A DNA stretch of 64,000 bases, from NCBI RefSeq assembly GCF_003751225.1, contig NZ_RJKE01000001.1, positions 3,658,001 through 3,722,000 on the forward strand. Reading direction: 5' to 3'. Of this stretch, positions 1-64,000 are shown piece by piece; positions within the stretch are counted from its first letter, which is position 1, and the number at the start of each line of letters is the position of its first letter. The notes beneath the pieces are model-generated. The model was given only the letters and a program-made list of their open reading frames with translations. It made no database searches and was not told the origin of the DNA. The translations under genes and the position numbers were made by a program. Origin of the DNA: Actinocorallia herbida (lineage in GTDB: Bacteria > Actinomycetota > Actinomycetes > Streptosporangiales > Streptosporangiaceae).

Positions 1-39
1 CGGGCGCCGCCGAGGCCGTTCGGGTGCTGCGGCTCGTCC

Positions 40-699
40 TTGGAGTCCGAGGGGCATGGGGCAGGGGATAATGGGCGGGTGCCGCGCCCCAGTCATCCGT
101 TGCTCCAGCGGGATCGTGTGATCGCGAAGGCGCTGGAGATCATCGACGCCGAGGGGCTCGCGGCGTGCAGTCTGCCGCGGCTGGCCAGGGAGTTCGAGGT
201 GAAGGCGCCGGCCCTTTATCACCACTTCGCCGACCGGGCCGAGATCATGTCCGAGGTGGCGCGGAGCGTCGTGCTGGAGATCCCGGCGCCGCGCCCCGGC
301 GCGCCGGGCGACTGGATCGAGTGGCTCGTGGCGCTGTGCGTCGATCTGCGCCGGGCCGTGCTGCGGCACCCCCACGCGGCGCCGCTGCTGCTGGAGTTCG
401 TCCCGCGCGACCTCCTGACGGCCCACTACGACGAGGCGATCGAGGTTCTGGCGGAGGCCGGCGTGCCCGCGGAACGGCACGCGCTCATCCTCGACGGCAT
501 GGAGAACCTCACCCTGGGGGCGGCGCTCACCCAGGCGATGCGGCCCGAGCCGACCCGGGGCGCGATCTTCGCGCACGCCGATCCGGTCCGTGAGCCGAGG
601 CTCGTCGCGGCGGTCCTGGCCAACCGGTGGCGGACCCCCGAGCGGCTGTTCGCCGAGTCGGTCCGGGTCTTCCTCCAGGGTGCCGCCGCCCAGGGCTGA
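40..699 (+). CDS. TetR-family transcriptional regulator
   Basis: 219 aa, TetR architecture. A helix-turn-helix domain is visible at about residues 25-70 (ALEIIDAEGLAACSL, then APALYHHFADRAEI, the usual recognition-helix pattern), followed by an all-helical ligand-binding domain of the TetR_C type. The TTG start at 40 is the furthest upstream possible; a GTG at 79 is in frame and could be the true start, giving a shorter N-terminal arm. Its own promoter lies outside the window. It precedes the synthetase/Rieske operon by about 160 bp, so local control of that operon is a reasonable inference. The effector is unknown. Confidence 0.85.
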   Translation: MESEGHGAGDNGRVPRPSHPLLQRDRVIAKALEIIDAEGLAACSLPRLAREFEVKAPALYHHFADRAEIMSEVARSVVLEIPAPRPGAPGDWIEWLVALCVDLRRAVLRHPHAAPLLLEFVPRDLLTAHYDEAIEVLAEAGVPAERHALILDGMENLTLGAALTQAMRPEPTRGAIFAHADPVREPRLVAAVLANRWRTPERLFAESVRVFLQGAAAQG

Positions 700-735
700 G
701 GCCGGCCCGTTCTCGTTTCCTCCGGGACGGGACCA

Positions 736-764
736 TTGACCCCGTTATTTAAAGCCATTAAGTT
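736..764 (+). promoter_or_regulatory. Sigma-70-like promoter of the synthetase/Rieske operon
   Basis: TTGACC at 736-741 and TAAGTT at 759-764 are separated by 17 bp. The element lies about 100 bp upstream of the synthetase start and in an AT-richer patch (TTATTTAAAG) that stands out against the GC-rich surroundings. Predicted start of transcription near 771, leaving a leader of about 90 nt. Confidence 0.55.
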
Positions 765-861
765 TAGCGCCAGGCGCCGCCCGGGACCTCTGTGACCAGG
801 GCCGACGCCGCATTCCCAGCTGCACTGTGACCCGTCTTTCCACCCCTCTGACAGGAGCGCA

Positions 862-2394
862 ATGCGTCAAACCACCGTGCTGAGAGCCCTGGACGCCTGG
901 CGCGTCCGCACGCCCGACGCCGTCGCGCTGCGCTGCCGCGCAGACGCGCTCACCTGGTCCGCGCTCCTGCGCGAGACGGACCGGGCCGCGGCCAGGCTGC
1001 TCGCTGAAGGCGTCAAGCCCGGCGACCGCGTCGCCCTGCTCGGCGGCATGTCCCTCGACTGGGCGGTGACCGCGCTCGGCGCGATCCGCGTCGGCGCGAT
1101 CCTCTGCCCGCTGAACGAGCGGTACCCCGCGAGCGAGCTCGCCGACGTGCTGCGCGAGCTCACCCCGGCCGTCCTCGTCGTCGGCGCGGCGCACCGCGAG
1201 ACCGCCGAGCGGGCCGCGGAGGCATCGGTGCGCCTTCCCATGGAGTCCTTCGCGGACGGCGCCCCCGCCGCGTTCGACCTCCCCGGGCTCGCCGCGGACC
1301 CCTCGGCGCCCGTCTGCGTCATCCCCACCTCGGGCTCCACCGGCCTGCCCAAGGCGGTCGTCTACACCCACGAGTCCCTGCTCGGCGCGTTCTTCGAGTG
1401 GACGCTCCAGGCACCGGAGCTGATGCGGGCGACCACGCTCAACATCAGCGCGATGTCGTTCGCGGCGGGCCTGCTCAACGGCTTCCTCGCCCCGCTGGTG
1501 CTCGGCGGCCGCGTCGTCATGATGCCGGTCTGGAACCCGGACGACGCGCTCGGGCTCATCGAGGAGCACGAGGTGACGTGCATCGCCGCCACCACGATCT
1601 TCTTCGAGCAGATGGCGGCACTCCCGCGGTTCGCCGACGCCGACCTGACGTCCCTCGCGGTCGTGTTCACGGGCGGGAACCCGGTCACGCCGACGCTGGT
1701 CGAAGCCTGGGCGAAGAAGGGCGTGGGCCTGCGGCAGGCCTACGGCCTCACCGAATCACTGTCGATGGTGACCTTCCCGACGGCCGAGCTGGCGATGCGC
1801 AAGCCGGAATCGGTGGGCCTCGGCGGCGTGCTGACCGAGGTCCGGATCGTCGACGTCGACGGCACGCCGTGCCCTCCCGGGACGCCCGGCGAGATCTGGA
1901 TCTCCGGACCCGGCGTCGCCGCGGGCTACTGGCGGGACGACGCGCTCACCGAGGCCGTCTTCGGCGGCGGCCGGCTGCGCACCGGGGACATCGGGGTCCG
2001 GGACGAGGACGGCACCCTGCGGATCGTGGGCCGGACCAAGGACCTCATCAAGTCCGGCGGCATGACGATCTACGCCGCCGAGATCGAACGGGCGGTCCTG
2101 GAGCTGCCCCAGGTCCTGGAGGCCGCCGTCATCGGCGTGGCCGACCCGGAGTTCGGCGAGACCCCCGCGCTCCTGCTGACCGCGAAGGGGCTGACCGTCC
2201 AGGACGTCATCGAGCACTGCAAGGTCAAGCTGGCCGCCTACAAGGTGCCCCGGTACGTCGTCTTCCGCGAGGAGCCTCTGCCGCGGACGTCCAGCATGAA
2301 GATCGACAAGCGCCCGCTGCGCGCGGCCGGCGCCGACATCCCCGAACGGCACGAGCGGATCGGCCGCACGCCGCACCCGCACGGCCAGGGATAA
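862..2394 (+). CDS. Acyl-CoA synthetase (AMP-forming, class I adenylate-forming)
   Basis: 510 aa, full length for an ANL-superfamily acid-CoA ligase. Visible motifs: phosphate loop TSGSTGLPKAVV near residue 156, YGLTES near 294, GEIWISGPGVAAGYW near 343, RTGDIG near 373, the hinge-region KDLIKSGGM with the conserved acidic residues, and the C-terminal lysine motif SMKIDKRPLR. It should activate a carboxylic acid as its CoA thioester in the cytosol. ATG with AGGAG about 6 nt upstream. It is followed after 13 bp by a Rieske oxygenase, so both are probably co-transcribed and feed one degradation route. The substrate cannot be read from sequence. Confidence 0.9.
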   Translation: MRQTTVLRALDAWRVRTPDAVALRCRADALTWSALLRETDRAAARLLAEGVKPGDRVALLGGMSLDWAVTALGAIRVGAILCPLNERYPASELADVLRELTPAVLVVGAAHRETAERAAEASVRLPMESFADGAPAAFDLPGLAADPSAPVCVIPTSGSTGLPKAVVYTHESLLGAFFEWTLQAPELMRATTLNISAMSFAAGLLNGFLAPLVLGGRVVMMPVWNPDDALGLIEEHEVTCIAATTIFFEQMAALPRFADADLTSLAVVFTGGNPVTPTLVEAWAKKGVGLRQAYGLTESLSMVTFPTAELAMRKPESVGLGGVLTEVRIVDVDGTPCPPGTPGEIWISGPGVAAGYWRDDALTEAVFGGGRLRTGDIGVRDEDGTLRIVGRTKDLIKSGGMTIYAAEIERAVLELPQVLEAAVIGVADPEFGETPALLLTAKGLTVQDVIEHCKVKLAAYKVPRYVVFREEPLPRTSSMKIDKRPLRAAGADIPERHERIGRTPHPHGQG

Positions 2395-2407
2395 GGAGGA
2401 ATCACCC

Positions 2408-3604
2408 ATGAGCGTGGACAACGACCTGCCGGTCGCCGCCGAGCTGCGCGGCGACGCCGTGCACCGGCTGCTCGGCCACCTGCGGGACGAGACGACCGAC
2501 GGCTTCGCGGCGATCGAGCGGTTCAGCCCGGCCGACTACCGCGACCCCGCCCTCGCCGAGCTGGAACGCGACAGGATCTTCGGGGCGGTGCCGTTCATCG
2601 TCGCGCACGGTTCGGAGGTCGCCGAGCCGTTCGACTTCGTGTCCGTGCAGCTGCCGCGCAACAACGTCATCATCGTCCGACAGCGGGACGGGGGCCTGCG
2701 CGCCTTCGTCAACGCCTGCCGCCACCGGGGCGCGCAGCTGGTGGAGGAGTCCTCCGGCCGCTGCCGGCTCTTCTCCTGCCCGTACCACCGGTGGTCCTAC
2801 GACCCCGACGGATCCCTGCGGACGGTCACCCTCGACGGCACCTTCGGCGAATTCGACCGGGCCGAGTTCGGGCTCGTCCGGCTGCCCGTGGAGGAGCGGC
2901 ACGGTTTCGTCTGGCTGATCGACGACGCGCGCGCCGAGATCGACGTCGCCGCGTGGCTCGGGCCGGAGACCGACGCGCTCCTCGCGGGCTACCGGATCGA
3001 GGACCTGGTGAGCGTCACCCCGCACACGTTCGACCGGCCGACCAACTGGAAGATCATGCAGGACGGCTTCCTCGACAACTACCACGTCAAGTACGCCCAT
3101 CCGAACACGGCGGGCAAGGTGCTGCACACCAACGCCGTCGCGCTCAAGGACTTCGGACGGCACTTCTGGTTCCTGGCGGCCCGCAAGAGCATCGACAGGT
3201 TCCTCGGCGAGAGCCCCGGGGACGCTCCGATGGACAAGCACGTCATCGAGAGCTGCTTCATCGCCCCGAACAGCATGCTGCTCAAGCACGCCACGCACGT
3301 CGAACTGCTGACCTTCCGCCCGCACGGCGCGGATCCGGGCAGGTCGACGATGGAGATGCGCATCATGGCGCCGACTCAGGCGGAGACCGGGCTGGACGAG
3401 GACGCGTGGCGCGCGCGTTGGGAGAAGAACTGGCACATCATGATCTCGATCATCCACGACGAGGACTTCCCGATCCTCGCCGGTTCCCAGAACGCCATGT
3501 TCAACCAGGACACCGGGCCGATGCTCCTCGGCCGCAACGAGCTCGCCAGCCACCTGTTCCGGCGCGAGATCCGACGGCTGGTGCACGGAGGGTCCGCGGA
3601 GTGA
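2408..3604 (+). CDS. Rieske non-heme iron oxygenase, alpha subunit
   Basis: 398 aa, the size of a ring-hydroxylating oxygenase large subunit. The Rieske centre is seen as C104-x-H106 and C124-x2-H127 with the usual 17-residue spacing. The catalytic iron ligands are in the motif DNYHVKYAH, with H226 and H231. A perfect AAGGAGG precedes the ATG. No beta subunit, reductase or separate ferredoxin is encoded next to it, so it is probably a homomeric type that borrows electrons from a distant reductase. It hydroxylates or demethylates an aromatic or alicyclic substrate; which one is unknown. Confidence 0.92.
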   Translation: MSVDNDLPVAAELRGDAVHRLLGHLRDETTDGFAAIERFSPADYRDPALAELERDRIFGAVPFIVAHGSEVAEPFDFVSVQLPRNNVIIVRQRDGGLRAFVNACRHRGAQLVEESSGRCRLFSCPYHRWSYDPDGSLRTVTLDGTFGEFDRAEFGLVRLPVEERHGFVWLIDDARAEIDVAAWLGPETDALLAGYRIEDLVSVTPHTFDRPTNWKIMQDGFLDNYHVKYAHPNTAGKVLHTNAVALKDFGRHFWFLAARKSIDRFLGESPGDAPMDKHVIESCFIAPNSMLLKHATHVELLTFRPHGADPGRSTMEMRIMAPTQAETGLDEDAWRARWEKNWHIMISIIHDEDFPILAGSQNAMFNQDTGPMLLGRNELASHLFRREIRRLVHGGSAE

Positions 3605-4506
3605 ACGGGCCGGAGGTCCTGTCCGGCGGCGCGGGACCGGTCGAGCTGCGCCGGTCCCCGCGTCCGCCGGACGCCGCGGTGCGCTCGCTGCTGGCGCGGG
3701 CGCGCCGGGCCGACGCGGAGATGGGGTTCGCCGCGCCGGCCGGCGCCGCGGCGGCGCGGACCACCACGGTCGAGGTGTTCACCCGGTTGCGCCGGGGCGG
3801 TGTGGCGGCCTCGCCGGAACCCGGGCTCGCGGCGGTGCTGGTGATCGCCGAGACACGGCCTTCGCTCGGCGTGGCCGACCTCGTCGTCGCGCCGGAGTAC
3901 CGGTCGATGGGCGTGGCGACCGCGGTGGCCGAGACGCTGGGCGCCGGCCTGTCCGGCGCGCGCGGGTTCGGCACTGACCTCGGCTCCGTCCTGGCCTGCG
4001 CGTACGGGACCCACCCCGCGGCGCTCCGCCTCGCCCGCCGCTTCGGCGTCGCGCCGACCGGGGAACGGCACCGGCTCGTGCTGCCCTCCCGGCTCGACCA
4101 CGCGGGTTCGCCGCTCGCGCTCGCCTCGGCGGCGCCGGGCGTCACCGTCCGGGAGTCGGAGCCGGATCCGTCCGACGCGCCGTCGGCCTGGACGGCGCTG
4201 GACCGCGGACCGGGGGAGCCGACCGCGCTGGTCGTCACCGGCCCGGACGGCGGGGTGCGCGGCCGGGTCTCGGTCGGGATGTCCCAGGACGGCGAGCACG
4301 GCCCGCTCGGCACGATCCGCGAGCTCACGGCGTCGACCCGGACCCACCGGGACGACCTGCTCCGGCTCTCCCTCACGTGGCTGTGGCGGCAGGGGGCGCA
4401 GGCGATCACGACTGCGGTCGAGGTGACCGACCTGGACGCGCTGGACCTGTTCCGCTCGGCGGCCTTCCAGCACGACCGCACCGACACCCTGTTCACCCTC
4501 CCCTGA
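3601..4506 (+). CDS. Tandem GNAT-fold N-acetyltransferase-like protein
   Basis: 301 aa from GTG 3601, which overlaps the Rieske stop codon (GTGA) and has GGAG upstream. Two GNAT-like halves are visible. The N-terminal half carries the acetyl-CoA-binding motif A (VVAPEYRSMGVATAVAETL, with the R-x-x-G-x-A loop) near residues 98-116; the C-terminal half ends with the helix-plus-strand pattern DALDLFRSAAFQHDRTDTLF. The tandem layout resembles mycothiol synthase MshD, but I do not see enough to name it so. Translational coupling to the Rieske gene suggests a linked role, perhaps acetylating a pathway amine or thiol. Confidence 0.65.
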   Translation: MNGPEVLSGGAGPVELRRSPRPPDAAVRSLLARARRADAEMGFAAPAGAAAARTTTVEVFTRLRRGGVAASPEPGLAAVLVIAETRPSLGVADLVVAPEYRSMGVATAVAETLGAGLSGARGFGTDLGSVLACAYGTHPAALRLARRFGVAPTGERHRLVLPSRLDHAGSPLALASAAPGVTVRESEPDPSDAPSAWTALDRGPGEPTALVVTGPDGGVRGRVSVGMSQDGEHGPLGTIRELTASTRTHRDDLLRLSLTWLWRQGAQAITTAVEVTDLDALDLFRSAAFQHDRTDTLFTLP

Positions 4507-4567
4507 CCGCGGGCCCCGCCCGTGCACGGTTCGGACGGGCCGCGGCACGACCCGTCGCCCGCATGCG

Positions 4568-4585
4568 GCGCCCGCCTCCGGGCGC
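4568..4585. terminator. Short hairpin between convergent genes
   Basis: GCGCCCG, loop CCTC, CGGGCGC: a 7-bp perfect stem in the 97-bp gap between the convergent GNAT gene and the BTAD regulator. No T-tract follows, so it is only a candidate bidirectional terminator. Confidence 0.35.
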
Positions 4586-4603
4586 GTGCCGTGCCGGAGG
4601 GCA

Positions 4604-6550
4604 TCAGGTGCCGAGGGAGTTCGCCAGGTTCGTGAGGACCCCGGAGACCGGGCCGAGGGTGAGCAGGCCACTCGCCGCTCCGGCCAGTTCGGCGGCGGCC
4701 GGGAGCAGCGCGGCACGGGCACGGCGCTGGGCGGATCGGTCCTCGAGGGACACCGCGGCGTGTGCGAGGAGGGTCCACAGGGCCTCGGCCAGCAGGTCGT
4801 GCGGAGGGTCGGGGGCCCCGCGCAGGGCCTCGGCGGCCTGTGCGGGGCGGCCTTCGGCCAACAGCAGGACGGGCCGGGTCCAAGGGACGTAAGGGCCGTA
4901 GGCGTCGTCGTCCGGGCCGGGCGCGCGGCCGTGGCGCAGGCGGAGGCAGAGGAGGGCGAGGGGGAGCAGCCCCTGGGTGAGGCCGGGCATGCCGGCCGTC
5001 TCCAGGGCGGTCCCGGCGGCGACGTAAGCGGCTTCCTTGGCCGCGAACGGCACGGTGTCGTCTTCGGCGAGGCGGAGTGCGCGGTACCAGGTGGTGAAGA
5101 CCGCCGTGAGCGGCCGGTCGTGGCGGGCGGCCAGCAGGTCGAGGCGCGCGGCGTGGGCGTCGGCGCGCGGGAGGTCGGCGACGGCACAGGCCGACTGGAG
5201 CCTGATGAGGTGGCCCAGCACCTCGTAGGTGGGCAGGTCATGGCGTTCGGACAGGGCGACGATCTCGGCGCCGACGGCGTCCCGTTCCCCGGACAGGCCG
5301 GTGCGCGCGAACGTCTGCATGTAGACGCCGTTCAGGGCGAAGGCCAGCAGCGCCGGATCGTCGAGCGAACGGGCGATCCGCTCGGCCTCCTCGGCCGCGG
5401 CACGGGCGCGGGGGGAGGCGGTGCCGCGCGACTCCAGCGCGATCGTCGCGAGCAGCCGGGCCCGCGCGCCGGGCGGGGTGCCGGCGGGGAGCCGGGCCAG
5501 GGTGCGCTCGGCCGCCGCGACCACCCGGGAGTCCTGCGCGGGATCGTCGGCACGGGTCCAGTTCGCCGGGACGTCGTAGGCGCCGATGACGCGCGCGGCG
5601 AGGTCGGGGTCGCCCATCTCCTCGGCGGCCTCGATCGCCGCCGCCCGGTGCTCGCGGGCCGCGAGGAGGCCGCCGCCCCCGGTCACCGCGAGGCCGCGCA
5701 TGAGCCCGACCGTGGCCTCGAGGCGCAGGCGGGCGTCCGGCGCGGCGCGGTCGTGGGCCGCCGTCGCGCTCGCCCAGACCCGGGCCGCCGCGTCGGGCCG
5801 GGCCAGCCTGTCCTCCTGCCGGAGGATGTCGGACTCCAACTCGCGCAGCCCCGGGCCGGGGTCGAGGCCCAGTTGTTCGGCGAGCGCGGTCCGGGCGGCG
5901 CGCAGCACGGAGAGGGCGTCGGCCTGGCGTCCCGTCCGGTAGAGCGCGAGGGCGAGGAGCCGCCACGCCTCCTCCCGCCACGGGTGCGCGTGGGCGTGCG
6001 CGTCGAGATCGGGGACCGCCTCGGCCGCACGGCCGAGCGTGAGCAGCGCCTCGGCCCGCCGTTCCACCGCGCGCAGCCGCATCTCGGTCAGCCGGGACCG
6101 CTCCGGCAGCGCCCACGGCGCCTCGGGGAAATCGGCGTAGGCCGGTCCGCGCCACAACGCGAGGGCCGTGTCGAGCACCGGGAGCAGGCGGGCGGGCGGC
6201 TCATCCGACTCGACGGCACCGGCGAACCGCCAGGCGTCGACGGCGTCCGGGTCGGCCCGCAGCGCGTACCCGGTCCCGACGGTGACGATCAAGGCGGGCG
6301 GTGTCCTGGGCGGCCGGTCCGGCTCCAGGGCGCGGCGCAGCGCCCCCACAAAGGTGCGGATCGAGCCGACCGCCCCCTCCGGCGGGTCCTCCCACAGGTC
6401 GGCGGCCAGCAGATCCACGGGCACGACGCGCCCCCGGGCGGCGACGAGCCGGGCCAGCACCTCCCGGTGCCTCGGGCCCTTCAGGGAGATCACCTCGCCC
6501 GCCCCGTCCCAGGCCTCGACAGGTCCAAGAACCCCTAGGAAAACGCCCAT
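4604..6550 (-). CDS. BTAD/SARP-type transcriptional regulator with TPR-like C-terminus
   Basis: 648 aa from the ATG at 6550 (MGVFLGVLGPVEAW); a longer open frame to 6667 is ignored because it would run into the opposite gene. Residues 1-95 form an OmpR-type winged helix typical of SARP/AfsR proteins (VGSIRTFVGALRRALEP, then GTGYALRADP). Residues about 100-245 form the bacterial transcriptional activation domain (DTALALWRGPAYADFP, then AALYRTGRQADALSVL-type helices). The remainder is helical repeats without a visible NB-ARC P-loop, so this is a medium-length member. It diverges from the hydrolase at 6661; a SARP-like direct repeat lies between them, suggesting that it activates that gene. Confidence 0.85.
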   Translation of the reverse strand: MGVFLGVLGPVEAWDGAGEVISLKGPRHREVLARLVAARGRVVPVDLLAADLWEDPPEGAVGSIRTFVGALRRALEPDRPPRTPPALIVTVGTGYALRADPDAVDAWRFAGAVESDEPPARLLPVLDTALALWRGPAYADFPEAPWALPERSRLTEMRLRAVERRAEALLTLGRAAEAVPDLDAHAHAHPWREEAWRLLALALYRTGRQADALSVLRAARTALAEQLGLDPGPGLRELESDILRQEDRLARPDAAARVWASATAAHDRAAPDARLRLEATVGLMRGLAVTGGGGLLAAREHRAAAIEAAEEMGDPDLAARVIGAYDVPANWTRADDPAQDSRVVAAAERTLARLPAGTPPGARARLLATIALESRGTASPRARAAAEEAERIARSLDDPALLAFALNGVYMQTFARTGLSGERDAVGAEIVALSERHDLPTYEVLGHLIRLQSACAVADLPRADAHAARLDLLAARHDRPLTAVFTTWYRALRLAEDDTVPFAAKEAAYVAAGTALETAGMPGLTQGLLPLALLCLRLRHGRAPGPDDDAYGPYVPWTRPVLLLAEGRPAQAAEALRGAPDPPHDLLAEALWTLLAHAAVSLEDRSAQRRARAALLPAAAELAGAASGLLTLGPVSGVLTNLANSLGT

Positions 6551-6585
6551 CCCGCCCCCCGTTCCCCGCACACCCCACGCTAGCG

Positions 6586-6605
6586 CTGATCGGATGCTGA
6601 TCGGC
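6586..6605 (+). promoter_or_regulatory. SARP-type direct-repeat operator
   Basis: GCTGATCGG occurs at 6586-6594 and again at 6597-6605, an 11-bp period. SARP proteins are known to bind direct repeats of about 7 bp spaced by 4 bp, i.e. an 11-bp period, just upstream of a -10 region. It sits in the divergent promoter between a BTAD regulator and a hydrolase. The link is inference. Confidence 0.5.
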
Positions 6606-6660
6606 GCCCGGCAGCCTGAGGGCATCAGGTCGTCACCGAGCCTTCCGAGGAGAGAAGACC

Positions 6661-7539
6661 ATGTCACCGGTCATCCAGGACTTCACCTACCACCGTGTCC
6701 CCGTCGCCGACGGCGTGTCGCTCAACGCCGCGGTCGGGGGTTCCGGCCCGGCCGTCGTGCTCCTGCACGGCTTTCCGCAGACCCACCTGATGTGGCGGCA
6801 CGTCGCGGCCGACCTCGCCGCTGACTTCACTGTGATCTGCCCCGATCTGCGGGGCTATGGCGCCAGCGACAAGCCCGTCGAGAACGGCCAGGACACCTAC
6901 TCCAAGCGCACGATGGCCGCCGACGTCGTCGCGCTCGCCCGCGCGCTGGGCCACGACCGCTTCGCGCTGGCCGGACACGACCGAGGCGCCCTCGTCGCCT
7001 TCCGGGCGGGCCTGGACCACCCCGCCACGATCACCCACCTGGCCTGCCTGGACGTCCTGCCGACGCTCGACATGTGGGACGTCATGCACGGCGTGTCGGC
7101 GGCCGTCGGCTGGCACCTGTACCTCATGGCCCAGCCGCCCGGCCTGCCCGAGAAGATGATCGCCGCGGTGCCCGACGCGTTCTTCGCCGCCTTCCTCGAC
7201 GACTGGGTGAAGGACCCGTCCGCGATCCCCGCCGAGTTCCGCGCCGCCTACCTCGCCGCCTGCCGCGAGGCGATCCCCTCGATCGTCGCCGACTACCGCG
7301 CCTCCGCGGGCGTCGACGTCGTCCACGACACCGCCGACCGCGCCCGCGGCGCCCGTCTCCGCATGCCCGTGACCGTCGTCCAGCAGGACTGGGGCGCCGC
7401 CCTCGGCTACGACGCCGTGGCCCTGTGGCGTCCCTGGACCGACGACCTGGTCCACCGCACCACCACCGCCGGCCACTTCATGGCGGAAGAGGCTCCCAAG
7501 GAGGTCGCCCACCACCTCCGCGAACTCCTCGCGCGCTGA
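6661..7539 (+). CDS. Alpha/beta hydrolase, haloacetate dehalogenase / epoxide hydrolase-like
   Basis: 292 aa. The nucleophile elbow is GHDRGA with Asp107, and the oxyanion segment is LLHGFPQTHLMW; both resemble fluoroacetate dehalogenase. The general-base His is in AGHFMAEE near the C-terminus. The cap region contains GWHLYLMAQPPGLPEKM, where the fluoride-pocket His is kept but the Trp that follows it in fluoroacetate dehalogenases (as I recall them) is Leu. The enzyme may therefore be a dehalogenase of other specificity or an epoxide hydrolase. ATG with GAGGAGAG upstream; monocistronic, facing the BTAD regulator. Confidence 0.8.
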   Translation: MSPVIQDFTYHRVPVADGVSLNAAVGGSGPAVVLLHGFPQTHLMWRHVAADLAADFTVICPDLRGYGASDKPVENGQDTYSKRTMAADVVALARALGHDRFALAGHDRGALVAFRAGLDHPATITHLACLDVLPTLDMWDVMHGVSAAVGWHLYLMAQPPGLPEKMIAAVPDAFFAAFLDDWVKDPSAIPAEFRAAYLAACREAIPSIVADYRASAGVDVVHDTADRARGARLRMPVTVVQQDWGAALGYDAVALWRPWTDDLVHRTTTAGHFMAEEAPKEVAHHLRELLAR

Positions 7540-7558
7540 CCCCGCCGGACACTCGAGC

Positions 7559-7593
7559 GGAGCCGCGCCCGTCCAAGGACAGGGGGCGGCTCC
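7559..7593. terminator. Hairpin terminator between convergent genes
   Basis: GGAGCCGC plus GCCC pairs with GGGG plus GCGGCTCC across a 12-nt loop, one internal mismatch. It lies in the gap between the convergent hydrolase and aldehyde dehydrogenase genes. No T-run. Confidence 0.45.
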
Positions 7594-7673
7594 GACCGGC
7601 GGTGAGGGGAGCCGACGCGGTCGGGGTCCGGCGTGGTGGCGTTCTCGGCGTCGCGGGCGGTCCGGGGCGCGGC

Positions 7674-9137
7674 TCAGGTGCGGAGTTCCGGCGGCAGGCC
7701 GATCGCGCGGGACTCGAGGAAGCTGTTCAGGCCCTCGGGGCCCAGTTCACGGCCCAGGCCGGACTCCTTGAAGCCGCCGAAGGGGACGTGGGGGTAGGGC
7801 GGGTAGACGCCGTTGAGAGCCACGCCGCCGGTGTGGAGGCGGCGGGCGGTCCGCAAGGCGCGGTGGGGGTCGGCGGACCAGACGGCGCCGGACAGGCCGT
7901 ACGGGGAGTCGTTGGCCATGGCGACGGCTTCGTCTTCGGTGTCGTAAGGAATGAGGCAGACGACGGGGCCGAAGATCTCCTCACGGGCGACGCGCATGGT
8001 GTTGGCGACGTCGGCGAGGACCGTCGGCTCGACGTACCAGCCGCGCGGTAGGTCGGCGGGGCGTCCGCCGCCCGCGGCGATCCGGGCGCCGGCCTCCACG
8101 GCGATCGCGATGTACCGCTCGACCCGGACACGCTGGCGTTCGGCGACGAGCGGGCCGACGACCGTCGCCGGGTCGTGCGGATCGCCGACGGGCACCGCCG
8201 ACGCCGCGGCGGCGGCGGCCTCGACGGCCTCGGCGTACCGGGCGCGGGGGAGCAGGATCCGCGTGTGCGCTCCGCACACCTGGCCCGACAGATGCATCGC
8301 GCCGGAGACGATCGCGGGCACGACCGAGCCCAGGTCGGCGTCGTCGAGCACGACCGCGGCCGACTTGCCGCCGAGTTCCAGCGACACCCGTTTCACCTGC
8401 TCGCCGCACAGGCTCATGATGCGCTTGCCCGCCGCCGTCGACCCGGTGAAGGCCACTTTGTCCGTGCCGGGGTGGCGCACCAGCAGCTCGCCGACGTCCC
8501 TCCCGCCCGGCACCAGGTTGAAGACGCCGTCCGGCACGCCCGCCTCGGCCAGCGCCTCGGCGAGGAGGTAGCCGCTCAGCGGCGCTTCCGGCGGCGGCTT
8601 GAGGACGACGCTGCATCCCGCGGCGAGCGCCGGGGCCGCCTTCCACGCCGCGAGCGTGACGGGCGCGTTCCACGGCACGATGAGCGAGGCGACGCCGACG
8701 GGTTCATGGGTGACCAGCCCCGCCCGGTCCCCGGCGCGCACCTCTCGGTCGAACGGGTGGGTCCGGACGAGGTCGGCGTAGTAGTCGAAGAGCGGCGCGA
8801 CCAACCCGGTCTGCGCCCGCCGCGCCTGGCTCACCGCGCAGCCCATCTCGTCGACGGTGACGCCCGCGATATCCGGTTCCCGCTCGCGCAGGAGGACCGC
8901 GGCCTTCGCCAGGATGTCGGCGCGCTCCTCGGGCGACATGCGCGGCCATGGGCCCGCGTCGAACGCCCCGCGCGCGGCGGCGACCGCGTGCTCCACGTCC
9001 GCGCCGGTGGCGGACGGCACCTCGCCGACCGCTTCCTCGGTGGACGGTGAGACGACGCGGAGCCTGGCGTCGCCCGCCGGCCGGGTCCAGGCGCCGCCGA
9101 TGAAGAACTCTCTCCGGTACATCAGCCGGTCGTCCAC
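7674..9137 (-). CDS. NAD(P)-dependent aldehyde dehydrogenase
   Basis: 487 aa, canonical ALDH superfamily length. Active-site residues are visible: general base Glu254 in SLELGGKS, nucleophile Cys288 in SGQVCG, cofactor motif FTGSTAAGK at 230-238, and the oxyanion Asn in PWNAP at 155-159. GTG start at 9137 with GGGAGGG 6 nt upstream; an internal ATG at codon 6 is less likely. It oxidises an aldehyde to the acid, which could then be taken up by the synthetases or CoA-transferases of this region. Its promoter lies in the divergent region with a motif-A operator (9202-9226); TAGGAT near 9190 on the minus strand is a possible -10. Confidence 0.92.
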   Translation of the reverse strand: MDDRLMYRREFFIGGAWTRPAGDARLRVVSPSTEEAVGEVPSATGADVEHAVAAARGAFDAGPWPRMSPEERADILAKAAVLLREREPDIAGVTVDEMGCAVSQARRAQTGLVAPLFDYYADLVRTHPFDREVRAGDRAGLVTHEPVGVASLIVPWNAPVTLAAWKAAPALAAGCSVVLKPPPEAPLSGYLLAEALAEAGVPDGVFNLVPGGRDVGELLVRHPGTDKVAFTGSTAAGKRIMSLCGEQVKRVSLELGGKSAAVVLDDADLGSVVPAIVSGAMHLSGQVCGAHTRILLPRARYAEAVEAAAAAASAVPVGDPHDPATVVGPLVAERQRVRVERYIAIAVEAGARIAAGGGRPADLPRGWYVEPTVLADVANTMRVAREEIFGPVVCLIPYDTEDEAVAMANDSPYGLSGAVWSADPHRALRTARRLHTGGVALNGVYPPYPHVPFGGFKESGLGRELGPEGLNSFLESRAIGLPPELRT

Positions 9138-9201
9138 GAGGGCCCTCCCGTAATCGGAACCCGGAGCCTAGTCTCCGGAGTGAACGCCCGCTATCCTAAC
9201 C

Positions 9202-9226
9202 TAAGTATGTGAGCATTCACTTGTTA
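9202..9226. promoter_or_regulatory. Regulon operator, site A
   Basis: TATGTGAGCATTCACTT with GTGA/TCAC half-sites, flanked by AAGT and GTTA. It lies between the divergent aldehyde dehydrogenase and D-aminoacylase-like genes and matches the motif found at ten other places in this window. Confidence 0.6.
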
Positions 9227-9315
9227 GCCCGAATGCTCGCCTCGATCGCTCGTCACGGTCCGGCCGCGTCAGTGCGCGGAGCCCGGACCGCCGGTGCCGA
9301 CCTCGCGAGGTGTTC

Positions 9316-10956
9316 ATGGATCTGCTGCTGCGCGGTGCCTCACTCATCGACGGCACGGGCGCCCCCGCGCGCCTCGCCGACGTCGGGGTGGAGGGAGGAC
9401 GCGTCGTCGCCGTGCGCGACCCGGGCGTCCTGAGCCCGGACGACGCCGCCGAGACCGTCGACCTCGGCGGCCTCACGCTCGCCCCCGGCTTCATCGACGT
9501 GCACACGCACTACGACGCCCAGATCCTGTGGGATCCCGACCTGACCCCGTCGAGCTGGCACGGGGTCACCAGCGTCGTCATGGGCAATTGCGGCTTCGGG
9601 GTCGCGCCGACCCGACCGGAGCACCGCGACGTCATCGTGCGCACGCTGGAGAACGTCGAGGGCATGTCGATGGAGGCCCTGGAGGCCGGGATCGACTGGT
9701 GCTTCGAGACCTTCCCCGAGTACCTCACCGCGATCGACGCGCGGCCCAAACGCCTCAACGTCGGCGCGTTCCTCGGGCACACGCCGCTGCGCCTGTTCGT
9801 CACCGGCGGCGAGGAGCGGGCCGCGACGCCCGCGGAACTCGACGCCATGCGCGAGGTCGTCCGCGAGGCGCTGGAGGCGGGCGCCCTCGGGTTCTCCACC
9901 TCGCGCCAGCCCGCCCACCAGGGCGCCTTCGGCCGCCCCGTGCCGAGCCGCTTCGCCGAGACCGACGAGGTCCACGCGCTCGCCGCGGTGCTGGGCGAAC
10001 TCGGCAAGGGCGTCCTTCAGGTGTCGATAGGCCCCGGCCTGTTCGTCGACCAGTTCTCCGACATGGCCACCCGCTACGGCATCCCCGTCACCTGGACCGC
10101 GCTGGTGGCCCGCGCCGACAAACCGGGCGCCGCGCTGCGCACGGTCGAACGGGGCGCGGCCCTGCCCGGCGAGGTCTACCCGCAGATCGCCTGCCGCCCG
10201 ATCGTCATGCAGATCGGCATGGCCGACCCGACGCCGCTCGCGGAGATCGACGAGTGGAAGGACGTCCTCGCCCTTCCCCGCGCCGAGCGGGAGGGCCTCT
10301 ACCGCGACGGGTCGTGGCGCGATCGCGCCCGCGAGAACACCCTCAAGGCGTGGGCGCACCGCTGGCCGAAGACCAGCGTCGAGGAGACGAACGCGCACGC
10401 CGACGCGGTGGGCGTCCCGCTCGACCGGCTCGCCGAGGAGCGCGGCACGACCCCGTTCGACCTGATGCTGGACCTCGCGCTCTCCGACGGCATGGCCACG
10501 CGGTTCCGGATCGTCCTCGACAACGACGGCGACGAGGAGGTCGGCCGACTGCTCGCCGACGACCGGACCCTGCTGGGCCTGTCCGACGCGGGCGCGCACG
10601 CCACCCAGCTCTGCGACGCCTGCTACTCCACCCACCTGCTCGGCCACTGGGTGCGCGAGCGCGGCGCGATCTCGCTGGAGACCGCGGTCTGGCGGCTCAC
10701 CGGCCACCCCCACCGCGCGTTCCGCATCCGCGAGCGCGGTCTGGTCCAGGAGGGGTTCCACGCCGATCTCGTCGCCTTCGACCCCGCGACGATCGGCACC
10801 ACGCCCGTGGAGCGGGTGCACGACCAGCCGGGCGGCACCGACCGCCTCGTCGTGCGCAGCACCGGCGTGGCGCACCTGTGGGTCAACGGCACCGCGGTCC
10901 GCGCAGGGGGAGTCGACCTCCCCGGCGTCGCTCCAGGCCGGCTCCTGCGCTCCTAG
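9316..10956 (+). CDS. Amidohydrolase, N-acyl-D-amino-acid deacylase (D-aminoacylase) family
   Basis: 546 aa from ATG 9316 (CGAGG 5 nt upstream); a GTG two codons earlier is possible. The metal-binding H-x-H is in FIDVHTHYDAQ, followed by GVTSVVMGNCG, and the C-terminal signature LGLSDAGAHATQ carries the conserved Asp. The final domain (RERGLVQEGFHADLVAFDP) is the typical urease-alpha-like composite beta domain. Family members deacylate N-acyl-D-amino acids or hydrolyse cyclic amides; in catabolic clusters like this one the real substrate is usually unknown. A paralogue is encoded at 36719-38425. Co-directional P450 follows after 29 bp. Confidence 0.88.
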   Translation: MDLLLRGASLIDGTGAPARLADVGVEGGRVVAVRDPGVLSPDDAAETVDLGGLTLAPGFIDVHTHYDAQILWDPDLTPSSWHGVTSVVMGNCGFGVAPTRPEHRDVIVRTLENVEGMSMEALEAGIDWCFETFPEYLTAIDARPKRLNVGAFLGHTPLRLFVTGGEERAATPAELDAMREVVREALEAGALGFSTSRQPAHQGAFGRPVPSRFAETDEVHALAAVLGELGKGVLQVSIGPGLFVDQFSDMATRYGIPVTWTALVARADKPGAALRTVERGAALPGEVYPQIACRPIVMQIGMADPTPLAEIDEWKDVLALPRAEREGLYRDGSWRDRARENTLKAWAHRWPKTSVEETNAHADAVGVPLDRLAEERGTTPFDLMLDLALSDGMATRFRIVLDNDGDEEVGRLLADDRTLLGLSDAGAHATQLCDACYSTHLLGHWVRERGAISLETAVWRLTGHPHRAFRIRERGLVQEGFHADLVAFDPATIGTTPVERVHDQPGGTDRLVVRSTGVAHLWVNGTAVRAGGVDLPGVAPGRLLRS

Positions 10957-10985
10957 CCTTACCGCCACCCCGTGAGGAGAGCCTA

Positions 10986-12161
10986 ATGACGGACGTGTAC
11001 TACGACCCCTACGACGTCGAGATCGACGCCGACCCCTATCCGGTCTATCGGAGGCTGCGGGAAGAGGCGCCGCTCTACTACAACGACAAGCACGACTTCT
11101 ACGCCGTCAGCCGGTACGAGGACGTCGAGGCGGGCCTGGGCGACCCGGCGACGTTCATCTCCGGCCGCGGCGCGATCCTCGAGCTCATCAAGGCGAACAT
11201 CGAGTTCCCGCCCGGCGTGATCATCTTCGAGGACCCGCCCCTCCACACCGTCCACCGCAGGCTGCTGTCCGGCATCTTCACCCCGCGCAAGGTGCTCGCG
11301 CTGGAGCCGAAGATCCGCGACTTCTGCGCCCGCAGCATCGACCGGACGGCCGGGACGGGCAGGTTCGACTTCGTCGCGGACCTCGGCGCGCGGATGCCGA
11401 TGCAGACGATCGGCATGCTGCTGGGGATCCCCGAGGCCGACCAGGAGGCCATCCGCGACCAGGTCGACGACTCCCTGCGCACCGAGGAGGGCAAGCCGAT
11501 GGAGCTCGACCTCGATTTCCTCGCGGGCGAGGCGTTCGGCGCCTACATCGACTGGCGGGCGGACCACCCGTCCGACGACATCATGACCGACCTGCTCCAG
11601 GCCGAGTTCGAGGACGAGACGGGCACCCGCCGGAGGCTCACCCGCGAGGAGATCCTCACCTACGTGACGATCGTGGCTGGCGCGGGCAACGAGACCACCA
11701 ACCGGCTCATCGGCTGGGCGGGCAAGGTCCTCGCCGACCATCCGGCCCAGCGCGCCGAACTCGCCGCGAACCACGCGCTCATCCCGAACGCGATCGAGGA
11801 ACTGCTCCGCTTCGAGCCTCCGGCCCACCACATGGCCCGGTACGTCACCCGCGACGTCGAGGTGCACGGCAGGACCGTTCCCGAGGGCAGCGTCATGATG
11901 TTCCTCGTCGCCGCCGCCAACCGCGACGGGAACCGCCACACCGACGGCGACGCCTTCGACATCCACCGCACGGTGGGCCCCCAGCTCACCTTCGGCCGGG
12001 GCACCCACTTCTGCCTCGGCGCCGCCCTGGCCCGCCTCGAGGGCAAGATCGCGCTGGAGGAGATCCTCAAGCGCTACCCCACCTGGGAGATCGAGACCGG
12101 CGCCAAGCTCGCCCCCACCTCCACCGTCCGCGGCTTCGAGTCCCTGCCCGCCCGCGTCTAG
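10986..12161 (+). CDS. Cytochrome P450
   Basis: 391 aa from ATG 10986, with AGGAG 8 nt upstream. Heme-binding loop FGRGTHFCLG with Cys343; I-helix AGAGNETT (Asn-Glu in place of the commoner Asp/Glu-Thr context); K-helix E-x-x-R in EELLRFEPP. Soluble, class I bacterial type, needing a ferredoxin and reductase; two 3Fe-4S ferredoxins are encoded elsewhere in the window (35501-35689 and 48172-48372). It probably hydroxylates a hydrophobic intermediate handled by the amidohydrolase upstream. I cannot assign the CYP family. Confidence 0.93.
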   Translation: MTDVYYDPYDVEIDADPYPVYRRLREEAPLYYNDKHDFYAVSRYEDVEAGLGDPATFISGRGAILELIKANIEFPPGVIIFEDPPLHTVHRRLLSGIFTPRKVLALEPKIRDFCARSIDRTAGTGRFDFVADLGARMPMQTIGMLLGIPEADQEAIRDQVDDSLRTEEGKPMELDLDFLAGEAFGAYIDWRADHPSDDIMTDLLQAEFEDETGTRRRLTREEILTYVTIVAGAGNETTNRLIGWAGKVLADHPAQRAELAANHALIPNAIEELLRFEPPAHHMARYVTRDVEVHGRTVPEGSVMMFLVAAANRDGNRHTDGDAFDIHRTVGPQLTFGRGTHFCLGAALARLEGKIALEEILKRYPTWEIETGAKLAPTSTVRGFESLPARV

Positions 12162-12180
12162 CACCCCGCACGATCGCGCT

Positions 12181-12210
12181 CCCCGCCGTCCCGAGGACCG
12201 GACGGCGGGG
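12181..12210. terminator. Hairpin terminator between convergent P450 and PucR-like genes
   Basis: CCCCGCCGTCC and GGACGGCGGGG form a perfect 11-bp stem around an 8-nt loop. Located between two convergent genes, it can serve both. Confidence 0.6.
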
Positions 12211-12307
12211 ACCGGCTTGCCGCGCGGAGGCGACCCTCGCCGAGGGCACCGCCACCGTAACCTGCCGGTCCGCCCCTTTCAGGGGCCGGCGCGCGGCCGC
12301 CGGGCGG

Positions 12308-13492
12308 TCACGGGCCGGCGGGGGACGGGCCGCCCGGTCCTCCGGCGCGGCCGCGCAGCCAGAGGGCGCGCAGGGCGGTCTCGGTCGCGAAGCGGTTGTC
12401 GGGCTCGGTGAGGTCCTCCCGCAGGATCCCTTCCAGGACCCGCATCCGGTAGCGGACGGTCTGCACGTGCAGGCCGAGGTCGTCGCTCATCCGGGCGGCC
12501 GGGCCGCGGGTGCGCAGCCAGGCCCGGAGGGTGTCGGTGAGCCATGGGCGCCGCCGCTCCTCCACCCCCGTCAGGAAGGCGAGCCGCCGCTGGGCGATCT
12601 GGTCCATCAGCGGGCCGTCCGCCAGCAGCCACGTGCTCACCAGGTGGTCCTCGCACAGGGTCAGCGTGCCGTCGTCGAGGACGCCGTCGGCGACCAGCGC
12701 GAGCACCTGCCTGGCCCAGCGCAGGGAGTCCGCGGCACGCGCGAGCGGCACGGTGAGGCCGACCGCGGCCCGGGAGTCGGCCAGCGCCGACTCCAGCATC
12801 GTTCTGCGCGGCTCCGTCAGCGGGCCGGGCACCAGCAGGTAAGGCTCGGGGTCGTGAAGGTCGAGCAGCAGGTCGGGATCGAGCAACGGGCGCACGACGG
12901 GCGCGCCCGTCGGGAGGGCGACCAGGGTCACCTGGTCCGGGGCCGCCCAGTCGGCGGCCGGGTGGAGCGTTGCAACGGCGGCGCAGTCCGTGTCCGGGCC
13001 GCGCACCAGGTCGCGCAGCAGGAGCCGCCGCGCCGCCTCCCGCTTCTCGTGCTCGGCTCCCTTGACCTGGTCGTAGCCCTCGCGGGACAGCTCGGCCGCG
13101 TCGTCCATGTACCGGAACAGGGAGGCGGCGAGCGCGGACACCGCCGCCGCCGACAGCTCCTGCCCGGACAGCACGTCCCGGATCCGGGACCAGGCGAGCT
13201 GTGCCCCGATCCGGTACGCGGACTGGAGCACCGCCAGCGGGCGCCCCTCCATCGCCTCGAACGCGCCGAGCTTGCGGCAGAGCTCGTTGCGGCGGTCGTG
13301 CGGCTGCGCCGGGTCGGCGAGCCCCGCGACGAAGCCGAGGACGTTGCGCTCCACCCCGGAACGGATCACCTCGTTGTAGGGGCTGCCCTGCGGCCGGTCG
13401 TAGTCGGGGATGGCGGCGCGGACGCTGTCGACGATCTCGCCGACGAGTCCGGGGACGAGCTTGGTCAGGCTCGGGAGAAGCTCGGAGTACAT
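12308..13492 (-). CDS. PucR-like helix-turn-helix regulator with RsbRD-type N-terminus
   Basis: 394 aa. The C-terminal 60 residues carry the PucR/CdaR HTH (LGLHVQTVRYRMRVLEGIL), preceded by the usual TLRAWLRTRGPAARM helix. The N-terminal 160 residues are helical and look like the RsbT co-antagonist RsbRD N-terminal domain (LVGEIVDSVRAAIPDY, then RSGVERNVLGFVAGLAD). A GGDEF-like middle region is degenerate. ATG start at 13492. It has a close paralogue immediately upstream (13599-14801), same strand, about 106 bp apart. Target unknown; no regulatory motif shared with the catabolic genes was seen here. Confidence 0.82.
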   Translation of the reverse strand: MYSELLPSLTKLVPGLVGEIVDSVRAAIPDYDRPQGSPYNEVIRSGVERNVLGFVAGLADPAQPHDRRNELCRKLGAFEAMEGRPLAVLQSAYRIGAQLAWSRIRDVLSGQELSAAAVSALAASLFRYMDDAAELSREGYDQVKGAEHEKREAARRLLLRDLVRGPDTDCAAVATLHPAADWAAPDQVTLVALPTGAPVVRPLLDPDLLLDLHDPEPYLLVPGPLTEPRRTMLESALADSRAAVGLTVPLARAADSLRWARQVLALVADGVLDDGTLTLCEDHLVSTWLLADGPLMDQIAQRRLAFLTGVEERRRPWLTDTLRAWLRTRGPAARMSDDLGLHVQTVRYRMRVLEGILREDLTEPDNRFATETALRALWLRGRAGGPGGPSPAGP

Positions 13493-13598
13493 GCTCTGCG
13501 CGCCAATCGTCCAGGAAAGCCCACTACGTCACTGTGATTCGCGCCACGTTGACGTTAGATGACGGATCCCGTCTCGGCAATGCCCGTGAGGGCGACGG

Positions 13599-14801
13599 TC
13601 AGGAGACCAGCCGCCCGCCCGGGCCGGACGCGGCGCGTCCGCGGTCGCGCAGCCGCAGGGCGCGCAGCGCCGCCTCCAGCCTGAACCGCGCCTCCGGATC
13701 GTCCATCTGGTCGCCGATCCGCTCCCTGATCTGGTGCAGCCGGTAGCGCACCGTCTGTGGGTGGAGGTGCAGCCGCCGCCCCACGTCCGCCGCGGTGCTC
13801 CAGCTCTCCAGCCACACCCGCAGCGTCTCGGTGAGCGCGGCGCCCTTGGCCGCGGGCAGGTTCATGAGTCCGCCCAGTGACCGCGCGACGATCTCGTCCA
13901 GCAGGGCGGGGTCGGCGGTCAGCCAGAGGTCGAGCAGGTGGTCCTCGCTGAGCAGCACGGGCGCTCCGCCGATCACCCCGTTCTCCGCGAGCGCCGACAC
14001 CCGGCGGGCCCACCGCAGCGAGTCCGGTATCTGTTCCAGCGGCACCGTCAGCCCGACCGACAGCGGGATACCGGGCAGGGCCGATTCCAGCGTCGTCCGC
14101 CGGTCGCCGTCGAAGGGGCCGGGGAACAGCAGGCACGGATCGCTGCCGTCGAGATCGAGGAGCACGTCCGCGGTCACCGCGGCGCGCGGCCAGACCGCGC
14201 CGGGCGGCACGGCGACGGGCGTGGCCGCGGCGGGCAGGGGCCAGCCGGCCCGGTCGGCCAGCTCGGCGACACCGCCGGACCGCCCGCCCCCTTCGGCCAG
14301 CCGGTGCAGCAGGCGCCGCCGGAGCTGCGCCCGCTCCTCCTGCGGTTTGGGGTCCGCCTCCAGGTATCCCTGGACGACCGGGCCGATGAGCTCGTCCATG
14401 TACGCCATGTGGTGCTCGGCGAGCTCGGCCAGCACGTCACCGGAGTACCGGTGCCGGGTGCACACCTCGGCGATGCGGTGCCAGGACGTGCGGAAGGCGA
14501 CGCGGAACGCGGTGTGCAGGGAGTCCAGGCTCCGCCCGCCGTCCGACTCCTTGCGGCCGAGTGCTCGGAGCAGCTCGGTGAGCCTGTCCAGGGGAACCGC
14601 CGGATCGGCGACGCGGGCCACGAAGACCGCGAGCGCCTCGTTCACGACGACCGCTATCGCGGGCGGGCTGGGATCGGCGATCGCGTAGTCGGGGACGGAC
14701 GCGTCGATCTCGGCATAGATCTCTTTCGCGAGTCCGGGCAGCCCTGCCCGCAAGGCCTCCGCGAGCTGCGGAGACGGCGGATTCTCGTGCTCTCGCCGCA
14801 C
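13599..14801 (-). CDS. PucR-like helix-turn-helix regulator, paralogue of the next gene
   Basis: 400 aa from GTG 14801, chosen because AAAGGA lies about 6 nt upstream; a GTG at 14843 would add 14 basic residues without a ribosome site. Same architecture as its neighbour: helical N-terminus (LAKEIYAEIDASVPDYAI), middle region with PDSLRWARRVSALAENGV, and C-terminal HTH LHLHPQTVRYRLHQIRERIG. The shared DSLRWAR and QTVRYR segments show that the pair arose by tandem duplication. Probably sensors of different ligands or partners controlling separate genes. Confidence 0.82.
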   Translation of the reverse strand: MRREHENPPSPQLAEALRAGLPGLAKEIYAEIDASVPDYAIADPSPPAIAVVVNEALAVFVARVADPAVPLDRLTELLRALGRKESDGGRSLDSLHTAFRVAFRTSWHRIAEVCTRHRYSGDVLAELAEHHMAYMDELIGPVVQGYLEADPKPQEERAQLRRRLLHRLAEGGGRSGGVAELADRAGWPLPAAATPVAVPPGAVWPRAAVTADVLLDLDGSDPCLLFPGPFDGDRRTTLESALPGIPLSVGLTVPLEQIPDSLRWARRVSALAENGVIGGAPVLLSEDHLLDLWLTADPALLDEIVARSLGGLMNLPAAKGAALTETLRVWLESWSTAADVGRRLHLHPQTVRYRLHQIRERIGDQMDDPEARFRLEAALRALRLRDRGRAASGPGGRLVS

Positions 14802-15232
14802 GCTCCGTCCTTTCTCTCCCGGCCGGGGTCGGCGGCCGTCCACCGATCTCGCCCGGCGGCGCGGTGTTCGCCGCCTGTCGGGGAGAAAGGGATTTCGGTC
14901 TTACCGAAACTGCACTGGAGTCGGCCTGGGGGATGTCTACGTACCCGTTGGAAAGGAGGATAACCGTGCGGTCGATCGGATTCGTCAACTCTTTCTCACG
15001 AATAGGCATCGGGTCCTGGATCGTCACTGGCGATATGAAACGGGAGCGGGTATTACTCATCCGTTGACAGACTTCCAAAGGGTGGTGGTCTGGCATCCGT
15101 CGAGCTCTTGTCGAGTCAGAATCCCGTACCTAAGCTCATCCACGAGTGACCGGTTTACCCCTGATGAGCTGCCAGTTATTCATTCTGTAATTGGTCGCTC
15201 ACCATTCCACCCCGAATGAAAGGCCACCCCCC
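14802..15232. other. Long intergenic region with one candidate small ORF
   Basis: About 430 bp between the PucR-like gene and the secreted-protein gene. It is clearly less GC-rich than its surroundings towards the right (TTATTCATTCTGTAATTGG near 15176). It holds a 33-codon ORF behind a strong ribosome site (listed separately) and presumably promoters for both flanking genes. No other gene is apparent. Confidence 0.5.
14966..15067 (+). CDS. Candidate small peptide ORF (33 aa)
   Basis: GTG 14966 is preceded at ideal distance by GGAAAGGAGG, one of the strongest Shine-Dalgarno sequences in the window. The peptide starts MRSIGFVNSFSRIGIG and ends basic (KRERVLLIR). The open frame continues upstream to 14864 without a better start. 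No family recognised. It may be a real small protein, a leader peptide, or the eroded start of a lost gene. Confidence 0.3.
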   Translation: MRSIGFVNSFSRIGIGSWIVTGDMKRERVLLIR

Positions 15233-15898
15233 ATGCTGCGCAAGATCGCGATCTCCGCCGCCGGCGCGGGCGCCATAGCCCTCCTCGTCAGCAACCCCGC
15301 CATGGCGGTCGGGACCTTCCCCCCGTCGGCGCCGTACGGCATCACCTCGTGGACGGCGACGGGCGCCTCCGCGGTCACCGCCTCCTCCACCAACATCAGC
15401 TTCCAGGACGTCACCGCCGGCATCACGGCCAACTGCACCTCCGGGTCCGCCAGCGGCACCCTGAACGCCTCCGGCGGCCCGACCGACCCGGTCGTCAGCG
15501 GCCTGTCCATCTCGACGAGCGGCTGCGCCAGCACCTCTCCCGCCCTCAGCTTCACCCTGACCCCGAACACGCCCGGCGGCGCGTGGGAGCTCTACGCCAC
15601 CGGTCCGACCTCCGGCGGCGTCACGCCGGGCCAGATCAGGGGCGTCTCCGTCAAGGGGACCGCTCTGGGCGGCCTGTGCGTCGTCCAGGTCGACGGCCCC
15701 GGCGGCGCCAACTCCCAGACCGGTGTGATCAACGGCAGCTACAGCGCCGGCGTCATCACTGCGAGCGGCTCCAGCAACATCACGATCGCCAGCGCGAGCA
15801 TCGGCTGCTTCGGTGCCATCAAGAAGGGTGACGTGGCCACCCTGAGCGGCACCTTCAACGTCACGAGCAGCCCCGTCCCGACCATCAGCGCGGTCTGA
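15233..15898 (+). CDS. Secreted protein of unknown function, four cysteines
   Basis: 221 aa from ATG 15233 (GAAAGG upstream). A clear Sec signal peptide: MLRK, hydrophobic IAISAAGAGAIALLV, then probable cleavage after NPAMA. The mature part is Ser/Thr/Gly-rich, beta-strand-like, and has four cysteines in the contexts ANCTSG, TSGCAST, GGLCVVQ and SIGCFGA, which suggests two disulfides. No catalytic motif. The family is of a kind common in actinomycetes, but I cannot name a function. Monocistronic, with a strong terminator hairpin downstream. Confidence 0.75.
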   Translation: MLRKIAISAAGAGAIALLVSNPAMAVGTFPPSAPYGITSWTATGASAVTASSTNISFQDVTAGITANCTSGSASGTLNASGGPTDPVVSGLSISTSGCASTSPALSFTLTPNTPGGAWELYATGPTSGGVTPGQIRGVSVKGTALGGLCVVQVDGPGGANSQTGVINGSYSAGVITASGSSNITIASASIGCFGAIKKGDVATLSGTFNVTSSPVPTISAV

Positions 15899-15933
15899 TC
15901 GCGCGGTCTGATCCGCCGGATCGACAGTACAAC

Positions 15934-15962
15934 GGCCGCACAGCCGCTCCGGCTGTGCGGCC
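15934..15962 (+). terminator. Terminator hairpin of the secreted-protein gene
   Basis: GGCCGCACAGCC, loop GCTCC, GGCTGTGCGGCC: a perfect 12-bp stem 36 nt after the stop codon. No T-tract, as is usual in high-GC actinobacteria. Confidence 0.7.
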
Positions 15963-16310
15963 TCGCCGCGCGTACCGACTCGGAACAGGCCATCCGCCTT
16001 TTCGCCGGTGCTCACCGTCATGAATGAGGACGGGTTCGAAGGGGTTCGATCGTCGAATTCCACCCAGTCGCGCGAATTGAAGCGGCTGGTCGGATGAGTC
16101 TTTGAACGTGTGCGGTGAATGCGGCTGATCGGGACCGGTGGAAATGGTCGACGTGGATCGGTTCGGGCTTGATCCGGGCCGTGGATGAAGTTTTCGACAG
16201 GGCCGATGCCGCAGGGTCCTTGTGTGCTGGTGCGCTGGTCAGCAGGGCGGGAGGCCACTCGAATTTCGGCAAGGTTACGGCGGTGATCTCTCGGTTTCCC
16301 GGCAGCGCGA

Positions 16311-16341
16311 AAGGCCGGTTCTGGTTTGCAGAACCGGCCTT
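16311..16341 (-). terminator. Terminator hairpin of the amidohydrolase
   Basis: AAGGCCGGTTCTG and CAGAACCGGCCTT form a perfect 13-bp stem with a 5-nt loop, 20 nt past the stop of the minus-strand amidohydrolase. Confidence 0.7.
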
Positions 16342-16360
16342 AGGCCATCGGTGAAGTGCG

Positions 16361-17578
16361 CTATCGGACCGGCGGGTCCAGATTGTACAGCTCCGTGGCG
16401 GTGTGCTGGAGCACCTTGCCGATGGTCTCCTCGGGGAGGCCGGTGAGGGCGAGTTCCATGACGTCGCGGGGGCTGGGGGACTCCGACGCGGGGCCGGGGG
16501 AGAGGCTCGTGGCGTGCGGGAAGTCGGTCTCGAACATGAGGTTGTCGCCGAGCTGGTCGATGACCGAGCGGACGGACTGGCGCTCGAACCAGAACATGCC
16601 GTAGATCTGGCGCTTCATGTACTCGCTCGGCAGGAGGCGGTCGGGGTACTCCTTGTGGGCGCCGACGTTGAGCCACTGCCAGTCCATCGTCTCGGAGAAG
16701 AACGGCAGCCAGCCCGCGCCGTTCTCGACCGAGACGAACTTGAGGTCGGGGTAGCGGTGGCAGACGCCGCTGAGCACGACCTCGGCGATGTTCTGGGCGT
16801 TGCCGAGCAGGACCAGGGAGCTCTCCCGGGTGAAGTCGATCTTCTTGGACTGGTCGACGGCGCCCTTCAGATCCTCGTCCGAGGCCAGGAAGCCGACGTG
16901 GAAGTTCATCGACAGGCCCATCTCCTGGGCCTGGCCGAGCACGGGCTCCCAGTAGTCGTCCATGAGGCGGGGGAGGCCGACCTTGTCGTAGCGCGCCGCG
17001 AACAGGACGCCCTTGTGGCCCATCTCGTGCGCCCGGCGCATCTCCGCGACGGACTCGTCGATGTCCCAGAACGGCAGCATCATCATGGGGATGAGCCGGC
17101 TCGGGTCGGCCGAGGCGAACTCCGCGACCCAGTCGTTGTACGCCTGGACGCACAGGGTGGCGAGCTCGCGTGGCATCTGGTTGAGGAACCTGTGGCTGTG
17201 GAAGCCCACGATGTTCGGATAGAGCACCTGGTAGTGGACGCCCACCCGGTCGTTGTAGGCGAGGCGTTCCTTGGCGTCGATCGCGGCGGGCAGCGCCTCG
17301 GACAGCCGTTTGGGGTGCGAGGGCGGGAACTCGGCCCAGCCCGCCTGCGCGAACGCGCCGACGCCGTAGAGCTTGCGGTCGCCGATGTACCAGACGTCCT
17401 CCTGGCGGCGTTCGTGGAAGCGGACGTGCGGTACGAGGTCTCCCCACTTGGCGGTGGAGATCCGCGACGTCCACAGGTCGGCGGGCTCGATGATGTGGGA
17501 GTCGACGTCGGCCACCGCGTAGCGCTCGCACAGAGCGGTCTCACGGAGAGCGGTCGCCGCCGCGTCCTGGTCAGCCAT
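16361..17578 (-). CDS. Amidohydrolase (ACMSD/2-pyrone-dicarboxylate hydrolase-like superfamily)
   Basis: 405 aa. Start ATG at 17578; the open frame continues upstream but only as noise. Metal ligands of the amidohydrolase-2 fold are visible: D-S-H in VADVDSHIIEP near residue 28, His in MNFHVGF, and Asp in MFETDFPH. Such proteins decarboxylate or hydrolyse cyclic or aromatic acids. It is one of four in the window (with 23999, 33256, 52965), all with the same layout, which implies repeated use or divergent substrates in one catabolic programme. Operator site B (17603-17620) lies just upstream of its start. Confidence 0.88.
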   Translation of the reverse strand: MADQDAAATALRETALCERYAVADVDSHIIEPADLWTSRISTAKWGDLVPHVRFHERRQEDVWYIGDRKLYGVGAFAQAGWAEFPPSHPKRLSEALPAAIDAKERLAYNDRVGVHYQVLYPNIVGFHSHRFLNQMPRELATLCVQAYNDWVAEFASADPSRLIPMMMLPFWDIDESVAEMRRAHEMGHKGVLFAARYDKVGLPRLMDDYWEPVLGQAQEMGLSMNFHVGFLASDEDLKGAVDQSKKIDFTRESSLVLLGNAQNIAEVVLSGVCHRYPDLKFVSVENGAGWLPFFSETMDWQWLNVGAHKEYPDRLLPSEYMKRQIYGMFWFERQSVRSVIDQLGDNLMFETDFPHATSLSPGPASESPSPRDVMELALTGLPEETIGKVLQHTATELYNLDPPVR

Positions 17579-17602
17579 TGCGCGTGAACTCCTCCGCTTT
17601 GA

Positions 17603-17620
17603 GAGTGGGTACTCACTTAC
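17603..17620. promoter_or_regulatory. Regulon operator, site B
   Basis: GAGTGGGTACTCACTTAC; the reverse complement GTAAGTGAGTACCCACTC matches the shared motif. It is 25 nt upstream of the minus-strand amidohydrolase start and just past the stop of the SDR gene. Confidence 0.6.
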
Positions 17621-17652
17621 ATTAGGCGGGCGGGGCCTCGGCACGCAACCGC

Positions 17653-18495
17653 TCAATCGGTCGGCGCGGGAACGCCGCGGAGATGCGGCGCCATCATCAG
17701 CGGCGTCACGCTGAGCACGCCCGACTCCACGGGCAGCGTGACGCCGGTGATCCAGCGCGCTTCGTCGCCGGCCAGGAACGCCGCGGCGAAGGCGACGTCC
17801 CAGCCGTCGCCGGGGGTGCCGAGCAGGCCGGCCTCGCTGCGCATGGTGTTCATGAACTCCGCGCGCGACCCGGGAGTCGAAACCGACATCACCATCGGTG
17901 TCGTGATGTGGCCGGGGGCGACCGCGTTGACCCTGATGCCCTGGCGGCCGTGCGCGTAGGCCATGTCGACGGTCAGCGCGATCATGCCGCCCTTGGCCGC
18001 GGAATAGGCCGCGGTGCCGTCGCCGCGCAGCGCCGAGATCGACGCGACGTTGACGATCGAGCCCGACCCCTGCCCGGCCATCACCGGCACCGCGTACTTC
18101 GAGGCCAGGAACGCGGTGCGCAGGTTGATGTCCATCGCCCGGTCCCAGTCCTCCTCGGAGGTGTCGACGACGGTGCCGAGCGCGGCGCGGCCGATGTTGT
18201 TGACCAGGATGTCGACGGTCCCGTACCGCTCGACGGCGGTCGCGACCATCTCCTCGCAGTCGACGGCCCGCGTGACGTCGGCGGCGAACACCGAGGCCTC
18301 GCCGCCCTCCTTCTCGATGAGCCGCAGCGTGTCCTCGGCTCTCTCGGGATACAGGTCCACGAGCAGGACCCGTGCCCCTTCCCGGGCGAGGACGACGGCC
18401 GTGGCCTTCCCCGTCCCGATGCCGGGTCCGGGCGTCGAGCCCGCCCCCGTCACGATCGCGACTTTGCCTTCGACCCGTCCAGGACGCTCCACCAC
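17653..18495 (-). CDS. Short-chain dehydrogenase/reductase (SDR)
   Basis: 280 aa from GTG 18495 (AGGAG 7 nt upstream; a second GTG follows directly). Catalytic residues: Asn in NNIGRA, Ser in VASISALRG, Tyr-x3-Lys in YSAAKGG. The glycine-rich cofactor loop is enlarged, TGAGSTPGPGIGTGKA instead of the usual TGxxxGIG, an uncommon insertion that may affect NAD(P) choice. An acidic residue after the second strand (LVDLY) suggests NAD. It lies 35 bp downstream of the Ltp gene in a three-gene minus-strand operon and probably oxidises the hydroxyl group made or used there. Confidence 0.87.
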   Translation of the reverse strand: MVERPGRVEGKVAIVTGAGSTPGPGIGTGKATAVVLAREGARVLLVDLYPERAEDTLRLIEKEGGEASVFAADVTRAVDCEEMVATAVERYGTVDILVNNIGRAALGTVVDTSEEDWDRAMDINLRTAFLASKYAVPVMAGQGSGSIVNVASISALRGDGTAAYSAAKGGMIALTVDMAYAHGRQGIRVNAVAPGHITTPMVMSVSTPGSRAEFMNTMRSEAGLLGTPGDGWDVAFAAAFLAGDEARWITGVTLPVESGVLSVTPLMMAPHLRGVPAPTD

Positions 18496-18530
18496 TGTCG
18501 TTCTCCTTGTGTCGTGATACGAGATGTCTG

Positions 18531-19712
18531 CTACCAGCGGGCGAGCAGTGCCGCGCCCGCCTCGAACCCTCCGACGTTGCCGATCGCGGCGACCTCCGCG
18601 CCGCGTACCTGCCGGTCGCCCGCCTCGCCGCGGATCTGCCGCACGGCCTCGGCGGTGTGGCCGAACGCGGCGTGCAGGCGGCCGCCCGAGAGCTGGCCGC
18701 CCCAGGTGTTGAGCGGCAGTTCCCCGTCGAGCGAGATGCGCGCGCCGCCCTCGACGAACGCCGCGGCCTCGCCCACCCGGCAGAACCCCAGGGCCTCCAG
18801 CCACCAGACGACCTCGATGGTGAAGCCGTCGTAGAGCTGCGCCACGTCCACGTCACCGGGGGAGAGGTCGGTACGGGCCCACATCGCTCGCGCGGCCCCG
18901 TGCCCGACCCGGCCCATGTCCTCCCACTGCTCCCACGACGGCCTGCCCTCGACGACTCCGGCCGCCGCCTCGATCCGGACGGGAGACCGCAGGTCGGGCA
19001 CGGTCTCGGCGGCGGAGACGACGATCGCGGTGGCTCCGTCGGCGGGCACGTCGCAGTCGTAGAGGCACATCGGTGTGGAGATCATCCGGGAGCCGAGGTA
19101 GTCCTCGACGCTGAGCGGGCCGCGGTAGACGGCGTCGGGATTGAGCGCGGCATGGGCCCGCTGCGTCACCGGGATCCACGCGAGCTGTTCCCTGGTCGCC
19201 TTGTACTCGTGCATGTAACGCGCCGCGTAGGGGGCGACCTGGCAGACAGGCGAAAGCATCCCCACCGGGAGCAGCCATGCCAAGGGGCCTTCTGCGACGG
19301 GCTTGGTGGAGCCGTAAGCAGGGCGTCCGCCTGCGTTGCGCGCGGCGCTGCCCTCCTTGACCGTCCGCCATACGACGACGTGGCGGGCCTGCCCTGTGGC
19401 CACGGCCATCGCCGGTCCGTAGAACGGCAGCGCCATCCCCTCGTTGATGCCCTGCCGCCAGGTGGTCGTGATGCCGAGCGCGTCCTGGACCTCGTAGAGG
19501 TTGCCGTTGGCGTATCCGGGCAGGTTGGCGGCGCCGCCTCCCGGGAACATGGCGAGCCCGTCCACGTCGGCGACGGTCAGGCCCGCGTCCTCGACCGCCG
19601 CGAGGATCGCGTCAAGGGTGAGCTGGAACCCCGACCGGTCGAGGCGGCGGCCGATGGCGGACTGGCCGACGCCGGAGATGACGGCTCGGCGTTCGAAGAA
19701 GTCGGTGCCCAC
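18531..19712 (-). CDS. Thiolase-fold lipid-transfer-protein-like (Ltp/SCP-x type) protein, probable retro-aldolase subunit
   Basis: 393 aa from GTG 19712 (GGAGG 8 nt upstream). Thiolase fold of the SCP-x/Ltp branch: AVISGVGQSAIGRR at the start, TVADVDGLAMFPGG, DVDVAQLYDGFTIEVVWWLEALGF, and C-terminal GGQLSGGRLHAAFGH. The reactive thiolase cysteine is not seen at its usual place (the segment reads GNLYEVQDALG), as in Ltp2-type aldolases. The next gene upstream encodes a DUF35 protein, the known obligate partner of Ltp2 in steroid side-chain cleavage. Inference: a C-C bond-cleaving retro-aldolase acting on a hydroxyacyl-CoA. Confidence 0.82.
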   Translation of the reverse strand: MGTDFFERRAVISGVGQSAIGRRLDRSGFQLTLDAILAAVEDAGLTVADVDGLAMFPGGGAANLPGYANGNLYEVQDALGITTTWRQGINEGMALPFYGPAMAVATGQARHVVVWRTVKEGSAARNAGGRPAYGSTKPVAEGPLAWLLPVGMLSPVCQVAPYAARYMHEYKATREQLAWIPVTQRAHAALNPDAVYRGPLSVEDYLGSRMISTPMCLYDCDVPADGATAIVVSAAETVPDLRSPVRIEAAAGVVEGRPSWEQWEDMGRVGHGAARAMWARTDLSPGDVDVAQLYDGFTIEVVWWLEALGFCRVGEAAAFVEGGARISLDGELPLNTWGGQLSGGRLHAAFGHTAEAVRQIRGEAGDRQVRGAEVAAIGNVGGFEAGAALLARW

Positions 19713-19738
19713 GGGGGCCCTCCAAGGGGACGGGCCGC

Positions 19739-20149
19739 CTAGCGCGCGGCGACGAAGCTGGGGATGGCGAAGCCGCCGGGACCGGGTTCGAACCCGATCT
19801 CGACCTCCATGCCGATGGCGGCGTCCTCGGGCGGGCAGCCGCGCAGCCGCCCGGTCACGCGCACACCCGGCCGTCCCGGGAACTCCACCAGGACGACGGT
19901 GTAAGGCACCTCGAGATCCGGCATCCACCGCTGGTGGTTGACGGTGAGGCTGTAGACGACGCCCCGCCCGGTGACCTCGGCGAACCGGGTCGGCCTGGCG
20001 TGGCAGGACCGGCAGATCCCGCGCGGCGGGAACGACTCCGCACCGCACGCGGGACACTGCTCGACCAGCAGTCTGCCCTCCTTCGCGGCGGTCCAGAACG
20101 GCTCGGTCTCCTCGCTGACGGCCGGGGGGATCCCGACTGTGGCGTCCAC
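19739..20149 (-). CDS. DUF35 protein (zinc ribbon plus OB-fold), Ltp partner
   Basis: 136 aa from GTG 20149 with AAGGAG 8 nt upstream. N-terminal rubredoxin-like zinc ribbon with four cysteines, C-x2-C-x10-C-x2-C (CPACG to CRSCH), followed by an OB-fold (GRGVVYSLTVNH, VPYTVVLVEFP, VTGRLRGC). DUF35 proteins bind acyl-CoA and are needed for stability and activity of Ltp aldolases and some thiolases. First gene of the minus-strand operon with the Ltp (26 bp downstream) and SDR genes; operator site C lies upstream. Confidence 0.85.
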   Translation of the reverse strand: MDATVGIPPAVSEETEPFWTAAKEGRLLVEQCPACGAESFPPRGICRSCHARPTRFAEVTGRGVVYSLTVNHQRWMPDLEVPYTVVLVEFPGRPGVRVTGRLRGCPPEDAAIGMEVEIGFEPGPGGFAIPSFVAAR

Positions 20150-20213
20150 TCAGCAGTCTCCTTCCGAGGTGCTTCCGGGGGCGTTTTCGCCCGCCCCCAC
20201 TGTCTACATAAAA

Positions 20214-20233
20214 AAGTGAGCATTTGCTATCTT
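20214..20233. promoter_or_regulatory. Regulon operator, site C, with -10 element
   Basis: AAGTGAGCATTTGCTATCTT in the 128-bp gap between the divergent DUF35 and LLM genes. It ends in TATCTT, a good -10 for the plus-strand operon. It is preceded by an AT-rich run (TACATAAAAA). Confidence 0.6.
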
Positions 20234-20277
20234 CCGATCGAACGCCGTCCCTCCGGCGGTGTTCGAGGGGAGGAGCA

Positions 20278-21243
20278 GTGGCAGACGACCGCGTCGTCCT
20301 CGGGGCGGCGGCGATTCCCGAACCCGACCGCGACTGGCTGGCCGCCGTGGAGCGGCTGCCCATCGCGTCGGTCTGGCAGGGCGGGCATGTGCTGCCGCCG
20401 AGCGCCACCGGCGAGGCCATCACGAGGCTCGCCCTGATGACCGCCTGGACGGAACGGGTGAGAGTGGGCACGGCGGTGCTGATGCTGCCGCTCTACCACC
20501 CGGTCCTGGCGGCCAAGCAACTCGCCGACCTCGACAGCAGGTCCGGTGGCCGGGTCGTCGCGGGGGTGGGCATCGGCGGGGAGTTCCCGCAGGAGTTCGC
20601 CGCGATGGGCGTCCCGGTGAAGGAGCGCGGCGCGCGCGCCGACGAGGCGATCGACGTGCTGCGCAAGCTCTGGCGAGGCGGCCCGGTGAGTCACGGAGGC
20701 AGGTTCTTCGCCTTCGACGACGTCGACCTCCGCCCGGTCCGGCACGGTGCCGGCCCGGGGATGCGGCCGGGAGGCCCGCCCCTCGTGGTGTCCGGCCGGA
20801 AGGAGCCCGCGATGCGGCGGGCCGCGCGGCGCGGCGACGGGTGGATGCCCTATCTGGTGTCGCCCGAGGCCTATGCCAGGTCCGTTCAGACGATCAGGGA
20901 CGAGGCGGACGCCGTGGGCCGTGACCTCACGGGATTCGAGTGGACGGTCTACCTGTACTGCTCGGTGCGCGCCGACCGGGAGCGGGCCCGCGCGGACGTG
21001 GCGGGGTTCCTCGGGTCCGCGTACGGCGACAAGCCTCCGGAACTGCTCGATCGCATAGCCCCTTCCGGGACTCCCGAGGAGGTCGCCGCGCGCGTCCAGG
21101 CGTACGTGGACGCGGGGGCACGGCACATCGTGATCTCGCCCGCGGCCAAGGAGGACACCCTGGGGATCGTGCGGCTCGCCGCCGAGGAAGTGCTGCCGCG
21201 GCTGTCCGTCCCGGCCGCCGCCGTGCCCGGAGCGTCGGCGTGA
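20278..21243 (+). CDS. LLM-class (luciferase-like) flavin/F420-dependent oxidoreductase
   Basis: 321 aa from GTG 20278 with GGAGGAG 3-9 nt upstream. TIM-barrel luciferase-like pattern: VRVGTAVLMLPLYHPVLAAKQ, LDSRSGGRVVAGVGIGG, RADEAIDVLRKLW, and the C-terminal DAGARHIVISP. The family uses F420 or FMN to oxidise or reduce alcohols, ketones or other substrates. It heads a plus-strand operon with a fused CoA-transferase (4-bp overlap) and a SnoaL-like gene. Confidence 0.87.
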   Translation: MADDRVVLGAAAIPEPDRDWLAAVERLPIASVWQGGHVLPPSATGEAITRLALMTAWTERVRVGTAVLMLPLYHPVLAAKQLADLDSRSGGRVVAGVGIGGEFPQEFAAMGVPVKERGARADEAIDVLRKLWRGGPVSHGGRFFAFDDVDLRPVRHGAGPGMRPGGPPLVVSGRKEPAMRRAARRGDGWMPYLVSPEAYARSVQTIRDEADAVGRDLTGFEWTVYLYCSVRADRERARADVAGFLGSAYGDKPPELLDRIAPSGTPEEVAARVQAYVDAGARHIVISPAAKEDTLGIVRLAAEEVLPRLSVPAAAVPGASA

Positions 21244-23516
21244 GCGCGGCGCCCTGCGCGGGGCTGCGCGTCGTCGAACTCGCCGTCGGGGTGAGCGACC
21301 TCGGCCTCGGCCTCGCCGGGGGCGTGCCCGGCCTGCTGCTCGCCGATCTCGGCGCGGACGTCACCAGGATCGTCGGCGCCGTGCCCGTCCCGCTCGACGC
21401 GGACGTGCCATGGGGCCGTGCCTGGCACCGCGACAAGCGGATCGTCGCCACCGACGACCCGGGGACGGCCTTCGCGCTGCTGCGAGAGGCCGATGTCGCG
21501 CTCGTGTACGGGCCGGAGGAGGTGGTCGAACGGCGGGGACTCGGTTACCGCGACCTCGCGGAGGCCGATCCTTCCCTCGTGTACGCGCGGTGCCGTCCGA
21601 GCCGCACGGGCAAGGGCGAGACCGCCGACTACGGGTTGCTCGTGGAGGCGTCTGCCGGTCTCTGCACCCAGTTGGCCGGGCACCGCTCCGGCCCGGTGTT
21701 CGTCGACGTCAGGGCGTCCGGCGTCGGCACCGCCTCCCTGCTGAGCGTCTCGGTGCTCGGACTGCTGCGCCGCCGCGCGCTGACCGGCGAGGGCGGCTGG
21801 GCCGAGACCTCCCTGTACGACGGCATGCTCGCCACCCTCGGCTGCATGATCGGCCGTTCGCAGGCCGCGCCCCCCGAGGTCGAGTCCTACTGGGAGAAGG
21901 GCTCGACCTTCCCGAACTTCCTCTACCGCTGCGCCGACGGCGAACTGATCCAGGTCTGGTTCGGCGGCAAGGGCATGTACGCGTCCCTCCTCGACGTCCT
22001 GGGCGACGAGCCCAGCGAGGAGGGCTACTACACCGACCAGATGACCGGCCGTCTGGGCGTCCGCGCCCAGCGCTGGTCCTCCCTCTTCTCCCGCCGCCCG
22101 CGCGCGGAGTGGATCGAGGCCCTGCGCCGCGCGGGCGTGGCCTGTGAGCCGGTCCTCGCCCCCGGCGAGGTCCTGGCCGAACCGCACCTCGCCGAGATCG
22201 GCCTCGCCCTCACCCGCGATGAGGACGGCCACCGCTACGTCCTGCCGGGCTCACCGGTCTCGGTCTCTCCGCTCGCCGAAGCCATTTCGCCTCCGCCGAG
22301 TGCGGTCGAGGGCCCCGGCCTGCTCGCGGGACTGCGGGTCGCCGACTTCTCGGCCTTCGTGGCGGGGCCCCTCGCCGCCGAGGTGCTCGCCGATCTGGGG
22401 GCCGACGTCGTCAAGGTCGAGCCGCCCGGAGGCGAGGCGATGCGGGCCGCCGCCTACGCGGTCGCCGCCTGCCAGCGGGGGAAGCGGAGCGTGGCGCTCG
22501 ACATCGGGGCGGCCGAGGCCCGGCCCGCGGTCGAACGGCTGCTGGAGTGGGCCGACGTCGTCGTGCACAACTTCCGGGTGGGGGTCGCGGAGCGGCTCGG
22601 GATCGGCGCGGACACCGTCGCCCGGATCAACCCGGGCGCGGTCTACTGCCACGCGAGCGCTTTCGGCGACGTGGGACCGCGCGCCAGGTTCCCGGGCAAC
22701 GACGCGCTCATGCAGGCGGTCACCGGGTTCGAGACGGCGATCGGCGGGGCGGGCAACGACCCGATCGCGGCGACCTGGATCCCCGTGGACATGGCGGGCG
22801 GCTGGGTCGCGGCGGGCGGCATCCTGGCCGGGCTGGTCGGCCGCGCCGCCGACGGCAGGGGCCGCCGCGTCGTGACGAGCCTGCTCGGCGCGGGGATGCT
22901 CGCGCACAGCGGCGTCCACCTGCGCGACGGCGAGCTCGTGCTCGGTCCGTCCCTCGACGGGACGCAGACCGGATACGGGCCCGGCTACCGCATCTACGAG
23001 TGCGGCGACGGGGCGTGGCTGGCCGTCGTCGTCCCCGGCCCCGAGGTCTGGGCACGGCTCGGAGAGTCCGTCGGCGGACTGCCCTCCTACGCGCCGCTGC
23101 GCGGAGGAGCCTCCGACGAGGCGGCCCGTAAGGCGGAGGCGATCCTTGAAGCCGCGTTCGCGAGCGCGTCCGCCGCCGTGTGGACGGCCCGGCTGCGCGC
23201 CCTCGGCGTGCCCGCGGAACCGGTCGAATCCCTCGACCGGGACGGCTTCCGCGGCGCGATCCTCGACGATCCGGTGAACCGACAGACCGGACGTGCGGTG
23301 ACCTATCAGACGGCCGATTGGGGCGGATTCGAACAGATAGGTCCGCTCCTCCGCTACGGCCCCTCCGAGGCACCGCCCTCCGCCGCCGTCCGGCTGAGCC
23401 TTCCGCGCGTCGGCGAGCACACCGCCGAGGTCCTGGCCGAGATCGGCCTCCCCGAACCCGACATCACGGCACTGCTGACCGCCGGGACCGCCCGGCAACT
23501 CGAGGAGGACACGTGA
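21240..23516 (+). CDS. Fused double-domain class III CoA-transferase (CaiB/BaiF)
   Basis: 758 aa from GTG 21240, overlapping the LLM stop codon. Two CoA-transferase III units in one chain. The C-terminal unit (about 355-758) is canonical: GLRVADFSAFVAGPLAAEVLADLGADVVKVE and the catalytic-Asp motif PGNDALMQA with Asp488. The N-terminal unit (1-350) has a matching LLLADLGADVTRIV start, but at the catalytic position the motif reads ADYGLLVEA, with Gly132 where Asp is expected. It moves CoA between carboxylic acids. The fusion suggests an internal pseudo-dimer with one active site. Normal homologues are about 400 aa dimers. Confidence 0.85.
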   Translation: MSAAPCAGLRVVELAVGVSDLGLGLAGGVPGLLLADLGADVTRIVGAVPVPLDADVPWGRAWHRDKRIVATDDPGTAFALLREADVALVYGPEEVVERRGLGYRDLAEADPSLVYARCRPSRTGKGETADYGLLVEASAGLCTQLAGHRSGPVFVDVRASGVGTASLLSVSVLGLLRRRALTGEGGWAETSLYDGMLATLGCMIGRSQAAPPEVESYWEKGSTFPNFLYRCADGELIQVWFGGKGMYASLLDVLGDEPSEEGYYTDQMTGRLGVRAQRWSSLFSRRPRAEWIEALRRAGVACEPVLAPGEVLAEPHLAEIGLALTRDEDGHRYVLPGSPVSVSPLAEAISPPPSAVEGPGLLAGLRVADFSAFVAGPLAAEVLADLGADVVKVEPPGGEAMRAAAYAVAACQRGKRSVALDIGAAEARPAVERLLEWADVVVHNFRVGVAERLGIGADTVARINPGAVYCHASAFGDVGPRARFPGNDALMQAVTGFETAIGGAGNDPIAATWIPVDMAGGWVAAGGILAGLVGRAADGRGRRVVTSLLGAGMLAHSGVHLRDGELVLGPSLDGTQTGYGPGYRIYECGDGAWLAVVVPGPEVWARLGESVGGLPSYAPLRGGASDEAARKAEAILEAAFASASAAVWTARLRALGVPAEPVESLDRDGFRGAILDDPVNRQTGRAVTYQTADWGGFEQIGPLLRYGPSEAPPSAAVRLSLPRVGEHTAEVLAEIGLPEPDITALLTAGTARQLEEDT

Positions 23517-23911
23517 GCACAGAGGCGGCCGACGTGGTGGCCGAGATGGGGAAGCGCTTCACGGCCGGCGACGTCGAGGGGGCGTTCGCGCTGCTGCATC
23601 CGGAGTTCCGGATCGAGCAGCCCGCGTCCCTTCCGCACGGCGGTGTGCACCGGGGCCGGGAGGGGATGGCGGCGATGGGCGCGCTGTTCGCGCGGCACTG
23701 GGACCGGGACATCGCCGATCCCCGGGTGCTCGGATGCGGCCCGGAGCAGGCGGTCCAGGTGACCACCCAGACGTGGACGGCCAAGGAGACGGGCCGTGCC
23801 CGGACCGTCGACGTGGTCGAGCTGTTCACCGTCGAAGGGGGCCGCGTCCGGGAGATCCGGGTTTTCCAGCAGGACACCCACGCACTGCTGGGCACCCTCG
23901 GCGACGCCTGA
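23513..23911 (+). CDS. SnoaL-like / NTF2-fold protein
   Basis: 132 aa from GTG 23513, overlapping the previous stop (GTGA), with GAGGAGG upstream. The pattern (MGKRFTAGDVEGAFALLHPEF, GREGMAAMGALFARHW, VVELFTVEGGRVREIRVFQ) is that of the SnoaL-like NTF2 fold, which includes small isomerases, hydrolases and cyclases. Catalytic residues cannot be assigned. Its translational coupling to the CoA-transferase suggests action on the CoA ester or its free acid. Confidence 0.75.
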   Translation: MSTEAADVVAEMGKRFTAGDVEGAFALLHPEFRIEQPASLPHGGVHRGREGMAAMGALFARHWDRDIADPRVLGCGPEQAVQVTTQTWTAKETGRARTVDVVELFTVEGGRVREIRVFQQDTHALLGTLGDA

Positions 23912-23920
23912 TCATCCGGC

Positions 23921-23974
23921 TTGACAGCCTCCCGCGCGGCGGGGAGGATAAATAACTGGGCGTTCACTTACTTA
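23921..23974 (+). promoter_or_regulatory. Promoter with regulon operator, site D
   Basis: TTGACA at 23921-23926 and AGGATA about 18 bp later form a likely promoter. It is followed by the operator ACTGGGCGTTCACTTACTTA at 23955-23974, which keeps the TCACTTACTTA half of the shared motif. Upstream of the amidohydrolase-ADH-SDR operon. Confidence 0.6.
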
Positions 23975-23998
23975 CGCGGGTTCACTGGGAGCGCGGCG

Positions 23999-25195
23999 AT
24001 GGACTACCGACTGATCGACGCAGACGGCCACTACTACGAGCCCGACGACTGCTTCACCCGGCACATCGAGGCGAAGTACCGGGACGAGACGGTGCGGGTC
24101 GCACGCGGCACGGACGGGCTCGGCCGGATCTTCCTGCGCGACCGCCGCACCTTCATGAGCGTCATGCCGGGCGATCACGCCTCCGCGCCGGGCGCGCTGG
24201 CCGGGTTGTTCGCGGGAGAGGTGGCCGAAGGCTTCACCCACCGCGAGGTCATCAACGCCAAGGACCATCCGGAGTTCACCGAGCGCGGGGCCCGCCTCGC
24301 GCTCATGGATTCCCAGGGCGTCGAGGCGACGATCCTGCTGCCCACGATGGGCGTCGCCGTCGAGAACGACATGCGCGACGATGTCGCCCTCACCTATGCC
24401 AGCCTCCGCGCCTTCAACCGCTGGCTGGAGGACGACTGGGGCTACGGCGACGACGGCAGGATCTTCGCCGTCCCGATGCTCTCCCTCCTCGATCCCGGCG
24501 AGGCGATGCGGGAACTGCACAGGGTCCTGGCGGCCGGCGCCCGGCTCGTCCACCTCTGTCCGGGGCCGACCGGGGGCCGCTCACCCGCGGACCCGGTCTT
24601 CGACCCGTTCTGGGACACCGTCGCCGAGGCCGGCGTGCCCGTCGTCTTCCATGTCTCCAACAGCGGCTACCAGCACTTCTACGGGACGATGTGGGGGGAG
24701 GCCGCCGACAACCCCTCGCACCGGCAGTCGCCGCTGCAATGGGCGCTGTGCAACACCGAGCGACCGCTCGTCGACACCCTCACCGCGCTCGCCCTGCACA
24801 ATCTCTTCGGCAGGCACCCGAAGGTCAGGATCCTGTCGATCGAGAACGGGTCGAGCTGGCTGCGCGCCCTGTGCAAGACCGTCGACAAGGCCGCCGCGCT
24901 CGGCCGGCGCGGGCCCATGATCGGCGGATCGCTCCCCGACAGGCCGAGCCGGGATCTCACCGAACACCTGTGGGTCTGCCCGTTCCCCGAGGACGACGTG
25001 CACGACCTCCTTGAGGCGCTCGGCCCGGACCACGTCCTGTTCGGCTCGGACTATCCGCATCCCGAGGGGCTGCGGGAGCCACGCGACTACGTGCCGAGGC
25101 TCGAAGCGTGTCCGCCGGACGTCGCGCGGCGGGTGCTGCGCGGCAACACCGCGGGCCTGCTGGGGCTGCGCGACCGCGCCACGGCGGCGGGGTGA
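23999..25195 (+). CDS. Amidohydrolase (ACMSD-like superfamily)
   Basis: 398 aa from ATG 23999 (GGGAGCG upstream). Metal-binding segments: LIDADGHYYEP at the N-terminus (D-x-H), VVFHVSNSGYQHFYG in the middle, and FGSDYPHPEGL near the C-terminus with the catalytic Asp. Close in layout to the amidohydrolase at 52965 (both have FGSDYPHPEGL). First gene of an operon with an alcohol dehydrogenase 4 bp downstream and an SDR. Function: hydrolysis or decarboxylation of an unknown cyclic or branched acid. Confidence 0.88.
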   Translation: MDYRLIDADGHYYEPDDCFTRHIEAKYRDETVRVARGTDGLGRIFLRDRRTFMSVMPGDHASAPGALAGLFAGEVAEGFTHREVINAKDHPEFTERGARLALMDSQGVEATILLPTMGVAVENDMRDDVALTYASLRAFNRWLEDDWGYGDDGRIFAVPMLSLLDPGEAMRELHRVLAAGARLVHLCPGPTGGRSPADPVFDPFWDTVAEAGVPVVFHVSNSGYQHFYGTMWGEAADNPSHRQSPLQWALCNTERPLVDTLTALALHNLFGRHPKVRILSIENGSSWLRALCKTVDKAAALGRRGPMIGGSLPDRPSRDLTEHLWVCPFPEDDVHDLLEALGPDHVLFGSDYPHPEGLREPRDYVPRLEACPPDVARRVLRGNTAGLLGLRDRATAAG

Positions 25196-25199
25196 GGGC

Positions 25200-26276
25200 A
25201 TGAAGGTCGCGATCGCCTATGAAGCCGGTGAACCGCCCGTGCTGGAGGAGCTGCCCGTCCCGGCGGTCGGGCCGCGCGACGTGCTCGTGCGGATCGCCGC
25301 CAGCGGCATCTGTCACACCGACCTCAATGTGCTCGAAGGTCTTTCGGCGCTGCCACTGCCGATCGCGCTCGGCCACGAGGGCTGCGGAACCGTCGAGGAG
25401 GTCGGCGCGGAGGTGCGCCGGGTGAAGCCGGGCGACCGGGTGCTGGCCTCGGTCGCGCCCGCCTGCGGCACCTGCTGGAACTGCGTCAACGGCATCTCCA
25501 ACCAGTGCGAGCTGAACCCGCTGGTGAAGGCGGCCGAGCGGTTCACCCTGCCGGGCGGCGGCCGGGCCGCCGCGGTCTGCGGCTGCGGCACGTTCGCCGA
25601 GGCCATGGTCGTGCACGAGGCGTCCGTGGTGCCGGTCCGCACCGACCTCGCCGACGAGGAGCTCGCGCTGCTCGGCTGCGGTGTCACCACGGGACTAGGC
25701 GCGGTGCTCAACACCGCGGCGGTCACGCCGGGGGCGAGCGTCGCGGTCATCGGCTGCGGCGGCGTCGGGCAGTCGGTGGTGCAGGGCGCGCGGATCGCGG
25801 GGGCCGCGGTGATCATCGCGGTAGACCCGGTGCCGGGACGCCGTGCGGCGGCCCTCGCCGCCGGGGCCACCCATGCGGTGGATCCGGGTGCGGGTGATCC
25901 CGTCGTACAGGTCCGGGAGCTGACGTCGGGGCGGGGCGCGGACTACACGTTCGAGGCCGTCGGACGGACCGAGCTGATGGTCCAGGCGTTCGCCATGGCG
26001 CGAGGGCACGGGACGGTGACCCTGGTCGGGATGCCACCGGTCGGGTCGGCGCTCACGCTGCCGGCCGTGCAGGCGGTGTTCTCCGGGAAGCGGCTCGCCG
26101 GGTCGGTGCTCGGCGGGGCGCAGATCCTGCGCGACTTCCCCCGGTTCATCGCGCTCGCCGAGTCCGGGCGGCTCGACCTCGGGTCGATGGTGTCGACCAG
26201 GATCGGGCTCGCCGACATCGCGCACGGCATCGAACTCGTCGCACGGGCCGAGGGCGTGCGGACCGTCATCGTTTAG
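25200..26276 (+). CDS. Zinc-dependent alcohol dehydrogenase (MDR superfamily)
   Basis: 358 aa from ATG 25200 (TGAGGG upstream). Catalytic zinc ligands in SGICHTD and GHEGCG; structural zinc lobe with four cysteines in the pattern C-x2-C-x2-C-x7-C (CGTCWNC to NQC); Rossmann motif VIGCGGVGQS. Class III/NDMA-dependent-like. A mycofactocin-dependent relative is possible given the mycofactocin-type SDR at 48395, but cannot be shown. It should oxidise an alcohol made by hydroxylation or hydrolysis in the same pathway. Confidence 0.9.
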   Translation: MKVAIAYEAGEPPVLEELPVPAVGPRDVLVRIAASGICHTDLNVLEGLSALPLPIALGHEGCGTVEEVGAEVRRVKPGDRVLASVAPACGTCWNCVNGISNQCELNPLVKAAERFTLPGGGRAAAVCGCGTFAEAMVVHEASVVPVRTDLADEELALLGCGVTTGLGAVLNTAAVTPGASVAVIGCGGVGQSVVQGARIAGAAVIIAVDPVPGRRAAALAAGATHAVDPGAGDPVVQVRELTSGRGADYTFEAVGRTELMVQAFAMARGHGTVTLVGMPPVGSALTLPAVQAVFSGKRLAGSVLGGAQILRDFPRFIALAESGRLDLGSMVSTRIGLADIAHGIELVARAEGVRTVIV

Positions 26277-26314
26277 CTGAAATTGTCCGGGTCATCGTCC
26301 AGGAGGTCGCGCTC

Positions 26315-27103
26315 GTGTCGGAGTCTTCACCGGAATCGCCGCCGGACGCCCTGCGGGCCTTTCGGCTCGACGGGCGGGTCGCGATCGTCACCGGGGCGTC
26401 GTCCGGCCTGGGCGAGGGGATCGCGCGGGGGCTCGCCTCGGCGGGGGCCCGGGTCGCGGTCGTCGCGCGCCGCCGAGACAGGCTCGGCAAGCTCGCCGAG
26501 CAGATCGGCGGGCTCGCCGTCGGCGCCGACCTGGGCGACGCCGACCAGGTCGCCGGGGTCGTCCCGGCCGTCGCCGAAGGGCTCGGCCCGCCGACGATCC
26601 TGGTGAACGCCGCGGGCGCGCTGCTCAGCCCGGACAAGGCCGAGGACGAATCCCTGGACGGCATCCGCCGCACCCTCGACCTGAACCTGGTCGCCCCGTT
26701 CCGGCTGGCCCAGGACGTCTTCCCGCACATGCGCGACGCGGGCGGCGGCGCGATCGTGCACATCTCCTCGATCAGCGGGCGGGTCGGCATCCCGGGCATC
26801 CCGCAGGCCTCCTACGCGGCGAGCAAACTCGGCCTCTCCGGTCTGACGTCGGAACTCGCCGTCCAGTGGGCCCGCCACCGGGTCCGCGTCAACACCGTCG
26901 CCCCCGGCTTCTTCCGCAGCGAGATCACCGAGGATCTCTTCGAGAACGAGCGCAGCCGCGCCTGGCTCAGCCGCAACACCCCGCTCCCCATCGACGGCAC
27001 CCCGGCCGACTACGTCGGCGCCGTCCTCTGGCTCACCTCCGAGGCCGGCCGCTACGTCACCGGCCAGACCATCGTCATCGACGGCGGCTGGACCGCCCGC
27101 TGA
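26315..27103 (+). CDS. Short-chain dehydrogenase/reductase (SDR)
   Basis: 262 aa from GTG 26315 with AGGAGG 8 nt upstream. Classical SDR: TGASSGLGEG cofactor loop, ARRRDRL after the second strand (basic, so NADP is likely), NAAGALL, catalytic Ser in ISSISGR and Tyr-x3-Lys in YAASK, and C-terminal TGQTIVIDGGW. Last gene of the amidohydrolase-ADH-SDR operon. Likely interconverts a hydroxyl and a keto group. Confidence 0.9.
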   Translation: MSESSPESPPDALRAFRLDGRVAIVTGASSGLGEGIARGLASAGARVAVVARRRDRLGKLAEQIGGLAVGADLGDADQVAGVVPAVAEGLGPPTILVNAAGALLSPDKAEDESLDGIRRTLDLNLVAPFRLAQDVFPHMRDAGGGAIVHISSISGRVGIPGIPQASYAASKLGLSGLTSELAVQWARHRVRVNTVAPGFFRSEITEDLFENERSRAWLSRNTPLPIDGTPADYVGAVLWLTSEAGRYVTGQTIVIDGGWTAR

Positions 27104-28046
27104 CCCGTGCCGCACATCCGCGTGCCCCGCCGCGACGCACCGCTTCCGGACCCGGAGACCTGTCGCGAGGGCCGGACGCCCCCTCCGCCCGCCCGCCGTC
27201 GCGTCGTGAGCGGGGCGGGCACCCGCCACCGCACCACCAGGGAGGTCCTCGATGCGGACGAGTCGCGGCGGACGCGAAGGGAGCGACGGCGGACGAGGAC
27301 TCGGCTCCGGGCGAGTTGAGGCGAGGCCCAAAGTGCAGGTGCCCTGCGGCGGAGGGGCGGGGCCCGGTGAAGGAAGAGCGCGGACCGGCATGCGCGCCGC
27401 GGAGCCCGGGTGCGGTGCGCGGCGGGGGCGAAGTCCGGAGCGGCAGGACGGGCGTTCGTCGGAGCGCCGCGACGCAGGGGGCCGTGGCGCGGTCGGGGTG
27501 CGGTGGGGAGGCGGCCCGTCGGTGGTGGGCGCGAAGTGCGGAGCGGCCGGACGAGCGTCCGACCGCGGACGAGCGACGCGGGGAGGCGAGGGCGAGGGGC
27601 GTTGGGGTGCCGGGTCGGGAGGCCGGGGGAGCCGGGCAGGCCCGACGGCGAGGACCCTGCCTCTCGGGAGGCCCCGGCGGGCGGCGGGGGTGCGCGGCGG
27701 GGTGCGGCCGGGTGGGTCACCGAGGGTCGGACGGTCGCGGGCGCGAGGGGGCAGGACGAGGGTCCGGTAGCGGGTGAGGGCGGGCGACGGGGCGGGGCGC
27801 GCTGGGGGCGGGCGGGCGCTTGACGCTCGGCGCAGCGCGGGAGTTCCGCGGTCGGGGGTGGGCGGTCGCCCGGCGGCACGGCGTTCGCGGGGAGGCCCGC
27901 GCGGCGGGGAGGAAGGGGGGCGCCGGGACGGGACGGACGGGTACCCGGTGGGGCGAGGGCGGGTGCCGGAGGGCGGGCGGGCCGTGGGAGGCGCGGGGCG
28001 CGGCGGCTGAAGGAGAGGTTTTGGAGATGCGAGAGTTGTAAGTATT
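27104..28046. other. G-rich intergenic region without a credible gene
   Basis: About 950 bp. From roughly 27,240 on, the plus strand is strongly G-rich with long runs such as GGGGAGGAAGGGGGG. Open frames exist on both strands only because stop codons are rare; they lack ribosome sites, have no domain-like sequence and are dominated by Arg/Gly or Pro/Arg. It contains an imperfect 103-bp-period duplication (27428 and 27531). Possibly decayed coding DNA. Confidence 0.5.
27428..27561 (+). repeat. Imperfect tandem duplication, 103-bp period
   Basis: The 31-nt segment beginning GCGAAGTCCGGAGCGG at 27428 recurs at 27531 with 27 of 31 positions identical. It is within the G-rich gene desert. Confidence 0.5.
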
Positions 28047-28066
28047 GCAATCCTTATAAGGATTGC
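28047..28066. promoter_or_regulatory. Perfect 20-bp palindromic operator
   Basis: GCAATCCTTATAAGGATTGC, a perfect inverted repeat without a spacer, 13 bp upstream of the first acyl-CoA dehydrogenase start. It stands in a sharply AT-rich patch. It is not a copy of the AGTGAG motif, so a different regulator is expected. Its TTATAA centre may double as part of the -10. Confidence 0.65.
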
Positions 28067-28079
28067 TTACCTTCGGAGT

Positions 28080-29228
28080 ATGGACTTCTCAATGGGTGCG
28101 GCGGCCGGAGGGCTCCGGGAGGAGCTACGGAAGCTGGTGGGTGAGCATGTGCCGCCGGACTTCCTGGGGGCGTTCACGGATGATCCGGCCGATCTGGAGA
28201 CGGCGCAGCGGTTCTGCCGGACGCTCGCGGACCGGGGGCTGCTGTGCATCGCGTGGCCCAAGGAGTACGGCGGGGAAGACGCCTCGGTGTGGGAACAGAC
28301 CGTGGTGCGCGAGGAGATGTGGGCGCACCACGAGCCGCGCGGCGCCCAGTACATGGGCGTCAACTGGGTCGGGCCCACGATCATGCGGCACGGCACCGAC
28401 GAGCAGAAGCGCACGCACCTGCCGCCGATCGCGCGCGGCGAGATCATCTGGTGCCAGGGGTTCAGCGAGCCCGACGCGGGCTCCGACCTGGCCTCCCTGC
28501 GCACGACCGCGCGCCGTGAGGGCGACGGCTGGCGCGTCACCGGCCAGAAGGTCTGGACGTCTTATGCCGGGATGGCCCAGTGGTGCTTCCTGCTCGCCCG
28601 GACCTCGACCGGCGAGCGCAGGCAGCAGGGGTTGACGATCTTCCTCGTCCGGATGGACGATCCGGCCGTCGAGGTGCGCCCGATCGACTGCCTGATGGGC
28701 CCGCACCACCTCAACGAGGTCTTCTTCACCGATCTGAAGGTCACCGAGGCCGACGTCCTCGGCACGGTCGACGAAGGCTGGAACGTCGTCCAGGAGGTGC
28801 TGGCCTTCGAGCGGGTGGGCATCGCCCGGTACGCGCGCTGCGAACGCCTCCTCATGGACGCGCCCCGCGCGCTGGGCGACGCCTGGGACGACCTGCCCGA
28901 GGAACTGCACGTCCGGTGGGCCCGGATGCTCACCCACTGCCGTCGCGCACGGCTCCTCGCCTACAGCGTCCTGCACCGGCAGAGCGAGGGGAAGGTCAGG
29001 CCCGGCGACGCGGCGGGCTACCGGATCGCGGTCACCCGCCTCGACCAGGACAGCGCCGAGGTGCTGATGGACATCATCGGCCAGGCCCCCCGGGAGGGCG
29101 AGGACCTGCGAAGGTTCCGCGCGGCGGTCGCCGACCACTTCCGGTACGCGCACGCCTCGACCGTCGCCTCCGGCAGCATCGACGTCCAGCGCATCCTGCT
29201 GGCCCGGCACATTCTGGGGAAAGCGTGA
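28080..29228 (+). CDS. Acyl-CoA dehydrogenase, large-type subunit
   Basis: 382 aa. Acyl-CoA dehydrogenase fold: substrate/FAD motif GFSEPDAGSDLASLRTTA near residues 126-143, GQKVWTSYAG near 155-164. The usual C-terminal GGTSEIQR is changed to SGSIDVQRILLARHILG, so the flavin-contact loop is atypical. ATG 28080 is very close to GGAG; an ATG at 28092 is possible. The following gene overlaps by 4 nt and encodes a short acyl-CoA dehydrogenase, so the two probably form an alpha2-beta2 enzyme like the ChsE pairs of steroid degradation. It introduces a double bond alpha-beta to a CoA ester. Confidence 0.88.
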   Translation: MDFSMGAAAGGLREELRKLVGEHVPPDFLGAFTDDPADLETAQRFCRTLADRGLLCIAWPKEYGGEDASVWEQTVVREEMWAHHEPRGAQYMGVNWVGPTIMRHGTDEQKRTHLPPIARGEIIWCQGFSEPDAGSDLASLRTTARREGDGWRVTGQKVWTSYAGMAQWCFLLARTSTGERRQQGLTIFLVRMDDPAVEVRPIDCLMGPHHLNEVFFTDLKVTEADVLGTVDEGWNVVQEVLAFERVGIARYARCERLLMDAPRALGDAWDDLPEELHVRWARMLTHCRRARLLAYSVLHRQSEGKVRPGDAAGYRIAVTRLDQDSAEVLMDIIGQAPREGEDLRRFRAAVADHFRYAHASTVASGSIDVQRILLARHILGKA

Positions 29229-30160
29229 ACATCGACCTGAGTGATGAGGCGTTCGCCTACGGGCGCGAGGCCCAGCGCGCGCTGGGCGCGGCCGGAGGAG
29301 ACCTGCTCGTCCAGCGCGCTGAAGCCGACCCGGAGATCAGGGCCTCGCTCGTGGAGCCACTCCTGCGGGACCTCGGCGCGTGGGACCTCGATCCGCGCGG
29401 CGACGCCGACGATCTCGAAGCCGCGGCCGCCCTCAGCCGGGCCTTCGGCTACTGGGCGGCGCCCTATCCGGTCGCCGAGCGGCTCGCCCGTCCGGCCGGG
29501 TCGGACGGCCTGATCGTCGTCGCCGACCGGCACCCCGAGGCCGCCGTCGCCGGCCTCGATCTGCGCTGGACCACCGTGGCCCTGGACGGCACGCGCGGCA
29601 CCGCGCGGGCCGTGCCCTCGGACGAGCCGGCCAGGACCTCCGCATTCGTCACCGGCCTCGACCTCACGCCGGACGGCGCCGCCGAGGCCAGGGACATCGC
29701 CCTCGGCCTCGTTCTGCCGTGCTGGACCCTCCTCGGCATGCTCGACCGGGCGATGGAGCTGACCCGCGAGCACGTGCTGGTCCGCCACCAGTTCGGCAAG
29801 CCGCTGTCCGCCCAGCAGGGCGTCCAGTTCCAGCTCACCGACGCCGAGGTGGAGCGGGCCGGGATCGCGATGCTCGCCAGGTACGCGCTGTGGAGCGTGC
29901 AGGACGGGCGGGCCGAGGCCGTCGAGGACGCGCTCGCGCTGCGCCTCGCCGCGATCGAGGCGTCGGAGACGGTGTTCCGCACCGCCCACCTGCTGCACGG
30001 CGCGATCGGCTTCTGCGACGAGACGGCCCTGTCCTGGACCTCCCGGTACAGCCAGCCCCTCCGGCGGCTGCCTTACGGGATCTCCGGCACCCGGGCCCGG
30101 TTCACCCGTGCGATCGGCCGCCGGGGGCTCACCGGACTGTTCAGCGAGGTGACGGCGTGA
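29225..30160 (+). CDS. Acyl-CoA dehydrogenase, short partner subunit
   Basis: 311 aa from GTG 29225, overlapping the previous stop. It lacks most of the N-terminal helical domain and the GFSEPDAGSD motif, but keeps the C-terminal domain: REHVLVRHQFGKPLSAQQGVQF and LLHGAIGFCDETALSWTSRY. This matches the partner subunits of heteromeric actinobacterial acyl-CoA dehydrogenases, where FAD and substrate sites are shared between subunits. Expected to be inactive without the 28080-29228 product. Confidence 0.85.
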   Translation: MNIDLSDEAFAYGREAQRALGAAGGDLLVQRAEADPEIRASLVEPLLRDLGAWDLDPRGDADDLEAAAALSRAFGYWAAPYPVAERLARPAGSDGLIVVADRHPEAAVAGLDLRWTTVALDGTRGTARAVPSDEPARTSAFVTGLDLTPDGAAEARDIALGLVLPCWTLLGMLDRAMELTREHVLVRHQFGKPLSAQQGVQFQLTDAEVERAGIAMLARYALWSVQDGRAEAVEDALALRLAAIEASETVFRTAHLLHGAIGFCDETALSWTSRYSQPLRRLPYGISGTRARFTRAIGRRGLTGLFSEVTA

Positions 30161-30942
30161 GCGGGTACGACGCGCTCCCGCCCGACCTCGCCGTCGAGCG
30201 GGACGGGCCCGTCCGGACCGTCATCCTGAACCGCCCGGCGGAGCTGAACGCGGTGAGCAAGGACCTGCACCGTGCGCTGGCCGAGGTGTGGGAGATGCTC
30301 GCGGCCGACAGCGAGGCGAAGGTCGTGGTCCTCACCGGCGCGGGCAAGGCGTTCAGCGCGGGCGGCGACCTCGGCTGGATCACCTCGTTCCTGGACGACC
30401 CGGCCGCCCGCGACGCGAGCCTGCGCGAGGGCGCGAAGATCATCGAGGAGATGCTGCGGTTCCCGCTCCCGGTCGTCGCCGCCGTCAACGGGCCCGCGGT
30501 CGGGCTCGGATGCAGCCTCGCCGTCCTGTCCGACATCGTGCTCATCGGCGAGGACGCGCATCTGGCCGACCCGCACGTCAGCGTCGGCCTCGTCGCGGGC
30601 GACGGGGGCGCGGCGTTCTGGCCGCTGCTCACCCCGATCCTGCGGTCCCGCGAGTACCTGTTCACCGGCGCCCGCATCCCGGCCGCCACCGCCGTCGAGC
30701 TGGGCCTCGCCAGCCGGACCGTCCCGGCCGCCGACCTGCCCGGCGCGGCCAAGGACCTCGCGCTGCGGCTCGCCGCCCAGCCCGCCGCCGCGCTGCGCGG
30801 CACCAAGCGCGTGGTGAACTCCTACCTCGCGCAGGCGCTCGCCGGGGCGGTCCAGGCGGGGTTCGCGGCCGAGGCGGAGACCATGCGCTCGCCCGAGCAC
30901 CGGGACCGGCTGCTCGCGCTCGCCGAGAGGGCCGGGCGGTGA
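30157..30942 (+). CDS. Enoyl-CoA hydratase/isomerase (crotonase) family
   Basis: 261 aa from GTG 30157 (GTGA overlap with the previous gene). Crotonase features: LNRPAELNAVSKDLH, oxyanion-hole GKAFSAGGDLGW and AAVNGPAVGLGCSLA. Of the two catalytic glutamates of classical hydratases, the first position reads PHV (His) while the second (SREYLFTGA) is kept. It may therefore act as an isomerase, hydrolase or specialised hydratase. Sandwiched between two acyl-CoA dehydrogenase pairs. Confidence 0.87.
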   Translation: MSGYDALPPDLAVERDGPVRTVILNRPAELNAVSKDLHRALAEVWEMLAADSEAKVVVLTGAGKAFSAGGDLGWITSFLDDPAARDASLREGAKIIEEMLRFPLPVVAAVNGPAVGLGCSLAVLSDIVLIGEDAHLADPHVSVGLVAGDGGAAFWPLLTPILRSREYLFTGARIPAATAVELGLASRTVPAADLPGAAKDLALRLAAQPAAALRGTKRVVNSYLAQALAGAVQAGFAAEAETMRSPEHRDRLLALAERAGR

Positions 30943-32126
30943 GCGCGGCCGACCTCGCGGACTTCCGCGCCGACGTCCGCGCCTGGTGCCGCGCGCACAT
31001 CCCGTCCGACTGGCGCGCCGCCCAGACCGGCGCGACCGACGCGGAGTTCGTCGCCTTCCAGCAGGCATGGTTCCAGGAGCTGCGCGGTGCGGGCTACGCG
31101 GTCCCGCACTGGCCCGCGGAATGGGGCGGCGGCATGTCCGTCGCGCAGCAGACCGTGCTGTACCGGGAACTCGCCGCGCACGACGCGCCCCGGCTCGTGC
31201 TGGCGTTCGTCGCGATCCACCACGCGGCGGCGACGCTGCTCGCGGCGGGTACGGACGCACAGCGCGAAAGGCACCTTCCGGCCATTCTCGACGGCGAGAT
31301 CTGGGTGCAGGGCTTCTCCGAGCCGGATGCCGGCTCCGACCTCGCCGCCCTGCGGACCACCGCCCGCAGGCAGGGCGACGCCTATGTCGTCAACGGCCAG
31401 AAGGTGTGGGCGAGCGGCGCGGCGCACGCCGACCAGTGCCTGCTGCTGGCCCGCACCGACCCCGCCGCGCCCAAGCGGCGCGGCATCTCCTACCTGCTGA
31501 TGGACATGCGGTCGCCCGGTGTCGAGGTGCGGCCGATCCGGCAGGCCACGGGGGAGTCGCACTTCTGCGAGATCTTCCTGGACGACGTCGTCATTCCGGC
31601 CGGGAACCTCGTCGGTCCGGAGCACGACGGCTGGCGGGTGGCGCAGGAGACGCTCGGCACGGAACGCGGCATGACCATGCTGGAGCTCGCGGAACGGCTC
31701 GGCAACGGCGGCTTCCGGTGGCTGGTCGAGGCGTGCGCCCGGCCCGGCCGGGACGGCACCGCGCCGCTGGACGACTCGCGCGTCCGGGACCGGCTCGCCG
31801 AACTCGAGACCGAGGTGACGGGGCTGCGCGCGCTCTGCGCCGACCTCGTGGCGAACGACGCGCCGGGTCCCGCCGACGCCTCGATCGTGAAGCTGTACTA
31901 CAGCGAACTCCTCCAGCGGATGACGGACTTCGGCGCCCAGATCGCCGGACCCGCCGCGCACACCGTCCTGCGCAAGCCGCTGTCCAGCGGATGGGAGTCC
32001 GGCGCCTGGGTGCTGGACTTCGTCGGCTCCTGGGAATGGACGATCCCGGGCGGCACCAGCGAGATCCAGCGCTCGATCATCGGGGAACGCGGCCTCGGCC
32101 TGCCCCGCGAACCCAAGGCGGTCTGA
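30939..32126 (+). CDS. Acyl-CoA dehydrogenase, large-type subunit
   Basis: 395 aa from GTG 30939 (overlaps previous stop). Full-length acyl-CoA dehydrogenase: QGFSEPDAGSDLAALRTTAR, NGQKVWASGAAHADQ, and a canonical C-terminal PGGTSEIQRSIIGERGLGLP flavin-binding segment. Paired with the gene starting at 32126 (TGATG overlap). Together they fit an alpha2-beta2 heterotetramer acting on a bulky acyl-CoA. Confidence 0.9.
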   Translation: MSAADLADFRADVRAWCRAHIPSDWRAAQTGATDAEFVAFQQAWFQELRGAGYAVPHWPAEWGGGMSVAQQTVLYRELAAHDAPRLVLAFVAIHHAAATLLAAGTDAQRERHLPAILDGEIWVQGFSEPDAGSDLAALRTTARRQGDAYVVNGQKVWASGAAHADQCLLLARTDPAAPKRRGISYLLMDMRSPGVEVRPIRQATGESHFCEIFLDDVVIPAGNLVGPEHDGWRVAQETLGTERGMTMLELAERLGNGGFRWLVEACARPGRDGTAPLDDSRVRDRLAELETEVTGLRALCADLVANDAPGPADASIVKLYYSELLQRMTDFGAQIAGPAAHTVLRKPLSSGWESGAWVLDFVGSWEWTIPGGTSEIQRSIIGERGLGLPREPKAV

Positions 32127-33223
32127 TGCCGGAGGAACACGCCGAGCTGCACGCCGAGCTGCGCGCGGTCGTCCGCGACCTGCTCGCCAAGACCGGGCCG
32201 GACGCCGCGCCCGACTGGCGGACCCTGGCCCGCTCGGGGTGGCTCGGCCTGGAGGCCCCCGAGGAGCTGGACGGCGCGGGCGCGTCGTTCGCCGAGACCG
32301 CGGTGGTGCTCCACGAGTTCGGCCGGGCCGCCGCGCGCGGCCCCTACCCGGCCGTCGCGGCGCTCGCGCTCGGGGCGCTCACCCTGCTGGAGCCCTCGCC
32401 GGGACGGGACGGGCTGATCGAGGCGACCGTCGCGGGGCGCACCGTGCCGATCCTGGCCTTGGACGGGGAGGCCGAGCACGTCCCGTTCCGGCTGCTGCGG
32501 ACCGCGACCGGCCTCGCGCTGCACGGTGCCGCCCGGTTCGTCCAGGAGGCTCCCGCCGCGGACCGCCTGCTCCTGCCCGCCCTCGATCCCGCAGGAACGC
32601 CGGTGCTCGTGGACCTTCCGGCGCGAACCGCCGGATTGACGGGCAGCGCGATCCCCGTCCTGGACGAGACGAGGACCTTCGGCGAGATCTCCGCCCAGGG
32701 CCCCACGGTGCCGGAAGACTCGGTCCTGAGGTTCGCCGACGAGGCGAAAGCCGTCCGCCGCCTCCACGACCGCGCGGCCGTCGCCCTCGCCTGCGACAGC
32801 CTCGGCTCCGCCGAAGCGATGCTCGACGCCACCGTCGCCTACGCCGGCACCCGCGAGCAGTTCGGCCGCCGGATCGGCTCCTTCCAGGCCGTCAAGCACC
32901 TCTGCGCCGACATGCTCGTCAAGGTCGAGGTCGCCCGCCACCTCGTCGGAGCCGCGGTTCGCGCCGAAGCGGGCGAAGGCGACCCCGTCGCCGCGGCCAT
33001 GGCGAAATCCCACGCGTGCGCCGCCGCGGTCGAGGTGGCGGGGACGGCCATGCAGCTGCACGGCGGCATGGGCTACACGTGGGAGAGCGGCATCCATGTC
33101 CATCTCAAGCGCGTGACGCTCGACCGCGAGCTGTGCGGATCCCCCGCCGCGCACCGCCGCCGGCTCGCCGACCGCTATCCGGCCCTGGCGCGGGGGGAGG
33201 CCGAGACCTACACTAGTAGGTGA
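32126..33223 (+). CDS. Acyl-CoA dehydrogenase, partner subunit
   Basis: 365 aa from ATG 32126. N-terminal and middle domains are divergent and without the SEPDAGSD motif; the C-terminal domain has AGTREQFGRRIGSFQAVKH and MQLHGGMGYTWESGIHVHLKR, typical of the partner subunit. Last gene of the 28080 operon. Its stop codon lies inside operator site E, so the regulator of the next gene would bind on coding DNA of this one. Confidence 0.88.
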   Translation: MPEEHAELHAELRAVVRDLLAKTGPDAAPDWRTLARSGWLGLEAPEELDGAGASFAETAVVLHEFGRAAARGPYPAVAALALGALTLLEPSPGRDGLIEATVAGRTVPILALDGEAEHVPFRLLRTATGLALHGAARFVQEAPAADRLLLPALDPAGTPVLVDLPARTAGLTGSAIPVLDETRTFGEISAQGPTVPEDSVLRFADEAKAVRRLHDRAAVALACDSLGSAEAMLDATVAYAGTREQFGRRIGSFQAVKHLCADMLVKVEVARHLVGAAVRAEAGEGDPVAAAMAKSHACAAAVEVAGTAMQLHGGMGYTWESGIHVHLKRVTLDRELCGSPAAHRRRLADRYPALARGEAETYTSR

Positions 33224-33243
33224 GCGTTCGCTTTCTTATGGAC
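33218..33243. promoter_or_regulatory. Regulon operator, site E, with -10 element
   Basis: GGTGAGCGTTCGCTTTCT followed by TATGGA. The sequence overlaps the stop codon of the upstream acyl-CoA dehydrogenase gene and precedes the amidohydrolase by about 15 bp. GTGAG and TAT are 12 nt apart, as in sites D, F, G and K. Confidence 0.6.
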
Positions 33244-33255
33244 GGAGCCCCCACC

Positions 33256-34464
33256 ATGGCGTTCACCTGGTTCGTCTCGGTCGACGACCATCTCATCGAG
33301 CCCGCGCGGCTCTGGCAGGAGCGCGTCCCGCAGCGGTTGCGCGAGGCCGCGCCCAGGATCGTGCGCGAAGGCGACGCGGAGTTCTGGGTCTACGAGGACC
33401 GTCAGATCGTCACCACAGGACTCAACGCGGTCGCCGGCAAGAAGCGCGAGGAGTTCTCGCCGGAGCCCATCACCTATGACGAGATGCGGCCCGGGTGCTA
33501 CGACCCGGCCGCCCGCGTCGCCGACATGGACCAGGGTCACGTCCTGTCGTCCATGCTCTTCCCGTCGTTCCCGCGCTACTGCGGCCAGGTCTTCCACGAG
33601 GCCAAGGACAAGGAGCTCGCGCTGCACTGCGTGCGCGCGTGGAACGACTTCATCCTCGAGGAGTTCGCCGCGGCCTACCCGGGCCGCTTCATCCCGATGA
33701 TGATCATCCCGTTGTGGGATCCGGTCCTGGCGGCGGCCGAGATCGAGCGGACGGCGGGGCTGGGCGCGAAGTCGATCGCCTTCTCGGAGAACCCGACCAA
33801 GCTCGGCCTGCCGTCCATCCACACCGGCCACTGGGACCCGGTGTGGCGGGCCTGCCACGAGACGGGCCAGGTCGTGTCGATGCACGTCGGCTCGTCGTCG
33901 AACCTCCTGCGCACCTCCGACGACATGCCGACGCTCGCGTTCTTCGCGTACTCGGCCGCCGTCAACCAGGCGGGCACCCTGCTCGACTGGCTGTTCAGCG
34001 GGAACTTCCAGCGGTTCGGCAACCTCAGGATCGCCCTGTCCGAAGGCTCGATCGGCTGGATCCCGTACTTCCTGGAGCGGGCCGAGCAGGTCATCGACAA
34101 GCAGAAGTACTGGGCGTCGGAGTTCGACATCGACATGAACGCCGCGCACGAGCGCGGCGAGTCCAAGGGCGCCGCGAGCTTCGACCTGAACACCGACATC
34201 CGCCGGCTGTTCAAGGACCACGTCTTCGGCACCTTCATCGAGGACCAGGCGGGCCTGCGCCTCCTGGACATCATCGGCGAGGACAACGTCATGCTGGAGT
34301 GCGACTACCCGCACTCCGACTCCACCTGGCCCGACACCGTCGCCCAGGCCAACAAGTGGCTCGGCCACCTCCCCGAGGACGTCCAGCACAAGATCACCGT
34401 CGGCAACGCCGCCCGCGTCTACGACTTCACCCCCGCGGACCCGGCGACCATCGCCGTCCCCTGA
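33256..34464 (+). CDS. Amidohydrolase (ACMSD-like superfamily)
   Basis: 402 aa from ATG 33256, chosen for GGAG 9 nt upstream; GTG 33220 and ATG 33238 are in frame but lie in the operator. Metal ligands: SVDDHLIEP at the N-terminus, VSMHVGSSS in the middle, MLECDYPHSDSTWP at the C-terminus. Most similar in layout to the amidohydrolase at 16361 (both share the DHLIEP/SHIIEP start and the IPMMI-P-W segment). Probably hydrolyses or decarboxylates an intermediate of the pathway. A duplicate of its 3' end lies at 35399-35447. Confidence 0.88.
   Translation: MAFTWFVSVDDHLIEPARLWQERVPQRLREAAPRIVREGDAEFWVYEDRQIVTTGLNAVAGKKREEFSPEPITYDEMRPGCYDPAARVADMDQGHVLSSMLFPSFPRYCGQVFHEAKDKELALHCVRAWNDFILEEFAAAYPGRFIPMMIIPLWDPVLAAAEIERTAGLGAKSIAFSENPTKLGLPSIHTGHWDPVWRACHETGQVVSMHVGSSSNLLRTSDDMPTLAFFAYSAAVNQAGTLLDWLFSGNFQRFGNLRIALSEGSIGWIPYFLERAEQVIDKQKYWASEFDIDMNAAHERGESKGAASFDLNTDIRRLFKDHVFGTFIEDQAGLRLLDIIGEDNVMLECDYPHSDSTWPDTVAQANKWLGHLPEDVQHKITVGNAARVYDFTPADPATIAVP
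34407..34464 (+). repeat. 3' end of amidohydrolase, left copy of direct repeat
   Basis: These last 58 nt of the amidohydrolase gene recur at 35399-35447 with one substitution and a 9-nt in-frame deletion. The two copies bracket the orphan membrane-protein gene. Confidence 0.8.
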
Positions 34465-34477
34465 CAGCCCCCGATCG

Positions 34478-34505
34478 CCCCCGGACCGGTGATCCGGTCC
34501 GGGGG
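34478..34505 (+). terminator. Terminator hairpin of the amidohydrolase
   Basis: CCCCCGGACCGG, loop TGAT, CCGGTCCGGGGG: a perfect 12-bp stem 14 nt after the stop codon. Confidence 0.7.
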
Positions 34506-34669
34506 CCGGATCCCGCCGCCTGCGCTCGGTGGACGCCGAGCCGGCCACAGCCCTTTCACGCTCCCGGCCCGGGCACCGCGCGGAAGAGCGGGGAACCCGA
34601 GGGGCCGGCGGGCGCGTCTCAGGAGTGGTGATCCCTCGGCCGGGATCCCGTGCTGCGGAGGATGCTGCC

Positions 34670-35398
34670 TTGACATCGGCGCTCGCGCTCAACCTGCTGT
34701 CCTCGCTGCTGGCGTTCCTCATAGGGGCGGCGACGCGGGAGGTGTACCAGCGGCGCAAGGCGCTCGGGCCCGCGCGGCGCGTCTGGAGATGGAGGGGGAG
34801 CGAGACCGTCGTCGTCCAGTCCGACGGGCCGGGGAGCGGCACACCGCTGCCGACCCTGTACCAGGGCGACGCGGCCGCCTCCGACGCCGTCGCCCGGTAC
34901 CTGCGCGACGGACTGCACGTGCCGTCGGTCCGCACCATCCGCGCCTCGGAGTTCTCGCGCTGCCGCGACGAGCAGTGCGACCTCGTCGTCGTCGGCGGGC
35001 CGAACGCCAACGAGCTCTACCTGGCCCTCGACGAGCTCGTGGAGTTCCCGTACGAGTTCGCGCTCTACCCCGACCGCGCCGATCTCATCCGGCGCTCCGA
35101 CGGCATGCTCCTGCGTCAGGAGGTGGAACAGGGCAGGACCGTCCGCGACTTCGCCTGCATCAGTCTCATGGCAAGCCCGTACGCCCCTGGCCGCGGCCTC
35201 GTCGTCCTGGCCGGCTGCGGCACGTGGGGCACGCTCGCGGCCTCCCGCCTGGTCACCGACCCCGGTATCGCCCGCCTTGCGGCGCTGCGGCCCTCCGCGC
35301 CTGCCTTCACCGTGGTCATCGAGATCGAGATCATCGACGGCCTGGCCACCCACGCCCGTTTCGTCGACCAGCTCGCCTGGACCCCGCGCACGCCCTGA
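34670..35398 (+). CDS. Orphan N-terminally anchored protein of unknown function
   Basis: 242 aa from TTG 34670, chosen for GGAGG 8 nt upstream; GTG codons at 34625 and 34628 are in frame but lack a ribosome site. Residues about 3-22 form one membrane helix ([18 protein letters not shown]), followed by basic residues, so the rest is probably cytosolic. Soluble part: [17 protein letters not shown], then [36 protein letters not shown]. The pattern of a GGP-x-N loop followed by P-x-APGR and AG-x-GTWGT recurs in unassigned actinobacterial proteins as I recall, but no function is known to me. It has no visible tie to the catabolic genes. Confidence 0.65.
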
Positions 35399-35447
35399 CG
35401 CCGCCCGCGTCCACGACTTCACCCCGGCGACCATCGCCGTCCCCTGA
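35399..35447 (+). pseudogene. Remnant: duplicated amidohydrolase 3' end
   Basis: Reads [15 protein letters not shown] and stop, against AARVYDFTPADPATIAVP at the end of the 33256 gene. 48 of 49 aligned nt are identical apart from a 9-nt deletion. It begins right at the stop codon of the orphan gene and has no start of its own. It is either a duplication made when the 0.93-kb segment between was inserted, or the last trace of a deleted tandem copy. Confidence 0.8.
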
Positions 35448-35456
35448 GAAACGCGC

Positions 35457-35486
35457 GAGCCCGCCGCAGCGCGGGGCGGCGGGCTC
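35457..35486. terminator. Bidirectional terminator hairpin
   Basis: GAGCCCGCCGC and GCGGCGGGCTC form a perfect 11-bp stem with an 8-nt loop between the plus-strand remnant and the minus-strand ferredoxin gene. Confidence 0.65.
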
Positions 35487-35500
35487 AGGTGTCTCCGGGG

Positions 35501-35689
35501 CTAGACGAGGGCGATGGCGCGCTCGGGGCAGTTGCGCTGGGCGCGACGGGCGAGCTCGGCGTGTTCGGCGGGGACCTCGGCGGTGAGGGCCTGGCCGTGG
35601 CCTTCCTCGTCGAGGCCGAACACCTCGGGTGAGATCTCCCAGCAGCGCGCGTGGCCCTGGCAGCGGTCGGGATCGACGACGGCCTTCAT
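35501..35689 (-). CDS. 3Fe-4S type ferredoxin (P450 electron donor)
   Basis: 62 aa from ATG 35689 with a strong AGGAGGAG upstream. Three cluster cysteines in the pattern C-x5-C (CQGHARC) and a later C-P (NCPERAI); the fourth position is His, as in the ferredoxins that serve bacterial P450s. It is the downstream partner of the SDR at 35722-36564; no P450 is adjacent, so it may serve the P450 at 10986 or act with the Rieske enzyme. Paralogue: 48172-48372. Confidence 0.88.
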
Positions 35690-35721
35690 GCTTTCTCCTC
35701 CTGGGTGGGGTGGGGTGGGGT

Positions 35722-36564
35722 TCAGAACGTCGCGGACAGGGCCCAGGGGCCTTCGGTGAACGGGCGGCCCAGGACGTCCATGCTGTAGGCGATCCGCCCG
35801 GTGACGGCGCCGGGCGCGGCCCCGCACAGGACGAGCGCGGCGGCGGCCATCGCGTCGTCGTCCTCGACGGGGGCGTTGTCGGGCGTGTGCGGGGAGACCA
35901 CCGCGACGCCGGGGGTCATCACCAGCCCGGAGGTGCCGAGCGCGTTGACGCTGACGCCGGTGCCGTGCACCTCGGCGGCGAGGCCCGTGGTGAGGCGATC
36001 GAGCGCCGCCTTGCACATCCCGTACGGGGTGCAGCCGTCCGCCGCCCACTCGGGGTAGGGCGGGCCGACCGGGTGCCGCGCCTGCTTGGAGGTGATGTTC
36101 AGGATCCAGCCCCGCTCGCGCTCGATCATCCCCGGCACGGCGAGCTGGCAGAGCCGGAACGGGGTGTGCACCATCATCTGGAACATCAGCCCGTATCGCC
36201 TGGTCCGGACGTCGAGCGCGGGCCCGTAGAAGTTCACGCCCGCGTTGTTCACCAGCGTGTCGACCGGGCCGAGCGCCGCTTCGGCGCGGACGACGACCGT
36301 CTCGACCTCCTCCGGCCGGGTGAGGTCGGCGCGGATCGCGGCGACCGTGCCGCCCTTGGCCCGGATGCCCTCCATGACCTCCTCCAGCGAACCCGGCAGC
36401 GCCGACTCGCCGGGCACGGCGGTGCGCGCCACGAGCGCGACCGCGGCGCCTTCGGCGGCCATGCCCTCGGCGATGTACCGCCCGATGCCGCGGCTCGCGC
36501 CGGTGACGATCGCGACGCGGCCCTCCATCGATCCTGACTGTCCCGATCCCGCAGACGTTCCCAC
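35722..36564 (-). CDS. Short-chain dehydrogenase/reductase (SDR)
   Basis: 280 aa from GTG 36564; ATG 36528 is an alternative. TGASRGIGR cofactor loop, NNAGVNF, a long insertion around PGESALPGSLEEV, Tyr-x3-Lys in YGMCK. The serine region reads NITSKQARHP. The C-terminal half is unusual (TSGLVMTPGVAVVSPHTPD), so the substrate pocket differs from the other three SDRs here. Transcribed with the ferredoxin gene (33 bp apart). Divergent from the D-aminoacylase-like gene at 36719 with operator sites F and G between. Confidence 0.85.
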   Translation of the reverse strand: MGTSAGSGQSGSMEGRVAIVTGASRGIGRYIAEGMAAEGAAVALVARTAVPGESALPGSLEEVMEGIRAKGGTVAAIRADLTRPEEVETVVVRAEAALGPVDTLVNNAGVNFYGPALDVRTRRYGLMFQMMVHTPFRLCQLAVPGMIERERGWILNITSKQARHPVGPPYPEWAADGCTPYGMCKAALDRLTTGLAAEVHGTGVSVNALGTSGLVMTPGVAVVSPHTPDNAPVEDDDAMAAAALVLCGAAPGAVTGRIAYSMDVLGRPFTEGPWALSATF

Positions 36565-36624
36565 TGGACGAACTCCCGAGGTGAGCCGGAGGGCCGTATC
36601 CGGCCCCCGGAGATCCAGCCTAGC

Positions 36625-36650
36625 AAAGTGAGTGCATACTTTCTTATTCT
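36625..36650. promoter_or_regulatory. Regulon operator, site F, with -10 element
   Basis: AAAGTGAGTGCATACTTTCT followed by TATTCT. GTGAG to TAT spacing is the same 12 nt as in sites D, E, G and K. It is 48 bp from site G in the divergent SDR / amidohydrolase promoter region. Confidence 0.6.
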
Positions 36651-36672
36651 CGCATCGTGCGGCACGCTAGGG

Positions 36673-36698
36673 TAAGTGAGTACCCGCTTTTTTATGGC
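36673..36698. promoter_or_regulatory. Regulon operator, site G, with -10 element
   Basis: TAAGTGAGTACCCGCTTTTT followed by TATGGC, 20 bp before the D-aminoacylase-like gene start. With site F it makes the only double-operator region in the window. Confidence 0.6.
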
Positions 36699-36718
36699 GC
36701 AAGCCGAGAGGGGCAGCC

Positions 36719-38425
36719 ATGCACGACATCGTCATCCGCGGCGGCGACGTGGTCGACGGGAGCGGCGCGCCGCCACGCCGCGCCGACATCGCCGTCGACG
36801 GCGACCGCATCACCGAGGTCGGCGCGGGCATCGGCCGGGGCAGGCGGGAGATCGACGCCGACGGCGCCCTGGTGACGCCCGGCTTCATCGACGTGCACAC
36901 CCATCTCGACGCGCAGCTCTTCTGGGACGCCGCGGCCACCCCTTCCTGTTACCACGGCGTCTCGACCGTCGTCATGGGCAACTGCGGCGTGACCTTCGCG
37001 CCGGTCCGCCCCGGGCAGGAGGGCTACCTCGCGGCGATGATGGAGTCCGTCGAGGACATCCCCGCCGACACCATCATGGCCGGGCTCGACTGGGGCTGGG
37101 AGAGCTACGGCGACTACCTCAAGGCCCTCGGGCGGCGTCCCCTGGGCGTCAACGCGGGCGGCCTCGTCGGGCACTGCGCGCTGCGCACGTACGTCATGGG
37201 GGAGCGCAGCCTGGAGCAGGCCCCGGCCACCGCCGACGACATCGCCGCGATGGCCGCGCTCGTCGGCGAGGCCGTGGAGGCGGGCGCCCTGGGCTTCTCC
37301 ACCTCACGCACCTTCATGCACACCGTCCCCGACGGCCGCCCCGTCCCCGGCACCTACGCCCTCCCCGACGAGCTCGCGGCCATCGCGGGCGCGATGGCCG
37401 CACGAGGCAGGGGCACCTTCCAGGTCGTGCCGCGCATCGGCGAACGCGACGGCGCGACCCGGCAGAACTCCGTCGCCGAGATGGCCTGGATGGAAGAGGT
37501 CAGCCGCGCCTCGGGCCGCCCGTTCGCCTTCTCCATCATGCAGAGCGACCGCCGCCCCGGCCTCTGGTCCTGGGTCATGGACGCCACGGCCGAGGCCCGC
37601 TCCCGGGGCGCCGACCTCCGTCCCATGACGGCGGTCCGGGGCAGCGCCATCGTCTACGGTCTCGTCAGCCGCACCCCCTACGACACCCTGCCTTCGTGGT
37701 CCGAGCTGATGGCGCGCCCGATCCCCGAGCGCCTGTCCGCCCTCGAGGACGGGTCCTTGCGCGCCCGGCTGATCGAGGAGGCCGACCGCCCGGCGGATCT
37801 CAAGGGCCCCCTCGCGCCCAAGGACCCGTCGAAGATCTACCTCATGCCCCCCGGCACCGCGCGCTACGACGTCAGCCCGTCGAACAGCCTCGCCGCCGAG
37901 GCCGCCCGCCGCGGCCTGACCCCGCCGGCGGCCTTCCTCGCCTACCTCCGCGAGACCGACGGCGCCGGCCTCCTCTACTACCCCGTCCTCAACCAGGACC
38001 TCGACGCGGTGGCCGCCATGATCACCAACCCCGACGTCGTCCTCGGCGTCGCCGACGCGGGCGCGCACGTCGCCCTCACCATGGACGCCGGCAACACCAC
38101 ATACTTCCTCACCCACTGGATCCGCGACCGGGGTCTTCTCGACATCGGACCGGCCATCAAGCGCCTCACCTCCGACGCCGCCGACCTCTGGCACATCCCC
38201 GACCGCGGAATCCTGGCCCCGGGCATGCACGCCGACGTCAACGTCCTGGACCTCGCCTCCCTGGAACTCCACACCCCGGAGATGCTCACCGACTTCCCCC
38301 TCTCCGCCCCCCGGTTCACCCAGCGCGCCCGCGGCTACGTGCACACCCTCGTCAACGGCGAAGCGCTCATCGAGCAGGACGAACTCACCGGCGCCCTCCC
38401 AGGCCGGCTCGTCACCCCCGCCTGA
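36719..38425 (+). CDS. Amidohydrolase, N-acyl-D-amino-acid deacylase family
   Basis: 568 aa from ATG 36719 with GAGGGGC upstream. Paralogue of the 9316 gene: GFIDVHTHLDAQLFWD with H-x-H, GVSTVVMGNCGVTFAP, GALGFSTSRTF, LGVADAGAHVALTMD near the C-terminus, and the final GILAPGMHADVNVLD. Slightly longer in the middle. Probably a zinc amidohydrolase acting on an amide, lactam or cyclic ester. The presence of two such paralogues, each behind an AGTGAG operator, suggests both belong to one catabolic programme. Confidence 0.88.
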   Translation: MHDIVIRGGDVVDGSGAPPRRADIAVDGDRITEVGAGIGRGRREIDADGALVTPGFIDVHTHLDAQLFWDAAATPSCYHGVSTVVMGNCGVTFAPVRPGQEGYLAAMMESVEDIPADTIMAGLDWGWESYGDYLKALGRRPLGVNAGGLVGHCALRTYVMGERSLEQAPATADDIAAMAALVGEAVEAGALGFSTSRTFMHTVPDGRPVPGTYALPDELAAIAGAMAARGRGTFQVVPRIGERDGATRQNSVAEMAWMEEVSRASGRPFAFSIMQSDRRPGLWSWVMDATAEARSRGADLRPMTAVRGSAIVYGLVSRTPYDTLPSWSELMARPIPERLSALEDGSLRARLIEEADRPADLKGPLAPKDPSKIYLMPPGTARYDVSPSNSLAAEAARRGLTPPAAFLAYLRETDGAGLLYYPVLNQDLDAVAAMITNPDVVLGVADAGAHVALTMDAGNTTYFLTHWIRDRGLLDIGPAIKRLTSDAADLWHIPDRGILAPGMHADVNVLDLASLELHTPEMLTDFPLSAPRFTQRARGYVHTLVNGEALIEQDELTGALPGRLVTPA

Positions 38426-38659
38426 CGCCGCCCGGCCGAGCCGGGAAGGCCCGGTCCAAGGAGGGGACCTGAAGATCATTTACGGTCGTGCGGGATTCCG
38501 CGGAGCCGAAGAAAGAAAGCACCAGGGGTGTCGGTACGACAGTGCCGCCGGTTCCCAGCGAGTGATCCAGGATGCCGCGCCAACACGCGGGGCCGAGGCC
38601 CCGGCCGAGGCGGGCGCCCTCGAGGACCGAGGGCGGCGGCTTCCTGGACAGGGGGATCG

Positions 38660-40690
38660 ATGGGCCTTGCGGTGTCCGTGCGACGCCTCGTGCGGAAGGC
38701 GGCCTCGGCCGTCGGCCGCCCGGGCGGGCGGCATACGAAAGTCGGGACGCGAGCGTCGAACGGCGGCCGAAGGGGGCGGTCGACGCGGCTGCTCACGGTC
38801 TGCGCGGCGGCGACCGCGGTCATCCTGCTCGCGCCGGACGCCGCGATGGCCGGCCTGAACCCGGTCGGCCAGGCCGCGCAGGGGCGGGACCTGCTGACCG
38901 AGGCGACGATCACGGGCACCGGAGCGGGGACCGCGGTCCCGGGCTTCATCGCCCCGGTCGGCTTCGATCCGCTCGCCGGCTACCCTGCGACGATCCCCAC
39001 CGGCTCCACGGCGCACAACGCGAGCTTCGCCGGGCTCATCCGGATCGCCGATCCCGTCTCCGGACGGACGGGCCTGACGTACTGCATCGACCTGGAGACC
39101 GACACCCAGATCGGGGTCAACTACGAGCTCGGCGACTGGACCGAGGCGAACGTCCCGAACCTCGGTTATGTCGAGTACATCCTGCTGCACTACTTCCCGA
39201 CGACCGGAGAACCCGCGTCGGCGGCGAATGACAACATCAGGGCCGCGGCCGTGCAGGCGGCGATCTGGTACTTCAGCGACAGGTTCCTCGTCGCGACCAC
39301 GAGCACCGCGGTGCTCGCGCTGGTCCAGCAGATCGTCTCGGACGCGCTGGCGAACGGGCCGAGCCCCGAGCCGGTCGAGCCCGAGCTCGAGGTCATGCCG
39401 GAGACGATGGACGCGCCGTCGACCGGCGAGATCGTCGGCCCGTTCCGGGTGTCGGGCACCGTCACGGGCATCCTGCGGACCAACGGGGTCGCGGTGTTCA
39501 CCGACGCGGAGGGCCGGAACGCGCTCGTCGACGGCGCCGAGGTGGCGCCCGGGACCTCGTTGTGGGCGCGCAGCGCGTCGGCGACGAGCCCGCCGGGATT
39601 CGTCCTGGAACGGGTCTCGACGATCCTGACCGGGACCGTCCTGCTCTACGACGGGACGAATCCCGATCTCGAGGAGGCCCAGAAGCTCATCCTCGCCCAG
39701 CAGGCCGAACTCGTCGTCCGCGCGGGCGCCGAGCTCAACCGGTTCGCCGCGGGCGCCCTCGAGCTGACCAAGACGATCGCGGGCGCCGCCGCCGGGCTCC
39801 AGGGCAGGGTGGTCGTGCGGATCGAGTGCGTCGACGAGGCGGGCGGCCGCGACCGGAGCTTCACCGCGGTCTTCCCGCGCCGTGCGTCCGCCGGGTCCCA
39901 CCCGCGGACGTTCAGCGGCATCCCGGCGGGGAGCGCCTGCACCGTCACCGAGACGGCCACGGGCGACAACGCGCTCGTCGACATCGTCGGCGACCCGGAG
40001 ATCGAGCCGGTGACCGTCACCATCGTGGCGAACGAGACGGCGGAGGTCTCCGTCACCGACACCTACGCGCGCGCGACGGGCGATCTGGAGGTCGTCAAGA
40101 AGATCTCAGGTCCGGGCGCGGGCCGCCAGGGCGCGATCGTCCTCGCGCTGGACTGCACCGCCGACGGGTTCGACCGGACCTTCACGATCCCCGCGGGCAC
40201 CCCCGCCGGGATCCACCGCCAGCCCGTCGTCACCGGCATCCCGACGCGGACCCGCTGCCGGGTGCGGGAGACCGAGACCGGCGAGAACGCGGACGTCGAA
40301 TCCGTTGGACGGCCGCGGATCCACCCGCGCACCGTGGAGATCCGGGAGAAGGGCACGAACCGGATCGTCGTCGAGGACCGGTACGTGAAGCGCCACCGCG
40401 ACGGTCACCGCGACCACGAGGACGACTGGTTCGACCGGCTCGCGTTCGACAGGTTCGTGTTCGGCCACCGGGACTCCGACCACGGGCACCGCGGCGGCCA
40501 TCAGCACGTCAGGCACAAGCACGGCGAGCACTGTGGCCACAAGAACTTCAGGCGCCACGGGCACCGCGGGCACCACAGGTTCGGCAGGCACCCCAGGTTC
40601 GGCGAGCGCACCCGGTTCGGTGCGCGCCGCGAGCGCTTCGCGCACCGCGACCACCGCAGGTTCGGCAGGCACCTCAGGTACGAGCGCTGA
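38660..40690 (+). CDS. Thioester-domain (TQXA-type) surface protein with two DUF5979-like repeats and a His/Arg-rich tail
   Basis: 676 aa from ATG 38660 (GGGGG upstream); an open frame from 38528 is less likely. Long basic n-region, then the signal hydrophobic core LLTVCAAATAVILLAPDAAMA (about 44-64). Thioester domain: TYCIDLETDTQ with Cys142 and VQAAIWYF with Gln199, the pair that forms a covalent-binding thioester in bacterial adhesins. Two homologous beta-sandwich repeats start at ALELTKTIAG (367) and LEVVKKISGP (476), DUF5979-like. No LPXTG, membrane anchor or S-layer domain; instead residues 578-676 hold 20 His with many Arg and GHR/RFG repeats. GC3 stays high through the tail, so it is real coding sequence. 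Confidence 0.82.
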   Translation: MGLAVSVRRLVRKAASAVGRPGGRHTKVGTRASNGGRRGRSTRLLTVCAAATAVILLAPDAAMAGLNPVGQAAQGRDLLTEATITGTGAGTAVPGFIAPVGFDPLAGYPATIPTGSTAHNASFAGLIRIADPVSGRTGLTYCIDLETDTQIGVNYELGDWTEANVPNLGYVEYILLHYFPTTGEPASAANDNIRAAAVQAAIWYFSDRFLVATTSTAVLALVQQIVSDALANGPSPEPVEPELEVMPETMDAPSTGEIVGPFRVSGTVTGILRTNGVAVFTDAEGRNALVDGAEVAPGTSLWARSASATSPPGFVLERVSTILTGTVLLYDGTNPDLEEAQKLILAQQAELVVRAGAELNRFAAGALELTKTIAGAAAGLQGRVVVRIECVDEAGGRDRSFTAVFPRRASAGSHPRTFSGIPAGSACTVTETATGDNALVDIVGDPEIEPVTVTIVANETAEVSVTDTYARATGDLEVVKKISGPGAGRQGAIVLALDCTADGFDRTFTIPAGTPAGIHRQPVVTGIPTRTRCRVRETETGENADVESVGRPRIHPRTVEIREKGTNRIVVEDRYVKRHRDGHRDHEDDWFDRLAFDRFVFGHRDSDHGHRGGHQHVRHKHGEHCGHKNFRRHGHRGHHRFGRHPRFGERTRFGARRERFAHRDHRRFGRHLRYER

Positions 40691-40712
40691 CGTAGGCCCG
40701 GCCGGGCCTACG
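40691..40712 (+). terminator. Perfect palindrome after the surface-protein gene
   Basis: CGTAGGCCCGG with CCGGGCCTACG, a 22-bp perfect palindrome directly after the stop codon; likely transcription end. Confidence 0.5.
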
Positions 40713-41100
40713 GCGGAGTGTTCGAGGGCGCGTCCCTGACGGGGCGCGCCCTCGGCGCGCGTGAGGGGGCGGGCGATGCCGACCCGCGCCGGGCCGGGGT
40801 TCCAGCAGCCGCCGCTGAGCAGCGCGGTGACGGCCGAGGTTTCGACCTCGGCGGTGAGCCGGGAGAGGCGTTCACCGAAGGTCTCCTCGCCGGCGGCGTC
40901 GGCGAGCCCGAGCCGCCGGGCGAACGCGCCGGGATCGGCCTTGGGCGCCGCGAGATCCCCCTGAGGGTCCCGCGTCCGCGCGGACGGGCACCCGACGGTC
41001 GCGAGCCCGGAGAACTCCAGCAGACGGGTACGGTTCGGCCTGGCCCCCGAGGAAAGCACGCCGAAGCCCGGGGCCGCGCAGGTTCGGGGATCTCCGGACG
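40713..41100. other. Intergenic region with coding-like minus-strand sequence
   Basis: About 390 bp. Near the left end is another hairpin (40724-40753: GAGGGCGCG / CGCGCCCTC with an inner CCC/GGG). Across 40760-41040 the minus strand reads in one frame as plausible protein, e.g. DPGAFARRLGLADAAGEETF and SRLTAEVETSAVTALLSGG, with high GC3, but no start codon with a ribosome site and no stop before the surface-protein gene. Possibly a decayed gene. Confidence 0.4.
40724..40753. terminator. Second hairpin after the surface-protein gene
   Basis: GAGGGCGCG-T-CCC, loop TGAC, GGG-G-CGCGCCCTC; a 13-bp stem with one G-T pair. Together with the preceding palindrome it makes a strong double terminator. 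Confidence 0.55.
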
Positions 41101-42549
41101 TCAGCCGCCCCGCGCGGCCCGCATGGCGCCCCGGTTGACCTTGGTGGCGGCACTGCGGGGGATCTCGGTGAACTCCACGGTTTTGGGCACCTTGTACGCG
41201 GCGAGTCTGGACTTGGCGTAGGCGATGACCTCGTCGGCGGACGGGGGCGAGGCGGGGTCGGCCGGCTCGACCACCGCATGGACCCGCTGCCCCCACTCCT
41301 GGTCGGGAAGGCCGAGGACGACGACGTCGGCGATGGCCGGGTGGTCGATGAGGGCGGATTCGACCTCGGCGGGGTAGACGTTCGCGCCGCCGGTGATGAC
41401 GAGGTCGGCGCGGCGGTCCAGGAGATAGAGGTAGCCGTCGGCGTCGAGGTGGCCGAGGTCGCCCGCCGTCTGGAAGCCGTCGGGGGTGGTGGGGAGGCGC
41501 GGGGCGTCGCCCAGATAGGTGTAGCCGTGGTAGCTGGCGGAGCGGAGGTAGATGTCTCCGGGCCTGCCGGGAGGCAGGTCGTCGCCCTTGTCGTCGAGGA
41601 TGCGGATCTCGGTGCCGCGCAGGCCGCGGCCGACGCTGCCGGGGCGGGCCAGCCACTCGTCGCCGCGCAGCGCGGTGATGCCGAGGGCCTCGGTCATGCC
41701 GTAGGCCATGGCGAGGCGCTCCGGGCCGATCAGGGCGCACCAGCGGCGGGCCAGGGACGGGGGCATGGGGGCGGCGCCCTGGAGGATCCAGTCCAGGCTG
41801 GACAGGTCGCGGGCGTCGATGCCGGGCAGGTCGGCGATGCGCTGGAGCATCGTCGGGGTCGCGGTGAACGTGGTGACCCGGTGCCGCTCGATCGCGTCGA
41901 CCGCGCGGGCCGCGTCGAACTTCGCCGAAAGGACGAGCCGGTCGCCCGCGAGCAGCCCGAACAGGGTGGTGAAGCCGTTCGCGTGGTACATCGGCGCGAG
42001 GACGAGGATCGTCTGTGGCCGGGCCACGGGACGCCACATCTGCATGAGCGGCGTGCTGAACACCGGATCGTGGAACGCGGGCCGGTCGCTGAGGATCACC
42101 TTCGGCAGCCCCGTCGAGCCGCTGCTGCAGATGCCGTGCCCGTGCGGGGAGACGACGTCGGGGAGGTCCGGGACGGGTCCGTCCGCGGTCGTGTCGATCC
42201 AGGCCAGGTCGTCGGCGGAGAGGTGGACGCGCGCGGCGACGACCTCCCGCAGCCGGGCCAGCTCCCACTCCGGCAGGTCCCAGCGGACGGGGACGGGCAC
42301 CGCGCCGAGCTTCCAGGCGGCGAACACCGCGAACACGAACTCGGGGGAGTTGCGCAGGCCGATGCCGAGCCTGTCGCCCGCGCCCAGTCCCCGCGCGGCG
42401 AGAGCCCCGGCGAGCCGGGACGACCGATCATCGAGTTCCCGCCAGGTGAACGCCTGCTCCGCGCCGTCGAGCGCGACATGCCGCAGCACGGCCTCCCCGG
42501 CGCACGCGTCGGCCAGGACCCGGATCCGCTGCGCGTTGCTCTCGCCCAT
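41101..42549 (-). CDS. Acyl-CoA synthetase (AMP-forming)
   Basis: 482 aa from ATG 42549 with AAGGAGG upstream; the start overlaps the stop of the upstream hydrolase (TGATG). Motifs: CSSGSTGLPKVIL near residue 140, MAYGMTEALG, PGDIYLRS, TAGDLG, DLVITGGANVYPAEVE and the C-terminal SAATKVNRGAM with the catalytic Lys. The N-terminal part is short compared with the 862 gene. It activates an acid, probably the product released by the coupled hydrolase. Operator H lies upstream of the pair. Confidence 0.9.
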   Translation of the reverse strand: MGESNAQRIRVLADACAGEAVLRHVALDGAEQAFTWRELDDRSSRLAGALAARGLGAGDRLGIGLRNSPEFVFAVFAAWKLGAVPVPVRWDLPEWELARLREVVAARVHLSADDLAWIDTTADGPVPDLPDVVSPHGHGICSSGSTGLPKVILSDRPAFHDPVFSTPLMQMWRPVARPQTILVLAPMYHANGFTTLFGLLAGDRLVLSAKFDAARAVDAIERHRVTTFTATPTMLQRIADLPGIDARDLSSLDWILQGAAPMPPSLARRWCALIGPERLAMAYGMTEALGITALRGDEWLARPGSVGRGLRGTEIRILDDKGDDLPPGRPGDIYLRSASYHGYTYLGDAPRLPTTPDGFQTAGDLGHLDADGYLYLLDRRADLVITGGANVYPAEVESALIDHPAIADVVVLGLPDQEWGQRVHAVVEPADPASPPSADEVIAYAKSRLAAYKVPKTVEFTEIPRSAATKVNRGAMRAARGG

Positions 42550-43433
42550 CACGCCTCCTTGAACGCGGGGAGAACGGACTCCGCCCAGTCGTGCAGGAGC
42601 GGTGCGAGCAGGGGCCAGCGGACGAAGAGCCCCGGGGCCTCGCCGGAGGCGCGGGCCGCCTGCCGTTCCGGCCATTCGGCGTCGCCCCACGGCGGTTCGA
42701 CGAGCCGGGCGCCGGGCAGCAGCCGGGCCAGCTCCTCGGAGGTCTCGCGGCGGTGGTGGATGTCGGCGGTGCCGCTCCGGAAGACCAGTGCCGGGAGGTC
42801 CAGCTCGCGAGCCCGCCCGGCGGTCAGCCCCGGGACGGGTTCCGCGGCGGACGGGCAGTAGACCGCGAGCCAGCGCTCCATCGTGGCGATGAACGCGGCG
42901 GGGTCCTGCGCCAGGAAGCGCGCGCGGTTGCCGGGGTTGCGGGCGAGCACCTCCGACCAGGACGGCAGGTCCGCGACCGCCTCCATGCCGCCCTCCCAGG
43001 CCGCGCGGACGGACTCGCCGCAGTAGTGCATCCCCACCGACAGGAGCCCGTAGACGCCGCCGCTGATCCACCAGACGGCGAGGGCCGACGCGACGTCGGG
43101 GTGCCGCGCCGCCGCGAGGAGCGAGACCCGCGACCCGCCGGAGCCCGCCGCGATGACGGCCGGGCCGAGCCCGAGGTGCCTGAGCAGCGCCGCGAGCGTG
43201 TCCGCCTGCATCGCCGACTCGGACTCCCCGGTGAAGCACACATCCGATTCGCCGGTGTTGGGGCGATCCCAGATGAGGACCCGGTTACCGCGTTCGGCCA
43301 GCGCCCGCGCCGTCTCGCGGAGCCCCGGCGTGTCCTTGGAATCGCGGCCACCGGGGGTGAGCACCCAGGGGCGCCCCGCCTCGCCGATCACCTCGTAGCC
43401 GACCGTCAGTCCCTGCACCCTTGCTGTCGCCAT
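42549..43433 (-). CDS. Alpha/beta hydrolase
   Basis: 294 aa from ATG 43433. Alpha/beta-hydrolase fold with WVLTPGGRDSKD (oxyanion side), RVLIWDRPNTGESDVCF and nucleophile elbow AAGSGGSR, where the Ser is the likely nucleophile. The C-terminal His candidate is in LLHDWAESV. The DRPNTGESD segment is a pattern seen in C-C bond and ester hydrolases of catabolic clusters. Translationally coupled to the synthetase at 41101, which would trap the acid it releases. Confidence 0.83.
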   Translation of the reverse strand: MATARVQGLTVGYEVIGEAGRPWVLTPGGRDSKDTPGLRETARALAERGNRVLIWDRPNTGESDVCFTGESESAMQADTLAALLRHLGLGPAVIAAGSGGSRVSLLAAARHPDVASALAVWWISGGVYGLLSVGMHYCGESVRAAWEGGMEAVADLPSWSEVLARNPGNRARFLAQDPAAFIATMERWLAVYCPSAAEPVPGLTAGRARELDLPALVFRSGTADIHHRRETSEELARLLPGARLVEPPWGDAEWPERQAARASGEAPGLFVRWPLLAPLLHDWAESVLPAFKEA

Positions 43434-43460
43434 ACCCCGAAGCTACTATCCCAGGGGACA

Positions 43461-43483
43461 TAAGAGAATGCTCACTTACTTGA
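43461..43483. promoter_or_regulatory. Regulon operator, site H
   Basis: TAAGAGAATGCTCACTTACTTGA; the reverse complement reads AAGTAAGTGAGCATTC then TCTTATGTC, so the half-site plus TAT layout faces the minus-strand hydrolase gene. It lies between the divergent hydrolase and thiolase genes. Confidence 0.6.
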
Positions 43484-43519
43484 TCCCGCCTTCGCGGACG
43501 GGGAGACGAGGAGCGGGAG

Positions 43520-44707
43520 ATGAGCCGAGAAGCGGTGATCGTCGCGGGCGCCCGGACGGCGATCGGAACGGCGTTCCGGGGCTCCCTGGCCGACGTCGAC
43601 GCGATGGACCTCGCGACCCTGACCGTCGCGGAGGCGGTCCGGCGGTCGGGCATCGCGCCCGAGGAGTTCGACGACGTGGTGCTGGGCGAGTCCCTGTACG
43701 GGGGTGGCGCGATCGGGAGGTATGCCGCGATCGAGGCGGGTCTGGTCAACGCGCCGGGCCTCGCGCACAACCGGCACTGCGCGTCCGGCCTGGCCACCCT
43801 CCAGACCGCCGCGGCCTCCATCATCGCGGGCATGGACCGGGTCGTCGTCGCGGGCGGCGTCCAGTCGAGCTCCACGATGCCGAAGGTGAACCGGCGCGTC
43901 CCGGGCACCGAGGCGTGGACCGAGGACTGGCTCGCGCCCAGCCACCGCGAGACGCCGGACGCGCCCATCCGGGACATGACCATCACGGTCGGCTGGAACA
44001 CCGCGGTCAAGGCCGGGATCACCCGCGCGGAGATGGACGCCTGGGCCGTCCGCTCCCATGAGCGGGCCGTCGCCGGGATCGACGCGGGCTCCTTCGCCGC
44101 CGAGATCGTGCCGATCGAGGTGGCCCGCCGCGACGGCACGTCCTTCACGTTCGAGGTCGACGAGCACCCCCGGCGCACCTCCACCCTGGAGAAGCTCGCC
44201 TCCCTGAAGCCGCTGCATCCCGAGATCGAGGGGTTCGGCATCACCGCGGGCAACTCGGCGGGCGTCAACGACGGGGCCGCGGCCCTGGTCGTCACCGACC
44301 GGGAGTTCGCCGAGGGCGCGGGCCTGGCGCCCCTGGCCTTCGTGCGTTCCTGGGCCTCGGTCGGCGTGCCGCCCGCCGAGACGGGACTCGCCCCGATCCG
44401 CGCCATCCCCAAGGCGCTCGACCGCGCCGGACTCAAGGTCTCCGACGTCGACCTCTGGGAGGTCAACGAGGCCTTCGCCTCCGTCGCCGTGGCCGCCACC
44501 AAGGCCCTCGGCCTGCCGGCGGACACCGTCAACGTCCTCGGCAGCGGATGCAGCCTCGGCCACCCGGTCGCGATGACCGGCACCCGCATGGTCCTCACCC
44601 TGATCCACGAACTCCGCCGCCGCGGCGGCGGCACCGCCGTGGCCGCCATGTGCGCGGGCGGCGGCATGGGCACCGCCCTCGTCCTGGAGGTCCCGGCCCC
44701 GAGCTAG
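43520..44707 (+). CDS. Thiolase (acetyl-CoA acyltransferase)
   Basis: 395 aa from ATG 43520 (AGGAGCGGGAG upstream). Intact catalytic set: nucleophile Cys87 in NRHCASGL, His in VNEAFASV context and GHPVAMTG, and C-terminal Cys in MCAGGGMGTALVLE. The degradative or biosynthetic direction is not fixed by sequence; here thiolytic release of acetyl- or propionyl-CoA at the end of a beta-oxidation round is the natural role. Single gene, divergent from the hydrolase/synthetase pair. Confidence 0.93.
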   Translation: MSREAVIVAGARTAIGTAFRGSLADVDAMDLATLTVAEAVRRSGIAPEEFDDVVLGESLYGGGAIGRYAAIEAGLVNAPGLAHNRHCASGLATLQTAAASIIAGMDRVVVAGGVQSSSTMPKVNRRVPGTEAWTEDWLAPSHRETPDAPIRDMTITVGWNTAVKAGITRAEMDAWAVRSHERAVAGIDAGSFAAEIVPIEVARRDGTSFTFEVDEHPRRTSTLEKLASLKPLHPEIEGFGITAGNSAGVNDGAAALVVTDREFAEGAGLAPLAFVRSWASVGVPPAETGLAPIRAIPKALDRAGLKVSDVDLWEVNEAFASVAVAATKALGLPADTVNVLGSGCSLGHPVAMTGTRMVLTLIHELRRRGGGTAVAAMCAGGGMGTALVLEVPAPS

Positions 44708-44716
44708 CCGTCCGGC

Positions 44717-44968
44717 TTGCAGGGATTCCTGCGGGGTGCCGTCGTGGTCGCGGCGGCATCCGGCGCGGTCGTCGCCGTGGTTCCGGCGTCGGCCGTGCCC
44801 AAGTGCGCGACCGGTTCTTGGCGGCTCGCCGCGGAGCAACCCGTGCTCACGTTCTGGGCCGACGGGATGAAGACGGTCGTTCGGGTCAACGGAAGGTCGG
44901 GCCGGCGGGCCGCCGCGCGGGTCACTGCCTGCGGCGGGCCGGCTCCAAGGGGGGGAAGAACCCCTTGA
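44717..44968 (+). CDS. Possible truncated small secreted protein
   Basis: 83 aa from TTG 44717, without a clear ribosome site. It opens with a convincing signal peptide (LRGAVVVAAASGAVVAVVPASA) followed by VPKCATGSWRLAAEQPVL and ends with ACGG and a basic tail. Its 3' end overlaps the 3' end of the convergent TetR gene by 47 nt. High GC3 supports former or present coding. Could be a functional mini-protein or a broken secreted-protein gene. Confidence 0.35.
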   Translation: MQGFLRGAVVVAAASGAVVAVVPASAVPKCATGSWRLAAEQPVLTFWADGMKTVVRVNGRSGRRAAARVTACGGPAPRGGRTP

Positions 44969-45641
44969 CGGTGCCCTCGCTGATGAGCGACACGGCCCGG
45001 TGGCGGTCGAAGCCCTTGCCGTGGTGGCTCTCCAGGGCGAGGACGAGGGCGATGCCCATGACGGCGCGGGCGGAGATGTCGGGGGACTCGAACGGGTAGC
45101 CGTAGCGGTCCTCGACCTGGCGCCAGGCCTCGGCCAGCCGGTCCATCGCGACGGTCAGGTTCTCCTGGTAGAAGCGCCGGGCCACCTGTGGGTCGCCGAA
45201 CAGCACGAGGCCGAGCAGCGGGAGGATCTCTTCCAGCGTCGAGATCAGCTGGCGGTACAGGCCGGTCATCGTGCGGAGCTGGCGCTCGGGGGTGAGCGGC
45301 TGCTCCCGGTCGACCGCCTCGGTGGCCGCGACGAGATCGTCGACCGCCTGCTTGAGCGGTTCCACGACGGCCTCGAAGAACAGCTGTTCCTTGCTCTCGA
45401 AGTGCCGGTAGATGACGCCCTCGCTGATGCCGCTGTGCTCGGCGATCAGCTTGATCGTGGTGCCGTTCATGTCGCCGGTCTCGATGAACGCGCGGCGTGC
45501 CGCGGCGAGGATCGAGCTCTTACGGGCCGCCGCGGTGAGGCGCCGCCGCGGCCGCTTCTCTGCGGCCTGCTGCGCGCCCTCGTCGGCGGGGTCCGCCGAA
45601 GGCTCGACCGCCGCTGTGGAGCCGACCGGCTTGGTGCTCAT
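44922..45641 (-). CDS. TetR-family regulator, candidate master repressor of the catabolic regulon
   Basis: 239 aa from ATG 45641 (GGGAG 7 nt upstream); a longer frame to 45707 would begin inside the operator. A 25-residue low-complexity N-terminus is followed by the HTH: RKSSILAAARRAFIETG, TTIKLIAEHSGISEGVIYRHF, ESKEQLFFEAV. The C-terminal domain is helical (LISTLEEILPLLGLVLFGDPQVARRFYQE). Operator site I lies 54-76 bp upstream of the start, so autoregulation is likely, and the same motif occurs at ten other promoters in the window. The ligand is probably an acyl-CoA or pathway intermediate. Confidence 0.87.
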   Translation of the reverse strand: MSTKPVGSTAAVEPSADPADEGAQQAAEKRPRRRLTAAARKSSILAAARRAFIETGDMNGTTIKLIAEHSGISEGVIYRHFESKEQLFFEAVVEPLKQAVDDLVAATEAVDREQPLTPERQLRTMTGLYRQLISTLEEILPLLGLVLFGDPQVARRFYQENLTVAMDRLAEAWRQVEDRYGYPFESPDISARAVMGIALVLALESHHGKGFDRHRAVSLISEGTVKGFFPPLEPARRRQ

Positions 45642-45694
45642 GCGGGTCTCCCGGTGACTGCTCCTCCACACGCGCGGAGGCCGCGGGCGCCGGA

Positions 45695-45717
45695 GGTGAG
45701 TGGGCACATACTTACAT
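45695..45717. promoter_or_regulatory. Regulon operator, site I, at the TetR gene
   Basis: GGTGAGTGGGCACATACTTACAT; the reverse complement ATGTAAGTATGTGCCCACTC is nearly the same as site B (AATGTAAGTGAGTACCCACTC). It is in the promoter of the TetR gene itself. Confidence 0.6.
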
Positions 45718-45812
45718 AGTAGTACGCGCGGTGCCCTGCTGGTCCGGGCACACGCGGGGGACCCCGGACGGCCGATGATCGTCAGGTTACTCCGAAAACG
45801 GCGCAGGACGCG

Positions 45813-45848
45813 TCATGGCCCCGCCGGACGCGTCCGGCGGGGCCATGA
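45813..45848. terminator. Perfect 36-bp palindrome, terminator
   Basis: Arms TCATGGCCCCGCCGGACG and CGTCCGGCGGGGCCATGA, with no spacer. It sits between the end of the P450 operon and the TetR promoter and would isolate the TetR gene from read-through. Confidence 0.65.
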
Positions 45849-45872
45849 TCGGCGGGGGAACGAGGCGCGGGA

Positions 45873-46802
45873 TCAGCCGCGCGCGGCGGCGCACTCCTCG
45901 GCGAAGGAGAGGACCCGCAGGTGGTAGGCGAGGGCGGTCCTGCCGAGACTGAGGTTGTGCCCCGCGTCGGCCTGCATCTCGGCGACGACCCGCGGCGCGG
46001 CGGTGAACAGCGCGGCGAGGTCGGCCAGGGCTTCGGGTCCGGTCTGCCACCACCGCTCGTGGTCGCCGAGGGTGAGATGGACGGGGACCCGCACCGCGGC
46101 GGCGTACCTGGGGAGCATCTCCTGCCAGCGGGGCCCTTCGACCGCCTCGTACGACGGGTTCGGGGCGAAGACCCGCAGTCCGCGGGCCACGGACTCCGGG
46201 TAGAGCCGCTCAGGCCCCCACAGGACGGTGTCGAGGCCGCTGGGCCGCTCACCGCGCCGGTGCCTGGCCATCACCTTCTCCGCTTCGGGGTGCAGGCGCC
46301 GTCCGGTCGCCGCGATCTCCACGCCGAGCAGGTCCGCGCCCCGCTCGTCCGCGGCGAGCTGCAGCGCCAGCTCCGTGCCCCGCGAGTGCCCGACGACGAA
46401 CAGCCCCGCACCGCGTGATCCGGGCGGGACGAGCGCGTCGAGCAGGCCGTGGACGAGGTCGACGCGGCGCCGCGCCGAGTCGGCGAACAGCCGCTCGTGC
46501 GGCGCGGAGGCGCCGACACCCGGCCGGTCCGGCGCCACCACGGTGAACCCGAGCGCGGAGGCGGTGCGCAGCAGTGACTGCCGGGGCAGCTCGGGCACGT
46601 CGAAGTACCGGCCGGTCGTCATGCCGCCGTGCATCGCGACGATGACGGCCCGGGGCGCGGGTGCCCGGCTGACCAGCGCCGACATCGGGATGCCCGCGAC
46701 GTCGACGATCTCGGGGGCGCCGGGCACACCGCGCGGCCGGGCCGCGCGGTCGGCCGGACGGCATGCCACCCCACGGGACATGCCGTCCGGAGACCGGCTC
46801 AC
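45873..46802 (-). CDS. Alpha/beta hydrolase
   Basis: 309 aa if it starts at GTG 46802, which overlaps the P450 stop (GTGA); ATG 46781 is a close alternative. Features: VIVAMHGGMTTGRYFD (oxyanion), VVAPDRPGVGASAP, nucleophile elbow VVGHSRGTELA, and general-base His in DAGHNLSLGR. Complete catalytic triad pattern. Last gene of the SDR-ferredoxin-P450-hydrolase operon; it probably hydrolyses an ester or activated ketone formed by the oxidative steps. Confidence 0.83.
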   Translation of the reverse strand: MSRSPDGMSRGVACRPADRAARPRGVPGAPEIVDVAGIPMSALVSRAPAPRAVIVAMHGGMTTGRYFDVPELPRQSLLRTASALGFTVVAPDRPGVGASAPHERLFADSARRRVDLVHGLLDALVPPGSRGAGLFVVGHSRGTELALQLAADERGADLLGVEIAATGRRLHPEAEKVMARHRRGERPSGLDTVLWGPERLYPESVARGLRVFAPNPSYEAVEGPRWQEMLPRYAAAVRVPVHLTLGDHERWWQTGPEALADLAALFTAAPRVVAEMQADAGHNLSLGRTALAYHLRVLSFAEECAAARG

Positions 46803-48175
46803 TGGCCGCTGAGCTCGGCCGCGGCCTTCCGCACGGTGACGGGTTCGGCGAGCCGCTGCTCGTCGCAGGCCTTCTGGAGGAGTTCGAGGGTCTCCGCGAG
46901 CCCGGGCCCGAGCCGCTTGCCGGGGGTGAACGTGGCGGGCAGGAACCGCATGCCGTTGATGACCGAGATGGTCTCGTAGTGCACGGCCCCCTCGGGGTCG
47001 CACACGAAGTCCGGCATCCGGTCGAGGACGGCGAGCAGCATCCGCTTGAAGACCGTCCGCGCGACGTTGGAGCCGATGCAGCGGTGGATGCCGAGGCCGA
47101 AGCTGGCGTGCCGGTTGCCCTCGCGGCCGAGTTCGATCTCGTCGGGGTTCTCGAACACCGCGGGGTCGCGGTTGGCCATCGCCCACGACAGCCAGAGGCG
47201 CTCGCCCTCCTTGAAGCTGATCCCGCCGACCGTGCAGTCCGCCGAGATCGTGCGCCCGTCCCCGACGGCCGGGGTGTAGAAGCGCAGGAACTCTTCGGTG
47301 GCCGAGTCGAGGAGCTCGTCGCGTTCGGCGCTGAGCCTCGTGCGCTCCTCCGGGTTCTCCGACAGCCACTCGATGGCGTGCGCGGTGAGCGCGGTGGTGG
47401 TGTCGAAGCCGCCGCCGATGAGCAGGCCGAGGACGCCGCGGATCTCGTCGTCGGGCTGGGCCTCGCCGTTGATCCGCGCGTTGATGAGCGCGTCGATCAG
47501 GCCGGGCCGCGGGTTCTCGCGGACCTCGGTGAGCTGCCGCGCGATCTCCGCCTGCATCGCCATGTGCAGCCCGCCGACCCGCATGATGTCGGGCGAGGTC
47601 ATCGGGGTGTAGATGACGGCGTGGGCGGGCTCGCAGTAGACCTCCCAGTCTTTGACGGGGATGCCGAGCATCGCCAGCGTGAAGACCGCCGGCACGATGT
47701 TGGCGAGGTCCTCGACGAAGTCGATGGAGCCCGACTCGATCTTCTCGTCGAGGCAGGCCCGGACCAGCTCGTCCAGCCAGGGGATCCAGCGGTTGATCGC
47801 GGCGGGCGACAGGTACGGGTTGAGCGCCTGCCGGTAGTGCCGCTGCTCGGGCGGGTCCATCTCCAGGAAGCCGCCGCGGCTGCCGCGGGCGCGCTGCGGA
47901 GAGGGGATGGAGATGCCCTTGTACCCGCGGCGCTCGCCCTTGACGTCGTGGTCGTTCGACAGGTGGTCGGCGTTGCGCGCCGCCAGCTCGAACACCTCGC
48001 GGTTCCCTGCGGCGACCCAGTGGCCGCCGTGCGTCTCGCTCCACGCGACGGGGCACTTGGCGTGCATCTCGTGGGTGATCTCCTCGAACCGCTCGCGGTA
48101 GCCGGGCGCGTGGCGGTCGAAGGCGTACGAAGGGCTCTTGCGCTCCTCGTCGCCCGGGAGGTCGTCGGTGCTCAC
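46799..48175 (-). CDS. Cytochrome P450
   Basis: 458 aa from GTG 48175, longer than the first P450 by an N-terminal extension and a C-terminal tail of about 40 residues. Heme loop FGLGIHRCIG with Cys366; I-helix GGGFDTTT (254-261); E-x-x-R in EEFLR (295-298). The start overlaps the ferredoxin stop by 4 nt, which pairs it with its electron donor. Likely hydroxylates a hydrophobic substrate; the SDR of the same operon would oxidise the alcohol. Confidence 0.93.
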   Translation of the reverse strand: MSTDDLPGDEERKSPSYAFDRHAPGYRERFEEITHEMHAKCPVAWSETHGGHWVAAGNREVFELAARNADHLSNDHDVKGERRGYKGISIPSPQRARGSRGGFLEMDPPEQRHYRQALNPYLSPAAINRWIPWLDELVRACLDEKIESGSIDFVEDLANIVPAVFTLAMLGIPVKDWEVYCEPAHAVIYTPMTSPDIMRVGGLHMAMQAEIARQLTEVRENPRPGLIDALINARINGEAQPDDEIRGVLGLLIGGGFDTTTALTAHAIEWLSENPEERTRLSAERDELLDSATEEFLRFYTPAVGDGRTISADCTVGGISFKEGERLWLSWAMANRDPAVFENPDEIELGREGNRHASFGLGIHRCIGSNVARTVFKRMLLAVLDRMPDFVCDPEGAVHYETISVINGMRFLPATFTPGKRLGPGLAETLELLQKACDEQRLAEPVTVRKAAAELSGQ

Positions 48176-48372
48176 GGGGCGTCCTCCACGGAGATGGCCT
48201 GCTCGGGGCAGGATCTGACGGCGGCGATCACTTTGCCCACCTGGTCGGCCGGGACGTCCGGGCTGACCGGGGAGGAGTGGCCGTCGACGTCGTCGAGCTC
48301 GAACATGTCGGGGGCCTTCATCGCGCAGAGGGTGTGCCCCTGGCAGCGTGTCTGATCGACGGTGACCTTCAC
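48172..48372 (-). CDS. 3Fe-4S type ferredoxin
   Basis: 66 aa from GTG 48372. Cluster ligands C-x5-C in CQGHTLC and the distal C-P in SCPEQAI; three Cys, so a 3Fe-4S ferredoxin as in P450 systems. Encoded between the SDR (22 bp) and the P450 (overlap). The start MKVTVDQTRCQGH parallels [13 protein letters not shown] of the paralogue at 35501. No ferredoxin reductase is encoded in the window. Confidence 0.9.
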   Translation of the reverse strand: MKVTVDQTRCQGHTLCAMKAPDMFELDDVDGHSSPVSPDVPADQVGKVIAAVRSCPEQAISVEDAP

Positions 48373-48394
48373 GGTGTGTCTCTCTCCTTCGCGC

Positions 48395-49255
48395 TCAGAC
48401 GTGGAAGTCGTGCCACTTGAGGTAGCCGCCGGCGTCGACCCGCAGCTGGAGGCCGGTGACGTAGCGGGCCTCCTCGGAGGCGAGGAACAGGATCGCGTTG
48501 CTGATGTCGACCGGCTCGATGTACGGGACGGGCATCGCCTGCTGGACGTAGAAGGCGCGTTCGGCGTCCTCGCGCGTCGGGTTCTCCAGGTCGGGCCGGA
48601 ACGACTTGTACATCGGCGCGCTCTGGAGCATCTGGGTGTTCACGTTCGTCGGGTGCACCACGTTGGCGCGGATCGAGCGCGGCGCGAGCTGGCGGGCCAG
48701 CTCGTGGGTGTAGTCGGCGAGGATGCGCTTGGCCCACGCGTAGCCGCTGCCGCCGGGGTTGGTGCCGGGGTTCTGCACCATGCCCTGCGACATGAGCGCG
48801 GCCGCGGACGCGACGGTGATGACGGACCCGCCCTCGGTGAGGTGGGGGAGCGCGCTCTGGACCGCGTTGATCGAGCCGAGCAGGTTGACGTTGACGACGT
48901 CGCTCCACGCCTGGAGCGGGGGGTTGCCGTGCAGGGGCGCGATACCGGCCTGGGCGACGACCACGTCGACCTTGCCGAGCTCGGCGATGCCCTGCTCCAG
49001 GGCCTCGCGGACCTGGGCGGCCTCGCGGACGTCGGCCTGCACGGTGACGATGCGCCGGCCCTGCTCCTCGACGAGGCGGGCGGTCTCCTTGAGGTCGTCG
49101 GGGGTGGACATCGGGTAGTCGACCGTCGCGTAGTCCTGGCAGAGGTCGACCGCGATGATGTCGGCCCCCTCCTGTGCCAGGCGGACCGCGTGGCTGCGGC
49201 CCTGACCGCGGGCGGCTCCGGTGATGAAGGCGACCTTTCCTTCAACGCGTCCCAT
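48395..49255 (-). CDS. SDR, mycofactocin-coupled type
   Basis: 286 aa from ATG 49255 (AAGGAG 7 nt upstream); the open frame to 49303 is ignored. N-terminus GRVEGKVAFITGAARGQGRSHAV and the following EGADIIAVDLC are diagnostic for the SDR subfamily that uses tightly bound NAD recycled by mycofactocin. Catalytic Ser in VASAAAL, Tyr-x3-Lys in YAWAKR (YAWAK). A large insertion after VDLC is also typical. If correct, the organism makes mycofactocin, and this alcohol oxidation is coupled to that redox carrier. First gene of the P450 operon. Confidence 0.87.
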   Translation of the reverse strand: MGRVEGKVAFITGAARGQGRSHAVRLAQEGADIIAVDLCQDYATVDYPMSTPDDLKETARLVEEQGRRIVTVQADVREAAQVREALEQGIAELGKVDVVVAQAGIAPLHGNPPLQAWSDVVNVNLLGSINAVQSALPHLTEGGSVITVASAAALMSQGMVQNPGTNPGGSGYAWAKRILADYTHELARQLAPRSIRANVVHPTNVNTQMLQSAPMYKSFRPDLENPTREDAERAFYVQQAMPVPYIEPVDISNAILFLASEEARYVTGLQLRVDAGGYLKWHDFHV

Positions 49256-49390
49256 GGGGTGGCTCCTTGCTCGGGGCGGAAGAGGGGCGGCGGTCGAGCA
49301 CATGTTCGAGTCTGAAATTTTCGTCTCGAAAGAAGCTCGATTCCGATTGCGAGAACCATACTCTCATGTAGGACGGAAAACCAGGCTTGA

Positions 49391-49409
49391 TGAGTGTCCG
49401 CTCACTCCA
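49391..49409. promoter_or_regulatory. Regulon operator, site J
   Basis: TGAGTGTCCGCTCACTCCA, the most symmetric copy: GAGTG and CGCTCACTC. It lies between the divergent SDR/P450 operon and aldehyde dehydrogenase/CoA-transferase operon, followed by an AT-rich TTAAATGG. Confidence 0.6.
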
Positions 49410-49443
49410 TTAAATGGTTCCCACCCATATCCGAGGAGGACCG

Positions 49444-50898
49444 GTGCCACCCACGCCAAGACGGGCGAAGCTGCTCATCGACGGGCGGCTCGTCGAGACG
49501 GAAACGACGTTCTCGTCAACGAACCCCGCAACCGGGGACATCGTCGGCCACGCCCCCGACGCCACGGCCGCGGAGGCCGAGGCGGCGGTCGCCGCGGCCC
49601 GCCGTGCCTTCGACACGACCGCCTGGTCGACCGACGTGGACCTGCGCGTACGGTGCCTCAGGCAGCTCCACCAGGTGCTGCTCGACCACGCCGACGAACT
49701 GCGCGAGCTGCTCATCGCCGAGGCCGGCGCGCCCCGGATGACCACGCACGCCACCCAGCTCGACGAGCCCATCGGGATCGTCGCCTACTATGCCGACCTG
49801 CTCGGCACGTACCCGCTCACCGAGGAGCTGGGCGTCATCGAGAGCCGCGGCCGCAAGCACCGCCGCTGGGTCGAGAAGGAGGCCGCGGGCGTCGTCGCCG
49901 CGATCACCCCGTACAACTACCCGGTCCAGATCGCGCTGGCCAAGATCGCCCCGGCGCTCGCCGCGGGCTGCACGATCGTGCTCAAGGGTCCCCCCGACAC
50001 GCCGCTGGTCACCCAGGCGCTCGGTGAGCTGATCCACGACCACACCGACATCCCGGCCGGGGTCGTGAACGTGCTGTCCGGCGCCGGGCCCGAGTCCGGC
50101 GAGGCGCTCACCAACCACCCCGACGTGGACATGGTGACGTTCACCGGCTCGACCGCGACCGGGCGGCGCATCATGGAGGCGGCTGCCAAGACCGTCAAGC
50201 GGACGTTCCTGGAACTCGGCGGCAAGTCCGCGATGATCGTGCTCGACGACGCCGACCTCGGCCTGACCGCGATGGCGTCGGCGTTCATGATCTGCAGCCA
50301 CGCGGGCCAGGGCTGCGCGATCACCTCCCGCGTCCTCGTGCCGCGCGACAAGCACGACGCCTTCGTCGAGCAGGCCTCGACCTTCCTCCAGGGCATCAAT
50401 CCCGGCGACCCCAACGACCCGGCCACCTACATGGGCCCGCTCATCAGCGAGCGGCAGCGCGACAAGGTGCACGGCCTGGTCGAGCGGGCCGTCGCGGCGG
50501 GCGCGAAGCTGGTCACCGGCGGGGAGAAGGTCGATCCCGGCTGGTTCTACAAGCCGACCCTGCTGACGAACGTCGCCCCCGACAGCGAGATCGCCCAGGA
50601 GGAGGTCTTCGGACCCGTCCTCGTGGTCATCGCCTACGACACCGTCGACGACGCCGTGCGCATCGCCAACGACTCCATCTACGGCCTGTCCGGCGCGGTG
50701 TTCGGCGCCGACAACGAGCGCGCCATCGCGGTCGCCCGGCGCATCCGCACCGGGACGCTCAGCGTGAACGGCGGCTACTACTTCGGCGGCGACGCGTCCT
50801 TCGGCGGGTACAAGCAGTCCGGCATCGGCCGGGAGGGCGGCGTGCCCGGCTTCGAGGAGTTCCTCGAGAGCAAGGTCTTCGCGGCGGTCGTCGGATGA
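49444..50898 (+). CDS. Aldehyde dehydrogenase
   Basis: 484 aa from GTG 49444 with AGGAGG 4-5 nt upstream; ATG 49414 has no ribosome site and lies at the operator edge. Active residues: Glu257 in FLELGGKS, nucleophile Cys291 in HAGQGCAI, cofactor motif FTGSTATGRR, Asn in TPYNYP. About as long as the 7674 gene but with a distinct N-terminal third. It overlaps the CoA-transferase by 4 nt: aldehyde to acid to CoA ester in two coupled steps. Confidence 0.93.
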   Translation: MPPTPRRAKLLIDGRLVETETTFSSTNPATGDIVGHAPDATAAEAEAAVAAARRAFDTTAWSTDVDLRVRCLRQLHQVLLDHADELRELLIAEAGAPRMTTHATQLDEPIGIVAYYADLLGTYPLTEELGVIESRGRKHRRWVEKEAAGVVAAITPYNYPVQIALAKIAPALAAGCTIVLKGPPDTPLVTQALGELIHDHTDIPAGVVNVLSGAGPESGEALTNHPDVDMVTFTGSTATGRRIMEAAAKTVKRTFLELGGKSAMIVLDDADLGLTAMASAFMICSHAGQGCAITSRVLVPRDKHDAFVEQASTFLQGINPGDPNDPATYMGPLISERQRDKVHGLVERAVAAGAKLVTGGEKVDPGWFYKPTLLTNVAPDSEIAQEEVFGPVLVVIAYDTVDDAVRIANDSIYGLSGAVFGADNERAIAVARRIRTGTLSVNGGYYFGGDASFGGYKQSGIGREGGVPGFEEFLESKVFAAVVG

Positions 50899-52106
50899 GC
50901 GGCGGACCGCTCGAGGGAGTCCGCGTCCTGGAAGTGGCGATGTACGGGTTCGTCCCGTCGGCGGGCGGGGTGCTCGCCGACTGGGGCGCCGATGTCGTCA
51001 AGGTCGAGCACGCGGTGCACGGCGACCCGCAGCGCGGGCTGCGGCAGACCGGCACCATGCGCGTCGAGGGGGACCCGAACCCCAACTTCGCGCACGCCAA
51101 CCGGGGCAAGCGCAGCATCGGGATCGACATGTCCCACCCGGACGGCCGCGAGGTCATCTACGAGATCGCGCGCAACTCCGACGTCTTCCTCACCAGTTTC
51201 CTGCCCGGCCACCGCGCGAAGTTCGGCATCGACGTGGACGACCTCCGCGCCGTCAACCCGAAGATCATCTATGCCCGGGGCAGCGCCCTCGGCCCGCGCG
51301 GGCCCGAGTCCACGCGCGGCGGCTACGACATGACGGCCTTCTGGTCGCGCGCCGGCACCGCCGCGAGCCTCACCCCGCCCGACGTCGAGGGCATGATCAG
51401 CCCGCCGGGTCCCGCGTACGGCGACACCATCTCCGGCACCAACCTCGCCGGGGGCATCGCCGCGGCGCTGGTCAAGCTCGGCAGGACCGGCGAGCCGTCC
51501 GTCGTGGACGTCTCCCTGCTCGGCAGCGGCGTCTGGGCGCTCGGCCACGGCATCGCGCTCTCGGCCCACCTGGGCGAGCCGATGGTCGCGGCCAAGACGG
51601 GCGTGCACGGCTCCCCGGCGAACCCGCTGACGGGCCTGTACCGCACCGCCGACGGCCGCTACCTGTCGCTCGTCATGCTCCAGGCGGAGAAGTTCTGGGC
51701 CGACGTGTGCCGGCACATCGACCGCCCCGACCTCATCGACGACCCGCGCTTCGCCACCGGCGCGGACATCACGGCCAACACCGGCCAGGCCGTCGAGATC
51801 CTGCGGGAGGTCATCGCCACCCGCACCCTCGCGGAGTGGAGCGAGCGGTTCACCACGCTCTCCGGCCCCTGGGCGCCCGTCCAGGATTCGTACCAGGTCG
51901 TCTCCGACGGCCAGGTCACGGCGAACGACTACCTGGTCGACACCGGGGAGCTCAAGGTCGCCGCGAGCCCCGTGCAGTTCGACGTGGTCAGCGCGGCCGC
52001 GCGCCCGGCGCCGGAGTTCGCGGCGCAGACCGAGGAGGTACTCCTCGAACTCGGCCTCACCTGGGAGCGTGTCATCGAGCTGAAGACGACGGGCGCGATC
52101 ACATGA
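50895..52106 (+). CDS. Class III CoA-transferase (CaiB/BaiF)
   Basis: 403 aa from ATG 50895 (ATGA overlap with the previous stop). Single-domain family member of normal length: LEGVRVLEVAMYGFVPSAGG, VLADWGADVVKVEH, NRGKRSIGIDMSHPDGRE, and catalytic Asp in RGGYDMTAFWSRAG. It transfers CoA from a donor ester to the acid made by the coupled aldehyde dehydrogenase. Compare the fused double-domain form at 21240. Confidence 0.92.
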   Translation: MSGGPLEGVRVLEVAMYGFVPSAGGVLADWGADVVKVEHAVHGDPQRGLRQTGTMRVEGDPNPNFAHANRGKRSIGIDMSHPDGREVIYEIARNSDVFLTSFLPGHRAKFGIDVDDLRAVNPKIIYARGSALGPRGPESTRGGYDMTAFWSRAGTAASLTPPDVEGMISPPGPAYGDTISGTNLAGGIAAALVKLGRTGEPSVVDVSLLGSGVWALGHGIALSAHLGEPMVAAKTGVHGSPANPLTGLYRTADGRYLSLVMLQAEKFWADVCRHIDRPDLIDDPRFATGADITANTGQAVEILREVIATRTLAEWSERFTTLSGPWAPVQDSYQVVSDGQVTANDYLVDTGELKVAASPVQFDVVSAAARPAPEFAAQTEEVLLELGLTWERVIELKTTGAIT

Positions 52107-52116
52107 CCCCGCGGTG

Positions 52117-52147
52117 GCGCGGCCGGCGCTCCGGCGCCGGTCCGCGC
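52117..52147. terminator. Bidirectional terminator hairpin
   Basis: GCGCGG-CCGGCGC pairs with GCGCCGG-T-CCGCGC around TCCG, one bulged base. In the 53-bp gap between convergent genes. Confidence 0.55.
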
Positions 52148-52159
52148 CCCGTCCCGCGG

Positions 52160-52876
52160 TCAGTCCGAAGCGGCGGGCGCCCAGGAGGTGAGGAACGCCG
52201 CGGCGGAGCCGATCATCCCGGAGCGCAGGTCGGCCGCGCTGGAGCGGACCCGCAGGTGCACGTCGACCCCGGACCGCGCAGCCCGGCCCGCGAACGCGAG
52301 GGAGTCGTCCAGCAGCGGGTCGGTGCCCGCGGTCTGGAGCTGTACCGGGGGCAGCCCGTGGAGGTTGCCCAGCAGCGGGCTGAGCAGGGGGTCGGTCGGC
52401 GCGGCGTCCCCGGCGTAGGCCCGTGCGCGGCCGCGCAGGTCCTGCAGGTCGAACGAGGGGTCGGTCGCGCCGTTGAGCAGCAGGCTCTGCGCGGTGAGCC
52501 GCAGGTCGAGCAGGCCCGACAGCAGCACCGCGCAGTGCGGCGGGGGAGCGCCCTCGTCGCGCAGGCTGAGCAGCAGCGCGGCGGCGAGCCCGGCCCCTTC
52601 CAGCCGGCCCGCGAGCGCGACCTGGCCACGCGTCCGGCAGTGCCCGTAGGCGGCGCGGACGTCGTGCAGCGCGGCCGGGAAGGCGGGCCGGTACCTGGCG
52701 CAGAAGACCTCGAAGCCGGTGCGCGCCGCGAGGTCCTCGGCGAGGCCGAGTCCGGCTTCCGGATCGCCCGCCAGGCTGCGATCGCCGTGCAGGTACAGGA
52801 CGACGCCGCCGGATCGCGTGCGCGGCAGGACCGTCAACCCGAGTCCGTGCGCCAGCACGGAGGACTCACTGGCCAT
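52160..52876 (-). CDS. Degenerate hormone-sensitive-lipase-type alpha/beta hydrolase (probable pseudoenzyme)
   Basis: 238 aa from ATG 52876 (GGAGA upstream). The fold is that of HSL-family esterases, including FEVFCARYRPAFPAALHDV and GTDPLLDDSLAFA, but the key motifs are altered: the nucleophile elbow, normally GDSAGG followed by NLAAALLL, reads GRLEGAGLAAALLL (90-103) with Leu92 in place of Ser, and the HGGG oxyanion motif reads HGDR. No catalytic His is apparent at the C-terminus. It probably binds a ligand or partner rather than hydrolyses. Shares a divergent promoter with the amidohydrolase at 52965. Confidence 0.75.
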   Translation of the reverse strand: MASESSVLAHGLGLTVLPRTRSGGVVLYLHGDRSLAGDPEAGLGLAEDLAARTGFEVFCARYRPAFPAALHDVRAAYGHCRTRGQVALAGRLEGAGLAAALLLSLRDEGAPPPHCAVLLSGLLDLRLTAQSLLLNGATDPSFDLQDLRGRARAYAGDAAPTDPLLSPLLGNLHGLPPVQLQTAGTDPLLDDSLAFAGRAARSGVDVHLRVRSSAADLRSGMIGSAAAFLTSWAPAASD

Positions 52877-52894
52877 AGTTCATTCTCCAAATAT

Positions 52895-52931
52895 GGATAT
52901 GATGTTCTCGTTCATGGAGAACATCATATCC
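52895..52931. promoter_or_regulatory. 37-bp perfect inverted repeat operator
   Basis: GGATATGATGTTCTC (52895-52909), spacer GTTCATG, GAGAACATCATATCC (52917-52931): 15-bp perfect arms. It lies between the divergent pseudo-hydrolase and amidohydrolase genes, 18 bp and 33 bp from their starts, in AT-rich sequence. It is unlike the AGTGAG motif. Either an operator for a dimeric repressor or a strong RNA hairpin. Confidence 0.7.
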
Positions 52932-52964
52932 ACACCGGATCCCGGTCCCCCAAAGGAGATCTCC

Positions 52965-54143
52965 ATGCCTTCGCGTGAACTTCCGTATCCGCTCTTCGAC
53001 GCCGACAACCACCTGTACGAGACCGAGGAGGCGCTGACCAAGTACCTGCCGGAGAAGTACAAGGGCGCCATCAAGTACGTCCAGGTGGACGGCCGCACCA
53101 AGATCGCGGTGCGCGGCCACATCAGTGAGTTCATCCCCAACCCCACCTTCGAGGTGGTGGCCAGGCCCGGCGCTATGGAGGACTACTTCCGCGTCGGCAA
53201 CCCCGAGGGCAAGAGCCGCCGGGAGATCTTCGGCAAGCCGATGAAGTCCATCCCTGCGTTCCGCGAGCCCGCCCCGCGCCTGGAGCTGATGAACGAGCTG
53301 GGCATCGCCCAGACCCTCATGTTCCCCACGCTGGCGAGCCTCATCGAGGAGCGCATGCGGGACGACCCCGAGATGATCCACGCGGTCGTCCACGCCCTCA
53401 ACCAGTGGCTGCTGGAGACCTGGTCCTTCAACTACCAGGACCGGATCTTCACCACCCCCGTCATCAGCCTCCCGTTCGTCGACAAGGCCATCGAGGAACT
53501 CGACTGGGTGGTGGCCAACGGCGCCCGGGCGATCCTCATCCGTCCGGCCCCGGTGCCCGGCGTCCGGCACTCGCGCTCCTTCGGCCTGCCGGAGTTCGAC
53601 CCGTTCTGGGAGCGCGTCGTCCACCACGGCGTCCTGGTCGCGCTGCACTCCTCCGACAGCGGTTACAGCCGCTACGTCGCGGACTGGATGGGCGTCGACC
53701 AGGAGATGCTGCCGTTCGTCCCGAACGCCTTCCGGGGCGTGTTCGAGTGGCGGCCGATCCAGGACGCGGTCGCCGCCCTGGCCTGCCACGGCGCGATCTC
53801 CCGGTTCCCCGACCTGAAGATCGCCGTCATCGAGAACGGCTCGGTGTGGGTCGGCCCGCTGCTGGACCAGCTCGCCAGCATCTACAAGAAGATGCCCGAC
53901 GCGTTCATCGAGGACCCGGTCGTCGCGGTCAAGCGCTGCATCCACATCTCTCCCTTCTGGGAGGACGACATGGGCAAGCTCGCCGACCTCATCGGCGTCG
54001 AGCGGGTCCTGTTCGGCTCGGACTACCCCCACCCCGAGGGCCTGGCCGACCCCGTCACCTACGTGGACGAGCTGAACGGCCTCAGCGAGGAGCACAAGGC
54101 GCTCATCATGGGCGGCAACCTGGCCCGCCTCATCTCAGCGTGA
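52965..54143 (+). CDS. Amidohydrolase (ACMSD-like superfamily)
   Basis: 392 aa from ATG 52965 with AAAGGAG upstream. Metal-binding segments: LFDADNHLYETEE (D-x-H), VLVALHSSDSGYSRY, VLFGSDYPHPEGLADP. Closest in layout to the 23999 gene. First gene of an operon with an acyl-CoA dehydrogenase pair and an enoyl-CoA hydratase, separated from them by a weak hairpin (54150-54176). Likely hydrolysis or decarboxylation of a cyclic intermediate feeding beta-oxidation. Confidence 0.88.
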   Translation: MPSRELPYPLFDADNHLYETEEALTKYLPEKYKGAIKYVQVDGRTKIAVRGHISEFIPNPTFEVVARPGAMEDYFRVGNPEGKSRREIFGKPMKSIPAFREPAPRLELMNELGIAQTLMFPTLASLIEERMRDDPEMIHAVVHALNQWLLETWSFNYQDRIFTTPVISLPFVDKAIEELDWVVANGARAILIRPAPVPGVRHSRSFGLPEFDPFWERVVHHGVLVALHSSDSGYSRYVADWMGVDQEMLPFVPNAFRGVFEWRPIQDAVAALACHGAISRFPDLKIAVIENGSVWVGPLLDQLASIYKKMPDAFIEDPVVAVKRCIHISPFWEDDMGKLADLIGVERVLFGSDYPHPEGLADPVTYVDELNGLSEEHKALIMGGNLARLISA

Positions 54144-54149
54144 CCCCGC

Positions 54150-54176
54150 GCCCGCCGGCCGGTCCGTCCGGCGGGC
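54150..54176 (+). terminator. Hairpin, partial terminator or attenuator
   Basis: GCCCGCCGG and CCGGCGGGC form a 9-bp stem with a 9-nt loop, 6 nt after the amidohydrolase stop and just before the ribosome site of the next unit. May lower expression of the downstream genes. Confidence 0.45.
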
Positions 54177-54198
54177 CGCACCGATCTAAGGAGAACCC

Positions 54199-54255
54199 GT
54201 GAAGCGCGCAGCGGCCCGGTGGGCCGGACCCGGCGGTGGCCGCCGTGATCTTTGA
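54199..54255 (+). CDS. Mini-ORF (18 codons) overlapping the next gene start
   Basis: GTG 54199 has the only good ribosome site here (AAGGAG, 5 nt upstream). It reads 18 codons (VKRAAARWAG, then PGGGRRDL) and stops at 54253-54255, just inside the acyl-CoA dehydrogenase gene whose own start lacks a ribosome site. Translational coupling through this leader is likely; a sequencing frameshift is the alternative. Confidence 0.45.
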   Translation: MKRAAARWAGPGGGRRDL

Positions 54256-55237
54256 GTTCGACGAGGACCAGCGGTTCTGGCAGACGACCGTCCGCGAGGC
54301 CGTGGCCAAGGAGTGCCCGCCCTCGCTCGTGCGGAGCGTGGTCGACGGCGGGGTGGACCCCGCGCCGGTCTGGGCCGCCTACTCCCGGCACGGCTGGACC
54401 GAGCTGACCGAGCGCGGCGAGACCGTGGAACTGGCGATCCTGCTGGAGGAGCTGGGCCGGGCCGTCGACCCTACGCCCTACCTGGCGACGATGACGCAGT
54501 TCGTCCCGTTCTTTCCGGAGACCGCCGCGCGCGGCCAGGCCGGGACCGCCGTGTTCGAAGGCGTCACCGCGACCCCCGACGGGGACGGCTGGCTGCTCTC
54601 GGGCACCGCCCGGCACATCCTGGACGGCGATCGCGCGGACTGGTTCGCGGTGGCCACCGACGCGGGCGTCTTCGCCGTCCCGGCGGCCCGCGCGACGGCC
54701 GTCGCGACGCCGGTCTTCGACCCGCTCCTGCACGTCGCGGAGGTCTCCTTCGACGGCGTCCGGGTCACCGCGGCCGGGCGCAGCGGGGTCGGCGTCGCGG
54801 AGGTCAGGCCGCTCGCCGTGACCGGCATCGCGCTCAGCATGGTCGGCGCCTGCCAGCGGGTGCTGGACCTCGTGCTGGAGCACGCGCGCACCAGGCAGCA
54901 GTTCGGCGTGCCCATCGGCTCGTTCCAGGCCGTCAAGCACAAGGCCGCCGACATGCACGTCGCGATCGAGCGCGCGCGGGCGCTGGCCTACTACGCCGCG
55001 CTGGTCATCGCCGGCGAAGGCGACAATCCGGCCTACGCCGCGTCGATGGCCAAAGCGGCGGCGGGGGAGTGCCAGGGACTGGTGTTCCGGCACGGTTTCC
55101 AGCTGTTCGGGGCCATGGGCTACACGTGGGAGAACGATCTTCAGTTCGCGCTCAAGCGCGCCAAGTCCGGCGAGCTGCTGCTCGGCGGCGCGGCGGAGCA
55201 CCGGGCGCTCATCGTTGAGGAGCACCTGTGCGGCTGA
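54245..55237 (+). CDS. Acyl-CoA dehydrogenase, partner subunit
   Basis: 330 aa if started at GTG 54245 (VIFEFDEDQRFW, a typical N-terminus for the family); GTG 54236 adds three residues. No ribosome site of its own, see the overlapping mini-ORF. The SEPGAGSD motif is absent; the C-terminal ARTRQQFGVPIGSFQAVKH and LFGAMGYTWENDLQFALKRAK are present. This is the partner-type subunit; here it precedes its large subunit, the reverse of the order in the 28080 operon. Confidence 0.86.
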   Translation: MIFEFDEDQRFWQTTVREAVAKECPPSLVRSVVDGGVDPAPVWAAYSRHGWTELTERGETVELAILLEELGRAVDPTPYLATMTQFVPFFPETAARGQAGTAVFEGVTATPDGDGWLLSGTARHILDGDRADWFAVATDAGVFAVPAARATAVATPVFDPLLHVAEVSFDGVRVTAAGRSGVGVAEVRPLAVTGIALSMVGACQRVLDLVLEHARTRQQFGVPIGSFQAVKHKAADMHVAIERARALAYYAALVIAGEGDNPAYAASMAKAAAGECQGLVFRHGFQLFGAMGYTWENDLQFALKRAKSGELLLGGAAEHRALIVEEHLCG

Positions 55238-56400
55238 CATTCGACGCCGACGTGGAGGCCTTCCGGGCCGAGTTCGCCGCGTTCCTCGATGAGCACGCGC
55301 CGAGCGGCGCGGAGACCGCCGAGCGGTCCCGGTCGAGCTCGCACGTGCCGGAATGGGCCCGCCGCTGGCAGCGCAGGCTGTTCGACGAGGGCTGGCTGCT
55401 GCCCGGCAACCCGCCCGAGTTCGGCGGGCGCAACGCCGGGATCATCGAGCAGTACGTGCACCTCGCCGAGATGGCGAAGCGGCGGATCTACCACAGCTTC
55501 AACCCGCAGGGCCTGGGCATCATCGCCGCGTCGCTGCTGTCGTTCGGCACCGAGGAGCAGAAGCGGCGGTGGGCCGTGCCGATCCTCCGGGCCGAGATCA
55601 CCGCGTCCCTCGGGATGAGCGAGCCCGGCGCGGGCTCCGACCTGGCCGGCCTGCGGACCCGGGCCGTCCAGGACGGCGACGAGTTCGTGGTCAACGGGCA
55701 GAAGGTGTGGACGTCCGGGGCGCATGACGCCGACGTGCTCCTCACCTTCGTCCGGACGGACCCGGACGTGCCCAAGCACAAGGGCATCAGCGTCCTGCTC
55801 ATCCCGACGGACCTGCCCGGCGTGACCCGGCGTCCGTTCGGTTCCATCGCGGGACGCGACGACCTGGACTTCAACGAGGTCTTCTTCGAGGACGTCCGGG
55901 TGCCCGCCGCGAACCTGGTGGGTCCGCTGAACGACGGCTGGCGGGTCGCGAACGGCTCCCTGGGCCACGAGCGGACGCTGCTGTGGCTGAGCTTCGCCGC
56001 CCGCCTCGAAGAGGAGATCCGCGACTTCACCCCCGAGACCCCGCTCGACCGGGACTGGTACGCCACCCTCCTCATGGACGCGCAGGCGCTGCGCCTCATG
56101 GGCTCGGCGGCGCTCGCCAGGGCGGCGCGCGGCGACCAGGACGTCGCGGCGCTGTCGGTGCTCAAGGTGTTCGGCTCCGAGGCCGCCCAGAAGGCGCTGG
56201 AACGGATCCTCGACGCCCAGGGCGTCGAGGGCCTGTACCCGACGCCCACGGCGCAGCCCGCGCCGCTGCACCTCGACGTGTTCACCACGAGCTGGTTCGA
56301 GCGCTACGCGCGCAGCTTCGGCGGCACCATCGCGGGCGGCACCTCGGAGATCCAGCGGACGATCATCGCCGAGCGCGTGCTCGGCCTCCCCCGAGCCTGA
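55228..56400 (+). CDS. Acyl-CoA dehydrogenase, large-type subunit
   Basis: 390 aa from GTG 55228 (GAGGAG upstream; 10-nt overlap with the previous gene). MSEPGAGSDLAGLRTRA, NGQKVWTSGAHDADV, and C-terminal AGGTSEIQRTIIAERVLGLP are canonical. With the previous gene it forms the third acyl-CoA dehydrogenase pair of the window, expected to be an alpha2-beta2 enzyme for a bulky or branched acyl-CoA. Followed after 9 bp by an enoyl-CoA hydratase, the next step of beta-oxidation. Confidence 0.9.
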   Translation: MRLTFDADVEAFRAEFAAFLDEHAPSGAETAERSRSSSHVPEWARRWQRRLFDEGWLLPGNPPEFGGRNAGIIEQYVHLAEMAKRRIYHSFNPQGLGIIAASLLSFGTEEQKRRWAVPILRAEITASLGMSEPGAGSDLAGLRTRAVQDGDEFVVNGQKVWTSGAHDADVLLTFVRTDPDVPKHKGISVLLIPTDLPGVTRRPFGSIAGRDDLDFNEVFFEDVRVPAANLVGPLNDGWRVANGSLGHERTLLWLSFAARLEEEIRDFTPETPLDRDWYATLLMDAQALRLMGSAALARAARGDQDVAALSVLKVFGSEAAQKALERILDAQGVEGLYPTPTAQPAPLHLDVFTTSWFERYARSFGGTIAGGTSEIQRTIIAERVLGLPRA

Positions 56401-56409
56401 GGAGCCTCC

Positions 56410-57195
56410 ATGGGATACATCGAATACCACGTCGCGGACAAGATCGCGACGATCACCCTGAACCGCCCCGAAGCGGCCAACGCCCAGAACATGCAGCTTC
56501 TGGACGAGCTCGACGCGGCCTTCACCCGGGGCGCGTCGGACGAGGACGTCGCGGTCATCGTCCTGCGCGCGGAAGGCAAGCACTTCTCCGCCGGGCATGA
56601 CCTCAAGAGCGGCACACCCGCCCCGGAGAAGATCACCCTCGACTGGATCTATGCCGCGGAGGCCCGGCGGTATCTGGAGTACTCGCTGCGCTGGCGGAAC
56701 ATCCCCAAGCCGACGATCGCGGCGGTGCAGGGCCGCTGCATCGCGGGCGGTCTGCTGCTGTGCTGGCCGTGCGACCTCATCATCGCCGCCGAGGACGCGC
56801 TCTTCTCCGACCCCGTCGTGACGATGGGCATCGGGGGAGTGGAGTACCACGGTCACACGTGGGAGCTGGGCGCGCGCAAGGCCAAGGAGATCCTGTTCAC
56901 CGGCCGCCCCCTGACGGCAGAGGAGGCGGAGAAGGTCGGCATGGTCAACAGGGTCGTCGCGCGAGCGGACCTCGACGCCGAGGCGCGCGCCCTCGCCGCC
57001 CAGATCGCCGAGATGCCGTCGTTCGGCCTCCGCCAGGCCAAGCGCGCGGTCAACCAGACCCTCGACGTCCAGGGCTTCTACGCCGCCATCCAGTCCGTCT
57101 TCGACGTCCACCAGACCGGCCACGGCAACGCCCTGTCCGTCGGCGGCTACCCCATCCTCGTCCGGCTCGAGGAGATGAAGACGAAGATCAAGTGA
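56410..57195 (+). CDS. Enoyl-CoA hydratase/isomerase (crotonase) family
   Basis: 261 aa from ATG 56410 (TGAGGAG upstream). Crotonase motifs LNRPEAANAQN, GKHFSAGHDLKSG and AAVQGRCIAGGLLL. The first catalytic Glu position reads DPVV (Val), while the second (AKEILFTGR) is kept, so it may not be a standard hydratase. Its His-rich loop GVEYHGHTWELG is unlike the crotonase at 30157. Last gene of the 52965 operon. Confidence 0.88.
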   Translation: MGYIEYHVADKIATITLNRPEAANAQNMQLLDELDAAFTRGASDEDVAVIVLRAEGKHFSAGHDLKSGTPAPEKITLDWIYAAEARRYLEYSLRWRNIPKPTIAAVQGRCIAGGLLLCWPCDLIIAAEDALFSDPVVTMGIGGVEYHGHTWELGARKAKEILFTGRPLTAEEAEKVGMVNRVVARADLDAEARALAAQIAEMPSFGLRQAKRAVNQTLDVQGFYAAIQSVFDVHQTGHGNALSVGGYPILVRLEEMKTKIK

Positions 57196-57562
57196 GGACG
57201 GCCCGCCGGGCCGGTGTCCGCGTCGTGCGGACCGCGGCAGCCCGGCCCGCGGGCGGTGGGGCGGCGGATGGGGCAGGGCGCGAGGAGCGGCGCCCGGCCC
57301 TGTCCGCCGCATGCGTAAAAAAGCCCGCTGACCTGCGGCAACGTGTTCCGATCGTGCCCCGGCGGCCTCTTGACGGAAGGCCCTGGAGCCCACGATGGTG
57401 AACGGAGTGAGCGTTCGCGAACTTATGCTCCGCTGAGGGACCCGTGAACGCTCCGCGGTGCCGTGCGTCCGCCCGTCGGGCGGTGCGGTCCGCCCATCCC
57501 GGCTCGCGCGTGAGCCGGGACCACCCGCCGAATTCGGGGGCCACATCATGAGGAGCGACCCC
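57196..57562. other. Intergenic region with promoter and operator K
   Basis: About 370 bp. Left part contains an imperfect 19-bp-arm hairpin (arms GGCGGATGGGGCAGGGCGC near 57,260 and its partner near 57,289), probably the terminator of the upstream operon. Right part has a TTGACG (57370) and the regulon operator K. No gene seen. Confidence 0.5.
57370..57429 (+). promoter_or_regulatory. Promoter region with regulon operator, site K
   Basis: TTGACG at 57370-57375 with GATGGT 18 bp later is one promoter candidate. Operator GGAGTGAGCGTTCGCGAACT at 57404-57423 is followed by TATGCT, a second -10 candidate at the fixed 12-nt distance from AGTGAG. Upstream of the binding-lipoprotein gene. Confidence 0.58.
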
Positions 57563-58948
57563 GTGAGACAGCATCGTTTGAGACACCACAGAGCGCTGGC
57601 GGCCATCGCCGCCCTCGTCCTCGTCGTGAGCGGTTGCGGCCGCGACGGCTCCGGCGGCACCGAGGACGGCGCCCCGGTCGCCGGGGCCTCCGCCGACTTC
57701 GGCACGCTCAAGGGCCTGTGCGGGCCCGGCAAGCAGACGCTGGCGCCGGTCCAGGGCGTCACGGCCGACGAGATCAAGGTCGGCACGCTGACCGACCAGG
57801 GCTACGACAAGCGGGGCGACTACGCCGACGCCGCCAAGGTCTTCACCTCCTGGTGCAACGACGCCGGCGGCATCAACGGCCGCAAGCTCACCGCGACGAT
57901 CCGCGACGCCAAGCTGATGGAGGTCCGCCAGCGGATGCTGGAGGCCTGCCGGGAGGACTTCTTCCTCGTCGGCGGCGGCTCCGCGCTGGACTCGCTCGGC
58001 GTCAAGGACCGGCTGAGCTGCATGCTCCCGGCGCTCCCCGCGACCACCACCATGGTCGAGAACACGGGATCCGACCTGCAGGTCTCTCCGTGGGGCGGCG
58101 CGTCCTACAGCCGCTACGCCGGCTACTTCACCTGGCTCCTCAAGGAGGCCTATCCGGGCTCCGCGGGCGCGGTCGGCAGCATCGTGGGCGACTCGCCCGT
58201 GACGAAGGTGCTCAACGAGCAGGTCAAGGAGACGGTGGAGTCCGCGGGAGGCACCTTCTCCTACAGCGACACCTACCCGACCGCGGGCATCGCCGACTGG
58301 ACGCCCTACGCCCAGGCGATCAAGAGCAAGAAGGTCAAGGGCCTGGTCTTCTACGGCAACTTCACCGACCTGGTGAAGCTGGAGCTGGCGCTGACCAACC
58401 TGAACTACAGGCTCGACTGGATCGACGCCAACGCCTACTCCTACGGCCCGGCGTTCCTGAAGCTCGCCGGCAAGGCCATCGGCTTCCAGAACAACCTCGC
58501 CGACATCGGGGGCGTCCACCCGCTGGAGAGCGCGTCCAGCAGCCCCGCGACCCAGCAGCTCATCGACCTGTTCGCCAAGTACGCCCCGGGCGCGCCGGTC
58601 TCCCTCGGCGCGGTGCGCGCGTTCACGGCGTTCGTCCTGTTCGCCAAGGCGGCCGGGTCCTGCGGTGACGACCTCACCCGCAAGTGCGCCTACGAGGCCG
58701 TGCTGAAGGAATCGGCCTGGACGGCCGGCGGGCTGCTCGCGCCGATCGACCTGAGCCAGATCGACGCCCCGCTCAAGTGCTTCAACGTCGAGCAGGCCAC
58801 CCCCGACGGCTGGAAGCCCGCCGACTTCAAGCCGAACCAGGGCGCCTTCCGCTGCGACGCGCCGGTCTACAAGCTGACCAGGTCGTACGTGAAGCCCATG
58901 AAGCTCGAGGACGTCGGCAGGTCCATGGCGGACCTGGAGACGAGGTAG
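57563..58948 (+). CDS. ABC transporter substrate-binding lipoprotein (branched-chain amino acid / Leu-Ile-Val type)
   Basis: 461 aa from GTG 57563 (AGGAG 7 nt upstream; ATG 57548 is an alternative). Lipoprotein signal: RHHRALAAIAALVLVVSGC with lipobox VSGC. Type I periplasmic-binding fold: ADEIKVGTLTDQG, VFTSWCNDAGGINGRKL, VGSIVGDSPVTK. Several extra cysteines in the mature part. No permease or ATPase genes follow, so it may serve a transporter elsewhere or act as a receptor. Behind a regulon operator, it probably captures the pathway substrate. Confidence 0.85.
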   Translation: MRQHRLRHHRALAAIAALVLVVSGCGRDGSGGTEDGAPVAGASADFGTLKGLCGPGKQTLAPVQGVTADEIKVGTLTDQGYDKRGDYADAAKVFTSWCNDAGGINGRKLTATIRDAKLMEVRQRMLEACREDFFLVGGGSALDSLGVKDRLSCMLPALPATTTMVENTGSDLQVSPWGGASYSRYAGYFTWLLKEAYPGSAGAVGSIVGDSPVTKVLNEQVKETVESAGGTFSYSDTYPTAGIADWTPYAQAIKSKKVKGLVFYGNFTDLVKLELALTNLNYRLDWIDANAYSYGPAFLKLAGKAIGFQNNLADIGGVHPLESASSSPATQQLIDLFAKYAPGAPVSLGAVRAFTAFVLFAKAAGSCGDDLTRKCAYEAVLKESAWTAGGLLAPIDLSQIDAPLKCFNVEQATPDGWKPADFKPNQGAFRCDAPVYKLTRSYVKPMKLEDVGRSMADLETR

Positions 58949-58969
58949 CGGTAGGTCATCCCGCTTTCC

Positions 58970-58995
58970 GGGCCGGGCACCTCGGTGCCCGGCCC
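58970..58995 (+). terminator. Terminator hairpin of the binding-lipoprotein gene
   Basis: GGGCCGGGCAC, loop CTCG, GTGCCCGGCCC: perfect 11-bp stem 21 nt after the stop. Confidence 0.7.
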
Positions 58996-59055
58996 GGGCC
59001 CGTACCAGGGGTTCACCCTCTGCGGAAATGCAGTTCTCCAAAATGACTAAGGGTC

Positions 59056-59084
59056 TTGCCGCCAGACGTGCACGCCTTTATGTT
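59056..59084 (+). promoter_or_regulatory. Sigma-70-like promoter of the GMC oxidoreductase gene
   Basis: TTGCCG at 59056-59061 and TATGTT at 59079-59084 with a 17-bp spacer, about 60 bp before the start codon. No AGTGAG operator is present here. Confidence 0.55.
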
Positions 59085-59146
59085 GGGCCCGGTGCTCCCT
59101 CCGCGGCCCGACCCGTCGCGGTCCCACCCCGAACCTTGGAGCCGCC

Positions 59147-60673
59147 GTGCCGCAGCCCCCGCACGCCCCGCAGCAGTCCGGCCCCGCGCCGGAGACCACC
59201 GAGCACCACGCGCGGGCCGTCGTCGTCGGCACGGGTTTCGGGGGAGGGGTCGCCGCGCTGCGGCTCGCGGAGGCGGGCGTGCCGACACTCGTGCTGGAAC
59301 GAGGCGTGCGCTGGCCGACCGGGCCGGACTCGACCACCTTCCCCCGGGCAGCCGACCTCGACGCCCGCGCGGGCTGGCTCACCGACCGGAGCACCACCCC
59401 AGGCGTCTTCACCCGCTGGGCGCCCTACACCGGTCTCATCGAGACGCTGCGCGGGCGGGGCACCGCCGTCAACTGCGCGGCGGGGGTCGGCGGCGGCTCG
59501 CTGGTCTCCCACGGGATGACGCTCCAGCCCGCCGAGGAGCACTTCGCCCTGTCCATGCCGGAACTCGCCGACGCCTACGGCGACCTCGACCGGTGGGCCT
59601 ACCCGGCCGTCGCCCGGATGCTGCGGCTCGGCACGATCCCCGACGACGTCCTCGCCGCCGACGCCTACCGCTCGTCCCGCCTCTTCCTCGACACCGCGCG
59701 GAAGGCGGGCCTCGAGACGTTCCGGCTGCCCGTCCCCGTCGACTGGGACCATGTGCGCGGCGAGCTGGAAGGCGAGCACACTCCCACCTACATCACCGGA
59801 GACCTCGCCTACGGGGTGAACAACGGCGGCAAGCACTCGGTGGACGTCACCTACCTCGCCGCCGCCGAGGCCACCGGCCGCGTCACCGTGGAGAGCCTGC
59901 ACCTCGTGCGCGACCTCGCCCTCGACGACCGGGGCCGCTGGCTTCTGCACGTCGACCGCCTCGGCACCGACGGCACGGTCCTCGAACACAAGCGGATCAC
60001 CGCCGACGCGGTGTTCCTGGCCGCCGGATCTCCCGGCACCACCCGGCTGCTGGTGAAGGCGCGCGGCAAGGGACTCGTGCCCGGCCTGCCCGACGCCGTC
60101 GGCACCGGCTGGGGCACCAACGGCAACCGCGCCTACGCCTGGGTCCAGATGGACGACGACCCGGGACGTCCCCAGGGCGGCCCGTCGTGCGTGGGCGGCC
60201 GCGACCCGCGAAGCCCGATCCCGTACACCGTCGTGCACGCGGGCTCGCCGATCCTGCCGCCGAGCCCGGCCCGGATGATGGCGCTCGCCGGCTGCGGGAT
60301 CGTCCGCCCCGAAGGCGTCTGGACCTACGACCCCGAAGCCGACGACGCGGTGCTGACCTGGCCGAGGTCGGCCGACGCCGACGTGGCCAAGCTGATCGCC
60401 GAGCGGATGGACGCGTTCGCCGAGGCGGGCGGCGGCTTCGTCGCCGACACCTCCCCGGCCGAGCCGGCCACCTGGCATCCGCTCGGCGGCGTGCCCGTCG
60501 GCGGCGCGGTGGACCGGCACGGCCGCGTGCTCGGGCACCGCGGCCTCTATGTGCTGGACGGCTCACGGATCCCCGGCTCCACGGGCGCCTGCGGACCCGC
60601 GATGACGATCGCCGCACTCGCCGAGCACAGCATGGCGGCCCTCGTCCGGACCGACCTCGGGGAGGTCTTCTGA
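59147..60673 (+). CDS. GMC-type flavin oxidoreductase, cholesterol oxidase-like
   Basis: 508 aa from GTG 59147 (GGAG 5-6 nt upstream). FAD-binding AVVVGTGFGGGVAALRLAE near residue 24; GVGGGSLVSHGM; YGVNNGGKHSVDVTYLAAAE; and the C-terminal WHPLGGVPVGGAV and LYVLDGSRIPGSTGACGPA. These align in order with class I cholesterol oxidases. The active-site His (WHPLGG) is kept, but the conserved Asn after the PGS motif (VNPFVTI) appears replaced by a Cys-Gly insertion. No signal peptide, unlike secreted cholesterol oxidases, so it probably acts inside on a steroid- or terpenoid-like alcohol. Confidence 0.83.
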   Translation: MPQPPHAPQQSGPAPETTEHHARAVVVGTGFGGGVAALRLAEAGVPTLVLERGVRWPTGPDSTTFPRAADLDARAGWLTDRSTTPGVFTRWAPYTGLIETLRGRGTAVNCAAGVGGGSLVSHGMTLQPAEEHFALSMPELADAYGDLDRWAYPAVARMLRLGTIPDDVLAADAYRSSRLFLDTARKAGLETFRLPVPVDWDHVRGELEGEHTPTYITGDLAYGVNNGGKHSVDVTYLAAAEATGRVTVESLHLVRDLALDDRGRWLLHVDRLGTDGTVLEHKRITADAVFLAAGSPGTTRLLVKARGKGLVPGLPDAVGTGWGTNGNRAYAWVQMDDDPGRPQGGPSCVGGRDPRSPIPYTVVHAGSPILPPSPARMMALAGCGIVRPEGVWTYDPEADDAVLTWPRSADADVAKLIAERMDAFAEAGGGFVADTSPAEPATWHPLGGVPVGGAVDRHGRVLGHRGLYVLDGSRIPGSTGACGPAMTIAALAEHSMAALVRTDLGEVF

Positions 60674-60681
60674 GGTAGTCC

Positions 60682-60779
60682 GAGCCGTACTCATCGGGCC
60701 CGGTGGCAGGCTCTCGGAGAGCCCGTCCCCGAGCCGTACCCATTGGGCTCGGTGGCAGGCTCTTGGAGAGCCCGGCTTC
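60682..60779 (+). repeat. Tandem direct repeat, two copies of 49 bp
   Basis: Copies at 60682-60730 and 60731-60779, 40 of the first 44 positions identical, starting GAGCCGTAC. Each contains the hairpin-forming GGGCTC / GAGAGCCC elements. A partial third start (GAGCCGTCCG) is near 60798. Confidence 0.7.
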
Positions 60780-60929
60780 GCCGGGGAGCCCGCCACCGAG
60801 CCGTCCGCACCGCCGCGCGCCCTGTCCGAAGGCGCGGCGGCGCTGCCGCGTTCCCGGGGCGCCCCGATCGCCGCAAAGCCCGCTCCCACCAGGCTTTTCG
60901 CGTTTTCACCGGGCTCCGCGCAGTCGACC

Positions 60930-60968
60930 TTGACGGCCTCTTGGGCGGGTGCTAAGCATGTGCTCAGC
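60930..60968 (+). promoter_or_regulatory. Promoter with inverted repeat over the -10 box, Mo-hydroxylase operon
   Basis: TTGACG at 60930-60935, 17-bp spacer, TAAGCA at 60953-60958. The inverted repeat GCTAAGCA-TG-TGCTCAGC (60951-60968) covers the -10, and a second element ATGCT-C-AGCAT follows at 60981-60991. Suggests repression of the downstream operon. Confidence 0.5.
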
Positions 60969-61057
60969 GATGTTGTGCGCATGCTCAGCATCCGGGCCGG
61001 ACAGGATGTCCGGCCCAGGTGCGACCACCCCGCGCACCCGGTCAAAGGAGGCCCTGA

Positions 61058-63463
61058 GTGAGCGAGCCCGGTCCGGCCGACCAGCTCACCGAAGAACGCC
61101 CGAGCACCGCGGCGCCCGACGCCGCCGAGTCCCCCTCAGGGGGGAGCCGGTACGCGGGCACCCGGGTCCGCCGCGTCGAGGACCGCAGGCTGCTCACCGG
61201 CCACGGCTCCTACGTGGACGACGTGACCCGGCCCGGCCAGCTCCACGCGTGCTTCGTGCGCAGTCCCCTCGCCAGGGCCAGGATCGAGGGCATCGACGCC
61301 GCCGAGGCGCTCGCGCTCGACGGCGTCCACGCGGTCTACACCGCGGCCGACCTCAACCCGGCGGTGCGCGAGGCCTGGTTCACCCTCATCGGCCAGGTCG
61401 AGGACGTGCCCAGGCCGCCGCTCGCCGAGGACGAGGTCCGGTTCGTGGGCGACCCGGTGGCCCTGGTCGTCGCCGACGACAGGTACATCGCCGAGGACGC
61501 CGCGGAACTCGTCATCGTGGACTACGCGCCTCTGCCGCCCGTGGTCGACTACAAGACCGCGGCGGAGTCCGGCGAACTCGTCCACGCCGCCTACCCGGGC
61601 AACGTGGCGATCGAGCTGGCGGGCCTGCCCGTCGAGTCCTTCCCGGTCTTCGAAGAGGCCGCGTACACGTTCCGCGAGACGATCTACCAGCAGGCGTACG
61701 CCGCGGTCCCGATCGAGACGCGCGGACTGCTCGCCGAGTGGGAGCCCGCGACGGGCGAGCTGACGGTCTGGGCGGCGACCCAGTCCCCGCACGAACTGCG
61801 CCTGTTCTGCGCCCGCCTGCTCGGCCTGGACGAGCACCGGGTCCGGGTCATCATGCGCGACACCGGCGGCGGGTTCGGCCAGAAGGTGCTCCCGCAGCGC
61901 GAGGACATGTGCGTCCTGCTCGCCGCGATGCGCACCCCCGGCCCGCTCAAGTGGATCGAGGACCGCCGCGAGAACCTCCTGTCGGCCGGGCAGGCGCGGC
62001 ACGACCACGCCGACGTCCGGGTCTCCTTCGACGCCGACGGCACCATGCTCGCCACCGCGATCGACTTCGTGCAGGACGTGGGCGCCTACCCGATCCCGTA
62101 CCCGATGAACACCTGCGTGGTCGTCGGCATCCTGTTCCCCGGCCCGTACCGCGTCGCCCAGGGCACCTTCGCGACCAAGGCGATGTTCTCCAACACCGTC
62201 GGCCGGACCGCCTACCGCGGCCCGTGGCAGTTCGAGTCGGTCGCCCGAGAGGTGCTGCTGGACATCGCCGCGCGCGGCATGGGCGTGGATCCCGCCGAGG
62301 TGCGCCGCAAGAACCTGCTGCGCCGCGAGGACCTGCCCTACACCAACCACAACGGGATGCCCTACAGCGACGTCACGCCGCTGGAGACGTTCGAGCAGGC
62401 CCTGGAGATGGTCGGCTACGACGCGTTCCGCGCCGAGCAGGCCAAGGCGCGGGAAGAGGGCCGCTACATCGGCGTCGGCACCTGCACGTACGTCGAGCCG
62501 ACCACCGACAACCTCGGCCTGCACTCCACCGAGGGCGCGACGATCCGGATCGAGCCGTCCGGCAAGGTCAACGTGTACATGAGCGGCGGATCGACCGGCA
62601 ACAGCCTCGAGACGACCGCGGTCCAGCTCACCGCGGACGCGCTCGGCGTGGACATCGACGACGTCGGCACCATCCAGGGCGACACCGCGGTCACCCCCTT
62701 CGGCGGCGGCACGGGCGGCAGCCGGTCGGGCTCGATGACGGCCGGGGCCGTCGAGGTCACCGCGGCGATCCTGCGCGAGCGGATCGCGCGGATCGCGGCG
62801 CACAAGCTCGACGCGGCGCCCGGCGACATCGAGATGGTCCGCGGCAAGGCGGGGGTGCGCGGCAAACGCGACAAGGAGATCAGCCTCGCCGAGATCGCCG
62901 AGACCGCCTATTTCCAGACCGACGCGCTGCCGCCCGGCGTCCCGCCCGGCCTGGAGGCCAGCGGCAGGTACAAGGCCGAGGCGCCGGTCATCTGGGCCAA
63001 CGCGACCCACCTGTGCACCTGCGAGGTGGACGTGGAGACGGGCGCGGTCAAGCTGCTGCGCTACATCGTCAGCGAGGACTGCGGGCCCATGATCAACCCG
63101 ACGGTCGTCGAGGGCCAGATCGCCGGCGGCGCCGTCCAGGGCATCGGCGGCGCGCTGCTGGAGCACCTCGCCTACGACGAGGACGGCAACCCGATCACCA
63201 CCACGTTCATGGACTACCTGCTGCCCACGAGCACCGACGTGCCCGTCATCGAGTACGGCCACGTGGAGACGCCCGGACCCGGCCCCGGCGGCTACAAGGG
63301 CGTCGGCGAGGGCGGCGCGATCGGGGCGCCCCCGGCCGTCGTCAACGCGGTCGCCGACGCGCTCGCCCCGCTCGGCGTCAAGCTCACCCGCCTGCCGCTC
63401 ACGCCCGAGTCACTGGTCACCGCGATCCGCAACGCGGCGACCCCTTCGACAGGAGAGAAATGA
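61058..63463 (+). CDS. Molybdenum hydroxylase large subunit (CoxL / xanthine dehydrogenase family)
   Basis: 801 aa from GTG 61058 with AAAGGAGG upstream. Molybdopterin-binding subunit: RRVEDRRLLTGHGSYVDD at the start, MRDTGGGFGQK, and the catalytic Glu751 in GVGEGGAIGAPP. The signature loop reads AYRGPWQ (385-391), neither the AYRCSFR of true aerobic CO dehydrogenase nor the AYRGAGR of form II, so it is not a CO dehydrogenase. It should hydroxylate a carbon of an aromatic, N-heterocyclic or aldehyde substrate with water as oxygen source. Operon continues with the FAD subunit; the iron-sulfur subunit should lie beyond the window. Confidence 0.9.
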   Translation: MSEPGPADQLTEERPSTAAPDAAESPSGGSRYAGTRVRRVEDRRLLTGHGSYVDDVTRPGQLHACFVRSPLARARIEGIDAAEALALDGVHAVYTAADLNPAVREAWFTLIGQVEDVPRPPLAEDEVRFVGDPVALVVADDRYIAEDAAELVIVDYAPLPPVVDYKTAAESGELVHAAYPGNVAIELAGLPVESFPVFEEAAYTFRETIYQQAYAAVPIETRGLLAEWEPATGELTVWAATQSPHELRLFCARLLGLDEHRVRVIMRDTGGGFGQKVLPQREDMCVLLAAMRTPGPLKWIEDRRENLLSAGQARHDHADVRVSFDADGTMLATAIDFVQDVGAYPIPYPMNTCVVVGILFPGPYRVAQGTFATKAMFSNTVGRTAYRGPWQFESVAREVLLDIAARGMGVDPAEVRRKNLLRREDLPYTNHNGMPYSDVTPLETFEQALEMVGYDAFRAEQAKAREEGRYIGVGTCTYVEPTTDNLGLHSTEGATIRIEPSGKVNVYMSGGSTGNSLETTAVQLTADALGVDIDDVGTIQGDTAVTPFGGGTGGSRSGSMTAGAVEVTAAILRERIARIAAHKLDAAPGDIEMVRGKAGVRGKRDKEISLAEIAETAYFQTDALPPGVPPGLEASGRYKAEAPVIWANATHLCTCEVDVETGAVKLLRYIVSEDCGPMINPTVVEGQIAGGAVQGIGGALLEHLAYDEDGNPITTTFMDYLLPTSTDVPVIEYGHVETPGPGPGGYKGVGEGGAIGAPPAVVNAVADALAPLGVKLTRLPLTPESLVTAIRNAATPSTGEK

Positions 63464-63501
63464 CCCACCCGCACCGGTGCCGTGAGGCGGTGGCCGGATG
63501 A
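63460..63501 (+). CDS. Mini-ORF (13 codons) bridging the two Mo-hydroxylase genes
   Basis: ATG 63460 overlaps the stop of the large-subunit gene (ATGA) behind GGAG, reads MTHPHRCREAVAG and stops at 63499-63501, overlapping the next ATG (ATGA). It bridges a 34-nt gap exactly, which suggests a ribosome relay by stop-start coupling rather than a functional peptide. Confidence 0.35.
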   Translation: MTHPHRCREAVAG

Positions 63502-64000
63502 AGCCCCCGCCGCTGTCCTACCACGCGCCCGAGGACGCCGCCGAGGCCGTCGGGCTGCTCGCCGAGCTCGGCGACGAGGCCAAGGTGATCGCGGGCGGGC
63601 AGAGCCTCGTGCCGATGCTGGCGCTGCGGCTCGCGGTCTTCGGCCACCTGGTCGACCTGCGCCGCGTCGACGGCGTGCGCGGGATCGAGCGGCGCGACGG
63701 TCGCGTCTGGATCGGCGCGGCCACCACCCAGGCCGAGGTCGGCAGATCCGAGACCGTCGCCGCCGACGTGCCGCTGCTGGCCCGCGCGACCCCGCTCATC
63801 GGGCACTTCCAGATCCGCAACCGCGGCACGCTCGGCGGCTCGATCGCGCACGCCGACGCCGCCGCCGAGTACCCGGCCGTCGCGCTCGCGCTCGACGCGG
63901 AGCTGGAGACCCTGTCGCCGCGCGGCACCCGGACGCTGCCCGCCGCGGAGTTCTTCACCGGCATGTGGAGCACCCTCCTGGAGGAGGACGAGCTCCTGAC
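63498..64000 (+). CDS. Molybdenum hydroxylase FAD-binding (medium) subunit, CoxM-like, cut by window edge
   Basis: 167 codons visible from ATG 63498; the gene runs off the right end. FAD-binding motifs of the family are clear: AGGQSLVPMLALRL near residue 35 and IRNRGTLGGSIAHADAAAEYP near residue 105. It passes electrons from the iron-sulfur subunit to an acceptor. Start chosen at the first Met of the conserved region (KPPPLSYHAPEDAAEAV). Confidence 0.88.
   Translation, partial: MKPPPLSYHAPEDAAEAVGLLAELGDEAKVIAGGQSLVPMLALRLAVFGHLVDLRRVDGVRGIERRDGRVWIGAATTQAEVGRSETVAADVPLLARATPLIGHFQIRNRGTLGGSIAHADAAAEYPAVALALDAELETLSPRGTRTLPAAEFFTGMWSTLLEEDELL

Follow-up and report, generated by a model that had tools for sequence, protein, structure and literature searches.

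Genes and candidate operators of the cluster

The stretch of DNA analysed here (called the window, 64,000 nucleotides of the Actinocorallia herbida genome) carries a large set of catabolic genes, one TetR-family gene among them and eleven copies of one inverted repeat, named A to K. The features are as follows, the gene calls being those of our own script and the operator coordinates those of 24-mers.

7674..9137, minus strand: g7, aldehyde dehydrogenase
9174..9197, no strand given: weak, probable second operator beside A; score 12.9
9203..9226, plus strand: operator A, between divergent g7 (minus) and g8-g9 (plus); score 32
9316..12161, plus strand: g8, amidohydrolase_3; g9, P450
16361..20149, minus strand: g13, amidohydrolase_2; g14, SDR; g15, Ltp-type thiolase-like; g16, DUF35/ChsH2-like
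17599..17622, minus strand: operator B, 21 bp before g13 (amidohydrolase_2)
20210..20233, plus strand: operator C, between g16-g15-g14 and g17-g18-g19
20278..27103, plus strand: g17, F420 luciferase-like; g18, fused CoA-transferase; g19, SnoaL-like; g20, amidohydrolase_2; g21, Zn-ADH; g22, SDR
23950..23973, minus strand: operator D, before g20-g21-g22; site in 2 of 2 relatives
33214..33237, plus strand: operator E, before g28; site in 6 of 6 relatives, Parafrankia soli among them
33238..34464, plus strand: g28, amidohydrolase_2; best solved relative DitZ (8uyr)
35501..36528, minus strand: g31, SDR; g30, ferredoxin
36622..36645, plus strand: operator F, between g31-g30 and g32
36670..36693, plus strand: operator G, in the same divergent promoter as F, 48 bp from F
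36719..38425, plus strand: g32, amidohydrolase_3
41101..43418, minus strand: g35, hydrolase; g34, AMP-binding (acyl-CoA) synthetase
43458..43481, minus strand: operator H, between g35-g34 and g36
43535..44707, plus strand: g36, thiolase
44922..45641, minus strand: g37, TetR-family regulator (TetR_N, 8.6e-15)
45694..45717, minus strand: operator I, promoter of the TetR gene g37
46799..49255, minus strand: g41, SDR; g40, ferredoxin; g39, P450
49388..49411, minus strand: operator J, between g41-g40-g39 and g42-g43; score 19.6
49444..52106, plus strand: g42, aldehyde dehydrogenase; g43, CoA-transferase III
57401..57424, plus strand: operator K, before g49 (Peripla_BP_6 lipoprotein); score 21.3; site in 2 of 2 relatives
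57578..58948, plus strand: g49, substrate-binding lipoprotein

All eleven sites of a preliminary description of this DNA were recovered where it had placed them. The core it proposed, AGTGAGYR-NN-YRCTYRCT, is a real shared motif, but the true unit, a palindrome of 24 bp, is centred 2 bp away from the middle of that 18-mer; it has the symmetrised majority AAGTAAGTGAGCGCTCACTTACTT, which is palindromic by construction because both orientations were aligned. Searched at up to 3 mismatches, the 18-mer gives 40 matches in the window, a figure that includes both strands and shifted registers; 100 dinucleotide shuffles give a mean of 10.1 (sd 4.3, largest 26). A symmetric matrix built on the 11 sites returns the same 11 as the window's best, with scores of 19.6 to 34.5, a circular ranking since the matrix is made from these very sites; the next-best place, at 9174 and adjoining A, scores 12.9. 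Leave-one-out scores range from 13.5 to 31.9, J (13.5, rank 14) and K (17.3, rank 12) being clearly weaker, and 200 column-permuted matrices find on average 0.11 places in the window at a score of at least 19 (maximum 3), against the 11 real ones. A sequence-only covariance model, R1, yielded 14 matches in the source genome, none of them outside the window: it picked up 7 of the 11 sites, each on both strands, with E-values of only 0.76 to 3.3, perhaps because its background was not G+C-rich; it was replaced by a degenerate pattern and the matrix.

The sites had been described as lying outside genes, and indeed all 11 centres do, in a window of which 10.3% is non-coding; the one exception announced, operator E, overlaps the last 10 bp of the preceding gene (the stop of g27). 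Every gene class that had been listed is found behind a site: amidohydrolases, Ltp/DUF35, CoA-transferases, thiolase, synthetase, a P450 operon, aldehyde dehydrogenases and the lipoprotein.

Two other readings of the motif were discarded. The idea that two overlapping palindromes 4 bp apart prove a dimer of dimers was dropped, because the symmetry of one palindrome yields both registers. The core GTGAGCGCTCAC, that of the symmetric lac operator, also occurs in the lac-operator literature; a LacI-type regulator was rejected because the AAGTAA flanking arms are conserved and no LacI family appears among the 47 of 52 called genes covered by the Pfam scan (the other five, g2-g5 and g52, have no orthologue in the relatives' regions).

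Conservation of the sites in related genomes

Using the matrix built on the window alone, at a score of at least 20, we found 58 sites in 306,718 bases around the orthologous TetR gene of nine relatives; 56 are intergenic and 57 lie at most 250 bp upstream of a gene, while 100 column-permuted matrices gave a mean of 0.22 (maximum 5) in the same regions. Among orthologues of the genes directly behind window sites, 52 of 55 have a site (three lack one), against none of 50 orthologues of other cluster genes, which supports the claim of one regulon under one control. The acyl-CoA dehydrogenase/enoyl-CoA hydratase operons g23-g27 and g45-g48 lack a site of their own, both in the window and in the orthologues checked.

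Site by site, A is kept at 5/5 orthologues of g7 and g8, B before g13 in 2/2 relatives, C at 4/4 orthologues, F at 12/13 orthologues of g31 and g32, H at 9/10 orthologues of g35 and g36, and J in A. populi, the one relative in which it could be checked. The operators are also better conserved than the promoters around them: identity inside versus outside is 0.94 versus 0.40 for C (two relatives), 0.82 versus 0.36 for F and G together (five relatives), 0.73 versus 0.46 for H (four relatives) and 0.68 versus 0.37 for I (four relatives, in one of which a miscalled start upset the alignment). For the promoter holding A and the place at 9174, it is 0.83 versus 0.25 with A. populi, the single genome aligned; the A. 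populi counterpart of the 9174 place scores 19.1, and 9174..9197 is a probable twelfth site.

The sites surround the TetR gene even in Parafrankia soli, a member of another order. Within the family, the gene is present in 7 of 150 genomes, the source genome included, and these holders carry 9, 11, 12, 7, 17, 0 and 1 copies of the 24-mer at up to 2 mismatches, against a mean of 0.85 (maximum 4) in the 143 non-holders (Mann-Whitney p 7e-4; Fisher 3.5e-8 for at least 7 sites, a cut chosen after the fact). Dense sites are thus seen in 5/7 holders and 0/143 others. The two holders without dense sites at up to 2 mismatches are G032 (0), which has one site before its TetR gene (score 21.4), and G115 (1), which has one behind it (29.5) and whose TetR match spans residues 78-238 only, the HTH not included. 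At a threshold of 1e-20, with 7 candidates scored per genome, the TetR was found in none of 395 other genomes of a phylum sample, and a plasmid search gave one match, at 31%.

A second locus elsewhere in the genome

The degenerate 24-mer pattern was drawn from 55 sites, of which it covers 48; these include those of the window, and therefore only places outside the window are independent. Run over the whole genome at up to 3 mismatches, it matches at 25 places in its forward form and at 4 as a reversed control. Of the 24 distinct places, the window has 11, the stretch at 4.036-4.040 Mb has 4, and 9 lie elsewhere; two catabolic loci thus hold 15 of the 24.

The regulon reaches beyond the window, and the locus at 4.036-4.046 Mb, 321 kb away, belongs to it. 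Its genes encode a Rieske oxygenase, an aldehyde dehydrogenase, a P450, an amidohydrolase and an indolepyruvate-type ferredoxin oxidoreductase; five of them are 72-84% identical to genes that in A. populi and A. craniellae lie in the cluster or next to it, with sites in those genomes too. A place at 5585406 (score 24.5) lies between two other TetR genes and was kept out of the regulon.

The TetR-family protein g37

The TetR protein of the preliminary description corresponds to g37 (44922-45641); another TetR gene, at 118-699, has no site nearby. The N-terminal HTH of g37 is well supported (PF00440, 8.6e-15, 54.7 bits against a cut-off of 24), its orthologues show 74-92% identity in seven relatives, and a site precedes the TetR gene itself in 8 of the 9 relatives, as operator I does in the source genome. 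The likely regulator is g37, which is proposed to bind all the sites. The PucR pair g10/g11, the TetR g1 and the GntR of some relatives' clusters are also DNA-binding proteins in or near the cluster, and one of these might own the sites instead, which we hold to be improbable: no gene in the regions of the nine relatives is orthologous (identity of at least 55%) to g10, g11 or g1, though the sites are present there. The GntR was found in only 3 of the 9 (A. populi, P. soli and T. echinospora) and not in others that do have sites, A. craniellae and the MAG among them. At 2.886 Mb the source genome carries a relative of the A. populi GntR, at 53%, and this gene perhaps moved rather than being lost, since the T. 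echinospora gene is no closer (likewise 53%). As for g37, it is found in all nine regions by choice, being the bait of the search, with a site at its own promoter in eight.

A search of the PDB adds distant relatives. The AlphaFold model of g37 is poor (pLDDT 62.8); the nearest PDB entry, the TetR protein 3bhq, for which no function is given beyond transcriptional regulator, matches residues 37-215 at 5.7e-11, and TtgR matches the HTH region at about 1e-8. The match to KstR2 is confined to the HTH (residues 39-91, 3e-4).

KstR and KstR2 are actinobacterial TetR repressors over CoA-dependent catabolic genes with Ltp/DUF35, P450 and acyl-CoA dehydrogenases, and their operator consensus sequences are AACNNGTT and CAAGNNCTTG. 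The g37 regulon would have this same layout of a TetR protein over CoA catabolism; by inspection, neither consensus is present in the 24-bp palindrome, which the preliminary description had not recognised as that of KstR or KstR2. DarR, also an actinobacterial TetR protein acting on a palindrome, has a different operator, given as ATACT(N)4AGTAT in PMC10636190.

The operator and the SlmA box

The motif had not been recognised as any named actinobacterial operator, yet it does have a name: its consensus is identical at 23 of 24 positions to SBScons (AAGTAAGTGAGCGCTCACTTACGT), the E. coli SlmA box. On the window matrix, the SlmA sites SBS17 and SBS12 score 30.2 and 12.5, values reached by 0 and 2 of 100,000 permutations, respectively. 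SlmA has a TetR-type HTH, as g37 does, and one could imagine g37 to be an actinobacterial SlmA whose sites serve nucleoid occlusion, with no role in transcription. This we consider very improbable. By similarity to E. coli SlmA, g37 does not rank as its orthologue, coming 23rd of 109 places with 20.4 bits, and the similarity is confined to the HTH (17 of 45 residues). SlmA T33 and E45 are retained in g37 as T62 and E74, whereas the FtsZ-contact residues F65 and R73 are replaced by E94 and D102 in an ungapped alignment (a gapped BLAST alignment puts them on P95 and L103); R73D is described as a defective SlmA variant in PMC3573117. Finally, the 15 of 24 genome-wide places held by two catabolic loci contrast with sites scattered over a chromosome: here, unlike those of E. 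coli SlmA, the sites are clustered in catabolic promoters.

A SlmA box in control of catabolic genes would not be without parallel. PMC5519180 reports that V. cholerae SlmA directly activates chb from such a box; there, a true SlmA activates one operon, whereas here the cluster would be autoregulated and multi-operon. The literature consulted includes PMC4423959, PMC5519180, PMC3573117 and PMC10636190; no published account of this regulon, or of a SlmA box in actinobacterial catabolism, was among the matches listed (titles and abstract starts, most subscription journals falling outside the scope), which is weak evidence of absence.

The SlmA box might be an old or recurrent TetR recognition code: the actinobacterial repressor and SlmA, which guards cell division in gammaproteobacteria, would use a common S-E-x-x-x-Y-R-H-F recognition helix to read one and the same 24 bp, and SlmA would be a former metabolic repressor that swapped ligand sensing for FtsZ binding while retaining its DNA code; we regard this as a rather unlikely scenario and favour pure convergence because the overall similarity of g37 and SlmA is weak. 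The glutamate of the recognition helix occurs, together with the arginine, in 1 of the 23 TetR loci parsed (out of 30, two of them badly), a hint only. The kept threonine is no proof of shared recognition either, since the T31A variant of V. cholerae SlmA still bound DNA (PMC5519180).

Mode of control and possible substrates

In 52 of 104 site-gene pairs (a count of hexamers only), a TANNNT hexamer, similar to a -10 element, lies against or across the edge of the operator, against a mean of 6% in windows shifted outward and 19% for the reversed hexamer, the latter indicating that part of the excess is due to A+T-rich flanks. Because half of the pairs have such a hexamer at the operator edge, as is usual for repressors, g37 probably acts as a repressor. 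The other half lack it and, as V. cholerae SlmA activates chb, g37 may conceivably be an activator or act both ways; we give this only a small chance, considering the half with a site over or against the hexamer and the operator that g37 has at its own gene.

Taken together, we are confident that g37, as a local TetR-family repressor, controls this large CoA-dependent catabolic cluster through the 24-bp palindrome. It would govern its own gene and about fourteen other predicted transcription units. When substrate is lacking, a TetR dimer, or a pair of dimers, would sit over the core promoter and keep RNA polymerase out. A compound of the pathway, which might be an isoprenoid (terpenoid or steroid-like) acid or the CoA ester of one, would bind the repressor and release it from the operator, and P450s, ferredoxins, amidohydrolases, dehydrogenases, CoA-transferases, synthetase, thiolase and the uptake lipoprotein would then be induced together.

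The relatives of the enzymes suggest a terpenoid or steroid as the substrate class. On the terpenoid side are DitZ for g28 and P450cin and P450cam for g39, the nearest solved structures of g39 being P450cin, then CYP125MRCA, then P450cam; steroid-type relatives were found as well. The dit diterpenoid catabolic genes are comparable in content: P450s, a CoA ligase, thiolase-like genes and a Rieske oxygenase occur in the g37 regulon as well, and its amidohydrolase g28 is related to DitZ (8uyr, 4.3e-69), the sequence comparison with the dit genes covering this amidohydrolase.

In Actinocorallia and related genomes, then, a large set of breakdown genes is very probably under a single repressor, through a site that the window has in eleven copies. 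The cluster is thereby provided with a candidate regulator, an operator and a list of target genes. Scanning for the operator offers a way to track down further pathway genes, of which the second locus, at a distance of 321 kb, is an example, and the substrate of the pathway could be assayed directly by its ability to free the 24-mer of the repressor. Beyond this organism, several genera of Streptosporangiales have the cluster and Parafrankia has part of it, and the box it shares with SlmA is relevant to the question of how TetR proteins of unrelated function acquire a common DNA code.

Operator sites and chance level

All eleven operator sites listed in the preliminary description (A to K) are real, and their alignment in both orientations gives a 24-bp palindrome, AAGTAAGTGAGCGCTCACTTACTT, with two arms of ten round a central four. 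The 52 genes of the window (64 kb out of a 9.80-Mb chromosome) were called with a codon-usage script and assigned to families with Pfam (47/52 genes scanned) and, for some, NCBIfam; the centres of all eleven sites fall between these called genes. The sites are the best eleven places in the window by the weight matrix built from themselves, a circular ranking; when each was left out in turn, J (13.5) and K (17.3) scored weakly, the remaining nine ranging from 24.6 to 31.9. The next-best place is the following:

Window 9174: score 12.9, adjoining site A

Given this position and the score of 19.1 of its A. populi counterpart, it is probably a twelfth site.

Scanning with the matrix against a randomised control, a check of the kind proposed at the outset, places the real sites far above the means of column-permuted matrices, with 11 sites vs 0.11 in the window and 58 vs 0.22 in the regions of relatives (306,718 bases). 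Motif density is not equal in coding DNA either: 56 of these 58 sites lie between called genes, in DNA making up 9.4% of the bases there, and 57 lie at most 250 bp upstream of a gene. A degenerate 24-mer, drawn up partly on the window's own 11 sites, finds 25 forward places in the whole genome vs 4 with the reversed pattern. The 24 distinct places comprise 11 in the window, 4 at 4,036,687-4,039,594 and 9 elsewhere; four of these nine have an AAGCGCT(T/C) centre and some are near other TetR genes, so that they appear to be either chance matches or operators belonging to other regulators.

Conservation and the probable regulator

We compared nine regions, all picked for the presence of a TetR of the type encoded by g37 (window 44922-45641), the proposed regulator: those of A. 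populi, Actinomadura craniellae, A. physcomitrii, Actinomadura sp. CNU-125, Thermomonospora echinospora, Parafrankia soli, a Streptosporangiales MAG and two other genomes. Orthologues were defined by at least 55% identity, at least 70% coverage and a start at least 260 bp from the region edge, and a site was counted within 250 bp upstream. A site stands before 52 of the 55 orthologues of the fifteen genes directly behind window sites, vs 0 of the 50 orthologues of other cluster genes, so that the upstream enrichment on which the preliminary description had staked its proposal is present in related genomes. The three site-less orthologues are g32 (amidohydrolase_3) in Parafrankia, g36 (thiolase) in the Streptosporangiales MAG and the TetR of genome G115. 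In five aligned promoters (one to five relatives each), the sites are islands of conservation. Site I lies in the promoter of g37 itself, and a site also precedes the TetR gene in 8 of the 9 relatives. As had been proposed, one operator set would unite the catabolic genes behind the sites; on this comparative sequence evidence, a conserved regulon with its own TetR gene inside is strongly supported.

The g37 TetR is rare in the family (7 of 150 genomes, A. herbida counted in) and was found in 0 of 395 other genomes sampled from the phylum in a search of limited depth, yet it is present in Parafrankia soli, order Frankiales, with 73% identity. The seven holders in the family have 9, 11, 12, 7, 17, 0 and 1 good sites, vs an average of 0.85 and a maximum of 4 in the 143 non-holders. 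Two poor holders weaken this link: G032, which keeps a single site, before the TetR, and G115, which keeps a single site behind it and whose TetR match has no HTH (residues 78-238 only). The Streptosporangiales MAG (G135, 6.2 Mb) has the 17 good sites, the most among the 150 genomes searched; its TetR contig holds only five at a score of at least 18.

That the sites belong instead to the PucR pair g10/g11, to the separate TetR g1 or to a GntR gene seems very improbable: the PucR pair and g1 have no orthologues in the nine relatives' regions, and while a GntR gene lies inside the cluster of three relatives (Pfam being run on the A. populi copy only) and has a 53% relative elsewhere in the A. 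herbida genome, at 2.886 Mb, it was not found in the window, and other relatives have sites without it. The g37 TetR is the likely regulator.

Extent of the regulon

Within the window, the proposed regulon gene set comprises fifteen genes with a site immediately before them and the co-directional genes that come next. The gene classes that had been placed under one control were found behind sites. Among the members are five amidohydrolases (g8, g13, g20, g28, g32), a pair of aldehyde dehydrogenases and two P450s, one of which is accompanied by ferredoxin and SDR genes; the others include Ltp/DUF35, luciferase-like and CoA-transferase genes as well as those for a synthetase, a thiolase and a binding protein. 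No site was found, in the window or at the orthologues checked, at the operon of a sixth amidohydrolase, g45, or at the acyl-CoA dehydrogenase/enoyl-CoA hydratase genes g23-g27 and g46-g48.

Other stretches of the window within or beside the cluster
12308-14801: tandem PucR-type regulators within the cluster, no orthologue in relatives' regions
27104-28079: gap; A. populi and P. soli have a GntR-family gene there, beside the acyl-CoA dehydrogenase operon, and T. echinospora has one near the equivalent position
28080-33223 and 52899-57195: within the cluster, operons of acyl-CoA dehydrogenase and enoyl-CoA hydratase genes that lack an operator
38660-40690: thioester-domain/DUF5979 protein gene within the cluster, no orthologue in relatives' regions
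59147-63463: next to the cluster, GMC oxidoreductase weakly similar to cholesterol oxidase (75 of 850 bits), followed by a xanthine-dehydrogenase-type gene

A further locus lies 321 kb away (from the end of K, 3,715,424):

4,036,687-4,046,148, own genome: second regulon locus, four sites

It encodes a Rieske oxygenase, an aldehyde dehydrogenase, a P450, an amidohydrolase, an indolepyruvate-type ferredoxin oxidoreductase and an EthD-domain protein. All but the last have 72-84% identical counterparts in A. populi and A. craniellae, within or beside the main cluster and with sites, and in Parafrankia counterparts of the aldehyde dehydrogenase (73%) and P450 (60%) lie near the TetR. This arrangement suggests that the regulon was split in A. 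herbida or joined in the relatives, the operators being kept either way.

Operator code and probable mode of control

The motif had not been recognised as KstR, KstR2 or another named actinobacterial operator; it matches the box of SlmA, the E. coli cell-division guard with a TetR-type HTH. The likeness surfaced in a full-text literature search with core variants, which also matched lac-operator and unrelated papers. According to PMC4423959, the SlmA consensus SBScons is AAGTAAGTGAGCGCTCACTTACGT, one letter apart from the window majority (23/24; half-sites 12/12 and 11/12). The window matrix scores SBScons, SBS17 and SBS12 at 36.4, 30.2 and 12.5, reached by 0, 0 and 2 of 100,000 permutations of each sequence, respectively.

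The g37 TetR itself is not SlmA, ranking 23rd of 109 places by similarity to the E. coli protein, and resembles it in the HTH only. SlmA T33 and E45 are kept as T62 and E74, whereas F65 and R73, which SlmA requires to act on FtsZ, are not. T33 is given as a DNA-binding residue (PMC3573117), likewise T31 and E43 in V. cholerae SlmA, where numbering is two lower, although a T31A variant still bound DNA (PMC5519180). The g37 TetR may use the same DNA code as SlmA without belonging to its family. Use of the box for catabolic genes has a precedent at V. cholerae chb, where SlmA acts as an activator (PMC5519180). SlmA-box-like palindromes near other TetR genes of A. herbida (5,585,406; 6,863,580; 1,027,106; 3,744,123) are perhaps those genes' own operators, and may together form a broader set of kindred TetR codes.

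In 52 of 104 site-gene pairs the hexamer TANNNT lies directly against the edge of the operator or overlaps it, vs 6% on average in windows shifted outward and 19% with the reversed hexamer. With the edge so placed, bound TetR would cover the core promoter and block transcription, and repression is therefore the likely mode of control. In usual TetR logic the ligand is a pathway metabolite, and such a metabolite would release the TetR from its operators here.

Substrate clues

Amidohydrolase g28 has DitZ as its closest solved structure (4.3e-69), and g15 the lipid-transfer protein 6ok1 (1.1e-53). The closest to P450 g39 are P450cin (1.6e-51), CYP125MRCA (1.4e-42) and P450cam (1.3e-38), which we take to be cineole, steroid and camphor enzymes, respectively. 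ChsH2-type domains occur in g16; synthetase g34 finds its best NCBIfam match in a model for bile-acid CoA ligase, at 315 bits far below the cut-off of 650; g20 is closest to an uncharacterised hydrolase. That the substrate is a terpenoid or steroid-like compound is no more than a lead. The regulon would be a known kind of system with an unexpected operator, and its substrate is testable.
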